Shown here one piece after another: positions 1-64,000 of a stretch of 64,000 nucleotides of DNA. The notes under the pieces are model-generated. The model was not told the DNA's origin. It was given only the letters and a program-made list of their open reading frames with translations, and did not search any database. The number at the start of each line of letters is the position of its first letter. Within the stretch, counting starts at the first letter, position 1. A program made the position numbers and the translations under genes. Source of the DNA: Chaenocephalus aceratus (Eukaryota > Chordata > Actinopteri > Perciformes > Channichthyidae); the NCBI GenBank assembly GCA_023974075.1, contig CM043798.1, positions 18,714,941 to 18,778,940 of the forward strand, read 5' to 3'.

Positions 1-48
1 GGAACTCCCACATACTCCCTATTTGGTAATGTGTGTGTGTGAGGCATG

Positions 49-572
49 TAGGGTTGCCAACTTCCGGAAATGGAGAAACGGGACACGCGCACATGCGCGT
101 GAATATTTTCGGGTTTCTGGCGGATTTAGTTACTTTTTTTTGTTACTTTATTTCTGTGTTAGGGTTAGGGTTATGTTATTTAATTATTTTGGGGGAGCCA
201 GCCCCTAGGGTTCAAACATGTTTTTGGGGGTCAAACCCTCAAAATGCATAGAAAACTATGCATACCTATAACACAATACAAACACAATGGTCTTACAGCT
301 GCATTAGGCTACTACATCACATTGTACATCAGCATGTTCAAATCAGATAGGTGGGCACTAGGGACATCTGGGCACCTCGATGTACAATTGGCTATTTTGT
401 CCAAAATGTTAAAAAATTAAATATTTGAAAAATGGTATTAAGTAATGCAAAGTATACATGATGTGAACATGCACAGTACATCATTATTAGACTTAATGTT
501 ATCCTTCAACCAAACATTTTCCCAGCATTTTCCCATCAATCAGCTGACTGACTCTCTCACACACGCACACGT

Positions 573-608
<36 letters not shown>

Positions 609-651
609 CACACAAACAATGATGCCGCACCCGCGGCCCACCGGAGAAAAT

Positions 652-699
<48 letters not shown>

Positions 700-928
700 T
701 GAGCATTGTGCCTGCCCTGTCAACTGAGCGGTCCTAGCGCCCTTCGCATACAGCACACAAACATACAGGCACGCAGCCAGACACACTGCATTGCGCGCAA
801 AAATTAAAATATATTATTTTTTTTCCTTTACACGGGAGTCCGGGACAAACAAAGTCCCGTACTGGGACACGCACCTTTTGGCTCAAATACGGGGCGTCCC
901 GGCTAATACGAGATGGTTGGCAACCCTA
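49..928. mobile_element. Non-autonomous hAT element (MITE)
   Basis: The ends are inverted copies of TAGGGTTGCCAAC, and the element is flanked by a perfect 8-bp direct duplication GAGGCATG at 41-48 and 929-936. An 8-bp duplication with TAGGG-type ends is the hAT signature. The interior has no transposase ORF but holds two long CA microsatellites. It sits in a fragment of the foldback family that continues at about 973. Confidence 0.88.
554..697. repeat. Two (CA)n microsatellite blocks
   Basis: Two long CA runs (about 574-606 and 652-697) are separated by a 45-bp unique spacer. They lie inside the hAT MITE, so similar double CA tracts may occur in its relatives. Apparent ORFs across them are low-complexity artefacts. 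Confidence 0.95.
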
Positions 929-972
929 GAGGCATGGTGTGAGGCTGCCGCATAGCCAAGACCGGAAGCAAG

Positions 973-1196
973 GAGACGTATTGTGTGAAGAGAAATTGAA
1001 GATGTTGTTTAATTGCTGATATATTTATGATCCACGTCACATTTTCAGTTTTGGCGGCAGTTCTTCCTGTTTGTCTAGAAGTCTTCTCATCAGGGCTCTA
1101 TAAATAGAGAACTACGGCAGATATGTAATATTTGATGCAGCCGAACCGTGTATTACAATGCCGTTATGTGATGACTTTCAAAGAGAAAAGCAAGGA
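973..1196. repeat. Fragment of the foldback repeat family
   Basis: This stretch matches the arms seen at about 4504-4735, 29884-30112 and 61310-61540. Shared landmarks are GGAGACGTATTGTGTGAA, the ATTTATGATCCACGTCA block, and the CTACGGCAGAT and GCAGCCGAACCGTGTATTA blocks. It has no recognisable ends, so it is a relic. Confidence 0.8.
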
Positions 1197-2598
1197 CTCT
1201 AAAGTCAAAGATGAGTCTTGATTGGGCCACATTTGACCTTGAGTCACCCAAAACAATGCTGCTGGGTCTCCCCAGACCCGAACACCAAATTATACACTTT
1301 TTTTGTTAGAGACCTTCAGACTTGGATTAGAACATGATGTGGCGTTTAATCACGGCAGCATTTAGCTGCATCTGAGCAGAGCAGACAGACAGCTCATCAC
1401 AGAACTCACAGTGTGCCTACATGCTCAAAAGGGGGCGGGCCAGCAGAGAATCAGCCATTCTCTAACAGGGCTGAAATAGAGGGATATGAGGGATGATCTG
1501 TTTGGTATTTTGAGCAAAACACATCAAAGATATGTTTTTTATATATTCTTATATATCTGATACCCATAATATATGTCTAAAAATAGCCTGATAGGAGATC
1601 TTTAATAATGTTTGTGGTGAGCGACCCATCCACAGCGGAGAGGACAGAGCATCAGCTGGACAGAGAGGCAGCTCATTCCAGCTGCAATCGTCTTTTCTAA
1701 ATAACTTTGGAGTGGATATCTGCTGCCCAGAGCTTTCTAATTATCTTCCCTTGTCGCTTCTTGTTGTAGGTTTTATATTACTTGAATTGCTTATGTGAGT
1801 GATGGTGCAAAAACACACTTTCCCCAAACGTTAATCGCCTAATCATTTGCCGCTGCATCACGGTAACTCAGCAGTAGCTTTTAGGTTTCAGTGATCTATA
1901 TCGAGGCTCATGTGATCCTGCTTTTGCCAGTTAGCCCACTTCTCTCTGTCTCCTGGGATTTTACATAATGCTCAACTTGTGCACTTTGAACAAATGTATA
2001 GCCTATATGTTATTGGAGCTTTTACATAATTACACAATCACTGAGAACAGTTTAGCAGTAAAATGCTAATCAAACCGTATTTGTTCAGCTTTTTTATTTA
2101 TTGTATTATTGTTGAAACCCTGGTTTTACATTTCTCAGTGTGAGCTCACTAAAGTGATGTTATCAGCAGGTTATTATTTTTCTGCATAACGGTTTTCCAA
2201 TTCATATTTATTTCCAGTTAATTAGCAAATAATCAGCATTCCCTTAGACTCATGAGCTGTTACTGGGATACGGATCAGGCTATTACATTAGCACAGCGTT
2301 TCACTGAAGATGTCCATTAAGTACCTTTATTGGGCTAAGCACTATTGTAAAAAGGAAAAGGCAATCCAATCGTCTCTCATAATTCACTAATACCTTCTCT
2401 CTCCCTCCCTCCCTCCCTCTCTCGCGGCCAACAGCTCCCTGCAATTATACCGCAAAATGGAAAGATGTTTCAATGACAGCATGTCACAATTTTAGAGGGC
2501 AGGACGGGTTTGACAGATTCAACTCCAGAGCTGTGTGGGGAAACGTACTTTTACCAAGACTATTCTTGGCTTTTCTGCCATCATGATGGACTAAATCA
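1197..2598. other. Non-coding interval, no gene recognised
   Basis: AT-rich sequence without a convincing ORF, RNA gene or complete transposon. It includes a short CTCC-rich low-complexity tract near 2397-2424 and what looks like dispersed-repeat sequence around 1400-1610. Confidence 0.6.
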
Positions 2599-2690
2599 GT
2601 GGTACCCAACCCGGGGGGGGGCGCGCCAAAGATCGCAGGGGGTGCGCCAGGCCTCAGATGATTTGAGGCCAAATATCATATTTAGACTTT
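2599..2690. repeat. hAT-like terminal sequence
   Basis: CAGTGGTACCCAACC followed by a G run and GC-rich sequence resembles the CAGTGGTTCCCAACC end of many vertebrate hAT elements. No partner end or duplication was found, so this is probably a truncated end next to the foldback element. Confidence 0.4.
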
Positions 2691-2707
2691 TTCTTTTATT
2701 TATTTTT

Positions 2708-5044
2708 TTGTGCGATTGAGTTGCCAGGCAACAGTTTCGGTTCATGTTAATTTACAAACTCTTTAACTACAACCGTAGTTATATTTAAAAACATGTTAGA
2801 AGGCCTCACGAAATACTTTAATGCAAATTAAAATGTAAATGTGAAGGAATGTGTGTATAACAAAATACATCGGTCATAAACGAAACCGGAAACAGACGTA
2901 GGCAAGATCCTCAGCTCGATGATTGGATGGTTTAGCCGCAATGCATGCTGGGATTTGGTGTTTATGTGATGTGAAATCTGAAAACGTTTTTTAAAAATAC
3001 AATAATACTTTATTCCGAGTGTGCTTGCTTTTCTCTACATGGTTCGGCTGCATTAAATATTACATATCTGCCGTAGTTCTCTATTTGTAGAGCCCTGATG
3101 AGAAGACTTCTGGACAAACAGGAGAACTGCCGCCAAAACTGAAGATGTGACGTGGATCATAAATATATAAGCAATTAAACAACATCTTACATTTCTTTTC
3201 ACACAATACGTCTCCTTGCAGTATCAACACTAATTCGGCTGACTTTTATATTTGATCCAATTGGTAGATAAGCTGTATTTACACCATAACGGTGCACAGC
3301 TGATAGAAAGGGACACCTGGTGGTTAAAGCACGTTATTGAATTGTCTTATTTTATTATTAGATATTAATAGGAGGATGTGCAAAACAGACAAACTAATAA
3401 GGCTTAATTTAAACATTAAAGAGTACTTTAGGTTAAGGTCTTCTTTTGAATAAGAAAAAAGCTTTAAGAAGAATATGGAGGGATGAAACCCTCTTGAAAC
3501 CGCAGGTCCTTCCTTTCTGCAGCGGTCAGACTTTACAACCAGCACTGCCCCTAGTAGACCCTCCTACACACACCACAACACAGACTATAACACCCCTTGC
3601 TGCTAAATACAAACCAACTTTGTGCAATATGTGCTATATGTGCAATATATATATGCCATTAATAACTGTGTCATTTATACCTGGCCACTAAATCAATATA
3701 TATATATGCCGTTTTGTTTTTTTATCTGTATTTTTGAAAATTATGTAACTTTCTATCTTTTTTTTAGCATATTGTTTATTATATTATAACTTAGTACTTT
3801 TTTAACGCATGTAAGATATGCAACACTAAGCTGTCTGTGGCTCTTTCCTGCTGTAACGCTGCACATTTCCCCTCTGTGGAACTAATAATGGTATTCTGAT
3901 TATTTAATGGTCACACATGCAGAGCACACAGCACACACAGTGACATTTGTATCTACAGATAAATATTAAGCCTGACAAAGTACTTAACGTCTAATATATT
4001 GCTTTCCTCCAATGTTAACTATGTTTCAGAACTTATTTGTTTATTATTTGTTTATTATTAAACTGATATTATACATATGTATTATACTCTTATAAGATGT
4101 ATGTAGAAAGTATAAGAAATGTGCAGAATGACAGTTATGGGAGTACACACACATATTGATAGATGTCTTGTAATGCACTTTTGAGGAACCTGCGACCCAA
4201 GTTCTTCATTCATTGCATCCAGTAGTTGTGTATAATATGATATGTCAATAAACCTTAGCTTAGAAAATCTTGAAAGGGATGTGCAAACTAGTCATTATAT
4301 ACAGTCTTTAATGAACTATTAGTAGAGAATAACGAGTAATGAATATACTTTATAGGGATCCTATTAATATCTAATAATAAAATAATAACATGCTTTAACC
4401 ACTAGGTGTCCCTTTATATCAGCTGTGCACCTTTATGGTGTAAATACAGCCTATCTACAAATTGGATCAAATATAAAAGTCAGCCGAATTAGTGTTGATA
4501 CTGCAAGGAGACGTATTGTGTGAAAAGAAATGTAAGATGTTGTTTAATTACTTATATATTTATGATCCACGTCACATCTTCAGTTTTAGCGGCAGTTCTC
4601 CTGTTTGTCTAGAAGTCTTCTCAGCAGGGCTCTATAAATAGAGAATTACGGCAGATATGTAATATTTAATGCAGCCGAATCGTGTATTACAATGCCGTTA
4701 TGTGATGACTTTCAAAGAGAAAAGCAAGCACACTCGGAATAAAGTATTATTGTATTTTTAAAAAACGTTTTCAAATTTCACATCACATAAACACCAAATC
4801 CCAGCATGCATTGCGGCTAAACCATCCAATCATCGAGCTGAGGATCTTGCCTACGTCTGTTTCCGGTTTCGTTTATGACCGATGTATTTTGTTATACACA
4901 CATTCCTTCACATTTACATTTTAATTTGCATTAAAGTATGTTGTGAGGCCTTCTAACATGTTTTTAAATATAACTACGGTTGTAGTTGAAGAGTTTGTAA
5001 ATTAACATGAACCGAAGCTGTTGCCTGGCAACTCAATCGCACAA
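2708..5044. mobile_element. Foldback element with ~0.67-kb inverted arms
   Basis: The left arm (about 2708-3375) and right arm (about 4357-5044) are near-identical inverted copies. Both begin at TTGTGCGATTGAGTTGCC and run through the ATGCATGCTGGGATTTGGTG and CTACGGCAGATATGTAATAT blocks to the GATATTAATAGGA block. The 1-kb middle is non-coding. Inner arm sequence is shared with the foldback elements at 27733 and 59057, but the outermost ends differ, so this is a related but distinct subfamily. No clear target duplication was found. Confidence 0.75.
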
Positions 5045-5496
5045 CGTCACGTCCGTTAATTCTACATTCACACACACGGATTAACATCGATTTAATACAT
5101 TAATGTAGCCTTTGTTTCTGCTAAAAGAGGTGTCGACCAGCTGGGGCAACAAGAAAATCGGCGTAATCGAGTGTGACTATTACAAAATAAATCATTACGT
5201 CGGAGTAGCATTTGGTTGGTATTTCCGGTTATTTCTCCACTGGTTAACATGGGTTAACAATACCGTGTAACTGTCACGTTTGATTGAAGGGACGAAATCG
5301 TGACATCTTCACGTCTCCCAGCATGGTAAATCGTCACATGTTCACGTCTTGCCGTGATACCGGGTTGCTAATAAAGGCATAAAAGGACAGACATTTATAA
5401 TTCTTTCTTTAATAGAAATGTTTCTTCTGCCCGTAAAGTGTCCAAACCAGGCTTGTCTGGATAAGCGCATTTTTAAAAACATAGTCATTGTCCATG
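5045..5496. other. Non-coding interval
   Basis: No gene, RNA or complete transposon recognised. Short ORFs here show no known motif. Confidence 0.5.
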
Positions 5497-5523
5497 CCGG
5501 TGTCGGTACCAATGTGTTCGGGG

Positions 5524-7231
5524 CATTGATATATATAAACACTAGATGGCTCATGGGAGATTTTCCAGCGTAGCTGACCGGCCGCCATCTTGCTACAGTC
5601 AACAGTTACTCTGATTCGCGTTATGGTGGCTGTTGTAAGGTGAGTGATCTGCACAAAAATACTCTTAACTCGCTGAAATCTTGACTGATTTACAAACGGT
5701 TTGGTTTATTATAAACATTATTAGCATGGCTATGATACAGGATGCTTGTACATGTTGAAATTTCAGCTTTTCTTTGTGTATGTGGTTGTATTTATTAGCT
5801 GGCTAATAACAAGAGGCTGTGAGTGAGACCTAGTATTACAAAGTTGACCCAGCAACTTTACACCAGTGGGAGAGGCAGAACTGCTCTTTCTTTTCAACAT
5901 AACTTAAGTTACACATTATTTCTTCCAAGTGGTTTGGCTTGTTAAAAACATCTTGCATTATGATACAGGAATTTGCTGGCTTTGTGTTTACAGAAGTACC
6001 TGACTATGCCGGACTTTTGTGCAGCCTACGGATGCTCCAATCGCCGCTGTCTGCAAACAAGAACCCGTGGGATCACCACATATGTTTATGTTTGCTCAGT
6101 CTAATAAACCCATAACATGGTTGTGAAAGAATACCAAAGCTGAGGCTGGACGATGATTGATTGTTGGTGTGCCATGTGTCACCGTGTGTCTTATTGGTTT
6201 TGTGTTATACTGTATTTTATTGTGTGCAGCTGGTCCTTATCTCCAAGACACATTTAAAACAAATAACTTTGAACCTTGAAGCCCCATCTCTCCCCACCTG
6301 CTCCCGCTTCCTACATCCCCTCCACACCACACCAAGTTGTTCTTCTTAATAATAATAATACATTTATGTTGGGGGGCCGCCTTTCATAACACCCAAGGAC
6401 ACCTTACAGGGGCATAGGGGCAATATAGGGAACAATTTAAACAGTGGATTGTGTGATATATCAGCCGGGGTGAGACAAGACAAACCACAAATGGACTACA
6501 GAAGGACACAAAAGGACACATGGTACAGTTTATATTATTCTTGGTCTTTTTTCAATAACATATTTCAAAGGTTCTGGATTTGTTTACAAATCTAGAAACT
6601 AAATACAAAACTAGGATGATATGAAGATCTCATGTCAAAAATAATTGTGATAAATTAGACAGAACTGGCCTGTCTGTGAGCACATTTTATGTTGGTTTGG
6701 TTCTTCTGACAAAGGTGTGAATATCTAAATAATATACCAACATATGCTATTGTCATTAGTTGTGTCCCTGTTCTTCAAGCTAAGGCATTGCTAAATTAAC
6801 AACTCTTGGCTTACAGAGTGGTAACATGAGACCGATTTTTATATATAAAATATAAATGTATTTTAATTTTATATATATATAAATATATATATTATATATA
6901 TAAATATATACACCGGCAAATATTTAATATAAATACCTTGTGTGTGTGTGTGTGTGTGTGTATAGCTATTGCTTTATCTGATTAATGTTATTTTCATATG
7001 AAAGTCCATGATTATAAGTATGCAGTATCATAACTACATCTTTGATGTTTATAAAAAACCAAACCGTTTGAAAATTGGTTGAAGATTGAGCAAGCTATGG
7101 TTATTTAAATAGTAAGCCATAATGTTATGAATGAGAGCACTGCCTGTAGCAAATGGCGGCCAAGTGGCAACGTCGGTCTCCATTTGCCAGCAGCGCGGGT
7201 GAGTCATCTAGTGTTTATATATATATCTATG
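5524..7231 (+). mobile_element. P-like THAP element, deletion derivative (copy 1)
   Basis: Termini are CATTGATATATATAAACACT at the left and its near inverse ending ATATATCTATG at the right. They are flanked by an 8-bp duplication GTTCGGGG (5516-5523) versus GTTCGGAG (7232-7239). CA...TG ends, an 8-bp duplication and a THAP domain are P-superfamily traits. Compared with copy 2 (16923-31733) it lacks everything between the first THAP exon and a CACATATGTTTATG block, so it cannot encode transposase. It contains AT-rich and TG microsatellite tracts near 6840-6960. Confidence 0.82.
6006..6077 (+). pseudogene. THAP-domain first exon fragment
   Basis: From ATG at 6006 the translation starts MPDFCAAYGCSNRR, the C-x4-C opening of a THAP zinc finger (DNA binding in P-type transposases and THAP proteins). 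The exon runs straight into the deletion junction at GGGATCACC, so the FHxFP segment and the distal Cys/His pair are missing. The intact equivalent is at 25664-25743. Confidence 0.8.
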
Positions 7232-7239
7232 GTTCGGAG

Positions 7240-7827
7240 TGTCACTACCCGATCCGTCCCCCTGCCCGATCGGTACTGCGCATGTGCGAGATGGTCCGCC
7301 ATATTGGACAACTCCGGACGGCAACCCAAGATGGACACTTGACACAGTGGCTTTTAGCAAAGCTCAAAAAGGAAACTCGAGAGAGATGAGTTATTGTTAT
7401 TACAACGTGACTTCACTATTATTTAACAACTCTTTTTATGAGGTTCTTTTATTTGGGGTTAAGTACATTGTCAGAATAAGTGAGAAATGGATTTAACTTC
7501 TGTTAGACAGCTATCATACTGAATACATATTTACTGTGAATGTATGCAAAAATGTATGGCATATGGCTGTCTAACAGAAGTTAAATTCATGTCTCACTTA
7601 TTCTGACAATGTACTTAACCCTAAATAAAAGAACCCCATAAAAAGAGTTGATAAATAATAGTGAAGTCACGTTGTAATAACAATAACTCATCTCTCTCGG
7701 TTTTTCTTTTTGAGCTTTGCTAAAAGCCACTGTGTCAAGTGTCCATCTTGGGTTGCCGTCCGGACTTCCGGACCATCTCGCACATGCGCAGTACCGATCG
7801 GGCAGGGGGACGGATCGGGTAGTGACA
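7240..7827. repeat. 0.59-kb near-perfect palindrome (foldback MITE)
   Basis: The sequence begins TGTCACTACCCGATCCGTCC and ends with its reverse complement. Arms of about 280 bp meet near 7534 around the inverted pair AACTTCTGTTAGACAGC / GCTGTCTAACAGAAGTT. One small arm difference lies near 7290-7320 / 7760-7775. A 5'-truncated copy occurs at 33769-34040. No coding potential. Confidence 0.8.
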
Positions 7828-7829
7828 CA

Positions 7830-8898
7830 GGCTGCAGTCGGATAGTTTAAAAATCAGCTCCTAAGTTAAACCCTATCGTCTATTCCTTGACCTCTGAGTG
7901 AAACGTCACAGGGTTAAGGGATAGTGGACAGGAGAATTCAAAAGGACTTAGGAGAAGAGGCTGCGGTACTTTAGAGAATCCGAATGCACTTTCACTATCC
8001 GACGTGTTTATGATGCGCCAGCGGAGGTCATGAATGTGCGTCTGCTGCTGTGGGGGAACTATGGAAACTACAGTTTTCTATACAGCGGACTACAACATGG
8101 ATGTTTAATAAGAAGGAGGGACTACTGTAAACTCATCTAGAGACTCTGCACCGTGCTCTGATGCTGCTGCTTTATGCTTTATGAACGTGGACAACAGAGA
8201 AGCATATTCTTCATGACCAAAGTTGGAATTGAAATAAAAAAGGAAAGTGAAACTTCTGCTCGTCACCCTCTCCCTCCGGTCCACATTAATACAAATGATC
8301 CCAATACGTATGATTGTATGAACTAAAGATCTTAAAATCAATACAGATGTATTTATTATAAACGTTAGTCCTTAACATCTATCACTGCGTATATCACCAT
8401 TCAAACATCTTTTAAAAGTTGAACAAACCCCACACAGTTCAGTAAAGACTGAAATGTTGACTTTATTTGATAATTTCAGTAAAAACTAACGTTCATATTT
8501 CTCTTTTTGATTATAATACTGATGAACGTTCAAAACAAAGCACTTTGGCAACTTACCACCTATGTTTTAAAATGCTTAATAAGCACCGTAACTTTCATGA
8601 TATCATTTCTCGGTCATAATCGGTTGTTTCTGTGAACGGCCGACTGTTGAGTGACGGCAAATGCTGCGGCTGCAAGGCATTGTGGGGCAGCATTTTCGCT
8701 TCTCCTGTCGGTTAGGGAGGTCCAGTGGTTCCTAAGCTAAAGGAGGTTATAAAGGAAGTTTGAAACCTCCTTTCCTATCATTCTCATCATTCTAGAGAAT
8801 TTGAACGGCACTTATCGTGGCTGCCACTGAGGGACTTCCGGGTCATTTCACTCCTTTAGGAAGGTTCCTAAGCTAAATGGACTATTCGACTTCAGCCA
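7830..8898. mobile_element. TIR element, non-autonomous
   Basis: The left end GGCTGCAGTCGGATAGT and right end ACTATTCGACTTCAGCC are imperfect inverted repeats. Both are followed inward by CCTAAGTTAAA / CCTAAGCTAAA. There is no transposase ORF and no clear duplication, partly because the neighbouring palindrome abuts directly. Confidence 0.55.
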
Positions 8899-8903
8899 CG
8901 GAG

Positions 8904-10626
8904 TACCAGATGTGTTCGGGTGTATTTCCGTCGCATCCGTCATATCCGTCATATTGTACAGCAACTCACCGCAACTCACCTCCCTCTGCTTCCAGCGCTC
9001 TGCTGCCACACACCAGCCGTCTGCGGAACTGCAGCCGGAGGAACTCGGGAAAGCTTGTTATGTGTGGTGTCCTATGGTGTGGTCCCAAAACTGACACGGG
9101 AAATAGATTTAAAAGAAAGAAATAATAATATTAATAATAGGAACAGTGAAATACAATAGAAATTAATACTAATTTATGTACTAATTTGTATTTCTTGATC
9201 TGGAGCTATTTGTTTGTCAGTATCTAATTTACTTTCCCTATTCATTTATTTTTTCATATTTTTGCATGTATTTATTTACACATTCACTGTTTATACTTAT
9301 TCCCGCATTTGGACCTTTTTTATATGTATGTACTTGTGCACATAAATACTGTTTCTAATTATTTACAATTAAAAAATATATATATTCTGCGTTACTTTAG
9401 CCAACACTTTTATAAGGCCACTAGATTAGATAATTATGAAATGTGTAGATAGAATACATATCTTTCAGGTTGTTATTTTGTCATTATGTTTAATGTTTTA
9501 TTTACCTTTTAGTATTTTTTCTCAATTAAAAAGGAATTATTTAAAACTCCAACAATGTGTTTATTTATTTTAATATTTAAATAATGACACAATAGATGTG
9601 TTTTTTTGGATGTTAAGAATCCTTGAAGACCACACTGAACATAATGTAGGTAGTTTATTTGTTTAACTCTAGTTTTCATCTAATGCCAAATGTAACTCCA
9701 CATATACAAACAGAGGACATTCAGAGGAAGGGTAAAAACATTGAGATAATAAACTAGCATCAATCTTTTGTTAATATCCAGTTTTATTTGAGAATTGGAT
9801 ATTTCAAATGTTCCTACATTACAGATACACCATCATCACTAGAGACTGGACACAGGGTGTGGTATTAGTAGCTACGTTTTCATTCAGTTGGCACAAACCA
9901 CTAGGATTTACAAAACAGCTGTCGTATTATTGCTGCACGGAAACAAAAACAATACAAGGTGATCTAACACAGTAGCATCGTATGTCTGCACGTCTTTACC
10001 CACACATGGGTTAAAACATTTACTTTAACAAGAGCAAACAAAGAGTCACATTTGACCAGTTTATGTTGGAGTAGTGTTTATGTACTATCATTAAGCCACG
10101 GTCAGGTTTGCAACAAAAACGATAATACCTTATGTTTAAAAATGAAACTTTTTGGCATTTCATGATTGTCTGGGTTTCTTCCAAGCTTGTTGTGAACTCT
10201 CCCTTGTATTGTTTTTCATCACCTCCTTTGATCAATAGGGAGATGATAACACTAACGCTCTTTCAATTCAAAGTGACAAAAGTGCCCGAGATCAGCCTCT
10301 TAAAAATATCAATCGACAGTGTAAACATAATTATGTAAATAACCCAATTTGTGTTCTGTCAAACGGAAAATAATTTTACATCGTTTTTGTTACTTTCGTT
10401 GCAGTGTCTTAAATGTAATTTAGGTTAACTTCCTGTTTGAAGCTGTTGCTATGGAAACAACATGACGGAGAAAAAGTATAATCTTCTACATATAATAACG
10501 GACAAAGTAAAGAATGAAGTGTAGGCTATGTTTAAATGTTCGGAATTTGACCGTGTATGATGGCCCTCTTGAGTTGCCGTACAATATGACGGATATGACG
10601 GATATACACCCGAACACATCTGGTAC
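8904..10626. mobile_element. TIR element, non-autonomous
   Basis: The left end has TACCAGATGTGTTCGGGTG followed by CATCCGTCATATCCGTCATA. The right end has the inverse (ATGACGGATATGACGG, then CACCCGAACACATCTGGTA). The inverted repeats span about 60 bp. The interior is AT-rich and non-coding; 10340-10460 resembles 38170-38310 (CCCAATTTGTGTTCT, TACTTTCGTTGCAG, GTTGCTATGGAAACAA). Confidence 0.6.
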
Positions 10627-10653
10627 CCCCGAACACATCTGGTACCGACACCG

Positions 10654-13171
10654 GTTTCAGTTGGATTATTTGTCACAGTTGCCCCGATCAGATCGGTCTC
10701 CTCCATTTTGTAGATTATTTACGACTTTTGAATCCACATAAACACATTGGCAACATCTTGCTTACTTTGAGCATGTGTTTTAAACAGTGTCATCCCTTTG
10801 TGAATTGTTTCCACTTGCGCCGTCCTTTAATTTCTTCATACAGCGGGCATCCAAATTAATTAATCCTATGTCCATAACCATCAAAGTCACTCCAATAGTG
10901 CTCCTTAATTATGCTTCCATCGTCCTTTAACAAAATACTTCACATTCATCCAGTTGGTGACAGTAGTTGTAGCATTTTTGAGACTTTTAAACTTTAATTA
11001 CCGCTGTTGCACCCTCATTTCCACTAAGTTACCTGTTATTGGGTTAATTTTTGGTTGTCGGCTGGTTCGCAATCTGTGGAATCAGTTCTTCCACAGGCTT
11101 TCGAACACAGATCGATGGCAGTCTGAAGGTTCATCTCAATGTCCCTCCTCGACTCCTCTCTCCCCCTCCACCGGGACTTGACCCGGAAATCGATCAAGAC
11201 ACGCCATGTTGAAGGACGTCCCAATTGCTGAAATGCACACGGAGGAGTCGAGGAGGGGTGAGGGAGGAGGCTTCCAGAGGAGACGAAAGCGAGGATACAC
11301 GAGAGCAGACTACGCGGAATTGTTTTCAATACTCGCTTATAAAAGCCCCGCCCCCACCTTCACAGCCTCTGCTCACTGCAGCTGATCTTACCGTTAAAGG
11401 AGGATCAGAGTCATTCAATGTTTAAAGTGCTTCATCAATAGTAAAATATATTAAATCTCATAACCCTTATATGGTATTCGGGTCTGTGGGACCCGTTTTT
11501 ATTATTTAGCTAAAGAAAGATGATATGATAAATTATTTTTTCAAACTCACACTCAATGGCCTTGGCTCATTTTCTGTGAAGAACATATATCAGAACACAT
11601 TTTCGATGACCACCCACTGTCCCCCTAAGCTAAGATGCAAGGAAGGGACGCAAGTGAGGGCAAGGAGGAGGTGAAATATTTAACTGAGATGAGCCTTCAG
11701 AGACATGGCATGCTGATTAAAACTAATCAGAATCAGGCTGTGTCTCGTGTGTGGAGCAGCACTAAGGATTTGTTTGTAATTATGTCATTTCTTGCCATGT
11801 GAACAAAGGTTGCTCATGAACATAAGCCCTCACTAATGGGAGAAATGACCTGAATGACAAGCTTATTTATAAATGAATCTGTTGGAAATGAAACACTAGA
11901 AAGAACCCTTTCGCCACATAGGGCTGTGTTAGCGTGGTAGTGATTTTGTGTCCTTTGTGACAAGTTATGTTGATTGGAAACACACACAAATCCATGTGTT
12001 CTGAGCAAAGTTATCGAAAGGTCAACAGTTTGACAGACTAAGAGGAAACTGTTTGGTCATGTCCAACTATCAACATATCAGCTATTTGTAATCACTGCAG
12101 CAACACACGATGGAAAAGGAAGAATGAATGAATTATAGTGTGTTTGTTTCTCATGGCCTCTCCCTTTCTCTTCTGCTATCTCAGAATCTGCCCTCTGCTC
12201 CACAGCCTTGTTATCTTGGTCTTAGGTCAGTGAAGGAGAATACAACCCCAGTCTGAGAGATTACACATGAACCACCAAACCTCCCTTCAAAACAAACTAA
12301 CAAGCTCCACAGACAGACAGACAGACAGACAGGTCCATGACATTCAAAACGACAACAGGCTCAAACTATCCCTTTCCTCATCGATTCATCATTAGGAAAA
12401 GTGGCTGCAGAGATGAAATAGAGGCACAATTTCAGGTCGGGAGAAAGGAGAAACCTTTATATTGTTTTATCTCGAGCCAATCATGGTGTTCTTGCCTGGG
12501 TTCTACTTCTCTTTGGCTCATACGAATCAGATACAAATGGAGAATGATGATGCTGAATAGTAAAGTCCACACAGCAATTTGCCTTTGGTTTGCTTTATTA
12601 TGATCTGCTTTCCTCAAAACTGCTGACATGTGTCCGCATCCTCATAACACATATTGTGTTTGATGCCTTTTCATAACGTTTTTGAAACACATGCTTCCAC
12701 TAATGCAGAAACAAATATGTTAATGTTCCATATGCAGAGGGGTTTTAATAGCCTTGTACATTCTCTGAGTGCTCGTGAGGCATTTGGTTAAAGCTGAACT
12801 AATCATTGTTTTCATTAACAATGTGGTAAATTACCATGTTAGGTGATGTGTGTTGCTCCAAGTTATGAACCCAGTGAGAATTATTAATGAACTGTAATGC
12901 ACCATATTTTTCTTATTTTAGTGTTGGTTGTTCTGTTCACAGCAGTGTTTTGGCTATATATCTTTTCTCTCATCAACCCGCGTTTCCATGGCAGCACACA
13001 GCAGTTTTCAGCTAACCCTGTGATAAATCGACTTTATGCAACCTACCCGGCACTACACATCAGACAGACAAACTTAGCAATTAGCTGGTGAACGTAGTGG
13101 AGCATTAAGCAGCTATAGAGCCACATATTTCCCTCAGGAGTTTGCGGAAAGTAACAGAGAGCTAGAACTAT
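10654..13171. other. Non-coding interval with minor repeats
   Basis: No supportable gene. Around 11455-11500 an AACCCTTATATGG...GGGTCTGTGGGACCC motif resembles ends of piggyBac-like MITEs seen in fish (from memory). (CAGA)n lies near 12312-12331. Sequence at 12900-13170 looks like a dispersed fish repeat (TTTCCCTCAGGAGTT block). Confidence 0.5.
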
Positions 13172-13226
13172 ATGGGATTAGTTTTGTATCATAAAGATAA
13201 AGCAACACTTTCTCAGAATAAAGCAA
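13172..13226. repeat. Inverted partner of 32511-32580
   Basis: GGGATTAGTTTTGTATCATAAAGATAAAGCAACACTTTCTCAGAATAAAGCAAAA is present here and as its reverse complement at about 32511-32575. The two lie on either side of the nested LTR retrotransposon, outside its ATGA duplication. Confidence 0.75.
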
Positions 13227-13341
13227 AATAAAACTATAAGTTGCAAACAAATCATTTGTGTAATCATGTACATTATAAGTATTTTTTCTTTGTTTTAATA
13301 TAGGTTTTTGTTTGCAGTTCTTGTTTCTTCTTTCTCAATGA

Positions 13342-13678
13342 TGTTACAACCCGGCTCCTGGGCTGCAACATAAAGCGGGGGAGGCGAGACGAGGGGTATG
13401 ATATAATGTTCATTTATTCAAAACAAACAAACAAACAACCAAACAAACAAGCAACAAGAACCAGCAACAGGTCCCTGACGCTGGCACAGGACAAGTGCCC
13501 AGAGGAGACAGAGCGACATAACGGCTGGGCTCCTCCTATATCCTTTTCCTTTCCAGGTGCAGCTCATCAGGCAGGTATCCTCCCACCGGTGCGACTCATC
13601 AGCCATGAACCTGTGAACACCCACAAAGCACACCCACAACCAGACGGCACCCCACGTGGTGTGGCTGAGGTCGTCACA
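13342..13678 (-). repeat. 3' LTR
   Basis: 337-bp copy of the LTR, uninterrupted. It matches the split 5' LTR closely, including the (CAAA)n stretch near 13420-13452 and the GGTATCCTCCCACCGGTGCG block, which serves as the empty site for the P-like insertion. Confidence 0.85.
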
Positions 13679-14139
13679 CCCCCCCCCCCCCCCCCCCTTA
13701 AGAAAGGAGTTCCCCTAAGAACACCGTTAGTACCCAAACAGCTAGGAGCTCTTCTCCGATATTCCGGCGTGGACAGAAGACCACTCTGGCCAGTCCCCTG
13801 ACCCTGCACCTGGAAGAACCCGGAATGTCCCTCCAGAACCCGCAACCTAGACCCCGGCAACAAACCCAAGACCTGACCCCCAGGTCGCTGCCGAACTGCC
13901 CCACCCATCCGACATGCGTGACATGACCCAACATGCCGAGACACATCTCTCCTCAACCCAGGCCAAAAGACATGCCGCAACAGGTAACCACATGTTTTAC
14001 GGACACCCAGATGTCCCGACTGCCCATGCGCTTTTCTGAGGACCTCCTCACGAAATCTGACAGGAACCACAATCTGATATACTGGCCTTGCCCACGTGAC
14101 CACCACTTTCTGACCAGCAATCCCCCTTGCAGCTGACAA
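13567..14139 (-). pseudogene. Integrase N-terminal zinc domain remnant
   Basis: The minus-strand translation contains HGQSGHLGVRKT followed by FWPGLRRDV and SCHAC, an HHCC integrase zinc-binding domain typical of Ty3/Gypsy polyproteins. Downstream of this the frame runs into LTR and poly-G sequence, with no DDE catalytic core. The preceding segment lies in another frame that overlaps 13953-15368, so a frameshift separates this part from gag-protease. Confidence 0.75.
13679..13697 (-). promoter_or_regulatory. Polypurine tract (G19)
   Basis: An uninterrupted run of 19 C on the plus strand (G on the element strand) directly abuts the 3' LTR. This is where a retrotransposon plus-strand primer (polypurine tract) is expected. 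Its length may vary with sequencing error. Confidence 0.65.
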
Positions 14140-15368
14140 GCCCTGGTGACACCATTTCCATCCCCGGTGGAGAGAACCGCCTCAAAAAACAGACTGAGGG
14201 AGACATCCGCTTTCTGCTCCATCACCAACTCACTGCGGGATACCGACAACAACCAGTCAGGAATAACCACTGAATCTGTCACACTGACCTCTTCACCCTG
14301 CTCAGATTCCTCCTGTGCACGGCTCACAGCCCGGGTCACAGAACAAGCCACCAACACTGCAGGAGAGCACTTGACATTCTCCTCTGCCTTAACAGTCACA
14401 GTGGGTGAAGATGACTGCATGGTAGGCGGTGGACCCTCAGCCCACACACGGCTGCCAGCCAGGCCGTTATCCAGGATAACATCCACACCACCAATTGGCA
14501 TTACAGGACGGACCCCCATGGCGACCTCACCCTGCACCAGACCTGAGCTAAGCACCACTGAATGCAGAGGAACAGGCACAACAGTCATTCCCATACCTCG
14601 CATCCGGACAAACTCCCCAGTTCCAGATTCGTCCGAAAACGGTAACACAGAGCTCAGAATGTATGAGTCATACGATGCAGTGTCTCTCAAAATCTTTACC
14701 GGCACGCTGATATCACTTCCCACCAATGACACGTATCCGGTTGACACAAATGCCAAAAACACTGGGTCCTTCCACCCGCATGGCTCATTAATCTGCTGAC
14801 AGGGAGAGATGACAGGTAACGGCACCACAGACACAGCACAAGCAGCAGAGTTAAACTGGCCTACACAGTTCTCCCTTTTAGCCTTAGCTTTTGGACAGTC
14901 AGCCTTCCAGTGCCCTCTCTCCCTGCAGTAATGACAGATTTCCGAATCTCCCTGTGGCAGACCTCGCATCTCACGCTCACCCCCGTGCGGATTAGCTTTC
15001 TCTTCCCATCTCCCTGCACGATACATACCCCCTCCATCCTGGACCCTGAAGTCGCGACCGCCCCTGTGCGTTAGCACATAGTCATCTGCCAGAGCAGCAG
15101 CCTCTGCAGCAGTCTTCACTTTGCGCTCGCTGATGTAAACGGCAATGTGGCTGGGCACAGAATTTTTAAATTTCTCCAACACCATCAACTCACACAATGC
15201 GACATACGTATCCACTTTCAAGGAGTTACACCACCTACCGAAAGAGGTAACCAGATCCCTGGCAAACTCAACATGTGTCTGCTTGTCAGACATCTCCCAG
15301 GACCGAAACCTCTGTCGATAGGCCTCAGGGACCAACTCGTAAGCCCTCAACACAGCAGTTTTAACTAG
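13953..15368 (-). pseudogene. Gag C-terminal part and protease-like region
   Basis: The translation has a helical capsid-like segment (about 30-110) containing ELVPEAYRQRFRSW. A CCHC zinc knuckle CHYCRERGHWKADC (about 150-163) binds RNA in Gypsy Gag. A degraded retropepsin-like domain follows, with VKILRDTASYDSYIL where an active-site D-T/S-G is expected, and GVDVILDNGLAG further on. The normal active-site glycine is replaced. The N-terminal end is cut by the MITE at 15368. Confidence 0.78.
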
Positions 15369-15704
15369 GGATGTCCCGATCACCTTTTTTTGCTCCCGAT
15401 CCGATTCCGATCATTTGATTTTGACAATCTGCCGATACCGATTTTTCCCGATCCGATCTTTATGCAATGCATTAAGAGAAAAAAAAGGTAACAGATAACG
15501 GCTGGTCATCATGCTATCTTGGCTGTTATTGTTTGGCCTTTTCACTGTTCTGGGGCAGTTTCTCTTTCCTTTTAAAAGTGTCGGTTGTTTCAGTGCCGTT
15601 ACCTGAGTGGCCGCTGTGTACTCGCCGTGTTGTTGTTGGTGTTTGTTTCTCAGGTAGCGTATTAGATTGGTCGTGTTGAACGTAGCTAATTAGGGACATC
15701 CCTA
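15368..15704. mobile_element. hAT-like MITE inside gag
   Basis: Ends TAGGGATGTCCC and GGGACATCCCTA are inverted repeats of a MITE type common in fish. Subterminal CCCGATCCGATTCCGAT-like repeats are visible. The gag frame reads ...SGQML before it and VKTAVLRAY after it, so the MITE interrupts the capsid coding region. A clean 8-bp duplication is not visible. Confidence 0.75.
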
Positions 15705-16264
15705 ATTAGCATCTGACCACTCTCTGCCACACACTCAAACAAGGAGAAAAATGTATCCGGATCTTGTTCATTAAACTGAGGCACAACCCGCAGATTACCT
15801 GCAACGTCAAAAGGAGTAGCTCTACCAGGGAAATTAGAGGCCTGACCTGCACCACCAGCAGGAAAACCCAACCTCCGCTCCTCTAACTCAAGCCTTTTTA
15901 TTTCTATTTGCAACAGCAACAGTCTCTCCCTTTGCTCAAACGTCAGGCCTGCATCATGACAGCCAGACGTGCCACTGTCTTTGCTAGGATTAACAGTAGG
16001 TTTTCCTCCTTTGAAAACACCTAACTCAAACAAATGTGCTCTTACAATCCCTCTTATGTTCTCCTTCATCCTCTTATCCCCAACATCCAAGCGGAAATGT
16101 TCAGCAACACAGATCAGCTGCTCACGTGAGAAGCCCTCCAGTAGCTCCTCTGTAGGCGCTCTCACAAACTCCTCCACACTCTCCATCATGACAACACTAT
16201 GTGGCACGCTCATGCTACTACACAGCCTACATGCTACCGCGGTCTGTCCCTCTAACGGCCTCAC
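15705..16264 (-). pseudogene. Gag N-terminal part
   Basis: From the Met at 16264 the product is charged and helical. It includes LEGFSREQLICVAEHFRLDV, then a Leu/Glu-rich coiled-coil-like stretch (EQRERLLLLQIEIKRLELEE) and FNEQDPDTFFSLFECVAE, typical of fish Gypsy Gag proteins preceding a SCAN-like capsid. The ORF ends artificially inside the MITE. Confidence 0.72.
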
Positions 16265-16648
16265 AGTAACTGGCTAAACTCCCCGCTAGTCTTCAGGTGC
16301 TAGTAATACCGTAAACTCGGCGAAGCGACCAGCAAACCGGCAACTCCACCCGCAGCCTCGGCGTGCTCCCGAGCTAATAGCTCTAACCATTTTCACACCG
16401 CACTAACAGTCCCCCCTACGACCTCCAAGGAAGACCGTACTAGACCTAACAGGGACAGCTACCACGGTACTAACGATACTGTGCTTGTACTCGCTGACAT
16501 ACAATCTCTGTACATTAGAACTGCAAAACACTCACCCCCGTAACGCTACTCCCAGCCAATCAGCTGCACACAATGACAACAGCAGCTGCGCGAAATCCGT
16601 CCCCACAACGGACATCCAGTTCGCATACGTTTCCCAGGTCCAAAGCAA

Positions 16649-16659
16649 CGAGCCCCCAT
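16649..16659 (-). promoter_or_regulatory. Primer-binding-site-like sequence
   Basis: Two bases after the 5' LTR the element strand reads TGGGGGCTCGT, the 3' end complement of tRNA-Pro used by many retroelements. The following bases diverge, so only the first 11 nt fit. Confidence 0.5.
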
Positions 16660-16661
16660 AT

Positions 16662-16922
16662 GTTACAACCCGGCTCCTGGGCTGCAACATAAAGCGGGGA
16701 GGTGAGACGAGGGGTATGATATAATGTTCAGATATAATTTATTCAAAACAAACAAACAAACAAACAAACAAACAACCAAACAAACAAACAAACAACAAGA
16801 ACCAGCAACAGGTCCCTGACGCTGGCACAGGACAAGTGCCCAGAGGAGACAGAGCGACGTAACGGCTGGGCTCCTCCTATATCCTTTTCCTTTCCAGGTG
16901 CAGCTCATCAGGCAGGTATCCT
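16662..16922 (-). repeat. 5' LTR, part 1 (split by P-like element)
   Basis: It matches the 3' LTR up to the GGTATCCT site. The remainder lies at 31742-31837. The CAAA microsatellite is longer here than in the other LTR. Confidence 0.85.
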
Positions 16923-17754
16923 CATAGATATATATAAACACTAGATGGCTCATGGGAGATTTTCCAGCGTAGCTGACCGGCCGCCATCTTGCTACAGTTA
17001 ACGGCCCGTCCACACAGCGGCGTGCGCTGACGCTTGCCGGCGGGCGTGTCTGAAACTCGACCAACAACCAATCACATGAATCTCCCGCCCCTGACACACA
17101 AGCAGCGGTTTGATTGGCTAGAGCTTGTACTGGCATATGATTCGATTGGCTGACGCCTCTGCCGAGGCGTCAAAAGTTGAACATTGCTGCAACTTTTGCA
17201 GCGAGCCACGCCAGCTACACAGCAAAATCAAAAGTGTTATATTTTCAGTATTGGAGTTGGAAATTTAAATATAGAGTTGTTTCAACTCATTTTAAGTGTC
17301 ATTCAACTCCAAGATAGTTATTATTCAAAACGAGTTGGTGTTGAAACAGGGAGTCAATTGTTGAATTCTCCAAACAACTCTAGAGTGTTGATTTAATTAC
17401 ATAGCCAGTGTTACAATCTCTCTTTCTGTGGATCACTGGCTGTTGCTCTGTTGGGTGTGGCCGTGACTGTGAATGTGTGTGCGCGCAGTCGAGGCGGGAG
17501 ACCAAATCGGAGGAGCATACCACCACATTCTATTTGGAGGATAAACTGACTAAAGTGTAAGTAAATGTTTCGAACCAGTAGCCTAGTACAGGTATTTATT
17601 TATTTAACTGAACAGCGCTTACCTTCAGCTACATAAATACTAATTATTTTACATTGACTGCTGTCTTCGCTCCACATGCTAGTAATATGTGCTGCTATCA
17701 TTAGCCAGGGGTGTTTAACCTAACATCTTTTTAATATCATTACAAAGTCTGTTA

Positions 17755-18200
17755 TTGGGGCGTTTAGCTCCATGTGTTAGTATATTAGCTGCTATTGTTA
17801 GCTGCGGGTTGTAAGCTTAAAGTGTTAGTAAGTTTAGCTGCTATAAGTAAAGCTAAACACCTGCGGCTAACGATAGCAACTCATATTAACAGGTGGAGCT
17901 AAACGCCATAGTAGCTAATATTACTAACTAACACGTGGAGGTAAACACCTGTGACCAACAATAGTAGCTCCTGCAATATGAATTAGATGTGAGGCTAATA
18001 TATGCTACTTTAATATATATTACTAACATGTGAAGCTAAACACCCAAGGCTAACGATAGCAGCTAATAGCTCAACTTGTCAGTCATATTAGCTGCTATCG
18101 TTAGCCACGGGTTTTTAGCTCCACGTGTTAGCATGTTCAGCTCCACATGTCAGTAATACTGCTATCGTTAGCCACTGGTGTTGAGCTCCACTGTTAGCAT
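17755..18200. repeat. Degenerate GCTGCTATCGTTAGCC repeats
   Basis: Some eight copies of a roughly 50-60-bp motif with cores such as GCTGCTATCGTTAGCC or its inverse GGCTAACGATAGCAGC, AGCTCCACGTGTTAG and AGCTAAACACC occur in both orientations. They lie inside the CACTA element just upstream of its first gene and could form hairpins. Confidence 0.75.
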
Positions 18201-18314
18201 TTTGCTAAATTATTTCAACGACACTTAAATGCATAATTATATTTTTGTAGCAACAGGTCTGTTAGATATTTCTGTAATATGTTTGCTAATACATTTGTGT
18301 TCTTATAGGATACC

Positions 18315-20930
18315 ATGTTGGTGAAAGTAAGATATGGCGAAAGCCAGAAATATGTGAAAGTGGCTGAGACTGAAGAAGGCTATGAAAGCTACAGTAAATT
18401 TCTTCAGAAAGGTATGGATAACTTGAATACATATCACTGATTGTTTGAGTCTAACAAATGAATCTTGTTTTAGTTAAACGTACCAATATTGTCAGGTGGT
18501 ACATTTCAATATTCTCTCTCAGTCATAGAAAAGTTAGGTTTACCACTACAGAGTGAGCTGCACTTGACTGATGAATCAGGGACAGAGGTGGATGCAGATG
18601 TCTTTGAAGAGCGTTTACAAGCAGGGAACCTTACAGTCAAAGTGTCCACAGGACAGTCTTCAGGTAAGATTCAGACTCGCAATGGAAAATCAGGGACCCA
18701 TCCCTACTGAGTTTTTGCTGAGATTACCCTGTAACATCGTTTGGAGGGCTGAAAGTATGTTTTTGTTCTTCTTTCATTGAGTATGTCATTCTTTTATCTA
18801 TCTTGCAGTTGTGCTTCAAAATGTATCGCACACTTTGCTAGAGTCGGACCTTTCAGACACCTCATTTTCCGTGACCAATGCTTCATCCTCTGCGGTGTCT
18901 GATTCATCAGATGCAAGAATAGTTCTTGAGAGAGACAGTGGAGTGAAAAGAGTCCACGCTGATCGGGAATCAGCCAAAGAGGTACAGGGGACTACACTTT
19001 TGCAATTTACTCAGTTCTTTATTAATCATTAAACATGGATATATTGGGCAGATAACCTATGATTTGTATGGAATGCCCAAGATAATGACTTCCCATATGA
19101 TTCTTCTTTATCTTCTAGATGGTCAGCGATGTTCTCCAGTCTAAGCTAGGGGGAGAACAAATCTTGCAAGAGTATGCGACAACTAAAACATTGATGGATG
19201 GTACACAACGACAGATGGTAAACCTACTGGTGGCTGACATGATCGAAGTTCATGGGTAAGGACTGAATATTCCCTTTTGGTGTTAATCATGTTTTCACAG
19301 ATAGTGCTAAGTAATGTACATTTTGGAAACAGCTGCTCACATGTTAAAACAATCTAAAGCTGTAAGGCATTTATACTTTTAAGATAAAATATATATACTT
19401 TTTTTTAAAGGAGGATCCCGCCAACACATGTGCGAGAAAAGTGTGCTCTTGGCATCATCACTCTATTTCCATGTCTAAGAGATCCATACTCAAAGAATGG
19501 ATACGTAAGTCTATGAATGAATGACCTGTATTCGAATTTGTGAAAAGGAAGTGTGTTCATTCTTAACTTTTTGAACAACCTTCCTGTAATGCTATCACTT
19601 CTGTGTTCTCAGTTTTGATTTATTTTCGGATGTTACAGGAACACTACTATGATGCTGATGGTGGATCTGGCTACTTGGCATGGAGGATAAAGACGGTTCA
19701 GCGCAACACTGCGGTTCAGTCCCGGAGGTGCTACCCCAGCACTACCTATCAAGATGGTCCAAAGAGCAAGAGGGATTTTCTCTTGACTTGTGAGCAACTG
19801 ACTGGCGAGGAATGCAGAGAGGCAATATCCTTCATAAAGCATTCAGCTGACGAATCAGTTGTCAAAGAGAAGATGAAGGCAACATTTCAGTGTCGCAAGC
19901 AATGACTCGGGACCAGCAAGCCTCTTCAACAGTCCTGGATGTGTTTCCTCGTTTCCTCGACATCCCTGGCTTGGTAAGAACAACATGTCCTAGTTTGTTT
20001 ATTATTTGGATGGTCTGAGGGGTTGCCATGACTGATGGTGTTTCTCCTGTAGGTTGACCAAGATTTTCCAATGATGTTTGGAGAAGAGATTTCTGGAAAA
20101 ATGTTGGCGAGATGGCCCACTTTCTTCAAACCTAAGATCTTGGCAGACTGCAAGAACCTACATTCTAATGTTCATGTTGATGACCTCTTGTCTGCACAAC
20201 AAAACTCAAATGAGTCAGGCAAGTATTTTCTCTTGCAGATTTTGTTTACTGAAAATCTTGAGACCTTTCAATGTTATCGGTTGCATAACCTTGATTTAAG
20301 ACTATTTTCAGCTTTAAACGACTGACTGTTATATTTGCATATTTTTTGCCCCTATGATGGGACAGTGACCTGTCAAGCATTCTACTCTTGGTTCATCTAC
20401 TCCCCCAACCTAAAAAGGCCATAAGAAGAGTGCTAAAATTAGCTCGTATCAAGCTGTCAGCCATGTTGTGAGATATCTCAAGGTAGGCATTATTTTAGTT
20501 TTTGTATGCAGTTGTTATATCACTGGCACTCCTTGAGTTGGGACAATTTTGTTTTAAGTAGCTTAGTATGCCATTAAAACTTATCTGTCTCTCTACGTTT
20601 TTGAAGATTGGAGCCAGTGTTGAGACCTTCCTTTCGAGTTTGGAACCAGGGCAGCCCTTCCTGCTGTGTGTTGGTGAACAGAAGAACAACATTCAACAAT
20701 TCTACGTCATCGTTGACCACAAGGCCATCCCTTGCAAGGGGCAGACATCCATGGCAGCCTTCGATGAACTCTTCAAAGCTCACTTCATCTTCAGTGTCAA
20801 CTACCATGAATCCCTCACCAGCTTCTACACTTTCATACAAACCACGGTATTTAACATTGATATTGGAAGTGCCAAGGAAAGTCCCAGAGTCAAAGAACTC
20901 AGAGCAAGGCTTCTGCACACTGATATCTGA
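18315..20930 (+). pseudogene. CACTA accessory gene (multi-exon, frameshifted)
   Basis: Exons by splice signals: about 18309-18411, 18496-18663, 18809-18981, 19119-19255, 19411-19504, 19639-19974, 20053-20218, 20366-20481 and 20607-20930. The N-terminus (MLVKVRYGESQKYVKV, then LTDESGTEVDADVFEERL) resembles a CIDE-N/PB1-like ubiquitin-fold module. The middle has RCYPSTTYQDGPKSKRDFLL, and the end ILLL...LEPGQPFLLCVGEQ. Two apparent single-base frameshifts are visible, near 19900 (a stop after CRKQ with the frame continuing from MTRDQQ) and in the A run near 20412. It parallels TnpA-type accessory genes; function unknown. Confidence 0.62.
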
Positions 20931-20956
20931 AGTTATTTACATCACTGGATGCAAAT

Positions 20957-23236
20957 ATGCTGATTTGTTTTATCTGTAAGGGACACCACAAAAGTTCTGC
21001 ATTGCTTTGTCAGCATTTAAAATTTCACCATGGTTTATATCCTGGAAAGTCATTACGTTTGAAATGTGGCCAGCCGGGATGTTCTTTATCCTTTTGTACT
21101 TATTCAGGGTTCAAAAAGCACCTCTTCAGTCTGCACAGGGACACTGGTTCAACTAGTACTATGGACAATGTGGACACTCAACGAGAAACTGATGAATCTT
21201 CAAGTTCTCAGGCAGTTTGTACTGACACTTCCGTAACCTCCCAGGTTACTTTTGATAAACAGCACGTGTTAAACATGTGTGGTTCTGTTGTAGCCCAGTT
21301 ACAAGAATCTGGTGTTGCTGAGAGCACTGTCCAAGCAATGGTGGGGTCCATGGAAGAGCTTGTAAATGATATTCATAGACAAGCAAGAGATGCAGTTCTC
21401 AACTGCAGTTCAGAGGTCCAAGGCACTGATTTGGGTAAAAAGTTGGAAAATAGTTTTGATCAGCTAGAGAATCCTTTCACATCCTTTAATACAGGATCCA
21501 AACGACAAAGGTTCTTTGAAGAAAAGTGGGAGATTGTTGAACCTGTTGAGTATGTTCTTGGGGTCAGATTTGATTTACGCAGAGATCGAACAACAGGAGT
21601 TTACAATCAGATACCTGTAACAGATACATTTGTGTATGTACCCTTGTTAGGAACCCTTAAGTCCATATTTAAGAACAGTGAACTATGTGAATTATTCCTG
21701 CAGGCAAAACAACAAGAAGAAGGTACTTATAAAGACATAAGTGATGGTTCATATTTCAAAAGCAATGATTTGTTTTCCAAGCAAAAACACGCTCTACAGG
21801 TTCAACTCTATTATGACGATTTTGAGACAGCAAATCCCTTAGGTTCAAAGAAAGGTCTACACAGACTTGGTTGTATTTACTTCATATTGAGGAACCTACC
21901 CCCAAAATGTAATTCTGTGCTGATGAATATTCATGTCGTGGCACTTTTTCATGCACAAGACCTGAAAAAATATGGATTTGATGCAATACTAAAGCCTCTC
22001 ACTGATGATCTTAAAATACTCGAAATGCAAGGGATAGAGGTGCCTTTCTCTGACTCACCATTGCTAGGATCTGTTATTCAAGTAACAGGTGATAATCTGG
22101 GTTTACACGGGCTGTTTGGTTTTGTTGAGTGTTTCAGCGCAACATATTGTTGTAGATTTTGTTTAACTACCAAAGGAGATTTACAGTCCGTCTTCACTGA
22201 AGATGACCCTGGTATGGTTTTTCGTACTAAAGAAATCCATGCAGAACATTGTGCAGCTCTACAGGAAAATCCTATTTTAGGGTCAACATTTGGTGTCAAG
22301 AAGACATGCTTGCTCAATACACTAACATTTTTCCACACCTCTGATAACTACGCGGTGGACATCATGCACGATTTGCTTGAAGGTGTAGTGCAGTACGAAC
22401 TGAAACTTGTATTTCAGTACCTTGTCAATAAGAAGTGTCTATCACTGGAAACACTGTCAATGAGGATCCAAAGTTTCAACTACGGATATACTGAGAGACG
22501 GAACAGGCCAAGTGGTTTAAAAATGGATGAGAGCAAAAATCTTGGATTGAATGCAATTCAGTCATGGTGTCTCTTGCGAAATGCTCCCCTTATTCTTGGT
22601 GATGTTGTTGAAAGAAACAACAATTGTTGGAATCTGCTCCTCCTCTTGATTCAGATTGTGAATATTGTTTTTTCACCAATTATTACAAATGGTATGACAT
22701 ATTATTTGAAGCATTTAATCATTGATCACCACAAGCTGTTCAAATCTTTGTTTCCTGACAGAAGACTTATTCCAAAGCATCATTTTATGATACATTATCC
22801 AAGGTGTATTCGAAAAATAGGTCCACTCCTCCATGTATGGTGCATGAGATTTGAGGCCAAACATAATTTTTTTAAAAGATCAGTGAAGCATTTCAAAAAC
22901 ATTACAAAAAGCTTAGTAAAACAACACCAAAGACATTTGGCTTATCACTGGGAGAATTTTAATTTTCAGAGGTTCGAGTTTGGTCCAGTCAGGAAGGAAA
23001 TGATCGACAGTTTGGAGGGTGGTGAGGCTTTAAGTGCTGCATTTAAGGTGAATGCATACTGCGATGTGTCAACTACTAACTGGGTAAAGAACTATGGAAC
23101 TGATTATCAAATTGGAATGTTTGTTTCCATAAGAACTGATAAAGAAACTCCTGTTTTTGGAAAAATCAATAATATCATTCTAAATGAAGATCGAGCTTTC
23201 ATTTTGATTTGCAAAGTGGACACACTAGTATTTTGA
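20957..23236 (+). CDS. Tnp2-like CACTA transposase, 759 aa
   Basis: Intact single-exon ORF. Residues 1-60 hold two C2H2-like zinc fingers (CFICK...CQHLKFHHG and CGQPGCSLSFCTYSGFKKHLFSLH). A Ser/Thr-rich linker follows. The transposase core has LYYDDFETANPLGSKKG (about 284), GDNLGLHGLFGF (about 378), a CRFC pair, DIMHDLLEGV (about 468), PKHHFMIHYPR and WCMRFEAKHNFFKR (about 627). This order matches Tnp2-like transposases of animal En/Spm elements; D285/286, D379 and D468 are candidate catalytic acids. The ORF is undamaged, unlike its accessory partner, so the element may be fairly young. A plant-type PHD or helicase part is absent. Confidence 0.75.
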   Translation: MLICFICKGHHKSSALLCQHLKFHHGLYPGKSLRLKCGQPGCSLSFCTYSGFKKHLFSLHRDTGSTSTMDNVDTQRETDESSSSQAVCTDTSVTSQVTFDKQHVLNMCGSVVAQLQESGVAESTVQAMVGSMEELVNDIHRQARDAVLNCSSEVQGTDLGKKLENSFDQLENPFTSFNTGSKRQRFFEEKWEIVEPVEYVLGVRFDLRRDRTTGVYNQIPVTDTFVYVPLLGTLKSIFKNSELCELFLQAKQQEEGTYKDISDGSYFKSNDLFSKQKHALQVQLYYDDFETANPLGSKKGLHRLGCIYFILRNLPPKCNSVLMNIHVVALFHAQDLKKYGFDAILKPLTDDLKILEMQGIEVPFSDSPLLGSVIQVTGDNLGLHGLFGFVECFSATYCCRFCLTTKGDLQSVFTEDDPGMVFRTKEIHAEHCAALQENPILGSTFGVKKTCLLNTLTFFHTSDNYAVDIMHDLLEGVVQYELKLVFQYLVNKKCLSLETLSMRIQSFNYGYTERRNRPSGLKMDESKNLGLNAIQSWCLLRNAPLILGDVVERNNNCWNLLLLLIQIVNIVFSPIITNGMTYYLKHLIIDHHKLFKSLFPDRRLIPKHHFMIHYPRCIRKIGPLLHVWCMRFEAKHNFFKRSVKHFKNITKSLVKQHQRHLAYHWENFNFQRFEFGPVRKEMIDSLEGGEALSAAFKVNAYCDVSTTNWVKNYGTDYQIGMFVSIRTDKETPVFGKINNIILNEDRAFILICKVDTLVF

Positions 23237-23589
23237 CGAACACTATAGTTCATACTGTATTGAGGAGACGATTGATTCATTTTCTGTTATTTCTATTGAT
23301 GATTTACGTTATTATAGACCCTATGACAAACAGTTTTCTAATGAGATGGATGGAAAAACATACATAGTGCCACATTGTCATATTGTGTAACCTGTGCTGT
23401 TAAGGACTGCATGGATGTACTGTGGAATGTTAATGTAAGACTATGTTGTATGTGTTGTTTTCACACAAATACAGTTACATGTTAACTGCAAACTTTGAAA
23501 CTTGGCTTGTGTCTTTCTTTTATATCGTTTTTATTAATAATGTTGCATTGTGTGTAGGTGAAATTATAAATTGACACCCTACAGTGCTT

Positions 23590-23885
23590 ATGAATCAACT
23601 CTAAAGAGTTAAATATTGAGTTACATTTTAGATCCTTAATAGTGTTAATATGACTTTAACTCTATTTAGTGTTAAAAATGTACACTTGTGGTGTTAACTT
23701 TTGACACTGCAAGCTAGTGTTGCGTACATTTAACACTGACCGGTGTTGACCAGAGTTCCATTTTAACTATAGAGAGTTGCTGGAACTCTGTCCTAGTGTA
23801 AACCTTTTAACACTTTCAAAAGTGTAGTTTTAACTCAAAACAGTGTGGACCTATATAGACACTTTAAAAGTGTTGGATTTGACTC
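23590..23885. repeat. 3' subterminal repeat region of the CACTA element
   Basis: Dense AGTGTTAA, TTAACACT, AGAGTT and AACTCT hexamers to octamers in both orientations, mirrored at 17230-17400 near the other end. In CACTA elements such arrays bind the accessory protein; here that role is inferred. Confidence 0.65.
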
Positions 23886-23890
23886 TATAA

Positions 23891-24499
23891 CGGAGCGTCC
23901 ACACTACAGCTTCAAAAATAGCTTGGAGCTGGGCGTGTCTGGAGCTTGGGGATTTTATTCAAGCAACACGACCAACAACCAATCACATGAATCTCCCGCC
24001 CCCGACATACAAAGCAAAAACCCCCGGGGATTTTATGCGAGCAATATATATATATAAACTCCCCAAACAGGCGAAAACCTACCAGTTTCCCCCACTGTCT
24101 CTGCCACCTCCCTCCATGCCTGGTTCCTCCGGTTTGTATCCCGGTAGGTGAAGAGGGTCTGGTCATACAAAACCGGGTGATTTGCTACGGCGATAGTTAG
24201 TTTCTCCTCCGACTTTTTTTGAAATATAGAAATGAACGGCGGGATATCTCTCCCAGCTTAGACGCGGTTTGATTGGCTACGGCTTCAGCTGTCAGATTTT
24301 GGGAAACGGGATTTGATTGGCTGGCGCTGGCTACTCCGGCGTCTCAGGCGACAGAAGTTGAACATTGTCACTCTGTCCTGAGACGGACCGCTCTGCTACC
24401 CACAATTCAGTTCGGCGAAAAAGCGCGGCTACGTGACGTCACCCCATTGAAAGTGAATGGGCAGATTGGAGCTTTCGACGCTGTAGTGTAGACGGGCCG
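23891..24499. mobile_element. TAA-flanked MITE C
   Basis: Inverted ends CGGAGCGTCCACACTACAGC and GCTGTAGTGTAGACGGGCCG with TAA duplications at 23888-23890 and 24500-24502. It shares interior blocks with MITEs A and B (ACCAACAACCAATCACATGAA, TTGTTTGGGGAGTTTA in inverse). It inserted into the 3' end of the CACTA transposon. Confidence 0.85.
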
Positions 24500-24641
24500 T
24501 AAGAGTTAAATTAGCACTGCTGATTTTGCTGTGTACGCTCCACGTCGCTTCCCACGATGCATTTCGGCTAAAAGTGACGTCACCCCCATTCAAAGTGAAT
24601 GGGGAAGCGTCAACGCACGCCGCTGTGTGGACGGGTCGTAA

Positions 24642-25257
24642 CGGCCCCTACACACGGCGGCGTGCGTTGCCGCTTCAGCGCTTCTGCCCATTCACTTTGA
24701 ATGGGGTGACGTCACGATTCGCCGAACTGCATTGCGGGAGCAAAGCGTAACTTCTCTCGAGGTGCTCGCTGCAAAAGTAGAGCAATGTTCTACTTTTGCC
24801 GCCTCGACGGAGGCGTCAGCCAATCAAATCCCTCGTATGTAAATCTGACAGTACAAGCAGTAGCCAATCAAACCGGGTGTATATTGGGAGAGCCAGACCG
24901 CAGTTATTTCCCATATGTCAACAAAAGGAGGAGAAAATGATCGTGGCGGTAGGGAACATACAGGGATACAAACCGGAGGAGCCAGGCATGGGGGGAGGTG
25001 GCAAAGACAGTGGGGGAAACGGGTAGGTTTTCGCTTGTTTGGGGAGTTTATATCCAGTGTATTTCGTTTGAATGGACAGCTAGCAAGCATAGACAGTATA
25101 TTTAGCCAGCATGGATGTAGCATGAATGCTTTGCTTTGTATGTCCGGGGCGGGACATTCATGTGGTTGGTTGTTGGTCGGGCTGCTCGCGTTGACTCCCC
25201 AAGCTCAAGACACGCCCACCGCCAAGCGGCAACGCACACCGCCGTGTGTAGGGGCCG
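24642..25257. mobile_element. TAA-flanked MITE B
   Basis: Left end CGGCCCCTACACACGGCGGC and right end CCGCCGTGTGTAGGGGCCG, with TAA at 24639-24641 (shared with MITE A) and 25258-25260. It sits immediately next to MITE A with a single TAA between them. Comparison with P-like copy 1 (CTACAGTCAACAGTTACTCTG) shows the original target. Confidence 0.85.
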
Positions 25258-25663
25258 TAACAGTTACTCTGATTCGCGTTATGGTAGCTGTTGTAAGGTG
25301 AGTGATCTGCACAAACATACTCTTAACTCACTGAAATCTTGACTGATTTACAAAGGGTTTGGTTTATTATAAACATGATTAGCATGGCTATGATACAGGA
25401 TGCTTGGACATGTTGAAATTGCAGCTTTTCTTTGTGTATGTGGTTGTATTTTTTAGCTGGCTAATAACAAGAGGCTGTCAGTGAGACCTAGTATTACAAA
25501 GTTGACCCAGCAACTTTACACCAGTGGGAGAGGCAGAACTGCTCTTTCTTTTCAACACAACTTAAGTTACACATGATTTCTTCCAAGTGGTTTGGCTTGT
25601 TAAAAACATCTTGCATTATGATACAGGAATTTGCTGGCTTTGTGTTTACAGAAGTACCTGACT

Positions 25664-26542
25664 ATGCCGGACTTTTGTGCAGCCTACGGATGCTCTAATC
25701 ACCGCAGTCTGGAAACAAGAACCCGTGGGATCACCTTTCACGTGTAAGATATGACAATATTATGACTAAAATTAGGATAATCGTTAATTACTTAGTGGAT
25801 GTATGTACATTACAAGTCCTGCTACACAGTGGGGCTATGTGAGATAATAGTATTGCAAGATTGTTGTTGACCCAGCCTCTTTAGAATATGTTGTTACCAT
25901 TTCTTTACACAATTATTTAATGTTTCTATTGGACACCTTTTTTTTTACTCTTACTTTGGTTGTCTTATTCTTAAAGTAGGCTATACATACATGCATACAT
26001 ACCAAAAATATGATAATTTCGGTGTGTATTTTTGTCCTACCCTTAATGTTAAAGGAAAGAAGGGAGGAACATGTTGACAATAATTTATATATCTGGCTAC
26101 CTTTCTCATGTTGTTAAGGTTTCCCAAAACCAAAGAGAGGAGGAGGCAGTGGGAACTCGCCCTAAGAAGTGACGGTTTTGTTTCCTGTGACAGGACACTG
26201 CTCTGCAGTGAGCACTTCAGGAGTGAGGAATTTGACCGGACAGGGCAGACTGTCCGGCTTAAAGATGGTGTTGTGCCAACAATATTCAACTTCCCAGCTC
26301 ATCTTCAAAGGGTATGTGTATCATTGGCCAACAACAATTCAAGGTGTATAAGATTGATATATAAATATGTGATTAAATGTCACACTTTAGTTTTTCTTTC
26401 TGCAAGTTTAGGAATAAATAATGTGTTGTGTATTACAGCACATTTTAAACACTCAACGTGTCTTTAATGTTTATTTTAGCCGGAAGCAACAAGAAGCACA
26501 GCCACTTCAAGAAGAGCGGAAGATGAACCTCAGCCTAATGTT
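25664..26542 (+). CDS. THAP zinc-finger exons of the P-like element
   Basis: Exon 1 (25664-25743) starts MPDFCAAYGCSNHR. Exon 2 (26119-26311) continues with the FHVFPK junction, RRQWELALRSDGF, LLCSEHFRSEEF and GVVPTIFNFP. Together these give the C2CH zinc ligands and a VPTIF box of a complete THAP domain. Exon 3 (26480-26542) encodes a short polar stretch and ends at a GTGAGT donor, where a LINE fragment begins. Splice sites and phases are consistent, so the DNA-binding domain is intact but no catalytic domain follows. The product, if made, would be a THAP-only protein able to compete for element ends. Confidence 0.75.
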
Positions 26543-26737
26543 GTGAGTATTCTGAATGTGGCCAAGACCAGAGAGATGGTCATTGATTTCAGGAGGGTGA
26601 GGACGTCTCCTCTACCCCTGTGCATTCTGGGAGAGGATGTGGCTGTTGTGGAGGACTGCAAATACCTGGGAGTGCACTTAGACAATGGGCTGAACTGGAG
26701 GATCAACACTGACGCTGTGCACAAGAAGGGATATTAG
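26543..26737 (+). pseudogene. LINE reverse transcriptase C-terminal fragment
   Basis: The translation contains NVAKTREMVIDFRR, EDCKYLGVHLDNGLNW and INTDAVHKKG. This is the block after the RT palm in fish non-LTR retrotransposons (Rex1/CR1/L2-like clade not resolved). It is truncated at both ends and begins at the donor of the third THAP exon. Confidence 0.75.
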
Positions 26738-27732
26738 AAGAAGGATATTAATTTCCATATTACTATTATTTATATGTTCGTATATTTTGATATTTATATA
26801 TTAATGGCGAATCGCTACCACTAGGAGCATATATCGCCACCTACTATGTATTTATTAAATCTTCATGTTCCATGAGACGCAGCACTATGTTCCCCACATA
26901 TGTTTATGTTTGCTCAGTCTAATAAACCCATAACATGGTTGTGAAAGAATACCAAAGCTGAGGCTGGACGATGATTGATTGTTGGTGTGCCATGTGTCAC
27001 CGTGTGTCTTATTGGTTTTGTGTTATACTGTATTTTATTGTGTGCAGCTGGTCCTTATCTCCAAGACACATTTAAAACAAATAACCTTGAAGTCCCATCT
27101 CTCCCCACCTGCTCCTGCTTCCTACATCCCCTCCACACCACACCAAGTTGTTCTTCTTAATAATAATAATACATTTATTTTGGGGGGCCGCCTTTCATAA
27201 CACCCAAGGACACATAGGATAGTTTATGTTTAAATTGTTCCCTATATTGTATAGGGGCAATATAGGGAACAATTTAAACAGTGGATGTTGTGAGACAAGA
27301 CAAACCACAAATGGACTACAGAAGGACACAAAAGGACACAGTTTATATTATTCTTGGTCTTTTTTCAATAACATATTTCAAAGGTTCTGGATTTGTTTAC
27401 AAATCTAGAAACTAAATACAAAACTAGGATGATATGAAGATCTCATGTCAAAAATAATTGTGATAAATTAGACAGAACTGGCCTGTCTGTGAGCACATTT
27501 TATGTTGGTTTGGTTCTTCTGATAAAGGTGTGAATATCTAAATAATATACCAACATATGCTATTGTCATTAGTTGTGTCCCTGTTCTTAAAGCTAAGGCA
27601 TTGCTAAATTAACAACTCTTGGCTTACAGAGTGGTAACATGAGACCGATTTTTATATATAAAATATAAATGTATTTTAATTTTATAATTTATTTTAAATA
27701 TTAACAATATAATAAAATAAATGGAAATATAT

Positions 27733-30700
27733 CAACCCAGTCTCACGGCATTTCGTGTTCACCAACACGATTTTTAATCTATTGATTCGTGTTCACCAAC
27801 ACGATTTGCCCCTTTTTATCGTGTTGCACAGCACGATTTTAAAAGCAATATATTTCTACTGGTAATGTGTTTCGTGCCTGCAGGCTGCAGCACGTCTTTT
27901 TCTCCGGTCGGGTCGTGGAAGACCGGAAGCTGTGTGGTTCATAAAAACATGTTCTTACTCAATATCAAGCCACAATTATTGCTTTTATTTTAAATCGTAT
28001 AATTTCTGACTTTTGTTGCCGTCTGTGAGGAAAATAAATGGGGTTCAGAGCCTCAGGATACTGAAATCTGTATTTTTAAACATTTTTTCCTTCTAATTTG
28101 TTATTCTTTTCAAAATAACACACTGTTATTTACTCACCAATAACACACAATTATCCTTGCTTTTATTTATTGGTTTAATTCCATAATCTCGGGCTTTTTT
28201 GGTGTCCGTCAGGAACTGAATTTCAAAATAAAAATAACCCGAAACAGACGTAGGCCTATTAGGGACATTTCGAGCATCATTGCGATTGTCAACATTTCTG
28301 AGTTTAGGATGGCTGAAGACACTACACTACCCATAATCCCCAGCTATCGTTTAGGACTACAGTCCCCGTAAGGTTACGCAGAGCGTCAAACAGCTGTGTG
28401 AAATGGAACGAAACCACGCCAGACTATCCAAAACTGGAATCGAACACCCCCCCAGAACTACACATGCTGGCTATTGTGTTTTTCGCAAAATGTTCTATGG
28501 GACGTCTCTACTGAACGTATTTGTTTTTCCCACAATTAGAAGTTGCCAGTATTAAACACATTGGTGTTATCAAATGTAAAACATATAATTAATAAATGGG
28601 TGAAAATCGCTTGTGTCCATAATGCGCAGCATTAATATATAGCATGAATATATACCCACATGACAGCTCATTGCTACTTTGTAATTCTACTCCACTACAA
28701 TTCAGAGGTTAACCTGGTATTTTTACTCCACTGCATTTATTTGAGTTACTTTGCAGATTCTGATTAATTATGTGAAATATAAACAACCCTTAAATCAGAC
28801 TTTAGTTACACCTGAGTAAAATTCAGGTAAGGTGATTGTCAAGTGCCAACAATCAGGAGAGATATTTGATAGTTGGTGCTTGAGAAGACTAAACATGTAT
28901 CTGCAATTGACATGAATGGAAACAAGTAATAAAGTATATTCATTACTCGTTATTCTCTACTAATAGTTAATTAAAGACTGTATATTATGGCTATTTTGCA
29001 CATCCCTTTCAAGATGTTCAAAGGTTTATTGACATATCATACACAACTACGGTGTAGTTATGCAATGAATGAAACACTTGGGTCACAGGTTCCTCAACAG
29101 TGCATTACAAGACATCTATCAATATGTGTGTACCTCTACCATTAAACATATTCATATATTCATATAGTCATATTCTGCACATTTCTTATTCTATCTACAT
29201 ACATAAGAGTATAATTCATATGTATAATATCAGTTAAAATAAGTGCTTCAACATAGTTAACATTGCAGGAAAGCAATATATTAGACGTTAAGTACTTTGT
29301 CAGGCTTAATATTTATCTGTAGATAGATACCCCCACAGTTTTTTTCTTATTTAAAAGAAGACCTTAATCTGTTATTTAATGTTTAAATAAAGGTTAATCC
29401 GTTTTTCTGTTTTGCACCTCCTCCTATTAATATATGTGTACATGCTGCACTAAACTGTTTTATTGTAGAGATCACTTATAGTATCTTCTTGATTTTTTAT
29501 ATTCTATATTTCTATATTTATACTTTCCCCCTATGAAAGTATGTATATTTTAATCAAATATAACACATACAAACTAATTCAATAACGTGCTTTAACCACT
29601 AGGAGGTGCACACAAGGTACACACAGCCATAATAACTTTGTATTATTAGTGTGTATGTACAACATCTGAAGATGTATAGTTTTATGCATGCTTTCACATA
29701 ATTTTACAGCATATTGCTATACTATTTCAGACTCAGTATTTACATTCTTACATTCAAATAAAATCCGTAATATCTTTAAAAACTACAGTCCTTTTATATC
29801 AGCTGTGCACCGTTATGGTGTAAATATAACCTATCTATGAATTAGATCAAATGTAAAAGTCAGCCGAATTAGTGTTGATACTGCAAGGAGACGTATTGTG
29901 TGAAGAGAAATTGAAGATGTTGTTTAATTGTTGATATATTTATGATCCACGTCAAGTATTCAGTTTCGGCGGCATTTCTTCCAGTTTTTCCAAAGGTCTT
30001 CTCATCAGGGCTCTCTAAATAAAGAGCTACGGCAGATCTGTAATATGTAATGCAGCCGAACCGTGTATTAAAATGCCGTTATGTGATGACTTTCAAAGAG
30101 AAAAGCAAGAGCACTCGGAATTAAGTATTATTTTATTCTTTTAAAATGTTTTCCGGATTTCATATAATATAAACACCAAATCCCAGCATGCATTGCGGCT
30201 AACACATCCAATCAGCGAGCTTAAAACCATAGCTGAGGATCTTGGGTAATCGCTCGAAATGCCTACGTCTGTTTCCGGTTATATTTATTTTGAAATTCAG
30301 TTCCTGACGGACGCCAAAAAAGCACGAGATTATGGAATTAAACCAATAAATAAAAGCAAGGATAATTGTGTGTTATTTTGAAAAGAATAACAAATTAGAA
30401 GGAAAAAAAGATTTAAAAAATACAGATTTCAGTATCCTGAGGCTCTGAGCCCCATTTATTTTCCTCACAGACGGCAACAAAAGTCCGAAATTATACGATT
30501 TAAAATAAAAGCAATAACTGTGGCTTGATATTGAGTAAGAACATGTTTTTATGAACCACACAGCTTCCGGTCTTCCACGACCCGACCGGAGAAAAAGACG
30601 TGCTGCAGCCTGCAGGCACGAAACACATTACCAGTAGAAATACATTGCTTTTAAAATCGTGCTGTGCAACACGAAAAAAAGGGGCAAATCGTGTTGGTGA

Positions 30701-30760
30701 ACACGAATCAATAGATTAAAAATCGTGTTGGTGAACACGAAATGCCGTGAGACTGGGTTG
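27733..30760. mobile_element. Foldback element, 7-bp duplication (copy 1)
   Basis: Inverted ends begin CAACCCAGTCTCACGGCATT and extend for roughly 520 bp (to about 28260, and from about 30245). They contain repeated CGTGTTCACCAACACGA hairpins. The flanks carry a perfect 7-bp duplication AATATAT (27726-27732, 30761-30767); P-like copy 1 represents the uninserted state. The interior is AT-rich with no transposase ORF. A second copy lies at 59057-62205. Confidence 0.85.
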
Positions 30761-31077
30761 AATATATACACTGGCAAATATTTAATATAAATACCTTGTG
30801 TGTGTGTGTATAGCTATTGCTTTATCTGATTAATGTTATTTTCATATGAAAGTCCATGCTTATAAGTATGCAGTATCATAACTACATCTTTGATGTTTAT
30901 AAAAAACCAAACCGTTTGAAAATTGGTTGAAAATTGAGCAAGCTATGGTTATTTAAATAGTAAACCATAATGTTATGAATGAGAGAACTCCCTGTAGCAA
31001 GATGGCGGCCAAGTGGCAACGTCGGTCTCCATTGGCCAGCAGCGCGGGTGAGTCATCTAGTGTTTATATATATCTAT

Positions 31078-31729
31078 AGCCGCGTTCACACTGCGGTACT
31101 TTTCCCACAAAGGTTCATGCGAACTTAGTTCATGCGAACTCTTTAGTTCGCATGAACTAAGTACAGATCGCGTTCACACCGGAAAAAGTCCCTGGGGGTG
31201 GATTAGGCAAATGAAGCCGCTGACGTCAGTTCTTCTTCTTCTGCTTTGGGTTTACTGGCAGGCCGCAAACCACTTCACGGCGTATACTGCCGCCCAAAGT
31301 CCCCGGCCGGAAGTCCCCGGAGTTGGGGACTGAAGCCTTCCAAGTAAATCGCCAGAATGCCGACACCTCCTCATCTCCACCGCTCCCATGTTTTATTTTG
31401 TGTTGCCATAAGTTAGTCTCTCTGCGTTTCTGCGCTGGGCTAATGCTAATGCTAATAATGCTAATGCGAGGATAATAAAATGGCGGCTTCACAACACTTT
31501 TTGGGAGTTTTACGGGGCGTAGTTTGCAATCCGCCCAGCCAATCAGGAATATAGCTCTTTTCTCAAAAAAGAGCCGCTCGAAAGTCCCTGCTCTCTAGCA
31601 GGGACTTTCGAGGGGGTAAAAAGGTTCGCATGAACTACTTTTAGTACCGGCTCTTTTTGGTGTGAACGCGATCATGAACTAAGTTCGCATGAACCTTTGT
31701 GGGAAAAGTACCGCAGTGTGAACGCGGCT
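31078..31729. mobile_element. MITE D with ~50-bp inverted ends
   Basis: Left AGCCGCGTTCACACTGCGGT and right ACCGCAGTGTGAACGCGGCT, continuing inward through the CCCACAAAGGTTCATGCGAAC block. It is flanked by TAT at 31075-31077 and 31730-31732; removing it restores the P-element terminus ATCTATG. The interior holds a second inverted pair (GAAAGTCCCTGCTCTC / AGCAGGGACTTTCGAG). No transposase. Confidence 0.85.
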
Positions 31730-31741
31730 TATGGGTATCCT

Positions 31742-31837
31742 CCCACCGGTGCGACTCATCAGCCATGAACCTGTAAACACCCACAAAGCACACCCACAAC
31801 CAGACGGCACCCCACGTGGTGTGGAGGGGTCGTCACA
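31742..31837 (-). repeat. 5' LTR, part 2
   Basis: The remaining outer piece of the split LTR, ending GTCGTCACA next to the ATGA duplication at 31838-31841. Confidence 0.85.
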
Positions 31838-31841
31838 ATGA

Positions 31842-33239
31842 TCTGACTTTTGCTCTCGCTGCAGCTCTCTCATTTGCGCTCCCTGATTTTTTGTTTGAGA
31901 TTCTGACACAAACCTCCCAGGTGGGCGGGACTTTCAGGGGTGCGTCCCCATTGGCTACTCAGTTTTTGAATGACAGCCCAGTCCTCCAACGATTGTACAG
32001 TGTAGGAAGCTGCAGTGCGGTAGCTGAGCGTGGATAGAACACCCCCAGAAGAACCAGCATTTCAATTATTATAATACAAGTGAAAATATATGCAAGTATT
32101 GATCATTTGTGTTGTTTGTGCTGTACTATACGGTATGTTTCTTTATTGTGGTAAGTGAGAGGTAAAGCTGTGCTATGAAAGTTAGCTTTTGCTACCTTTA
32201 GATCCATAACAATGCAAGCTAAGTAGCCTAACAGTTAGCTACATAGCTAGCAGTGAGTGAGCGTTCAGACACCATTGCACACACTCAAACGGAGTCGTGT
32301 GCCTGACTCTACCAACAGGCTTTCATGATTCTGTTTAGATATGCAAGTATAAAAAACCATGACTGCCCCCCTGAGCTGTGTTTTATTTGTTAACTTCATA
32401 TTTTTCATTTCCTTAAACATTTATTTTCCTCTCATATTAACAGTGTGGATCATTGAGAATTTTTGAAAATTATTTTATTTTGCTTGACTCAGTTTTTTTT
32501 TCTTTTAAACTCATAGTTTTGCTTTATTCTGAGAAAGTGTTGCTTTATCTTTATGATACAAAACTAATCCCATAGAACGAGGGTTAATATTAGGCTTACA
32601 ATTTAGCAAGAAACACGACTCCAAATTAATGCTAATGTTGCTCTGTGTCTGCTTGCGGAGTAAATTGGCAACAGTTTGCCAGAAAAACGTTGGGATGATG
32701 ATAATATGTCTGTCAAATGAGCAAGAAAGAAAAATGAAAAGAAAAATGTTATTGTTAAACACATACACAATTGGGATTATAAAAACATGCTAGCATGTTT
32801 TGCTTCTCATTTGTATCTTCAAGGCAATGGCTTTTAGGAAAGGGTAGCAAATAAAACGTAAATGCTCCACAAAATGTTCTAACAAATCTTAGGAGAAAAC
32901 TAGTTGGGAATTTGCAGAATCATGCTTCATTGGTGTTTTGAAAGATCCAAGGTCACATTATCATCCAGCCACTTGCTGATTGGTCCCACAACAATGTCTT
33001 TGAACCGAATCAATACTTTTTTCCAAGTTCAACCTTTGTCGCAAAAGATTAACTCGAGACACTTAGTCTGGATTTACTGCTTTGACAACAATTTCTAAAA
33101 TGTCACATCAAAATATAAGTAATAAAACTATGTAAACAATATAAGCTGAATTTAAAATAGATGTTGACAACCTTTTTAAAAGACAAAACTTTGGGGTTAG
33201 ATGTTATATACTACACCTGAGACCACTTCAAAAAGACCA
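31842..33239. other. Non-coding interval
   Basis: AT-rich, with no supportable gene. It contains the inverted partner (about 32511-32580) of 13172-13226. An ORF at 31816-32037 has no recognisable motif and starts inside the LTR. Confidence 0.5.
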
Positions 33240-33420
33240 GGGGCCTCAATTATAAAGCTTTGTGTAGGATTCACGTGGGAAGGTGGCTTACGTAGGACAA
33301 AGCAAATAAATACGCACAAAAATATTCCGATTTATAAAACACTGCGCACGCACGTCCTACGCCGGTTTCCCTTTATAAATCACAATCGACTCGAATGCGG
33401 CGCAGCTTTTTGCCTATAAT
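33240..33420. repeat. GGGGCCTCA-type repeat
   Basis: Begins GGGGCCTCAATTATAAAG, with CGCACGCACGTCCTACGCC further in. A related inverted stretch at about 58440-58598 ends ATTTATAAATGAGGCCCC. This is a dispersed fish MITE type; neither copy shows both ends. Confidence 0.55.
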
Positions 33421-33768
33421 AGTCAATGAAACGCCCCGTATTAATATTTATTTTTGATTGACTGCATGAAGAAGATCGCACGAAATGACGACAGAACAGC
33501 TAAAAAATACATTTCACACCGTGTCAGATTTTGGTTCTTTTGGGGAGGTGGAGACAAATAACATTGTTTGGTGGATGCAGTTTGAACCAGAGTAGCAGCA
33601 AATGAACCAAATTTGAAGTCACAGAAGAAAAAAAAAGTGTTGTAGCTTGTAGAAAAAAAATGAACTTAGTGATGAAATGTTCACTTGCAGAAAAATATAT
33701 ATTTTCCATTACAACTGCAACTTGGTTAATACAACCTCTCAAACCAGTCATTACAACTTCACAAATCT

Positions 33769-34040
33769 GTCAGAATAAGTGAGAAATGAATTTAACTTCT
33801 GTTAGACAGCCATATGCCGTACATTTTTGCATACATTCACAGTAAATATGTATTCAGTATGATAGCTGTCTAACAGAAGTTAAATTAATGTATCACTTAT
33901 TCTGACAATGTACTTAACCCCAAATAAAAGAACCCAATAAAAACAGTTGTTAAATAATAGTGAAGTCACGTTGTAATAACAATAACTCATCTCTCTCGAG
34001 TTTTCTTTTTGAGCTTTGCCAAAAGCCACTGTGTCAAGTG
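33769..34040. repeat. Truncated copy of the 7240-7827 palindrome
   Basis: Shares the AACTTCTGTTAGACAGC hairpin core, the AATAGTGAAGTCACGTTGTAA block and the AGCCACTGTGTCAAGTG block. It lacks one outer arm and the GC-rich tip of the other. Confidence 0.75.
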
Positions 34041-34370
34041 CATACTTGCCAACCCTCCCGATTTTCGCGGGAGACTCCCGATTTCATTGCTCTCTCCCGG
34101 TTTCCTCCCGGGGTCATATTTCTCCCACATTTCTCACGATTTCTGACAAAATCAGATTTACTCAGGACTGTTTCCACTCTGACTTTAATACAGCTACACC
34201 ATTGTTTGGTTTCCATGGTTGCGCGTCTCTTTAGCAGTGCACACAACTCAAAGTCTGAGAGGGTGAGGAAGATTGTCACAGAAAACTGAACAAGAATCGA
34301 CAACACGACCCTCTGCTCACTCCTGTCCTGTAAAATACAGGTCCAGCCCACACATATGCTATACAGCTCC
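34041..34370. repeat. Dispersed repeat (CTTGCCAACCCTCCCG type)
   Basis: ATACTTGCCAACCCTCCCG followed by CGGGAGACTCCCG hairpins is a sequence I recall as a widespread fish transposon end. The far end was not located. A C9-10 run lies near 34387. Confidence 0.4.
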
Positions 34371-34742
34371 GGCGATGATCCACTAGCCCCCCCCCCCCTC
34401 AGGCTAAGAAGCTAAGCTAACATGCTCTCAGTATTAAGCTAACAACCTATGCTAACAACCCACCTTGCGGTCACTGCTCCTCGTTCCCGGCATATTCTGA
34501 AGGTAAGATACCCTGTAACCTTACAAAACGTGTCCTTTTGATTTAAATGTTCTTGAACCTACACTATACAATTGTTTTTGAAGTGCTTCACCGTTTTTCA
34601 AATATAAATGTCATTTGTAACTAAACTTTGTAAACTAGCAGAGATATGGTCAGTGTTGCGTGAATTAAATGTGATTTATGAAATATGACTGTAGAAAAAG
34701 AAAGGTGCTTTTATATTGATTAAACCATTTTTATTTATTTCA

Positions 34743-35643
34743 GCATTAAGAAAAAAGAAGATGGCAACCTCCTCCATGCCAAACTGCACAACCTGTAAGT
34801 TGATGGTCCTGGCTTACTTTACAGGACTCCAGATGGTTGACATTACACACAAACATATACTATACATATACATGTGTGCACAATTGTAGATAAACAGCAC
34901 ACAGTATATAAATATATATATAAACTGTGTGCTGTTAATCTGTTTTTTGAAGTTTTGCTCTCTTGTTACTTTTAACCATACAGGTGTGATTTCATAGTTA
35001 TTGTCAAAGGAACAAAATGAGCAACCCTTTATACTTAATTTGATATTCCTCATTATCTGAAGCATTTGTTACTCTCATTTATTTTCCTCCCATTGTGACT
35101 GTATGGATAATCGGACACAGCTATATCCGGCGTGGAGCCCAGAGAGCTACAGAGACCATCGGCAGCAACCTTGGCCTTGACCTGAGGGTGTGCTGGATCT
35201 GTTGGGGTGGACTGCGCTGGAGAGGTGTCCTCCCTTTCTTTTCCTACTCCCTGCGAGGAAGAGCAGTCCCGGATGTCCTCCTCATCCACTGTGGCGGCAA
35301 TGACTTGGGGGATGTGCCCAGTGTTCAGTTGCTGAACCAGATGAAGGAGGACCTACACCAGCTTCACCATCGGCACCCTGGCATGAAGATCATGCTCTCC
35401 CAGAGGCGCCTGTGGAGGGCTGGTGCAAATCCTGTCAAAATTGACAAGGCCCGGAAGTTTGTTAACAGTGTTATGGCTACTTTTGTTCATAGCCTAAATG
35501 GTGCCATTTTTGACACTCCAACATTAGACATGACAGTCCTGGGCTGTTTTTGCGAGATGGAGTTCATTTCACCCCTAGGGGAAATGATATATTTTTTAAA
35601 GTCACTAGCCAATTGCCTGAAAGACCACCTCCAAAGACTGTGA
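34743..35643 (+). pseudogene. SGNH/GDSL-hydrolase-like gene, frameshifted
   Basis: A putative short exon (34743-34795, encoding KKKMATSSMPNC, with a GTAAGT donor) precedes the main exon. That exon reads VWIIGHSYIRRG (block I, GHS replacing GDS), LLIHCGGNDLGD (block III) and RRLWRAGANP. The last catalytic block DGVHFTPRGND lies in a different frame (Asp codon at 35556), so a single-base indel near 35505-35513 breaks the domain; the remaining frame ends at 35643. SGNH domains like this occur in fish Ngaro/DIRS-type retroelements and in lineage-specific fish genes. No tyrosine recombinase or RT is nearby, so the source is unresolved. Confidence 0.65.
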
Positions 35644-35950
35644 ACTGCTAAAATGTCAGTATCACTGTTTTTGGATTTGGCCTTTAGAGTATGTATTCTA
35701 AGGCCCTTGCTAAGCCCAGACTGTCATGGGTAATGTTGAGTTAGATATAACATCTGTAGCCATAACAATGTTAACATGGCTGCTCTTCCTCTTCCCCACA
35801 TCCCACCCCGCCCTCTTCCCCCAATGGACTCTGCAGCTCTCCAGGCCCATGCTGGGCATGGCTGTCTGTCAAACCTTTTATTTTGTATTTGTTATGATGT
35901 TTTTTGTTATTTTATTTGTTAAAATAATTATGTATTTATGTAAATATTGA

Positions 35951-37351
35951 AAATAAATTACATTCATATTTTCACTTCTTTTGTCTACTGATTACTGAAA
36001 ATGTTAGCTATCACATCCAAATGGGACTATCAAATGAAAGGATAAGCTTACCATACAATACAGAAAACATTACACATTAAGGCTCAAATATTTTCCCAAG
36101 CCGGAGCAGTCTGAAAAGAGTCCCAAGTTTAAAAACACAAAATCTTGACAATGAATACCACGCTGTCATTTATCAGTGACAATGCAACAACAAGAAGGTC
36201 TCCCCTAATCCCATGTATTTTGGCATCAAATATGTCATAAGCATACCATAGAATGTAATTATGAAGTGCAATACCCACAATCCCTACAGGGTCATAACGT
36301 CACAGAAGATAATACCTTTTAGAGAGTTTCTAAATTGTTCAGTATGCAGATAAATATTTGTTTTACAATAGAAACATTTTTCTCCATAAATGTTCCCACA
36401 TGTTGTGAGCATCAACTTTAAATCGTTTGTCAACAAATAAAAAACATCTTAATTTACTTTAGGACAACATTTTGTTTATAACACCACTACATTAACAATA
36501 AGCATAGGAAAATGAGAACTGTCAACATTTAAGATTGTGCTTTTACTCTTTATGTAATCAGATCTATTTCACATTGAAAATGTGATAAAGCCACATTGAA
36601 AGTTACATGTACAAAAGTAAAGATTTCGAATCATTGTATGACTTCAGTACACTAGAAAATAAATTAAAGATGTGCAACACCTGTATCAGTAATTAAAATG
36701 ATATAACTTATGTACAGGGTTGGGAGGGCTACTTGCCAAAAACACAACCAGTAACTTAATGTGAGTATCAAGATATAAAAGTAATGTAACCTGATAACTT
36801 TATTTTTCTTTTGGATTACCTCAATATCAAATGCAATGCAAATAAACACAGGAGAGAAGAAATATTAATATGATTTTTTTACTTAAATGTATAATATAAT
36901 ACCATAAAGCAGATTCAGGCAGTAGGTGTATAGATTCACAATGAAAGTATTAGCCTACAGAACAGTACCGCTTCCAGAGAAGAGATACAATTTGATCATT
37001 TTTCATATATATGCTCTTTTTAGGTTTTGAATAAGATTGTAATCCTGAGTTTCCCTATTATTAAAAAAAGTAAAACTAATCCGATTACATATTTTCCTAT
37101 GTATCTAAGGATTACACTTTCCTTTTTTTCTATACGATCTTGATTCGTGTTAGATGTAATCCATTACTATCTAAGCCAATACAAGTCATCACTTTTGGAA
37201 AATTGTCTCAAGTTATAAATTATGCCTTCAACCTCTTTCACGTGGAGAAGACATCACATTGGCGAGGCGTTGCAACTTCCCTCAAGCGTCCTACATGAAA
37301 GAAAGATCACATGTTAGAAATGTGTGCACAAACTATTCAGTATGACCCGTC
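35951..37351. other. Non-coding interval
   Basis: AT-rich. Poly(A)-signal-like AATAAA lies near 35951. A GGGTTGGGAGGGCTACTTGCC motif near 36717 resembles a common fish repeat end. No gene supported. Confidence 0.5.
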
Positions 37352-37714
37352 TTAGTTTAAAGCCCAAGTGTAAGAGTGAACAGAGGCGGAGTCTGTTTGT
37401 TGGCTGCTGCTACCCAAACCAACATCGTCCTCACAAGCATTGGCTGTTGGAATGTCATTATGCTCCACATGTGGAACAACAAAGGCTTCTTCAGGTGTGC
37501 CTTGTATCATAATGATATTGCTCTGATCAGCAGCAAGACTGTTTTCACCACTACCATGGTCGACATCTGCAACCTCCTCATTGCTGTTAACAGTCGAACT
37601 AGGAGTGTCACTTACCTCGTCATTGCTACTCACCCTGCTTCTCCTTCCAGGCTGGTGTTCTTTGGTGAAATAGAAAATGGTGGGCACTGCAGTGTTTTTC
37701 AGGCATCTCCTTCC
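37352..37714 (-). pseudogene. THAP gene 3' exon, orphaned
   Basis: After a TTATTAG acceptor the minus-strand exon encodes GRRCLKNTAVPTIFYFTKEH, with the AVPTIF box that closes THAP domains. An acidic, Ser-rich tail follows to a stop at 37352. The 363-bp exon is in phase 0. No upstream exon lies on this strand in the next 15 kb, but matching phase-0 exons 1 and 2 occur on the opposite strand at 52475-52537 and 53347-53457. Confidence 0.7.
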
Positions 37715-37926
37715 CTAATAAAAATAATAAACAAAAACACATAAAATAACTTTTTGAGGTCTGTAGATATTCAACTTTCTTTTGAATAATGTTGTTTTAA
37801 ATGTAAGAGTGCATAATAAAAGACAATAGAGGGCCAACATGTTAACTATGCAGTTAATCCATTCAACAATTACGTGTTTCCAAGATTCAGATTCAAAGGA
37901 TTGATGTCATAGCACATAGGCTACAG

Positions 37927-38140
37927 CAGCGTTTCTCAAAGTGTGGGGCGCGCTCCATTGGTGGGGCGCAGAGATGTGATAGGTGGGTCGCGAAAAAAAA
38001 AAAATTATTTAAAAAAAAAAAAAGATTAAATTCTTTTATTTTTTACATTTTTTTTTCACATTTATTTATTATTTATACACTGGTGGAATATCAAAACAAC
38101 GCCCCGCCCGGGGTGCAAAACGTATCAATGAAAAGCGACC
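37927..38140. repeat. hAT-like repeat end in left arm
   Basis: CAGCGTTTCTCAAAGTGTGGGGCGC resembles hAT ends of the CAGxGxTTCTCAAA class. Poly-A/T runs follow. The mirror is at about 55880-56032. Confidence 0.45.
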
Positions 38141-39139
38141 CTCTCCCACACAAAACAACACCTGTAGATAACCCAATTTGTGTTCTTTGAAATTGAAAAG
38201 GATATTGCATTGTGTTTGATACTTTCGTTGCAGTTGTATGTCTTAAGTGTAATTTGGCATGCTTTTATTTTGAAGGCAAGTTTACGCTGTTGATAGTTGT
38301 TGTTGCTATGGAAACAAGAAACGTTTCACAGCGGGCGGAACTTGTCATAAAGTCCGCGATAATAAAGCCCACCCATTTAGAGGGAAGATATGATTGGTCA
38401 ATTGTACTGTCATTTGACATTACTCTCATTCAGTTACTATAGCTGGCCCTCTGTGAATTCATAGCTGGACGTCCAATCAGCTCCTGTCTTCACAGACTCG
38501 CAGAGAGGAGCTTCTTTCATTTAACCCTTCACATTCAAACAGAAACTGAATAGGCAGATTCAAAGGATTTATTTCTTTGGAAATGTTATTTTAAATACAA
38601 TTTAATCAAGTTATTTTTGGTAAAACTATTGACAAATATTACTAAAAACATATTTAAAAAAAATATATAAAGAAAAATATAATTTGTTTTAATGTTTTTA
38701 AATATTATTTTGTAGAATATCTTAGGCCCACAGAGACAGGCTCGCCACTGGTAAACATCTCTCATACACACGTGTGAAACGCTCTCACAGACACACACAA
38801 CAGCGTTGCAGTCGGGAAGAAAAGCAATGTGGAGCGAGAGAGCGAGAGAGCAAGAGAGAGAGCACACCTTTATCTATTTAATAAAGTTGTACAAAATAAA
38901 GTAAGAAATCATTCCAATGTGTACTATAGGACAGTAAAAAGTTTAAAAGGGGAGTGATTAGTCAAATATGCATAAATAAAAAGAAAGAATGCTAACTAGG
39001 TAACATAAGATAAGAATAAACAAGTTTAAATGATTTGTTGTGATCATATTCTAAAGATGTTTGGATTATTGAAAAGTATACAGCTCCCTTTCATCTGAGT
39101 GTTGAGAGCTGTATCCATAAATTCATGTTGGGCTCAAAG

Positions 39140-39432
39140 TAGGGCTGCTCGATTATGGCAAAAATCATAATCTCGATTATTTGGGTCAATAATTGATATC
39201 ACGATTATTAAAAACGATTAACCATTTACTTTGAAAAACATTATTTATTGAAGAAAATAATTTGAAAAGTATGTTTTTAACAGTTGATTACCCTGAACTT
39301 TAAGTATAATTCAACTGAAAAACCTATTTAAAAAATAAATAAAATCGTTTTATTTCGATTATGTTGTTTTCATAATCGTTGCAAGCCAAAATCGTAATTG
39401 CGATTAAAATACGATTTAATTGAGCAGCCCTA
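39140..39432. mobile_element. hAT MITE, left-arm copy
   Basis: Inverted ends TAGGGCTGCTCGATTATG and CAATTGAGCAGCCCTA (inward sequence AATCG-rich), with a perfect 8-bp duplication GCTCAAAG at 39132-39139 and 39433-39440. The same insertion is present in the right arm. Confidence 0.9.
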
Positions 39433-39644
39433 GCTCAAAGTGCACCAGATTGATGCATTCAACTTCAACATTTAAAAAAAATCTTCCTGGGGGTGCATGC
39501 CCCCGGACCCTCGAGGATGTGACGTCCACCACCAAATAAAGCAGGTTAAAATAATTAAATTGCATACATTTTATTTTAGTAAACACTGAAAACGGGTCCC
39601 ACAGACCCAAACAGCACTCAAAGGTTAAAGGTAGCATATAATAA

Positions 39645-39890
39645 TGTTAAAATGTGCTAAATATATACACTGCAAAAAAACAAAAAAGAGGAGTAAAAGT
39701 AGCTCACGACTTGTTTTATTCTTTGAAAGTAACCCTCATCCTAAAAAAAGTTGGAGACCCCTGTTAACGATACATTTGACAATTTTAAGCTTGGCCTACC
39801 ATTTTATTGGAGCGATGAGGAACAGGTGGGGCTTGAAAAGGCCCACCTGTTCAAAGTGGGGAATGACAGAAAAAGTTTGAGAACCACTGC
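39645..39890. repeat. Two hAT-like ends in tandem
   Basis: Reverse complement of 54087-54340, where CAGTGGTTCTCAAACTTTTT and CAGGGGTCTCCAACTTTTTT ends can be read. These are recognisable hAT-type termini of short non-coding repeats. Confidence 0.55.
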
Positions 39891-40137
39891 CTTAGACCCT
39901 CACATCGTACAAGGAAAAACTTCCGGAGAAAACCAACAGTTTAAAGGGAAAAATGGGAGAAACCTCAGGGAGAGCAACAGAGGAGGGATCCCTCTCCCAG
40001 GACGGACAGACGTGCAATAGATGCCGTGTGTAAATTGAAAAGATAATACATTTGCAACATAGGTAGTCCAAATGTTTGGAAATGCATGTGTCTGTAATAA
40101 GAAGATGAATCCACAAGGATATCCATCCAGGACAGTA
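39891..40137. repeat. Left-specific dispersed repeat
   Basis: The only part of the left arm without a right-arm counterpart. Blocks such as AGGAGGGATCCCTCTCCCAG and GTGCAATAGATGCCGTG are, from memory, a common fish repeat. Confidence 0.5.
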
Positions 40138-40184
40138 GTGTTACCAATGCCATGTCAATCTCATTAGTATGCAGAAAAAGTGAC

Positions 40185-40358
40185 AGGTCGCCCCGCCCCT
40201 TTTTGGCCGGAAGTCCCGCCTTTTTTGACCGGAAGTCCCGCCTTTTTATTTTTATTTTGAAAACCGGAAGTCCCGTCTCATTATACCGGAAGTCCCGTCT
40301 CGTTCGACCGGATGTCCCGCCCCCACTTCCGGCGGATGTCCCGCCACCGCTTCCGGTT
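40185..40358 (+). promoter_or_regulatory. ETS/GABP plus GC-box array (left arm)
   Basis: Seven or more motifs: CCGGAAGTCCCGCC/TC at 40207, 40229, 40264 and 40286, CCGGATGTCCCGCC at 40308, and inverse TTCCGG at 40325-40332 and 40350-40358. CCGGAAGT is the ETS/GABP consensus; CCCGCC is a GC-box core. Three spacings are exactly 22 bp, about two helical turns. It lies about 390-560 bp upstream of the first virus-like gene and is mirrored in the other arm. Confidence 0.65.
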
Positions 40359-40634
40359 TACAAAATAAAATTAAAATAAAATTAAAATTAAAAAAATGAG
40401 AAAAATTAAATGCCGTTGTTTTCAATCAATTAATATACATTGTACAATATACAATGATATATGTCCCGCCTCCTAACCACTTCCTGTGTGGTTAATCCTG
40501 TATATAGTAGTGAATGTAACTTGCAAATAATATGAAATTAATCAAAAGTAAAGCATCTAAAAATATATATATTTAAACCTCTCTGTTTTTGCGAACAGGA
40601 CAGGAGGGGAGAAAACATATGGTGGAGGAGGGGG

Positions 40635-40637
<3 letters not shown>

Positions 40638-40665
<28 letters not shown>
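40638..40665. repeat. (CA)n microsatellite
   Basis: CA run between the enhancer-like array and the first gene, mirrored as (GT)n at about 50921-50950. Confidence 0.9.
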
Positions 40666-40667
<2 letters not shown>

Positions 40668-40746
40668 TCCCCGCCCCTCACCCCCTCTCCCTCTGTCTAA
40701 ATAAAAAGCCAGCGTCACTCTTAAATATTTTTCAAGTCGAGAGAAA

Positions 40747-41550
40747 ATGGCCAAAAGACGTCTTGATATGAATTTAATCAGCGAGACACCGGTGACAACT
40801 TACAACCATCCGTTGGGTGCTCCAATCAAGAAACGAATGAAGTTTGTATGCCGGGTTCAGACGCCTACAGCCGAAGAACTTCACGAAGAATGGACTCTAA
40901 AAAATGGCGATGTTTGGGGTTATATATTCAACTATATGGCTAATGAACTGCATTTCTACAATCTGAAGAATGGAGAAACGTATGGACCTCGTAGTGTTAA
41001 AGCGACACTGACCTCAACAGATTGGGCTGTGTTAACTCTGGTGTCTTCCCAAGATCTACACGCAACCATTGTATCGGAAGAAGTAGTGCATCAAGAAACC
41101 ATAGTGGAACCACCGGTGTACAAGATATTTGCAAAGAAAAGCAAAGAAACACAAACAACATGCGAGATTAAAGAAGAGCTTGCATCCTTACCCCTCAGTG
41201 TGGAGGAAAAAGAAGGAGATATTCCCACACAGCCAGAAGGGAGAAGAGTCCTGACAAGCACCGTCTGGGAAACTAAAAGCGGACCCTCTGGGCGTTGGTA
41301 TTACCGCTCAAGCCGTTTGGTGACTTTGGGTAAGGACTCCTCTGATTATTTTGTTTTGGAGTATTTTAATTCTACCTGCGGGGTATTTCAAACGTCCTTG
41401 AGGGTGCCTCTGACTGCATGGCTGGAAATGATTGATGGAAAAGCTACAAAGCTTAAAGAACTTTTTAAACAGAGTCAGACATCGATGGACATTATACTGG
41501 TGAAAAAGACCCTCACGTTTGCAGAGGACTCCGCCCCCCAGTCAACATAA
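40747..41550 (+). CDS. Virus-like gene 1: two-domain, possibly PC4-like protein, 267 aa (left)
   Basis: Intact intronless ORF starting in the context AAAATGG, 40 bp after a CTAAATAAAA TATA-like box (40697-40706). Basic clusters (residues 3-5 and 28-30) suggest nuclear import. Two similar modules (about 56-105 and 180-235) share a beta-rich pattern ending in LT..DW or PL..W plus a helix. The first has GETYGPRSVKATLTSTDWAVL, the second TCGVFQTSLRVPLTAWLEMI. This resembles the PC4/Sub1 ssDNA-binding fold, but I could not confirm it. An acidic linker joins them. The right-arm copy encodes the same protein. Identity outside this window is unknown. Confidence 0.7.
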   Translation: MAKRRLDMNLISETPVTTYNHPLGAPIKKRMKFVCRVQTPTAEELHEEWTLKNGDVWGYIFNYMANELHFYNLKNGETYGPRSVKATLTSTDWAVLTLVSSQDLHATIVSEEVVHQETIVEPPVYKIFAKKSKETQTTCEIKEELASLPLSVEEKEGDIPTQPEGRRVLTSTVWETKSGPSGRWYYRSSRLVTLGKDSSDYFVLEYFNSTCGVFQTSLRVPLTAWLEMIDGKATKLKELFKQSQTSMDIILVKKTLTFAEDSAPQST

Positions 41551-41623
41551 CAAGTCCCACCCACCTCAGCAGATCATTTAAAAAGTAAGGACCTCGCGAG
41601 GACATTTTTAGAGAGCAACAACC
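41551..41623 (+). promoter_or_regulatory. Leader/promoter module 1 (left)
   Basis: AAGTCCCACCCACCTCAGCA, then ATCATTTAAAAAG as a TATA-like box, then AAGGACCTCGCGAGGAC, and ATG within CCATGG. Versions of the same module precede the genes at 43060, 44294 and 46055. Confidence 0.6.
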
Positions 41624-42268
41624 ATGGATCCGAGAAAAACCACAATCTGCAGCCTGGATCAAACGCCTACAGGACCGCCATCCTCACCAACATTTTGGAC
41701 ACCAGATCTGGACAGCGCTATGGCTGACATTGATATCACGGGGTGGCTGGATATGCCTCAACCTCCACCAGAGTCTCCAGAGGAATCAACAACAGTAGGC
41801 GTTGATATGCCATGCTCTACTTGTGTTCCCGAGGGTGATGCTGCAGAACGTATTAGGACATCTGCATTCCTGAACACGGTAAAAGCGGTTGTAGTTCATC
41901 TGTTGGATAGAGTCGTGTACCTTTACAGAAAGGAAACATGTAACGGATGTCAAGTCGATCACCCCAGTCAGAGGCAACACGAGTGTTTATTCCCTACCGA
42001 TGAATACTATTTGGATCTACACTATGATGAAGTGGTAAAGAGACTGTGGACCGTTCGTTTCATTCCAGCCATTCGGGACGCTCTGCACCAGAACCACCTT
42101 CATGTGTCAGAGAGGAGAGTCTATGGAGCTACCGAGGCGATTCTGCACAACCTCAGAAACACCAGACTCTTTGAGGCTAAAATCGAGAAACTATACGAAC
42201 AGCTGGTAGAGAACGACGAGACCCAAATGAAGATTACAAGAGCAGCTTGGGCCTTCTGGCAACATTAG
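41624..42268 (+). CDS. Virus-like gene 2: Cys/His protein, 214 aa (left)
   Basis: Intronless ORF with CCATGG start context. The first 60 residues are Pro/Ser-rich and acidic, followed by CSTC (64-67). A helical region leads into a putative zinc site C106-x2-C109-x3-H113-PSQ-x2-H119-x-C121, then a mostly helical C-terminus. The ETCNGCQVDHPSQRQHEC pattern resembles motifs I recall in uncharacterised proteins of aquatic animals, some probably viral; a role is not assigned. A clear paralogue lies at 44294. An AATAAA signal (42386) follows 118 bp downstream. The right arm carries an identical protein. Confidence 0.7.
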   Translation: MDPRKTTICSLDQTPTGPPSSPTFWTPDLDSAMADIDITGWLDMPQPPPESPEESTTVGVDMPCSTCVPEGDAAERIRTSAFLNTVKAVVVHLLDRVVYLYRKETCNGCQVDHPSQRQHECLFPTDEYYLDLHYDEVVKRLWTVRFIPAIRDALHQNHLHVSERRVYGATEAILHNLRNTRLFEAKIEKLYEQLVENDETQMKITRAAWAFWQH

Positions 42269-42385
42269 GAAGAGTTTTTATTTTATTTTTGATACTTTTT
42301 CGTTAAAGTATGTTTTTATTTTTGATCTGTTTTTATATTTTACTTCTTTTGTAACATGTTTTTCTATACAAGGGTGTGACATATC

Positions 42386-42391
42386 AATAAA
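42386..42391 (+). terminator. Poly(A) signal AATAAA after gene 2 (left)
   Basis: ATATCAATAAAATGC follows the gene 2 stop by about 118 bp and is mirrored at 49195-49200. It suggests RNA polymerase II transcription of genes 1-2. Confidence 0.6.
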
Positions 42392-42759
42392 ATGCATTGT
42401 AAGAAAAACTGTAGATTTATTTAAACATTTGTCCTACGCGTATAAAACAAATGTCCGCGAGCCTAAAGGCTGGCGGGTTTTTTTAAATAGTCTGAATGAG
42501 CAAAATTAAGTACTTTTTCTGAGCAGATTTTCTTTAAGACTGTGACTCTTAACACACCAACCCCCCGAGAGACAGACATACTCATCCCCTTTTCAACGTA
42601 TTTTGTTTTTGTCTTTCTCGCTTTTTTTTTTTGGAAAAAACTACATAGTGATTGCTAGCAAAAATACAACATGCAACTAATACATTATACAATATTACGA
42701 CTTTTGGCGATATTTTCAACACAATATACTTGTACCCTTTTTTTTTTTTTTTCATTAAT

Positions 42760-42968
42760 TTGTATTGAATTGAGTTTTCTTTTTTTTGATTTTTCAACAT
42801 ACTATATGACTTTTACATATTTCTGACGTACTATACTTTTTTGACTTTTTTCTGTAGAATCTTGACAAAACTATTACTTGTTCTTAAATGATGACCTATT
42901 GCTGGAGATGAGATGAAAAAGCTACAACGCTTAAAGAACTTTTTTCTAAAAACTCTCAATTCTACACT
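42760..42968 (+). repeat. Tandem unit A: gene 1 3'-end relic plus upstream sequence
   Basis: TTGTATTGAATTGAGTTTTC through GCTGGAGATGAGATGAAAAA and CTTAAAGAACTTTTTT recurs about 1.22 kb downstream at 43990-44190. The last part is a decayed copy of the gene 1 C-terminus (WLEMIDGKATKLKELF region). It shows that a block ending in the promoter module was duplicated. Confidence 0.75.
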
Positions 42969-43059
42969 GACTCCCCCCACTCAACGCAATAAGTCCCACC
43001 CCACTCAGCAAATCATCTAAAACGAAGGACCCCACCAAGACGACCGTTGAAAACTAGCC
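42969..43059 (+). promoter_or_regulatory. Leader/promoter module 2 (left)
   Basis: CTCAACGCAATAAGTCCCAC, CTCAGCAAATCATCTAAAAC (TATA-like), GAAGGACC, and a start in AGCCATGG. Close match to modules 3 and 4. Confidence 0.6.
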
Positions 43060-43257
43060 ATGGATCTGAGAAAAACCAAGTCTGATGTAGCCTACCCTTA
43101 TTATCACCAGGATAATGGATATGGGCTTAATGACTGGATGGTACAAAGTAGGGGAGAGGATGTTCCCGAAGAAGAGCTCTCCTCTATATGTAATAGTATT
43201 GTAAACGAAACATTTAAAGTGGTCCTGGAATCTTCATTTTTCAGAAACATTCTGTAA
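43060..43257 (+). pseudogene. Virus-like gene 3: short chimeric ORF, 65 aa (left)
   Basis: The first 39 residues (starting MDLRKTKSDVAYPYYHQD) match the N-terminus of the central gene at 46055. The rest (IVNETFKVVLESSF) is a fragment of the gene at 44866. It therefore looks like a recombinant remnant rather than a functional gene, although the promoter module and start are intact. The right arm has the same ORF. Confidence 0.6.
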
Positions 43258-43279
43258 CATTACCGAAGAAATTACACTT

Positions 43280-43960
43280 ACTCTTTTTCTTGTGTTACCA
43301 AGATACTTTTAGATACAGTTTGGTGTCTAAAAACTGAAACTGGTTGAATATGAAGTACTTTATAAGGAATTCGGATTCTTTTAAAGGCAGATTTTGGCTT
43401 TTTTTCTCTTGCCAAGATACTTTTAGACACACTTTGAGGGATGCAAAACCTTAAAACTAGAAAATGAAGTACAGTCTGATTAGATTTTTTCTTAAAGACT
43501 GTTTCTCTAAAAGGTAAGTTTGTGATTTTAACAATTTTCCCTGACACTTGGCAGATTTGTGTGTAATTCTCTCACAAAGGAACTGTAAGATACACTTTTT
43601 ATATATGCAAAACCTTAAACTTTTTTTTTTTTTTTTTTGAAAATAAAATACTTTGTCTGAATACATTTTCTTTAAAGGCACTTTTTTTTATTTTAACGCT
43701 ATTTCAGTGGAAAAATACATTTTTGTTGACATCAAGGCTTTTTTTCTCTTTTCTTGTGTTACTAAGATACTTTTAGACACACTTTGGTGTATGCAACACT
43801 TGTTCAGTTAAACAATGGGGTTTTTTTTTTCTGATAAACTTACATATTTTAGTTATTTTATGTTACCAAGATACTTTGAGATACACCCTGATGTACGCAA
43901 CACTTAACAAAGGGTATAATATGAAGTACTTGGTAAGGAAGGGGTTTTTCTTTAAGGGTG
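43280..43960. repeat. Degenerate repeat array, left arm
   Basis: Four or more copies of TGTTACCAAGATACTTTTAG followed by ACACACTTTGGTGTATGCAA-type sequence, spaced 100-350 bp, with AGTGTATCTTACAG and AATCTGCCAAGTGT elements on the opposite strand. The same family, in inverse orientation, fills the palindrome centre (45485-45965). Confidence 0.7.
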
Positions 43961-44196
43961 CAAAACTTTAGAACAGGGTAAAATATTCATTAAATTGTAT
44001 TGAATTGAGTTTTCTTTTTTGATTTTCAACATACTATTTTGTACACAATGACTTTTCCATATTTCTGATAAACTATACTTTTTTCCGTAAAATCATGACA
44101 AACTATTACTTATTCTTAAATGTCACCTATTGCTGGAGATGAGATGAAAAAGCTACAACGCTTAAAGAACTTTTTTTCTAAAAACTCTCAATTCTA

Positions 44197-44293
44197 TAAT
44201 TGACTCCCCCATTCAATGCAATGAGCCCCACCCTCCACTCAGCAAATCATCTAAAACGAAGGACCTCGCTAAGACGATCGTTGTAAACTAGCC
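44197..44293 (+). promoter_or_regulatory. Leader/promoter module 3 (left)
   Basis: CCCATTCAATGCAATGAGCC, CTCAGCAAATCATCTAAAAC (TATA-like), GAAGGACCTCGCTAAGAC, and a start in AGCCATGG. Confidence 0.6.
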
Positions 44294-44854
44294 ATGGAGC
44301 AGAGAAAAGCCAAGACTCCCCCCGCGAGTTGCAGTCAGGAACAGAGTCCACCAGCAACACCACCATGTGGGAAACCCGAATCTTGCAGTACTACTGCTGC
44401 TGATGCTACTCCTCGGGTCAAGAAGTCTCAGTTTAGGGACACAGTGAAAGCGGAGTTGTTTTATATTCTGGAGATGGTGATGTATCGATACAGAAAAGAA
44501 ATCTGCAAAGAATGCCGACGCAGTAACCCCGACCAGAGGCAACACGATTGTCGGAATGACATGCCCGATTTCTTCTTCAGAAACAATTACAAAGCGTTAA
44601 TGAAAAGACTTTGGCTCGCCGACTTCGTTGCAGTGATTGACCAGAGTCTTATGGAAAAAGGCATTTGCGAGGATAAACTGAGGATAGGACGCGCTTCGGA
44701 AGCTTTTCTGCACAAGCTTGTAAAATGCAGATGCCTCAAGGAGAGACTTGAAATATCCATACAGAGTTGGATGGAGAAGAAGAAGACTAACAAACAGCAG
44801 TCGGATGGAGAAGAAGCCAGGGACTTGTTCAATGCAGTGACTTTTTTTCTTTAA
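44294..44854 (+). CDS. Virus-like gene 4: Cys/His paralogue, 186 aa (left)
   Basis: Shares with gene 2 the MxxRK start, a Pro/Ser-rich N-terminus, YRYRKEICKEC, and QRQHDC. The putative site keeps C71, C74, H84 and C86, but the first His of gene 2 (H113, in HPSQ) is Asn here (SNPDQ), so zinc binding may differ or rely on fewer ligands. A helical region with LWLADFVAVIDQ follows, and a Lys-rich tail. The left copy is full length; the right copy stops at residue 162. Confidence 0.65.
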   Translation: MEQRKAKTPPASCSQEQSPPATPPCGKPESCSTTAADATPRVKKSQFRDTVKAELFYILEMVMYRYRKEICKECRRSNPDQRQHDCRNDMPDFFFRNNYKALMKRLWLADFVAVIDQSLMEKGICEDKLRIGRASEAFLHKLVKCRCLKERLEISIQSWMEKKKTNKQQSDGEEARDLFNAVTFFL

Positions 44855-44865
44855 GTAAAATAAAA

Positions 44866-45330
44866 ATGGGAAACTACTTTGCAAAACGCTCTGTATATAT
44901 TGATCATAATGTAGTCATTACCCGTTTAATAAATGTGGTGATGGGAACGATTGAAAACAGAACGAGTAGTGACCCCTGTGTAAAAAGAATGGCCGAAGTT
45001 TGTAAACTGGAAGACATTTTGGATATCGTTCGTTCTAGCAGTACTATTCAGGGTCATTGGGAAACGGTTGTAAACGAAACATTTAAAGTGGTCCTGGAAT
45101 CTTCATTTTCCGAAACATTCTGTAACATTATCTCAGAAATGAAACAAACATCAAAAGTGTATCATGTGCTCTCATTGTATGCTCTGTTTGTAGATGTAAT
45201 GCATCTGTGTGTTGAAAACAGCATACACGTGAATATTTTGACTGAAGTGAAAAAACTCCATCACGATATCTCCAGTAATATGGGGAATTCTAAGCTGGAG
45301 ACTGTCCTGGGGATGCTACAATCAGTATAA
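44866..45330 (+). CDS. Virus-like gene 5: helical protein, possibly Bcl-2-like, 154 aa (left)
   Basis: Begins 12 bp after the gene 4 stop with no promoter module of its own, so it may share its transcript. All-helical pattern: an N-terminal helix with VITRLINVVMGTIE, a central segment with HWETVVNETFKVVLES, and a hydrophobic helix YHVLSLYALFVDVMHLCV. Its place and amphipathicity recall the BH1 helix region of small viral Bcl-2/E1B-19K proteins. The canonical NWGR is not present, so this is only a suggestion. The arm homology ends at codon 126, so the last 28 residues are unique to this copy. Confidence 0.55.
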   Translation: MGNYFAKRSVYIDHNVVITRLINVVMGTIENRTSSDPCVKRMAEVCKLEDILDIVRSSSTIQGHWETVVNETFKVVLESSFSETFCNIISEMKQTSKVYHVLSLYALFVDVMHLCVENSIHVNILTEVKKLHHDISSNMGNSKLETVLGMLQSV

Positions 45331-45484
45331 CTATTGATTTTGTGTTTGAAAAAAATAAAAAAAGTGTTTTTTACATCTAAAAACTGTTGTCATCATTATA
45401 GCAAGGGGAGCGTGTCTGATACATGTGTATTACAGTCCTTCTTGTTGTGTTTTTCAGTGTTTTCTGTGTGTCTGTACACACAAA

Positions 45485-45965
45485 GCACACTTCATTATCT
45501 ACTTTTCAGCTTTTTTAAAAAGAAAAGTGTATCTTTCGGTAACTTTCTCAGAGAATTTAAGCATAAATCTGTCAAATGTTCAAAACAGCCTTGTTTCACT
45601 GAAATACCCTCAAAATGACAAACTGCCATTAAGAGTCAGATTCTTAACCAAATCTACTGACACAAAGTCCTTCATTATCTACTTTTCAGCTTTTAATACA
45701 AAAGTGTATCTTTCGGTAACCTTCTTGAGAGAATTAAGCATAGATCTGTCAAAGATTCTTAACGAAATCTACTGACACAAAGTCTACTTCATTATCTACT
45801 TTTCAGTTTTTATACACAAAGTGTATCTTTCAGTAACTTTACCAGAGAATTTAAGCATAAATCTGTCAAATGTTCAAAACAGCCTTGTTTCACTGAAATA
45901 CCCTCAAAATGACAAACTGCCATTAAGAGTCAGAATCCAAGCGAAATCTCCTCAAACAGAGTACT
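45485..45965. repeat. Central ~180-bp degenerate tandem repeats
   Basis: Three units start near 45487, 45668 and 45787 with CTTCATTATCTACTTTTCAG and continue AAGTGTATCTTTCGGTAAC, AATCTGTCAAATGTTC and AAACTGCCATTAAGAGTCAG. The middle unit is shortened. The family matches the arrays inside both arms. Confidence 0.75.
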
Positions 45966-45984
45966 TTCTACAGATGAAGCCTCC

Positions 45985-46054
45985 CACTCAACGCAATATG
46001 TCCCACCCACTCAGCAAATCATATAAAACTAAGGATGACCGTTAAAAACTAGCC
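45985..46054 (+). promoter_or_regulatory. Leader/promoter module 4 (centre)
   Basis: CCACTCAACGCAATATGTCC, CTCAGCAAATCATATAAAAC (the best TATA box of the set), AAGGATGACCGTT, and a start in AGCCATGG. Confidence 0.6.
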
Positions 46055-46417
46055 ATGGATCTGAGAAAAACCAAGTCTGACGTAGCCTGCCCTTATTATC
46101 ACCAGGATAATGGATACGGGCTTAATGACTGGATGTTACAAAGTAGGGGAGAGGATGTCCCAGAAGAAGAGCTTTCTTTAAAAGATGGTATTATAGATAA
46201 CCTTTATAGAAACAGTATATCTCATACCACTCGCCAAGATCGCAAACGACAATTAGCAGAAAAGAATAGAAAAAGTAAAGAAAAACGAAGAAAAAGCAAC
46301 ATGAAAAGGAGAAGAAAAATAAAAAGTAAACGCAGAATGCGAATCAGTCAAAATATTCACGTGTATGCTGTTTTCAACACACAGATGCATTACATCTACA
46401 AACAGAGCATACAATGA
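46055..46417 (+). CDS. Virus-like gene 6: basic protein, 120 aa (centre)
   Basis: Starts MDLRKTKSDVACPYYHQD like gene 3, with an acidic GEDVPEEEL stretch near residue 37. A strongly basic domain follows (about 60-98, e.g. RQDRKRQLAEKNRKSKEKRR) of the kind found in nuclear or nucleic-acid-binding proteins. The C-terminal 25 residues come from antisense reading of right-arm gene 5, so the end of the protein may be an artefact of the inversion junction. Confidence 0.5.
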   Translation: MDLRKTKSDVACPYYHQDNGYGLNDWMLQSRGEDVPEEELSLKDGIIDNLYRNSISHTTRQDRKRQLAEKNRKSKEKRRKSNMKRRRKIKSKRRMRISQNIHVYAVFNTQMHYIYKQSIQ

Positions 46418-46723
46418 GAGCACATGATACACTTTTGATGTTTGTTTCATTTCTGAGATAATGTTACAGAATGTTTCGGAAAATGAAGATTCCAGGACCA
46501 CTTTAAATGTTTCGTTTACAACCGTTTCCCAATGACCCTGAATAGTACTGCTAGAACGAACGATATCCAAAATGTCTTCCAGTTTACAAACTTCGGCCAT
46601 TCTTTTTACACAGGGGTCACTACTCGTTCTGTTTTCAATCGTTCCCATCACCACATTTATTAAACGGGTAATGACTACATTATGATCAATATATACAGAG
46701 CGTTTTGCAAAGTAGTTTCCCAT
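46253..46723 (-). pseudogene. Virus-like gene 5, right copy with altered C-terminus
   Basis: Identical to the left copy for about 125 residues, then the reading frame crosses the palindrome boundary (46344-46348). It ends in an unrelated Phe/Ser-rich tail read antisense to the basic domain of gene 6. The conserved C-terminal 28 residues are missing. Confidence 0.6.
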
Positions 46724-46806
46724 TTTTATTTTACTTAAAGAAAAAAAGTCACTGCATTGAACAAGTCCCTGGCTTCTTCTCCATCCGACTGCTGTTTGTT
46801 AGTCTT

Positions 46807-47295
46807 CTACTTCTCCATCCAACTCTGTATGGATATTTCAAGTCTCTCCTTGAGGCATCTGCATTTTACAAGCTTGTGCAGAAAAGCTTCCGAAGCGCGT
46901 CCTATCCTCAGTTTATCCTCGCAAATGCCTTTTTCCATAAGACTCTGGTCAATCACTGCAACGAAGTCGGCGAGCCAAAGTCTTTTCATTAACGCTTTGT
47001 AATTGTTTCTGAAGAAGAAATCGGGCATGTCATTCCGACAATCGTGTTGCCTCTGGTCGGGGTTACTGCGTCGGCATTCTTTGCAGATTTCTTTTCTGTA
47101 TCGATACATCACCATCTCCAGAATATAAAACAACTCCGCTTTCACTGTGTCCCTAAACTGAGACTTCTTGACCCGAGGAGTAGCATCAGCAGCAGTAGTA
47201 CTGCAAGATTCGGGTTTCCCACATGGTGGTGTTGCTGGTGGACTCTGTTCCTGACTGCAACTCGCGGGGGGAGTCTTGGCTTTTCTCTGCTCCAT
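46807..47295 (-). pseudogene. Virus-like gene 4, right copy (premature stop)
   Basis: Matches the left copy for 162 residues, then an AAG codon is TAG, removing the Lys-rich tail of 24 residues. The Cys/His site is unchanged. The remaining downstream sequence is still present. Confidence 0.7.
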
Positions 47296-47395
47296 GGCTA
47301 GTTTACAACGATCGTCTTAGCGAGGTCCTTCGTTTTAGATGATTTGCTGAGTGGAGGGTGGGGCTCATTGCATTGAATGGGGAGTCAATTATAGA
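47296..47395 (-). promoter_or_regulatory. Leader/promoter module 3 (right)
   Basis: Mirror of 44197-44293, essentially unchanged, including the TCATCTAAAAC box. Confidence 0.55.
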
Positions 47396-47629
47396 ATTGA
47401 GAGTTTTTAGAAAAAAAGTTCTTTAAGCGTTGTAGCTTTTTCATCTCATCTCCAGCAATAGGTGACATTTAAGAATAAGTAATAGTTTGTCATGATTTTA
47501 CGGAAAAAAGTATAGTTTATCAGAAATATGGAAAAGTCATTGTGTACAAAATAGTATGTTGAAAATCAAAAAAGAAAACTCAATTCAATACAATTTAATG
47601 AATATTTTACCCTGTTCTAAAGTTTTGCA

Positions 47630-48310
47630 CCCTTAAAGAAAAACCCCTTCCTTACCAAGTACTTCATATTATACCCTTTGTTAAGTGTTGCGTACATCAG
47701 GGTGTATCTCAAAGTATCTTGGTAACATAAAATAACTAAAATATGTAAGTTTATCAGAAAAAAAAACCCCATTGTTTAACTGAACAAGTGTTGCATACAC
47801 CAAAGTGTGTCTAAAAGTATCTTAGTAACACAAGAAAAGAGAAAAAAAGCCTTGATGTCAACAAAAATGTATTTTTCCACTGAAATAGCGTTAAAATAAA
47901 AAAAAGTGCCTTTAAAGAAAATGTATTCAGACAAAGTATTTTATTTTCAAAAAAAAAAAAAAAAAAGTTTACGGTTTTGCATATATAAAAAGTGTATCTT
48001 ACAGTTCCTTTGTGAGAGAATTACACACAAATCTGCCAAGTGTCAGGGAAAATTGTTAAAATCACAAACTTACCTTTTAGAGAAACAGTCTTTAAGAAAA
48101 AATCTAATCAGACTGTACTTCATTTTCTAGTTTTAAGGTTTTGCATCCCTCAAAGTGTGTCTAAAAGTATCTTGGCAAGAGAAAAAAAGCCAAAATCTGC
48201 CTTTAAAAGAATCCGAATTCCTTATAAAGTACTTCATATTCAACCAGTTTCAGTTTTTAGACACCAAACTGTATCTAAAAGTATCTTGGTAACACAAGAA
48301 AAAGAGTAAG
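47630..48310. repeat. Degenerate repeat array, right arm
   Basis: Mirror of 43280-43960. Confidence 0.7.
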
Positions 48311-48329
48311 TGTAATTTCTTCGGTAATG

Positions 48330-48527
48330 TTACAGAATGTTTCTGAAAAATGAAGATTCCAGGACCACTTTAAATGTTTCGTTTACAATACTATTACATA
48401 TAGAGGAGAGCTCTTCTTCGGGAACATCCTCTCCCCTACTTTGTACCATCCAGTCATTAAGCCCATATCCATTATCCTGGTGATAATAAGGGTAGGCTAC
48501 ATCAGACTTGGTTTTTCTCAGATCCAT
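48330..48527 (-). pseudogene. Virus-like gene 3, right copy
   Basis: Same 65-residue chimeric ORF as 43060-43257. Confidence 0.6.
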
Positions 48528-48618
48528 GGCTAGTTTTCAACGGTCGTCTTGGTGGGGTCCTTCGTTTTAGATGATTTGCTGAGTGGGGTGGGACTTATTG
48601 CGTTGAGTGGGGGGAGTC
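48528..48618 (-). promoter_or_regulatory. Leader/promoter module 2 (right)
   Basis: Mirror of 42969-43059. Confidence 0.55.
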
Positions 48619-49194
48619 AGTGTAGAATTGAGAGTTTTTAGAAAAAAGTTCTTTAAGCGTTGTAGCTTTTTCATCTCATCTCCAGCAATAGGTCATCATT
48701 TAAGAACAAGTAATAGTTTTGTCAAGATTCTACAGAAAAAGTCAAAAAAGTATAGTACGTCAGAAATATGTAAAAGTCATATAGTATGTTGAAAAATCAA
48801 AAAAAAGAAAACTCAATTCAATACAAATTAATGAAAAAAAAAAAAAAAGGGTACAAGTATATTGTGTTGAAAATATCGCCAAAAGTCGTAATATTGTATA
48901 ATGTATTAGTTGCATGTTGTATTTTTGCTAGCAATCACTATGTAGTTTTTTCCAAAAAAAAAAAGCGAGAAAGACAAAAACAAAATACGTTGAAAAGGGG
49001 ATGAGTATGTCTGTCTCTCGGGGGGTTGGTGTGTTAAGAGTCACAGTCTTAAAGAAAATCTGCTCAGAAAAAGTACTTAATTTTGCTCATACAGACTATT
49101 TAAAAAAACCCGCCAGCCTTTAGGCTCGCGGACATTTGTTTTATACGCGTAGGACAAATGTTTAAATAAATCTACAGTTTTTCTTACAATGCAT

Positions 49195-49200
49195 TTTATT
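49195..49200 (-). terminator. Poly(A) signal after gene 2 (right)
   Basis: TTTATT on the plus strand, the mirror of the left-arm AATAAA. Confidence 0.6.
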
Positions 49201-49317
49201 GATATGTCACACCCTTGTATAGAAAAACATGTTACAAAAGAAGTAAAATATAAAAACAGATCAAAAATAAAAACATACTTTAACGAAAAAGTATCAAAAA
49301 TAAAATAAAAACTCTTC

Positions 49318-49962
49318 CTAATGTTGCCAGAAGGCCCAAGCTGCTCTTGTAATCTTCATTTGGGTCTCGTCGTTCTCTACCAGCTGTTCGTATAGTTTCT
49401 CGATTTTAGCCTCAAAGAGTCTGGTGTTTCTGAGGTTGTGCAGAATCGCCTCGGTAGCTCCATAGACTCTCCTCTCTGACACATGAAGGTGGTTCTGGTG
49501 CAGAGCGTCCCGAATGGCTGGAATGAAACGAACGGTCCACAGTCTCTTTACCACTTCATCATAGTGTAGATCCAAATAGTATTCATCGGTAGGGAATAAA
49601 CACTCGTGTTGCCTCTGACTGGGGTGATCGACTTGACATCCGTTACATGTTTCCTTTCTGTAAAGGTACACGACTCTATCCAACAGATGAACTACAACCG
49701 CTTTTACCGTGTTCAGGAATGCAGATGTCCTAATACGTTCTGCAGCATCACCCTCGGGAACACAAGTAGAGCATGGCATATCAACGCCTACTGTTGTTGA
49801 TTCCTCTGGAGACTCTGGTGGAGGTTGAGGCATATCCAGCCACCCCGTGATATCAATGTCAGCCATAGCGCTGTCCAGATCTGGTGTCCAAAATGTTGGT
49901 GAGGATGGCGGTCCTGTAGGCGTTTGATCCAGGCTGCAGATTGTGGTTTTTCTCGGATCCAT
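49318..49962 (-). CDS. Virus-like gene 2: Cys/His protein, 214 aa (right)
   Basis: Protein identical to the left copy (41624-42268), with the full C106/C109/H113/H119/C121 set. Perfect protein identity after a duplication that carries other differences points to recent origin, gene conversion or selection. Confidence 0.7.
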   Translation of the reverse strand: MDPRKTTICSLDQTPTGPPSSPTFWTPDLDSAMADIDITGWLDMPQPPPESPEESTTVGVDMPCSTCVPEGDAAERIRTSAFLNTVKAVVVHLLDRVVYLYRKETCNGCQVDHPSQRQHECLFPTDEYYLDLHYDEVVKRLWTVRFIPAIRDALHQNHLHVSERRVYGATEAILHNLRNTRLFEAKIEKLYEQLVENDETQMKITRAAWAFWQH

Positions 49963-50035
49963 GGTTGTTGCTCTCTAAAAATGTCCTCGCGAGGTCCTTA
50001 CTTTTTAAATGATCTGCTGAGGTGGGTGGGACTTG
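49963..50035 (-). promoter_or_regulatory. Leader/promoter module 1 (right)
   Basis: Mirror of 41551-41623. Confidence 0.55.
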
Positions 50036-50839
50036 TTATGTTGACTGGGGGGCGGAGTCCTCTGCAAACGTGAGGGTCTTTTTCACCAGTATAATGTCCA
50101 TCGATGTCTGACTCTGTTTAAAAAGTTCTTTAAGCTTTGTAGCTTTTCCATCAATCATTTCCAGCCATGCAGTCAGAGGCACCCTCAAGGACGTTTGAAA
50201 TACCCCGCAGGTAGAATTAAAATACTCCAAAACAAAATAATCAGAGGAGTCCTTACCCAAAGTCACCAAACGGCTTGAGCGGTAATACCAACGCCCAGAG
50301 GGTCCGCTTTTAGTTTCCCAGACGGTGCTTGTCAGGACTCTTCTCCCTTCTGGCTGTGTGGGAATATCTCCTTCTTTTTCCTCCACACTGAGGGGTAAGG
50401 ATGCAAGCTCTTCTTTAATCTCGCATGTTGTTTGTGTTTCTTTGCTTTTCTTTGCAAATATCTTGTACACCGGTGGTTCCACTATGGTTTCTTGATGCAC
50501 TACTTCTTCCGATACAATGGTTGCGTGTAGATCTTGGGAAGACACCAGAGTTAACACAGCCCAATCTGTTGAGGTCAGTGTCGCTTTAACACTACGAGGT
50601 CCATACGTTTCTCCATTCTTCAGATTGTAGAAATGCAGTTCATTAGCCATATAGTTGAATATATAACCCCAAACATCGCCATTTTTTAGAGTCCATTCTT
50701 CGTGAAGTTCTTCGGCTGTAGGCGTCTGAACCCGGCATACAAACTTCATTCGTTTCTTGATTGGAGCACCCAACGGATGGTTGTAAGTTGTCACCGGTGT
50801 CTCGCTGATTAAATTCATATCAAGACGTCTTTTGGCCAT
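50036..50839 (-). CDS. Virus-like gene 1: two-domain, possibly PC4-like protein, 267 aa (right)
   Basis: Protein identical to the left copy (40747-41550), including both modules and the basic N-terminus. The upstream TATA-like box, microsatellite and ETS array are also preserved in mirror image. Confidence 0.7.
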   Translation of the reverse strand: MAKRRLDMNLISETPVTTYNHPLGAPIKKRMKFVCRVQTPTAEELHEEWTLKNGDVWGYIFNYMANELHFYNLKNGETYGPRSVKATLTSTDWAVLTLVSSQDLHATIVSEEVVHQETIVEPPVYKIFAKKSKETQTTCEIKEELASLPLSVEEKEGDIPTQPEGRRVLTSTVWETKSGPSGRWYYRSSRLVTLGKDSSDYFVLEYFNSTCGVFQTSLRVPLTAWLEMIDGKATKLKELFKQSQTSMDIILVKKTLTFAEDSAPQST

Positions 50840-50918
50840 TTTCTCTCGACTTGAAAAATATTTAAGAGTGACGCTGGCTTTTTATTTAGACAGAGGGAGA
50901 GGGGGTGAGGGGCGGGGA

Positions 50919-50951
<33 letters not shown>

Positions 50952-51218
50952 CCCCCTCCTCCACCATATGTTTTCTCCCCTCCTGTCCTGTTCGCAAAAA
51001 CAGAGAGGTTTAAATATATATATTTTTAGATGCTTTACTTTTGATTAATTTCATATTATTTGCAAGTTACATTCACTACTATATACAGGATTAACCACAC
51101 AGGAAGTGGTTAGGAGGCGGGACATTATCCTATGTATATTAATTGATTGAAAACAACGGCATTTAATTTTTCTCATTTTTTAAATTTTTATTTTATTTTT
51201 ATTTTATTTAGTAAACCG

Positions 51219-51392
51219 GAAGCGGTGGCGGGACATCCGCCGGAAGTGGGGGCGGGACATCCGGTCGAACGAGACGGGACTTCCGGTATAATGAGACGGG
51301 ACTTCCGGTTTTCAAAATAAAAATAAAAAGGCGGGACTTCCGGTCAAAAAAGGCGGGACTTCCGGCCAAAAAGGGGCGGGGCGACCTGTCAC
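51219..51392 (-). promoter_or_regulatory. ETS/GABP plus GC-box array (right arm)
   Basis: Mirror of 40185-40358 with GGCGGGACTTCCGG and GACGGGACTTCCGG units and the same 22-bp spacings. Confidence 0.65.
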
Positions 51393-52474
51393 TTTTTCTG
51401 CATACTAATGAGATTGACATGGCATTGGTAACACTACTCAGGACCTATGATCCAGGACCACAGCCACGACTCAAGATCCAGGGCTCTCGATCCAGGACAC
51501 AGGACCGCAGGATCATCCATGACTCCGGATCCCGGCGTATATAGACACCAAAAAGAAAGAAATTTGGGGAAGCTGGGTTAATCGGAACATGAGAGTACAC
51601 AGGTATCGACAGAGAGAAGGAAGAAGTAAGATGTCCCCCAACAAACTAAGCCTATATCAGCAAAACTAGGGGCTGAATCTAATCAGCCCCAACTATAAGC
51701 TTTATCAAAAAGGAAGGTCTTAAGCGCACTCTTAAAAACGGATAGGGTGTCTGCCGCCCGAACACAAACTGGAAGCTGATTCCACAAATGTGGAGCTTGA
51801 TAAGAAAAGGCTATCATGTATACTATCATGTTTAATCATGTTTAATGCCGTTTGCTAAGGCTTGATAAATCGCTCATAGACACAGGAACTCTGGAACTCT
51901 AAGAACACCATATATTTGGTAGATTTGGCAGCTGATTTTACACAACACGTTTGTTTTATTTAATTTAAGTGTTGGATAGAGTTAGTAGTAGTAGTAGTAG
52001 TAGTGCGAGGGTTGAGACCAAGCGGCAAACTCTGGGGAACAGCCGGGAAGCCAATACGGAAGTGCCACACACTGCAGTTCATATATTGGCCGATAGGCGA
52101 TGGCTGTAGAAAGGAGCAATTTCCATAGGCCCCCATGTTAAAATGCCCAACTTTACAGCAGAAAAAAACATGTTTCTATCCCTGGCTCCATACATTTTTA
52201 TTATCGATATAGTTAGATTCCACCTTCATGATTATGGATCTGTGAGTGAATTGTTTTCTAACACGACCCTTTTATTTATATTAGGTCTTAAAGTTTTTGC
52301 ATTAATTAGGGCGTGGTCACGTTGATGGACATGTACATGCCTCACTGTCAGCTAACAGCAACTTGTCCACTCTGCTAGGCTACAACCATAGAGGCTACAA
52401 CGTTAGTTAGTCATAGTACTGTACTTGACCCTTTAGCTTTAGCCGTGTTCGTGGTGATATACCAGACAATTAAG

Positions 52475-53457
52475 ATGTCGTGCTGTGCGCTTGAATGTAC
52501 TAACAGAACTTCCAAGAAGTCTACTCAGCTTTTTTCGGTGAGTAAAATGATAATATTATGCATGTTAACCCCGTTAGCAGGTGTTTGTGTGCTTGTTAGC
52601 TTAGCTTGTTATGTAGCTTATTAGCCAGCTAAGGACGTAACCCTTTATACATTGTGTATATATATATATATATATATACAGTTTAGTTTATGATTCAGCC
52701 TTGGGTAAGACTTTTATAGTCTATGGCTATGACGCCCATAATGCTAAATGGGAGCAAATGTTAAAAGGGGACCCAATTATCCCAGTGGTGGCCGCCGGAG
52801 TCCGCCGCCGAAGCTAACCGGAGCCGTAGCTAGCCCTTTGCGGCTCCGTTAGCTTCGGCCAGCGGCGGAGCCCGGCGTTATAACTGGAGATCAAGGAATG
52901 TAGCGAAACGCGGAATTGGTTCGCCTGCAGCCCGCTATAATATTAGCTAAAGAAATGATGTTGAACAAGGCTTATTAAGCTGAACATCGCCACAATTGTT
53001 CTACTATGTATCGGTACTTATTTTATTTTATTAACGTGTGAATGACAAGCATTAAGAATAACAACACATAGCTATTTATCTTGCATATTGTCTCGTTTGA
53101 TTATGAATGTAACGTTTATATAGTGGAACTACACTGTTTTATCAAAACCAAAGTGCCACGCAGTAACTTGGTAGGCCCATGCATGTATTTCAGCAGGAAA
53201 TGTGCAACCCAGATTACATTTACCAACACAGACTATATAGAAATATTTGTAAAAGTTGTTCATGCGTTATTAAGTGAACATGGCATTAACCCTCCTGTTG
53301 TCTTTGGGTCGGTTTTCATGTATTTTTGAATAAAGGTTTCCTTTAGGTGATGGACCAGTGGGTGCTGAACATCCGGAGGAATAAATGGACCCCCAACGTT
53401 TCTTCTCGCCTGTGCAGTGAACACTTTGAGAGTCATCCCTTCAGCACGGACTCATGG
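52475..53457 (+). pseudogene. THAP gene exons 1 and 2
   Basis: Exon 1 (52475-52537) encodes MSCCALECTNRTSKKSTQLFS and ends at GTGAGT in phase 0. Exon 2 (53347-53457, after CTTTAG) encodes WVLNIRRNKW and RLCSEHFESHPF, then ends at a GTACAG donor in phase 0. The C-x3-C pair plus C-x2-H complete the THAP zinc ligands. No AVPTIF exon follows on this strand. The fitting third exon (363 bp, phase 0) is on the minus strand at 37352-37714. Confidence 0.72.
52793..52877. repeat. GC-rich hairpin in THAP intron 1
   Basis: CGCCGGAGTCCGCCGCCGAA with GCTAACCGGAGCCG pairs with CGGCTCCGTTAGC and TTCGGCCAGCGGCGGAGCCCGGCG around a 14-nt loop, a stem of about 35 bp with few mismatches. Confidence 0.7.
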
Positions 53458-54086
53458 GTACAGATCCTTTTTAAAAAATAATAATAACTTGGTTCCATTT
53501 GTGAGTGTAAATTGTTGTTACTAATTAAATACATGTTATACATCATACAATGCTAAATAAGTGGTATGGCACAGCTTGCACATCAGTGATGAGTAATGTT
53601 CTTTTGATTAAAGGCCAAATTAAGATTTTGCCAGTTAAGTATAGAAACATAGAAATCGAATTTTTTTGCAAACCATCACATTTCTCTTCAATTTATGCAA
53701 AGACTCTTTATCATAGATAGAGAATTGCCATTTCCCCCCCACATACTCTATGTTAAAAACAGATGAATTATATTACCTTTTTTAACATTATTTTAATAGC
53801 AACATTCATTCATCTGTTGTCATCTTATAACTTATTTATCTTAACAGCTATCACTGTAAAAAAAAAAAGAGATTTAATTTCATTTTACTATACAATATTT
53901 ATCTTTACATTCTGTTCTTGCATATGTCTTATTATATTTACGTGTGTATAGATTTCTGCCTGCACTAATTTATTATTCTTAATTTAATTTTGAATTTATT
54001 TTATTGTTTTATGTCTTATATAACTATGTTGCATTGTTGGAGGAGCTCGGGACAGATGATTTTCATTGCCATTCCCACACTGTAGC

Positions 54087-54340
54087 CCAGTGGTTCTCAA
54101 ACTTTTTCTGTCATTCCCCACTTTGAACAGGTGGGCCTTTTCAAGCCCCACCTGTTCCTCATCGCTCCAATAAAATGGTAGGCCAAGCTTAAAATTGTCA
54201 AATGTATCGTTCTATAACAGGGGTCTCCAACTTTTTTTAGGATGAGGGTTACTTTAAAAAAATAAAACAAGTCGTGAGCTACTTTTACTCCTCTTTTTTG
54301 TTTTTTTGCAGTGTATATATTTAGCACATTTTAACATTAT
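54087..54340. repeat. Two hAT-like ends (right arm)
   Basis: CAGTGGTTCTCAAACTTTTT at 54087 and CAGGGGTCTCCAACTTTTTT at about 54219, both typical hAT-type termini. Mirror of 39645-39890. Confidence 0.55.
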
Positions 54341-54548
54341 TATATGCTACCTTTAACCTTTGAGTGCTGTTTGGGTCTGTGGGACCCGTTTTCAGTGTTT
54401 ACTAAAATAAAATGTATGCAATTTAATTATTTTAACCTGCTTTATTTGGTGATGGACGTCACATCCTCGAGGGTCCGGGGGCATGCACCCCCAGGAAGAT
54501 TTTTTTTAAATGTTGAAGTTGAATGCATCAATCTGGTGCACTTTGAGC

Positions 54549-54842
54549 TAGGGCTGCTCAATTAAATCGTATTTTAATCGCAATTACGATTTTGGCTTGC
54601 AACGATTATGAAAACAACATAATCGAAATAAAACGATTTTATTTATTTTTTAAATAGGTTTTTCAGTTGAATTATACTTAAAGTTCAGGGTAATCAACTG
54701 TTAAAAACATACTTTTCAAATTATTTTCTTCAATAAATTGATGTTTTTCAAAGTAAATGGTTAATCGTTTTTAATAATCGTGATATCAATTATTGACCCA
54801 AATAATCGAGATTATGATTTTTGCCATAATCGAGCAGCCCTA
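54549..54842. mobile_element. hAT MITE, right-arm copy
   Basis: Mirror of 39140-39432 with the same duplication (CTTTGAGC at 54541-54548 and 54843-54850). It was present before the inverted duplication. Confidence 0.9.
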
Positions 54843-56131
54843 CTTTGAGCCCAACATGAATTTATGGATACAGCTCTCAACACTCAGATGAAAGGGAGCT
54901 GTATACTTTTCAATAATCCAAACATCTTTAGAATATGATCACAACAAATCATTTAAACTTGTTTATTCTTATCTTATGTTACCTAGTTAGCATTCTTTCT
55001 TTTTATTTATGCATATTTGACTAATCACTCCCCTTTTAAACTTTTTACTGTCCTATAGTACACATTGGAATGATTTCTTACTTTATTTTGTACAACTTTA
55101 TTAAATAGATAAAGGTGTGCTCTCTCTCTTGCTCTCTCGCTCTCTCGCTCCACATTGCTTTTCTTCCCGACTGCAACGCTGTTGTGTGTGTCTGTGAGAG
55201 CGTTTCACACGTGTGTATGAGAGATGTTTACCAGTGGCGAGCCTGTCTCTGAGGGCCTAAGATATTCTACAAAATAATATTTAAAAACATTAAAACAAAT
55301 TATATTTTTCTTTATATATTTTTTTTAAATATGTTTTTAGTAATATTTGTCAATAGTTTTACCAAAAATAACTTGATTAAATTGTATTTAAAATAACATT
55401 TCCAAAGAAATAAATCCTTTGAATCTGCCTATTCAGTTTCTGTTTGAATGTGAAGGGTTAAATGAAAGAAGCTCCTCTCTGTGAGTCTGTGAAGACAGGA
55501 GCTGATTGGACGTCCAGCTATGAATTCACAGAGGGCCAGCTATAGTAACTGAACGAGAGTAATGTCAAATGACAGTACAATTGACCAATCATATCTTCCC
55601 TCTAAATGGGTGGGCTTTATTATCGCGGACTTTATGACAAGTTCCGCCCGCTGTGAAACGTTTCTTGTTTCCATAGCAACAACAACTGTCAACAGCGTAA
55701 ACTTGCCTTCAAAATAAAAGCATGCCAAATTACACTCAAGACATACAACTGCAACGAAAGTATCAAACACAATGCAATATCCTTTTCAATTTCAAAGAAC
55801 ACAAATTGGGTTATCTACAGGTGTTGTTTTGTGTGGGAGAGGGTCGCTTTTCATTGATACGTTTTGCACCCCGGGCGGGGCGTTGTTTTGATATTCCACC
55901 AGTGTATAAATAATAAATAAATGTGAAAAAAAAAATGTTTTTTTTTTAAATAATTTTTTTTTTTCGCGACCCACCTATCACATCTCTGCGCGCCCCACCA
56001 GTGGGGTGCGCCCCACACTTTGAGAAACGCTGGTCTAAGGACAGAGGGTGTCATATTGTCATACTGATATTCTGTACAAACTGTGAAGTCCAAATGTGTA
56101 ACATTTGTGATATTGGGCTATATAGATAAAC

Positions 56132-56132
<1 letters not shown>

Positions 56133-56192
<60 letters not shown>
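56133..56192. repeat. (ATTG)n microsatellite
   Basis: About 15 GATT units, preceded by TGATATTGGGCTATATAGAT, which resembles the 3' tail of common fish LINE/SINE repeats. Confidence 0.95.
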
Positions 56193-56193
<1 letters not shown>

Positions 56194-56234
56194 AGTATAT
56201 AAAACCATGCTTGTATCTATACAACCTATAGAAA

Positions 56235-56480
56235 TGCAAAACGTTGTAAACGTTTTAAATATTGAAGTTAAAAGCATCAATCTGGTGCACTTTGAGAGCA
56301 ACTTTAAGAGATCTACTATACATCTCTCAACACCCATATAAAACAGAACTGTCAACAGATTTTCTATTTCTTTATAGATATTTTACAAATCACTCCCCAT
56401 TTAAAACAAACCGTTTGAGACCCACTGAGATAACTACACTAAAGTTAACTATCTAAACACTGAGAGTCCTTTACTTCACC
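56235..56480. repeat. Diverged paralogue of 54500-55040 lacking the MITE
   Basis: TTGAAGTTAAAAGCATCAATCTGGTGCACTTTGAGAG continues directly into sequence like that beyond the MITE (CATCTCTCAACACCCATATA versus CAGCTCTCAACACTCAGATG). It therefore represents the pre-insertion arrangement in an older copy. Confidence 0.65.
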
Positions 56481-56587
56481 TGAACTGAGGTTATCTGAGA
56501 CTCTCAGTCTGACAGGAGAGAGTTCTTCCTCCACCTTGTTGTTGAAAAAGCTCCTTATATCCGTTAGCTTAGCTAGCTAGCACCAGC

Positions 56588-57810
56588 CAGGGGTCGGCAA
56601 CCCGCGGCCCACGGGCCACATGCGGCCCTATAAGCCCTCTGCTCTGGCTCCCTTGAGCTTAGACAAAAATAAGAAGGAAATAAAAGTATTTGTAGGACTA
56701 TTTATATTTTGTTGCATGGTTTAAAATGTTTCGTATCTTGTATTTTGAGGTGATACTGTGACACATAAATAAAAAACAAAACGGTTTTAATTAGGTCAAC
56801 TAAAATATGCGTCACATCCTGCTACTGTCCCGCGCGAGCACCTTTTCATGGAGGTGAATAACCTGACCCCCGGCTCGATGAGCAAACTATGGATAAATCA
56901 AAGAAAAGTACCGGAGGAACACAGGATTTAATTCTGTGTGGACAGAGTTATATGCTTTCACAGCAAACGATGCTGGTTTACCGGTAGGCCTATGTTTGAT
57001 ATGTAGAGAGAAGTTGTCAACGGTGGTGCAGCCTTTACGTATCGAGGAACAACAAGGGAGAGGAAGACAGCTGACGATCAATGGGGTATGTAATTTATTT
57101 CAGAAAACACTTTTTGTTATATTCCATGGAATGCTCTTAACGTACCGATAGCGATGCAAATATGAAATGCTTTGACAATAAATACATACAAAAATTAATC
57201 TCTGGAAGCCGTAGCGCTGTAAAAAGCACGACCAATCATCTGAGCCGGCCCGGCTAAAGTAACTGGATGGCCTACCTGCCTGTCAGCCTTCCATCTGTGC
57301 ACAAACTTATCTCGTGCCCTCATTGGTCATGTGCGCGTTCGTGTGTGTTGGAGGAGGGACTCTGTAAGAAAGTCTGAAGGAAGAGGCATATTTTTTCCGG
57401 TTGTGTACTTTCAAATTCTAGCGCACTCGAGCTGGTTTCTCCATTCTTACCTACCCTACCTTTAACTCTTTTTAGGGTGCAGCTATATGTTTTATTTATT
57501 TCAAAGTGGGCCCATTTTAATAATATTTGTTTTCCCTTCAAATGTGCAGAGGACTCCCCCAAGTGCTGTGTTTAATTTATTTTAAAGTAGGCCTGTGTAT
57601 TATTTTTAATTCTCCTTATAAGATGTTTCTTATTAGAGGTTAACAGTTTTATATCATGTAATACATAGCCTAATAAATGCTAAAAAACTGTAGTTTTTGT
57701 CTGATATAACAATACAAAACTATGAAATATGTTTTGCGGCTCCAGACAAAAACATTTTTTGGAAAAAGGAGCAAAATGGCTCTTTTGGTCAAAAAGGTTG
57801 CAGACCCCTG
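56588..57810 (+). mobile_element. hAT element with broken transposase N-terminus
   Basis: Ends CAGGGGTCGGCAACCCGCGG and AGGTTGCAGACCCCTG are hAT-type inverted repeats. Flanks GCACCAGC and GCACCAGG give an 8-bp duplication with one mismatch. The interior keeps a BED-finger-like N-terminus but no dimerisation or RNase-H domain. Confidence 0.78.
56889..57085 (+). pseudogene. BED-finger hAT transposase fragment
   Basis: The start MDKSKKSTGG lies in one frame and FNSVWTELYAFTANDAG, then GLCLICREKLSTV in another. The pattern matches the W-x-x-x-Y-x-F...C-L-I-C opening of BED-type zinc fingers in hAT transposases and GTF2IRD2/ZBED-like proteins. A frameshift near 56905-56920 and loss of the rest make it non-functional. 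Confidence 0.6.
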
Positions 57811-58771
57811 CACCAGGCTAACCACAACGATCTCCGGTAGATACCCACCCACGCACACAAAATGGCTCGTGCCACACACACACAGAGAAGAGCTTGAATG
57901 AAACACAGAGACCCAGAAGTAAGCTTCTTGTACTCACAAGGCCTATTATGTGCAGAATCCCTCTCGCTTTCAGGTGATTTTGATTGAATGTCCACACGTG
58001 GACGTTTAAGGACTAAAAAACGATCAATTTTTCACTTTGTTGTTACCAAATAATTTGGTGCTCAAGCTAACAGGAAGTCACTCAAGTGTCACAAAGTAAT
58101 TTAGCCTATGGGTAGGTCAAAAATCTAATGGGTGCTGACCATTGGCCTAATCATATCACCTGTGTTGGCTTTATGTTTTTGGTAAAAAATGTGTTTGTTT
58201 CACATTTGCATTGTGGTAATCAATAATTTTTCAAATTTTATTTAATAAAAATAATAATTATAATCTTCGAAAAATATATATATTTTTTTCTTTCTTCGGG
58301 GTGCTTAGGGGGTGCTTTGGCAATCCTGGGGGGTGCTTCAGCCGCCCCTGATGGGAGGAAACATTATATGCATGGTATTATTTTCACATATTTCTCTCCA
58401 TTCTTCCTTCTGCCGACGGTGTCGCAGTTTCTCGTCTCTCCTGTTTTTGTGCGTACCGAGTACGCATGGGTCAGAGTTTGCGTGGAGGACCGCACATTTT
58501 CCCGTCAAGTTGTTTTTTTATAAATCGCAAAGATTGCTTAGAAACTGGAGTGCGCCATCTTTTTCAGCATACGCAACGTTTATAAATGAGGCCCCAGGTG
58601 GGATTTTAGGGGCCCATTTTGACTACCTGGGTTGGTAGTCAGTCATGCCTTGTGTACAAATTGCCATTTTGAAATGTTTATTCTCCTCATCTACAAAACA
58701 AGATTGGGTTTTCAAAAGTAATTTGAACAAGCCTACTCATCATGGACAAAAGGCTGTGAAGAGGAAACAAT
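57811..58771. other. Non-coding interval
   Basis: Contains the GAGGCCCC-type repeat (about 58440-58598) and AT-rich sequence; no gene supported. Confidence 0.5.
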
Positions 58772-61700
58772 GGCCGTGTCTCAATTCAGGGGCTGCACCC
58801 TTCGGAGTACGCGGTCCACGGAGGACCCAGCCCACGTTGGCTGGACCGAGCGGCCTACGAAATGAGATGGTCCAGCCTACGGAGGGCTTCGTATTTAAGT
58901 CACGTGATACGCGCTGTTCGGTAGCGCTGCTCCAGCAGTAGAGATGGGTGAGTCCTGATTCATCCGGATCATTAACCCGGATCCTATGTGCTGGTCGTGA
59001 CGAGTCTCCCCTCTCGATTAACCCGAGTCCTTTGAGTCCTACATCTGGTGATGTACCAACCCAGTCTCATGGCATTTCGTGATCACCAACACGATTTTTA
59101 ATCTATTGATTCGTGTTCACCAACACGATTTTCCCCTTTTTTTTTTTCGTGTTGCACAGCACGATTTTAAAAGCAATGTATTTCTACTGGTAATGTGTTT
59201 CGTGCCTGTAGCACGTCTTTTTCTCTCCGGTCGGGTCGTGGAAGACCGGAAGCTGTGTGGTTCATAAAAACATGTTCTTACTCAATATCAAGCCACAATT
59301 ATTGCTTTTATTTTAAATCGTATAATTTCGGACTTTTGTTGCCGTCTGTGAGGAAAATAAATGGGGCTCAGAGCCTCAGAATACTGAAATCTGTATTTTT
59401 AAATCTTTTTTTCCTTCTAATTTGTTATTCTTTTCAAAATAACTCACCAATAACACACAATTATCCTTGCTTTTATTTATTGGTTGAATTCCATAATCTC
59501 GGGCTTTTTTGGCGTCCGTCAGGAACTGAATTTCAAAATAAAAATAACCGGAAACAGACGTAGGCCTATAAGGGACATTTCGAGCATCATTGCGATTGTC
59601 AACATTTCTGAGTTTGGGATGGCCGAAGACACTACACTACCCATAATCCCCAGCTATCATTTAGGACTACTGTCCCCATGATTAATCTTCAAGCTCTGGG
59701 ATTGGATGTTGGAGTGGCAGTGCGCCAAGTTTATGCCGAGCGTCAAACAGCTGTTTGAAATGGAACGAAACCACACCAGACTATCCAAAACTGGAATCGA
59801 ACGCCCCCCCAGAACTACACATGCTGGCTATTGTATTTCGCAAAATGTTCTATGGGACGTCTCTACTGAACGTTTTCATTTTTCCCACAATTGGAAGTTG
59901 CCAGTATTAAACACATTGGTGTTATCAAATGTAAAACATATAATTAATAAATGGGTGAAAATCGCTTGTGTCCATAATGCGCAGCATTAATATATACCCA
60001 CATGACAGCTAATTGTTACTTCGTAATTCTACTCAACTACAATTCAGAGGTTAACCTGGTATTTTTACTCCACTACACTTATTTGAGTTACTTTGCATAT
60101 TCTGATTAATGATGTGAAATATAAACAACCCTTAAATCAGACTTTAGTTACACCTGAGTAAAATTCAGGTAAGGTGATTGTCAAGTGCCAACAATCAGGA
60201 GAGATATTTGATAGTTGGTGCTTGAGAAGACTAAACATGTATCTGCAATTGACATGAATGGAAACGAGTAATAACGTATATTCATTACTCGTTATTCTCT
60301 ACTAATAGTTAATTAAAGACTGTATATTATGGCTATTTTGCACATCCCTTTCAAGATTTCAAGATTTTCAAAGGTTTATTGACATATCATATACACAACT
60401 GCGGTGTAGTTATGCAATGAATGAAACACTTGGGTCACAGGTTCCTCAACAGTGCATTACAAGACATCTATCAATATGTGTGTACCTCCACCATTAAACT
60501 GTCATATTCTGCACATTTCTTATTCTATCTACATACATAAGAGTATAATTCATATGTATAATATCAGTTAAAATAAGTGCTTCAACATAGTTAACATTGC
60601 AGGAAAGCAATATATTAGACGTTAAGTACTTTGTCAGGCTTAATATTTATCTGTACTGTAGATAGATACCCCCAAAGTTTTTTTCTTATTTGAAAGAAGA
60701 CCTTAAGCTGTTATTTAATGTTTAAATAAAGGTTAATTCGTTTTTCTGTTTTGCACCTCCTCCTATTAATATCTTTGTACATCCTGCACTAAACTGTTTT
60801 ATTGTAGAGATCACTTATAGTATCTTCTTGATTTTTTATATTCTATATTTCTATCACAGACCTTCTACTTTCCCCCTATGAAAGTATGTACTCTTAATAT
60901 TTTTTTAATTAAATAATATTTGATTAAAAAAATATTAAGAGTACATTATTGTTTTTATGTGTTATATTATAACACATAAAAACAATAATTCAATAACGTG
61001 CTTTAACCACTAGGCGGTGCACACAAGGTACACACAGCCATAATAACTTTGTATTATTAGTGTAGGACACTTATGTATGTACAACATCTGAAGATGTGTA
61101 GTTTTATTCATGCTTTCACATAATTTTACAGCATATTGCTATACTATTTCAGACTCAGTATTTACATTCTTACAGTACATTCAAAGAAAATCAGTAATAT
61201 CTTTAAAAACTACAAGTCCTTTTATATCAGCTGTGCACCGTTATGGTGTAAATATAACCTATCTATGAATTAGATCAAATGTAAAAGTCAGCCGAATTAG
61301 TGTTGATACTGCAAGGAGACGTATTGTGTGAAGAGAAATTGAAGATGTTGTTTAATTGTTGATATATTTATGATCCACGTCAAGTATTCGGTTTCGGCAG
61401 CATTTCTTCAGTTTTTCCAAAGGTTTTCTTATCAGGGCTCTATAAATAAAGAGCTACGGCAGATCTGTAATATGTAATGCAGCTGAACCGTGTATTACAA
61501 TGCCGTTATGTGATTACTTTCCAAGAGAAAGCAAGAGCACTCGGAATTAAGTATTATTTTATTATTTTAAAATGTTTTTTCCGGATTTCATATAATATAA
61601 ACACCAAATCCCAGCATGCATTGCGGCTAAAACATCCAATCAGCGAGCTTAAACCATAGCTGAGTATCTTGGGTAATCGCTCGAAATGCCTACGTCTGTT

Positions 61701-63061
61701 TCTGGTTATTTTTATTTTGAAATTCAGTTCCTGACGGACGCCAAAAAAGCCTGAAATTATGGAATTAAACCAATAAATAAAAGCAAGGATAAGTGTGTGT
61801 TATTGGTGAGTAAATAACAGTGTGTTATTTTGAAAAGAATAACAAATTAGAAGGAACAAAATATTTAAAAAATACAGATTTCAGTATCCTGAGGCTCTGA
61901 GCCCCATTTATTTTCCTCACAGACAGCAACAAAAGTCAGAAATTATAGGATTTAAAATAAAAGCAATAATTGTGGCTTGATATTGAGTAAGAACATGTTT
62001 TTATGAACCACACAGCTTCCGGTCTTCCACGACCCGACCGGAGAAAAAGACGTGCTGCAGGCACGAAACACATTACCAGTAGAAATACATTACTTTTAAA
62101 ATCGTGCTGTGCAACACGAAACAAAGGGGGAAATCGTGTTGGTGAACACGAATCAATAGATTAAAAATCGTGTTGGTGAACACGAAATGCCATGAGACTG
62201 GGTTGGATGTACACATTAAAATTGTGTCACTCGCTACTCTCCTTATAACATGTAACATCACATTACAACGTACCCCAGTCCTTCTGCCTAGCCTTTAGCG
62301 AGTAGGATAGCTGCCAGAAGTTATCCTTTGGCTCAGGGGAGTGGACGCGGATCAGTGAAACTTCCTGCAGACTCGTGCGGACTCAGAGCCGTAACCGTAG
62401 CAGATCCAGAGATCCAGACTCGTCATGCACGAGCATAGCCGTGGCTTTCAAAATAGGCTTTTGTTTTAGCCCTACCTCAAATCAGCATGAGCTGAATACA
62501 AAGGTTGTAATGTTGTCCCAAAGTTTAATAAACAGTAAAACATTGCAAAATGTCAGAGAAATAAATAAAGCTACAGTACGTCAGGATAGCATTTTATAAA
62601 TCCCACCGTACTGTAGGTTATACAGGTCTTAATGTTTTCACTTTGGTCTATTTATAGATGTAATATAAAGTATAACTTATCTATAACAAAGCCAAGATCT
62701 CTGTATGACTTTAGTAAACTTCTGAATTGAATTAAAAATAAGTGTAAGTTTAACAGTGCAGTACGTCCAGCTAGCTAGTTAGCGTCACTAACGTCACGTA
62801 TTTATCCGTATTATTTAACGAAAATGTACGTTTTAATGCCCCTTGGGTTTGACGTGTGTGACGTTAGTTAATTTAAAGTAAGTTAAAACCCAATATTCAC
62901 ATTTATATGTGATTCCTTCCGCTTGCTGCTGCTTTTAAATCCACTCTGCTGGGGAGACCGGAGTGCCATTTCATTTGAAAAAAACTCACTCTTCCCTGCG
63001 CGCATTGCACCCTGGGCAAATGCAGCCTCCGAAGGGTGCGCCCCTGAATTGAGACACGGCC
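58772..63061. mobile_element. TIR element containing a nested foldback element
   Basis: Ends GGCCGTGTCTCAATTCAGGG and CCCCTGAATTGAGACACGGCC are inverted repeats, flanked by AAT on both sides (58769-58771, 63062-63064). After removing 59057-62205 about 1.1 kb of non-coding sequence remains. Subterminal CCTTCGGAG / CTCCGAAGG blocks are also inverted. Confidence 0.75.
59057..62205. mobile_element. Foldback element, 7-bp duplication (copy 2)
   Basis: Same family and organisation as 27733-30760: CAACCCAGTCTCATGGCATT ends, ~0.5-kb inverted arms and a shared AT-rich interior. The perfect duplication is GATGTAC at 59050-59056 and 62206-62212. Unlike copy 1 it has an extra pair of perfect hairpins at about 60888-60990. 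Confidence 0.87.
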
Positions 63062-63064
63062 AAT

Positions 63065-64000
63065 ATGTATCCTGTGGAAAGGACCTCTCGACTAAAGGCC
63101 TGCTAAAAGAGGACAGCAATACACTTTAAGGTTTTCTTATTTGGTGTCAGGGATACAAAGAGCAGGATGAGTCTCTCATGACTTTAGGCGCTTTCACACT
63201 AAGTCAAAATCATGCATCAACATGCATTCACAAAACAAAACATAACATAACCTTAAGTAAAACAGGTAATGAAACCTGTTATCATGTTTGTGGACTTCAT
63301 CAGTTTCCCTTTCAAACTCTGCAAGTAATAATAATCGCACAGATTTATGGAAAGAAAAAAGTCAGATAGAAGCTATTAAAGCTAGAGTAAATTGGACAAT
63401 AGATAACAGATTGAAGTGGCATGGGATGAGCAGATGGGCAGATCACTAAGCAGAAGTGATGAGAAGAGAGATAATAATGGACAGCAGAGAAAATGTAATT
63501 TGGGCAGAGGAAGAGAGGGGGATGAAAAGGTGATAATCCTCACCATCATCCATCCCTTTGTCCAGGTTTTGGCAAGGCTTTACAAGTAATTCAAGTTCAG
63601 AACTCTTTGCAGCACGATGTGTGGTAAATAAGATATGATGCAATCATAAGACGGATATATGCAATCCTCCTTACTTATGAAAAGCATATAGATGGGATTC
63701 ATTGATCACAACTTGTTCACAGTTGTACTTATTTAATTAGAACATGAAACACCCTTATCTTTCTTCGTTGTGTCTATTTGTGTAGTGCTTTTTTTGTTTG
63801 GCTGTTTGGCAGTTTTAAATGAAAATAGCCACTACTAACTAAGAATGGCCAGTGAAATAGTCAAATAGTAGGGAAATGAATAAGGATGAATGCAAGCAAT
63901 ACAAAGAGTAGATGATAGTGCTCTAATTGAAAAGGACAAAGAACCAGACAAAGACCGGTTGAGATTAAAGACGCAGCAAGAATGTAAAAAGAAGAGGAAG
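63065..64000. other. Non-coding interval, nothing recognised
   Basis: AT-rich sequence without repeats of the families above; short ORFs show no motif. Confidence 0.5.

Follow-up and report, generated by a model that had tools for sequence, protein, structure and literature searches.

Foldback-type non-autonomous DNA transposons have long inverted arms, encode no enzymes of their own and are mobilised in trans. Vertebrate Mavericks (Polintons) are recognised by their (AGT)2//(ACT)2 termini and 6-bp target-site duplications (TSDs), the TIRs of intact elements measure 46-1,447 bp, and the elements are thought to be endogenous viruses, particles of which have so far not been observed (PMC8097293). 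For a palindromic Polinton insert, the available parts of the openly licensed literature contain a single precedent, an insert of ~20 kb upstream of the Chinook salmon gh1 gene with a 10-kb palindrome, part of a Polinton (PMC2584663, published in 2008). Teratorn, a fusion of a herpesvirus with piggyBac, measures 41-182 kb and has 18-bp TIRs (PMC6431247). Here, we describe a palindrome in a 64-kb stretch of the Chaenocephalus aceratus genome (contig CM043798.1, positions 18,714,941 to 18,778,940), which we call the window. We propose, with a probability of roughly 0.8, that a palindromic, non-autonomous element derived from a Maverick (Polinton/adintovirus-type) inserted here as a single event.

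Boundaries and architecture of the window element

The window element has the AGTAGT and ACTACT termini of Mavericks and is bordered on each side by a perfect 6-bp TSD, CAGGAC, beyond which the two flanks are unlike (Table 1). The window contains two copies of its 16-base terminus, inverted relative to each other, where 0.03 would be expected. Since the TSD lies outside both arms, this element with Maverick ends arrived as a finished palindrome and was integrated ready-made.

An earlier note on this DNA had described 7.3-kb inverted arms around a 1.1-kb spacer, in a palindrome extending from 37,927 to 56,032. The near-perfect palindrome itself stands (an alignment of the arms over 5,095 bases shows 10 substitutions, besides 4 indels), but the arms measure 5.1 kb. 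The outermost 2 kb at either end belong to a separate transposon present in two inverted copies, which its ends suggest to be hAT-like; the left copy lies 244 bp from the palindrome and the right copy 2,649 bp. Likewise, 1,098 bp do separate the arms, but they are no true spacer: because they are collinear with the inner arm ends of sister elements, they form the innermost part of the left arm and lack a partner on the right. A later central deletion in the window copy would have taken away the inner end of the right arm.

Table 1. Features of the window element and its surroundings (positions within the window).
Feature	Position	Strand	Basis or remark
hAT-like element, left, outside palindrome	37927..39889	+	flanks GGCTACAG / CCTTAGAC
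Left 6-bp TSD, CAGGAC	40128..40133	.	read from sequence
Whole palindromic element	40134..51438	.	11,305 bp, AGTAGT...ACTACT; terminus and TSD on both sides
Left arm	40134..45245	+	inverted-arm alignment
Gene 1, 267 aa; also in capsid-bearing Mavericks	40747..41550	+	ORF and homologue matches
Gene 2, 214 aa, predicted helical, conserved C..C..H..C (CxxC-HPSQ-H-C)	41624..42268	+	ORF, homologues, model
Decayed Maverick core-ORF fragment (pz by published gene order)	42285..42506	+	tblastn: L018:6813-7301, codons 3-79, 45% aa identity
Decayed gene-5 fragment, 43 codons	43060..43188	+	tblastn
Gene 3, 186 aa, paralogue of gene 2	44294..44854	+	33% over 155 columns, E 3e-29
Gene 4, 154 aa	44866..45330	+	ORF; no family match above cut-off
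Unpaired centre, inner end of left arm without right counterpart	45246..46343	+	collinear with + arm of sister elements
Gene 5, Lys/Arg-rich, terminates in fused frame at centre	46055..46417	+	ORF
Gene 4 mirror copy, matching only as far as codon 127 of 154	46343..46723	-	tblastn
Right arm, mirror copy	46344..51438	-	inverted-arm alignment
Gene 3 mirror copy with TAG stop	46738..47295	-	frame interrupted
Mirror copy of gene-5 fragment	48399..48527	-	tblastn
Mirror copy of core-ORF (pz) fragment	49080..49301	-	tblastn, 44%
Gene 2 mirror copy, protein identical	49318..49962	-	ORF comparison
Gene 1 mirror copy, protein identical	50036..50839	-	ORF comparison
Right 6-bp TSD, CAGGAC	51439..51444	.	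read from sequence
hAT-like element, right, inverted, outside palindrome	54088..56032	-	flanks CTGTAGCC / GTCTAAGG

Gene content

The gene set consists of the left accessory genes 1 and 2 of Mavericks, followed by genes 3-5. As noticed earlier, genes 1 and 2 specify the same proteins in both arms, in uninterrupted frames, and AATAAA poly(A) signals lie downstream of genes 2 and 4; the CCATGG starts also reported are found at genes 2, 3 and 5 but not at genes 1 and 4. The two arms differ in genes 3 and 4, both of which are damaged on the right. A complete Maverick carries PolB, integrase, ATPase, protease and capsid proteins. In agreement with the earlier note, which recognised no polymerase, capsid or integrase, tblastn with ORFs or ORF pieces of a resident Maverick gave no match in the 64 kb to integrase, capsid, protease, ATPase or PolB (the last three queried as partial ORFs), the sole core-gene trace being the one decayed core-ORF fragment in each arm.

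Relatives of gene 2 are present in other fish, in lamprey and in sequence-archive contigs; in viral contigs, none of 65 pattern matches was confirmed. Its structural model has a mean pLDDT of 70, with residues ~70-214 mostly above 70, and among its structure matches at E<=10 (68 in PDB, 78 in BFVD) none reaches E<=0.001. Against PDB sequences, gene 1 and the gene 2 profile have no match at E<=1. Two assignments were dropped: a PC4-like fold of gene 1, suggested by eye (hhalign probability 0.1%, no Pfam match, AlphaFold model pLDDT of 35), and a Bcl-2-like fold of gene 4 (best Pfam value 0.0059, to an unrelated DUF and below cut-off; best PDB E-value 0.19). None of the six proteins matched PHROGs at 0.01, and Rfam gave nothing at gathering score within 40,000-51,600.

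Resident Mavericks and the palindrome family

The genome also contains capsid-bearing Mavericks. One of them (C24:8.114-8.130M), with a degraded left terminus, carries genes 1 and 2 together with an integrase (rve 2e-12, chromodomain 3.9e-7), ORFs in capsid order and PolB (3.6e-13). The capsid ORF is so named from its position within the published gene order and from the integrase and PolB around it; Pfam yields nothing for this ORF at 0.1 and PDB nothing credible, and none of its 4 matches in viral contigs was confirmed. Genes 3-5 have no match in this Maverick, the one core-bearing copy read. Genes 1 and 2 of the cluster are found here beside polymerase and capsid genes, where the earlier note had proposed to look. 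Its idea of a virus-derived gene set lacking polymerase, capsid and integrase holds, but its statement that the combination matches no nameable element does not: termini, TSD and genes 1-2 are those of a Maverick/Polinton (adintovirus-type) lineage resident in the same genome. As in a non-autonomous derivative, ends and flanking sequence are shared with a resident core-bearing Maverick, genes 1 and 2 being common to both. The left end of this Maverick is nearly that of a sister palindrome family, type A (99.9% identity in gene 1, 99.8% in gene 2 and 99.9% in int). Between the window element and type A, identity amounts to 85-86% in the TIR region, 98.5% in gene 1 and 93.6% in gene 2.

The palindromic arrangement recurs across the genome. 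Among 150 scored matches, gene 3 forms 51 inward-facing pairs, none outward and one tandem, giving 50 places besides the window element, some of which are possibly two assemblies of one insertion. The spacing is 3.50-3.52 kb in 29 of the 51 pairs and 4.75-4.785 kb in nine, and a capsid match lies within 15 kb of one pair. Gene 1, which has at least 144 scored matches and so is not the single-copy fish gene that the earlier note had considered, forms 21 inward pairs and no other orientation among the 144 listed; 42 of these matches are paired and 20 have a capsid gene downstream, with no overlap. Perfect 6-bp TSDs border all seven distinct insertions with both termini read, the window element and six others (C192/C283 GGTGTC, C15 CACCTA, C12 GATGTA, C775 CATGTT, C5:16.48M TAGCTA and C9 CATGCT), C192 and C283 being one insertion on two contigs whose flanks differ by 1 of 700. 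Insertion as a unit is based on these loci; the seven type C loci, for which no AGTAGT terminus was found in the flanks covered (~1 kb outside gene 1; ~10 kb left of C17:7.0M), are not among them.

Some members are reduced or damaged: gene 3 and the greater part of gene 2 are gone from the type B sisters C12, C775 and C5:16.48M, the palindrome at C24:5.6M is lopsided, and at C13:1.89M the right arm is damaged. Type A still encodes the catalytic core of the integrase (commonly codons 1-239 of 381, chromodomain absent), and some palindromic relatives may therefore not be wholly helper-dependent. Type A loci differ by 0-0.5% from their nearest sisters, which speaks for recent spread and against a fixed host locus. 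When gene 1 of the window element is compared with type A, C24 and type C, dN/dS is 0.24-0.29, and with type B it is 0.61-0.72; a hand count among the best matches listed found no internal stop in 110 of 144 scored copies. Constraint is weak in gene 3 (0.66-0.80, with a single pair at 1.14) and gene 4 (0.40-0.71).

Shared spacer and similarity of the arms

Members of all three types, A, B and C, share a 698-bp central spacer, with 94.4-100% identity. It is absent or cut to a short piece in the window element, C12, C775, C9 and four of the seven type C loci, so that common origin rests on the remainder. A spacer-free palindrome at C192 was considered and dropped, the five sister loci compared having the 698-bp spacer. 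The centres of C192 and C283 are unlike those of their sisters and unlike each other; since both represent one insertion, assembly errors are probably present in some palindromes of the family.

In all six elements measured, the arms differ from each other by only 0.03-1.0%. In the tree, left and right arms are sisters both in the window element (100/99) and in C22 (100/100). For the majority of elements compared, each arm is closer to its partner than to arms of other subfamilies, but in C859 and C5:32.2M they are not mutual nearest. Type A arms are all alike, and arm-to-arm copying is thus indistinguishable from recent spread in that group. Between type A and two type C elements (C6, C14:6.67M), identity is high in gene 4 (97.4-97.6%) and the spacer (96.5-98.4%) but lower in gene 1 (87-88%) and gene 3 (85%), in both arms alike. 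A third type C element, C22, gives no clean contrast (gene 4 94-96%; gene 3 91 and 95% in its two arms).

Origin of the palindrome

The spacer common to three subfamilies would point to a single ancestral palindrome. Mavericks replicate by protein-primed strand displacement, from which a single strand folding back on itself could result; in the folded strand, one arm may template the other, or mismatches in the stem may be repaired, leaving the arms alike and the spacer unpaired. Alternatively, gene conversion following insertion would make the arms alike. In either case the window element would be satellite-like and moved in trans, polymerase and integrase presumably being supplied by the capsid-bearing Mavericks of the same genome.

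An ordinary Maverick could also have inserted and later been duplicated in inverted orientation, as the earlier note had inferred, or been joined head to head to another Maverick. Palindromes can form through fold-back repair, and the genome does contain a capsid-bearing Maverick whose left end is similar, but this local origin is highly improbable given a single TSD outside both arms, the own TSDs of the palindromes at six other insertions, and the spacer and fixed spacing common to unrelated loci. A hairpin-like mis-join in the assembly, mirroring one genuine arm, would account for the damaged genes 3 and 4 of the right arm and has a parallel in the wrong-looking centres of C192 and C283; it fits poorly with the substitutions between the arms, with flanks that differ apart from the TSD, and with the recurrence at 51 gene-3 and 21 gene-1 places (overlapping lists), and we give it hardly any credence. 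The multi-copy palindromes, their TSDs and the common spacer thus mean that neither local inverted duplication nor, very probably, assembly error explains the palindrome.

More weight attaches to a passive, MITE-like transposon in which the ends alone matter and the genes are decaying passengers. The weak constraint on genes 3 and 4 and the gene losses of the three type B sisters would fit, and the purifying signal of genes 1 and 2 may stem from capsid-bearing lineages; the many open gene 1 copies and a dN/dS of 0.26-0.28 for gene 1 between the window element and type C argue against it, and we consider it possible but rather unlikely. Retention of the cluster by the fish for its own use, for instance against Mavericks, agrees with the intact frames and with endogenous virophages, which mitigate giant-virus infection in a protist (PMC10945749), but it is very unlikely for a dispersed, multi-copy family with such young type A copies. 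Finally, and only tentatively, a self-standing palindromic satellite-virus lineage can be envisaged, unlikely as we judge it, in which a core of genes 4-5 and spacer persists, the outer arms are swapped for those of an active Maverick and fold-back stamps each change into both. Compatible with such a lineage are the identity contrast between type A and C6/C14:6.67M and the near-identity of the type A left end to that of a capsid-bearing Maverick in the same genome (genes 1, 2 and int at 99.8-99.9%); C22 speaks against it.

Comparison with known systems

Read as non-autonomous palindromic Maverick derivatives, this large family, in part very young, resembles the leftovers of fold-back errors in a protein-primed linear genome and may be an indirect record of Maverick replication in a vertebrate. 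If the arms evolve in concert and the spacer does not, it offers a test of fold-back copying versus gene conversion. Helper-satellite pairs are known in protists and bacteria, and the family might be their vertebrate equivalent. The family further calls for caution, as multi-kilobase TIRs may go unnoticed or be mis-assembled.

Foldback-type transposons share with the window element the long inverted arms, the lack of own enzymes and mobilisation in trans, which is presumed here, but the latter contains several virus genes with open frames, and its ancestor is a virus-like element that is protein-primed. Teratorn uses another transposase; with its 11.3 kb, 6-bp TSD and Maverick ends, the window element differs in size, ends and TSD from an element with piggyBac ends and giant size with herpesvirus genes. 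The salmon gh1 Polinton-1-like insert is likewise a palindrome-containing Polinton insert in a fish genome, but it concerns one locus, and the available part of its description gives no gene content, ends, TSD or family (PMC2584663). Vertebrate Mavericks agree in the AGTAGT//ACTACT ends, the 6-bp TSD, intronless ORFs, accessory genes beside int and a matching left end, whereas their TIRs of 46-1,447 bp are exceeded by the arms of ~5.1 kb here and ~6.8 kb in type A (PMC8097293); moreover, the whole window element is palindromic, and polymerase, capsid, ATPase and protease were not found in it.

The window palindrome and its flanks

The window corresponds to C14:18,714,941-18,778,940. The inverted repeat claimed in the earlier note is real: the two arms of the palindrome share 5,095 aligned bases, of which 10 are substituted, and differ further by four indels. 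The arm length of 7.3 kb proposed there had to be revised, since the outer part on either side belongs to a distinct hAT-like element. The palindrome starts with AGTAGT, ends with ACTACT and is flanked by CAGGAC on both sides; the position of this duplication beyond both arms shows that the palindrome entered the site in one piece. Its centre coincides with the point where gene 5 is fused to gene 4.

The hAT-like copies lie 244 bp (left) and 2,649 bp (right) away from the palindrome. Their 8-bp flanks, GGCTACAG/CCTTAGAC on the left and CTGTAGCC/GTCTAAGG on the right, are swapped between the two copies, being reverse complements crosswise. Such an arrangement would result if the copies had inserted independently and then recombined with each other, inverting 39,890-54,087.

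Features of the window palindrome and members of the palindromic types (A, B and C are our own labels for the loci fetched; C-numbers are contigs of the same genome)
Feature	Position or loci	Remarks
Left hAT-like copy	37,919-39,897	with 8-bp flanks; inverted relative to right copy
Left arm	40,134-45,245	
Hybrid frame, gene 5 (+) fused to gene 4 (-)	46,055-46,417	120 codons; junction 46,343-46,344
Right arm	46,344-51,438	
Right hAT-like copy	54,080-56,040	with 8-bp flanks; inverted relative to left copy
Type A	C192/C283, C15, C17:16.48M, C23, C13:20.58M, C55, C5:32.2M, C13:1.89M	right arm damaged at C13:1.89M
Type B	window, C12, C775, C5:16.48M	
Type C	C17:7.0M, C13:17.5M, C859, C24:5.6M, C14:6.67M, C22, C6	C24:5.6M lopsided

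A palindromic family across the genome

Gene searches over the whole 1.06-Gb genome returned at least 144 scored matches for gene 1 (1,671 candidates) and at least 150 for gene 3 (1,129 candidates). All 21 pairs of neighbouring gene 1 matches less than 20 kb apart face inward, as do 51 of the 52 such pairs of gene 3; some of the places counted may be a single insertion that was assembled twice, like C192 and C283 (flanks differing at 1/700). The sole exception is one tandem gene 3 pair, 18.7 kb apart, and no outward-facing pair was found among neighbouring scored matches of either gene within 20 kb. The spacing of gene 3 pairs is 3.50-3.52 kb in 29/51 and 4.75-4.785 kb in 9/51; the former constitute the largest palindromic group (e.g., C1:24,279,044), known from gene 3 alone. 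Paired copies make up 42 of the 144 scored gene 1 matches and 20 are followed by a capsid gene, with zero overlap and 82 in neither class. One of the 51 gene 3 pairs has a capsid match, a partial one, within 15 kb. Taking the matches listed for each gene, 19/150 gene 3 matches are preceded, on the same strand and at no more than 12 kb, by a gene 1 match.

In type A elements (14.35 kb at C192), genes 1 and 2 are followed by a truncated integrase, a fragment of gene 5 and genes 3, 4 and 5, after which, where read, comes the mirror image. Their integrase reaches codon 239 of 381 in C192/C283, C15, C23 and C13:20.58M, and extends to codon 301 in C17:16.48M and C55 and to codon 119 in C5:32.2M. No integrase match was obtained in any of the four type B elements, and all of them except the window copy have lost gene 3 together with the greater part of gene 2. 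Type C lacks gene 2, and PolB fragments lie outside gene 1 in three of its seven loci. C9 represents a fourth form of 16.3 kb with integrase pieces extending to the chromodomain end. Perfect 6-bp duplications surround 7/7 distinct insertions with both termini read; at C17:16.48M, C23, C13:20.58M and C13:1.89M the reading covered one end. The window copy and six others were thus inserted as palindromes. No AGTAGT terminus was found at type C loci within the flanks fetched.

A shared centre and concerted arms

Six type A elements (C5:32.2M, C55, C17:16.48M, C23, C13:20.58M, C13:1.89M) have a complete 698-bp spacer that is confined to the centre, and C15 has it as two stretches, with an identity of 98.5-100% across these seven. 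It recurs in type B at C5:16.48M (97.8-99.5%) and in type C at C6 (96.5%), C14:6.67M (98.4% over 577 bp) and C22 (94.4%, partial). It is missing or shorter than 100 bp in the window, C12, C775, C9 and four of the seven type C loci. Palindromes of the three types thus have one centre in common, which several have since lost, in agreement with the central deletion in the window copy, and from this shared spacer we infer a single ancestral palindrome.

The spacer is rearranged at C192 and C283. The centre of C192:63501-73000 shows 91% self-complementarity, in a place occupied by the unique spacer at five sister loci, and at C283, the same insertion, it is rearranged in another way. These odd centres are probably assembly errors and call for caution with loci of this kind.

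The two arms of an element diverge by 0.03% to 1.0% in 6/6 elements measured, and a mirrored comparison of the seven type C loci and C9 gave arms that are 98.6-99.9% alike, except C22 (95.5-98.4%). In a tree of 28 arms based on genes 3-4, the window arms are sisters (100/99), as are those of C22 (100/100); arms are identical within C14:6.67M and within C6 over these genes; the tree does not resolve the type A arms or C13:17.5M, and the arms of C859 and of C5:32.2M are not sisters. Compared with type A, C6 and C14:6.67M show 97.4-97.6% identity in gene 4, 87-88% in gene 1 and 85% in gene 3, the same in both arms. This contrast fits an exchange in one arm that was then copied to the other. The same reading is less clear for C22 (gene 4 94-96%, gene 1 88-89%, gene 3 91% in one arm and 95% in the other).

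The capsid-bearing parent and the genes

Genes 1 and 2 also occur in a capsid-bearing Maverick of the same genome (C24:8.114-8.130 Mb), where an integrase of 381 aa (rve 2e-12, chromodomain 3.9e-7) comes next. Beyond it, one strand has ORFs that follow the order published for minor capsid, pw, major capsid and protease, and ORFs on the other occupy the positions of pz, pm, ATPase and PolB (PolB 3.6e-13). The protease, ATPase and PolB frames are short as read and the left terminus is degraded; genes 3-5 were not found in this element. Capsid matches occur genome-wide at no fewer than 67 places (79 of 108 rows, merged). Near the right end of the capsid-bearing Maverick lies another integrase fragment (L036:4295-4765), inverted and diverged (57-58% aa), a hint that fold-back events had already taken place in the parent.

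Gene 3 is a paralogue of gene 2 (33% over 155 columns, with a C..C..H..C motif in both). Relatives are present in other fish and in sequence-archive contigs, and include a protein from a lamprey (44% over 63%). Among named proteins, one from the icefish Champsocephalus esox (86% over 45%) is closely related to gene 2, which suggests a fish as the source of the window. Fold and family searches with genes 1-4 gave no match above threshold. Against the window copy, among listed pairs with at least eight changes, dN/dS is 0.24-0.29 for gene 1 (type A, C24 and type C; 0.61-0.72 for type B, with few changes), 0.25-0.27 for gene 2, 0.66-0.78 for gene 3 and 0.40-0.71 for gene 4. Among other copies, some of which have one stop, gene 3 gives 0.73-0.80, with one pair at 1.14, and the integrase gives 0.78-0.96 on about 21 changes. 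Genes 1 and 2 have thus been constrained somewhere in a history that takes in capsid-bearing Mavericks; the values for genes 3 and 4 hint only weakly at constraint.

Discussion

In this study, we describe a palindromic family with many copies, missing core genes, a common centre and arms that are alike. Polymerase and integrase would be supplied by resident Mavericks, with type A possibly still a source of a truncated integrase. During protein-primed replication, the displaced single strand may fold back on itself, which would keep the arms alike. Gene conversion between the arms after insertion could explain arm identity as well. The palindromes may be passive hitch-hikers or true satellites, and the data fit both.

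The ends of the window palindrome agree with those of vertebrate Mavericks as described by Barreat and Katzourakis (PMC8097293), but the TIR length differs. In the literature searched, mostly outside subscription papers, no account was found of a Maverick family made up of palindromes, nor of the ends, gene content or concerted arms of such a family. A palindromic Polinton insert already has a precedent: a 2008 paper on salmon growth hormone genes mentions an insert of 20 kb in which a 10-kb palindrome belongs to a Polinton (PMC2584663).
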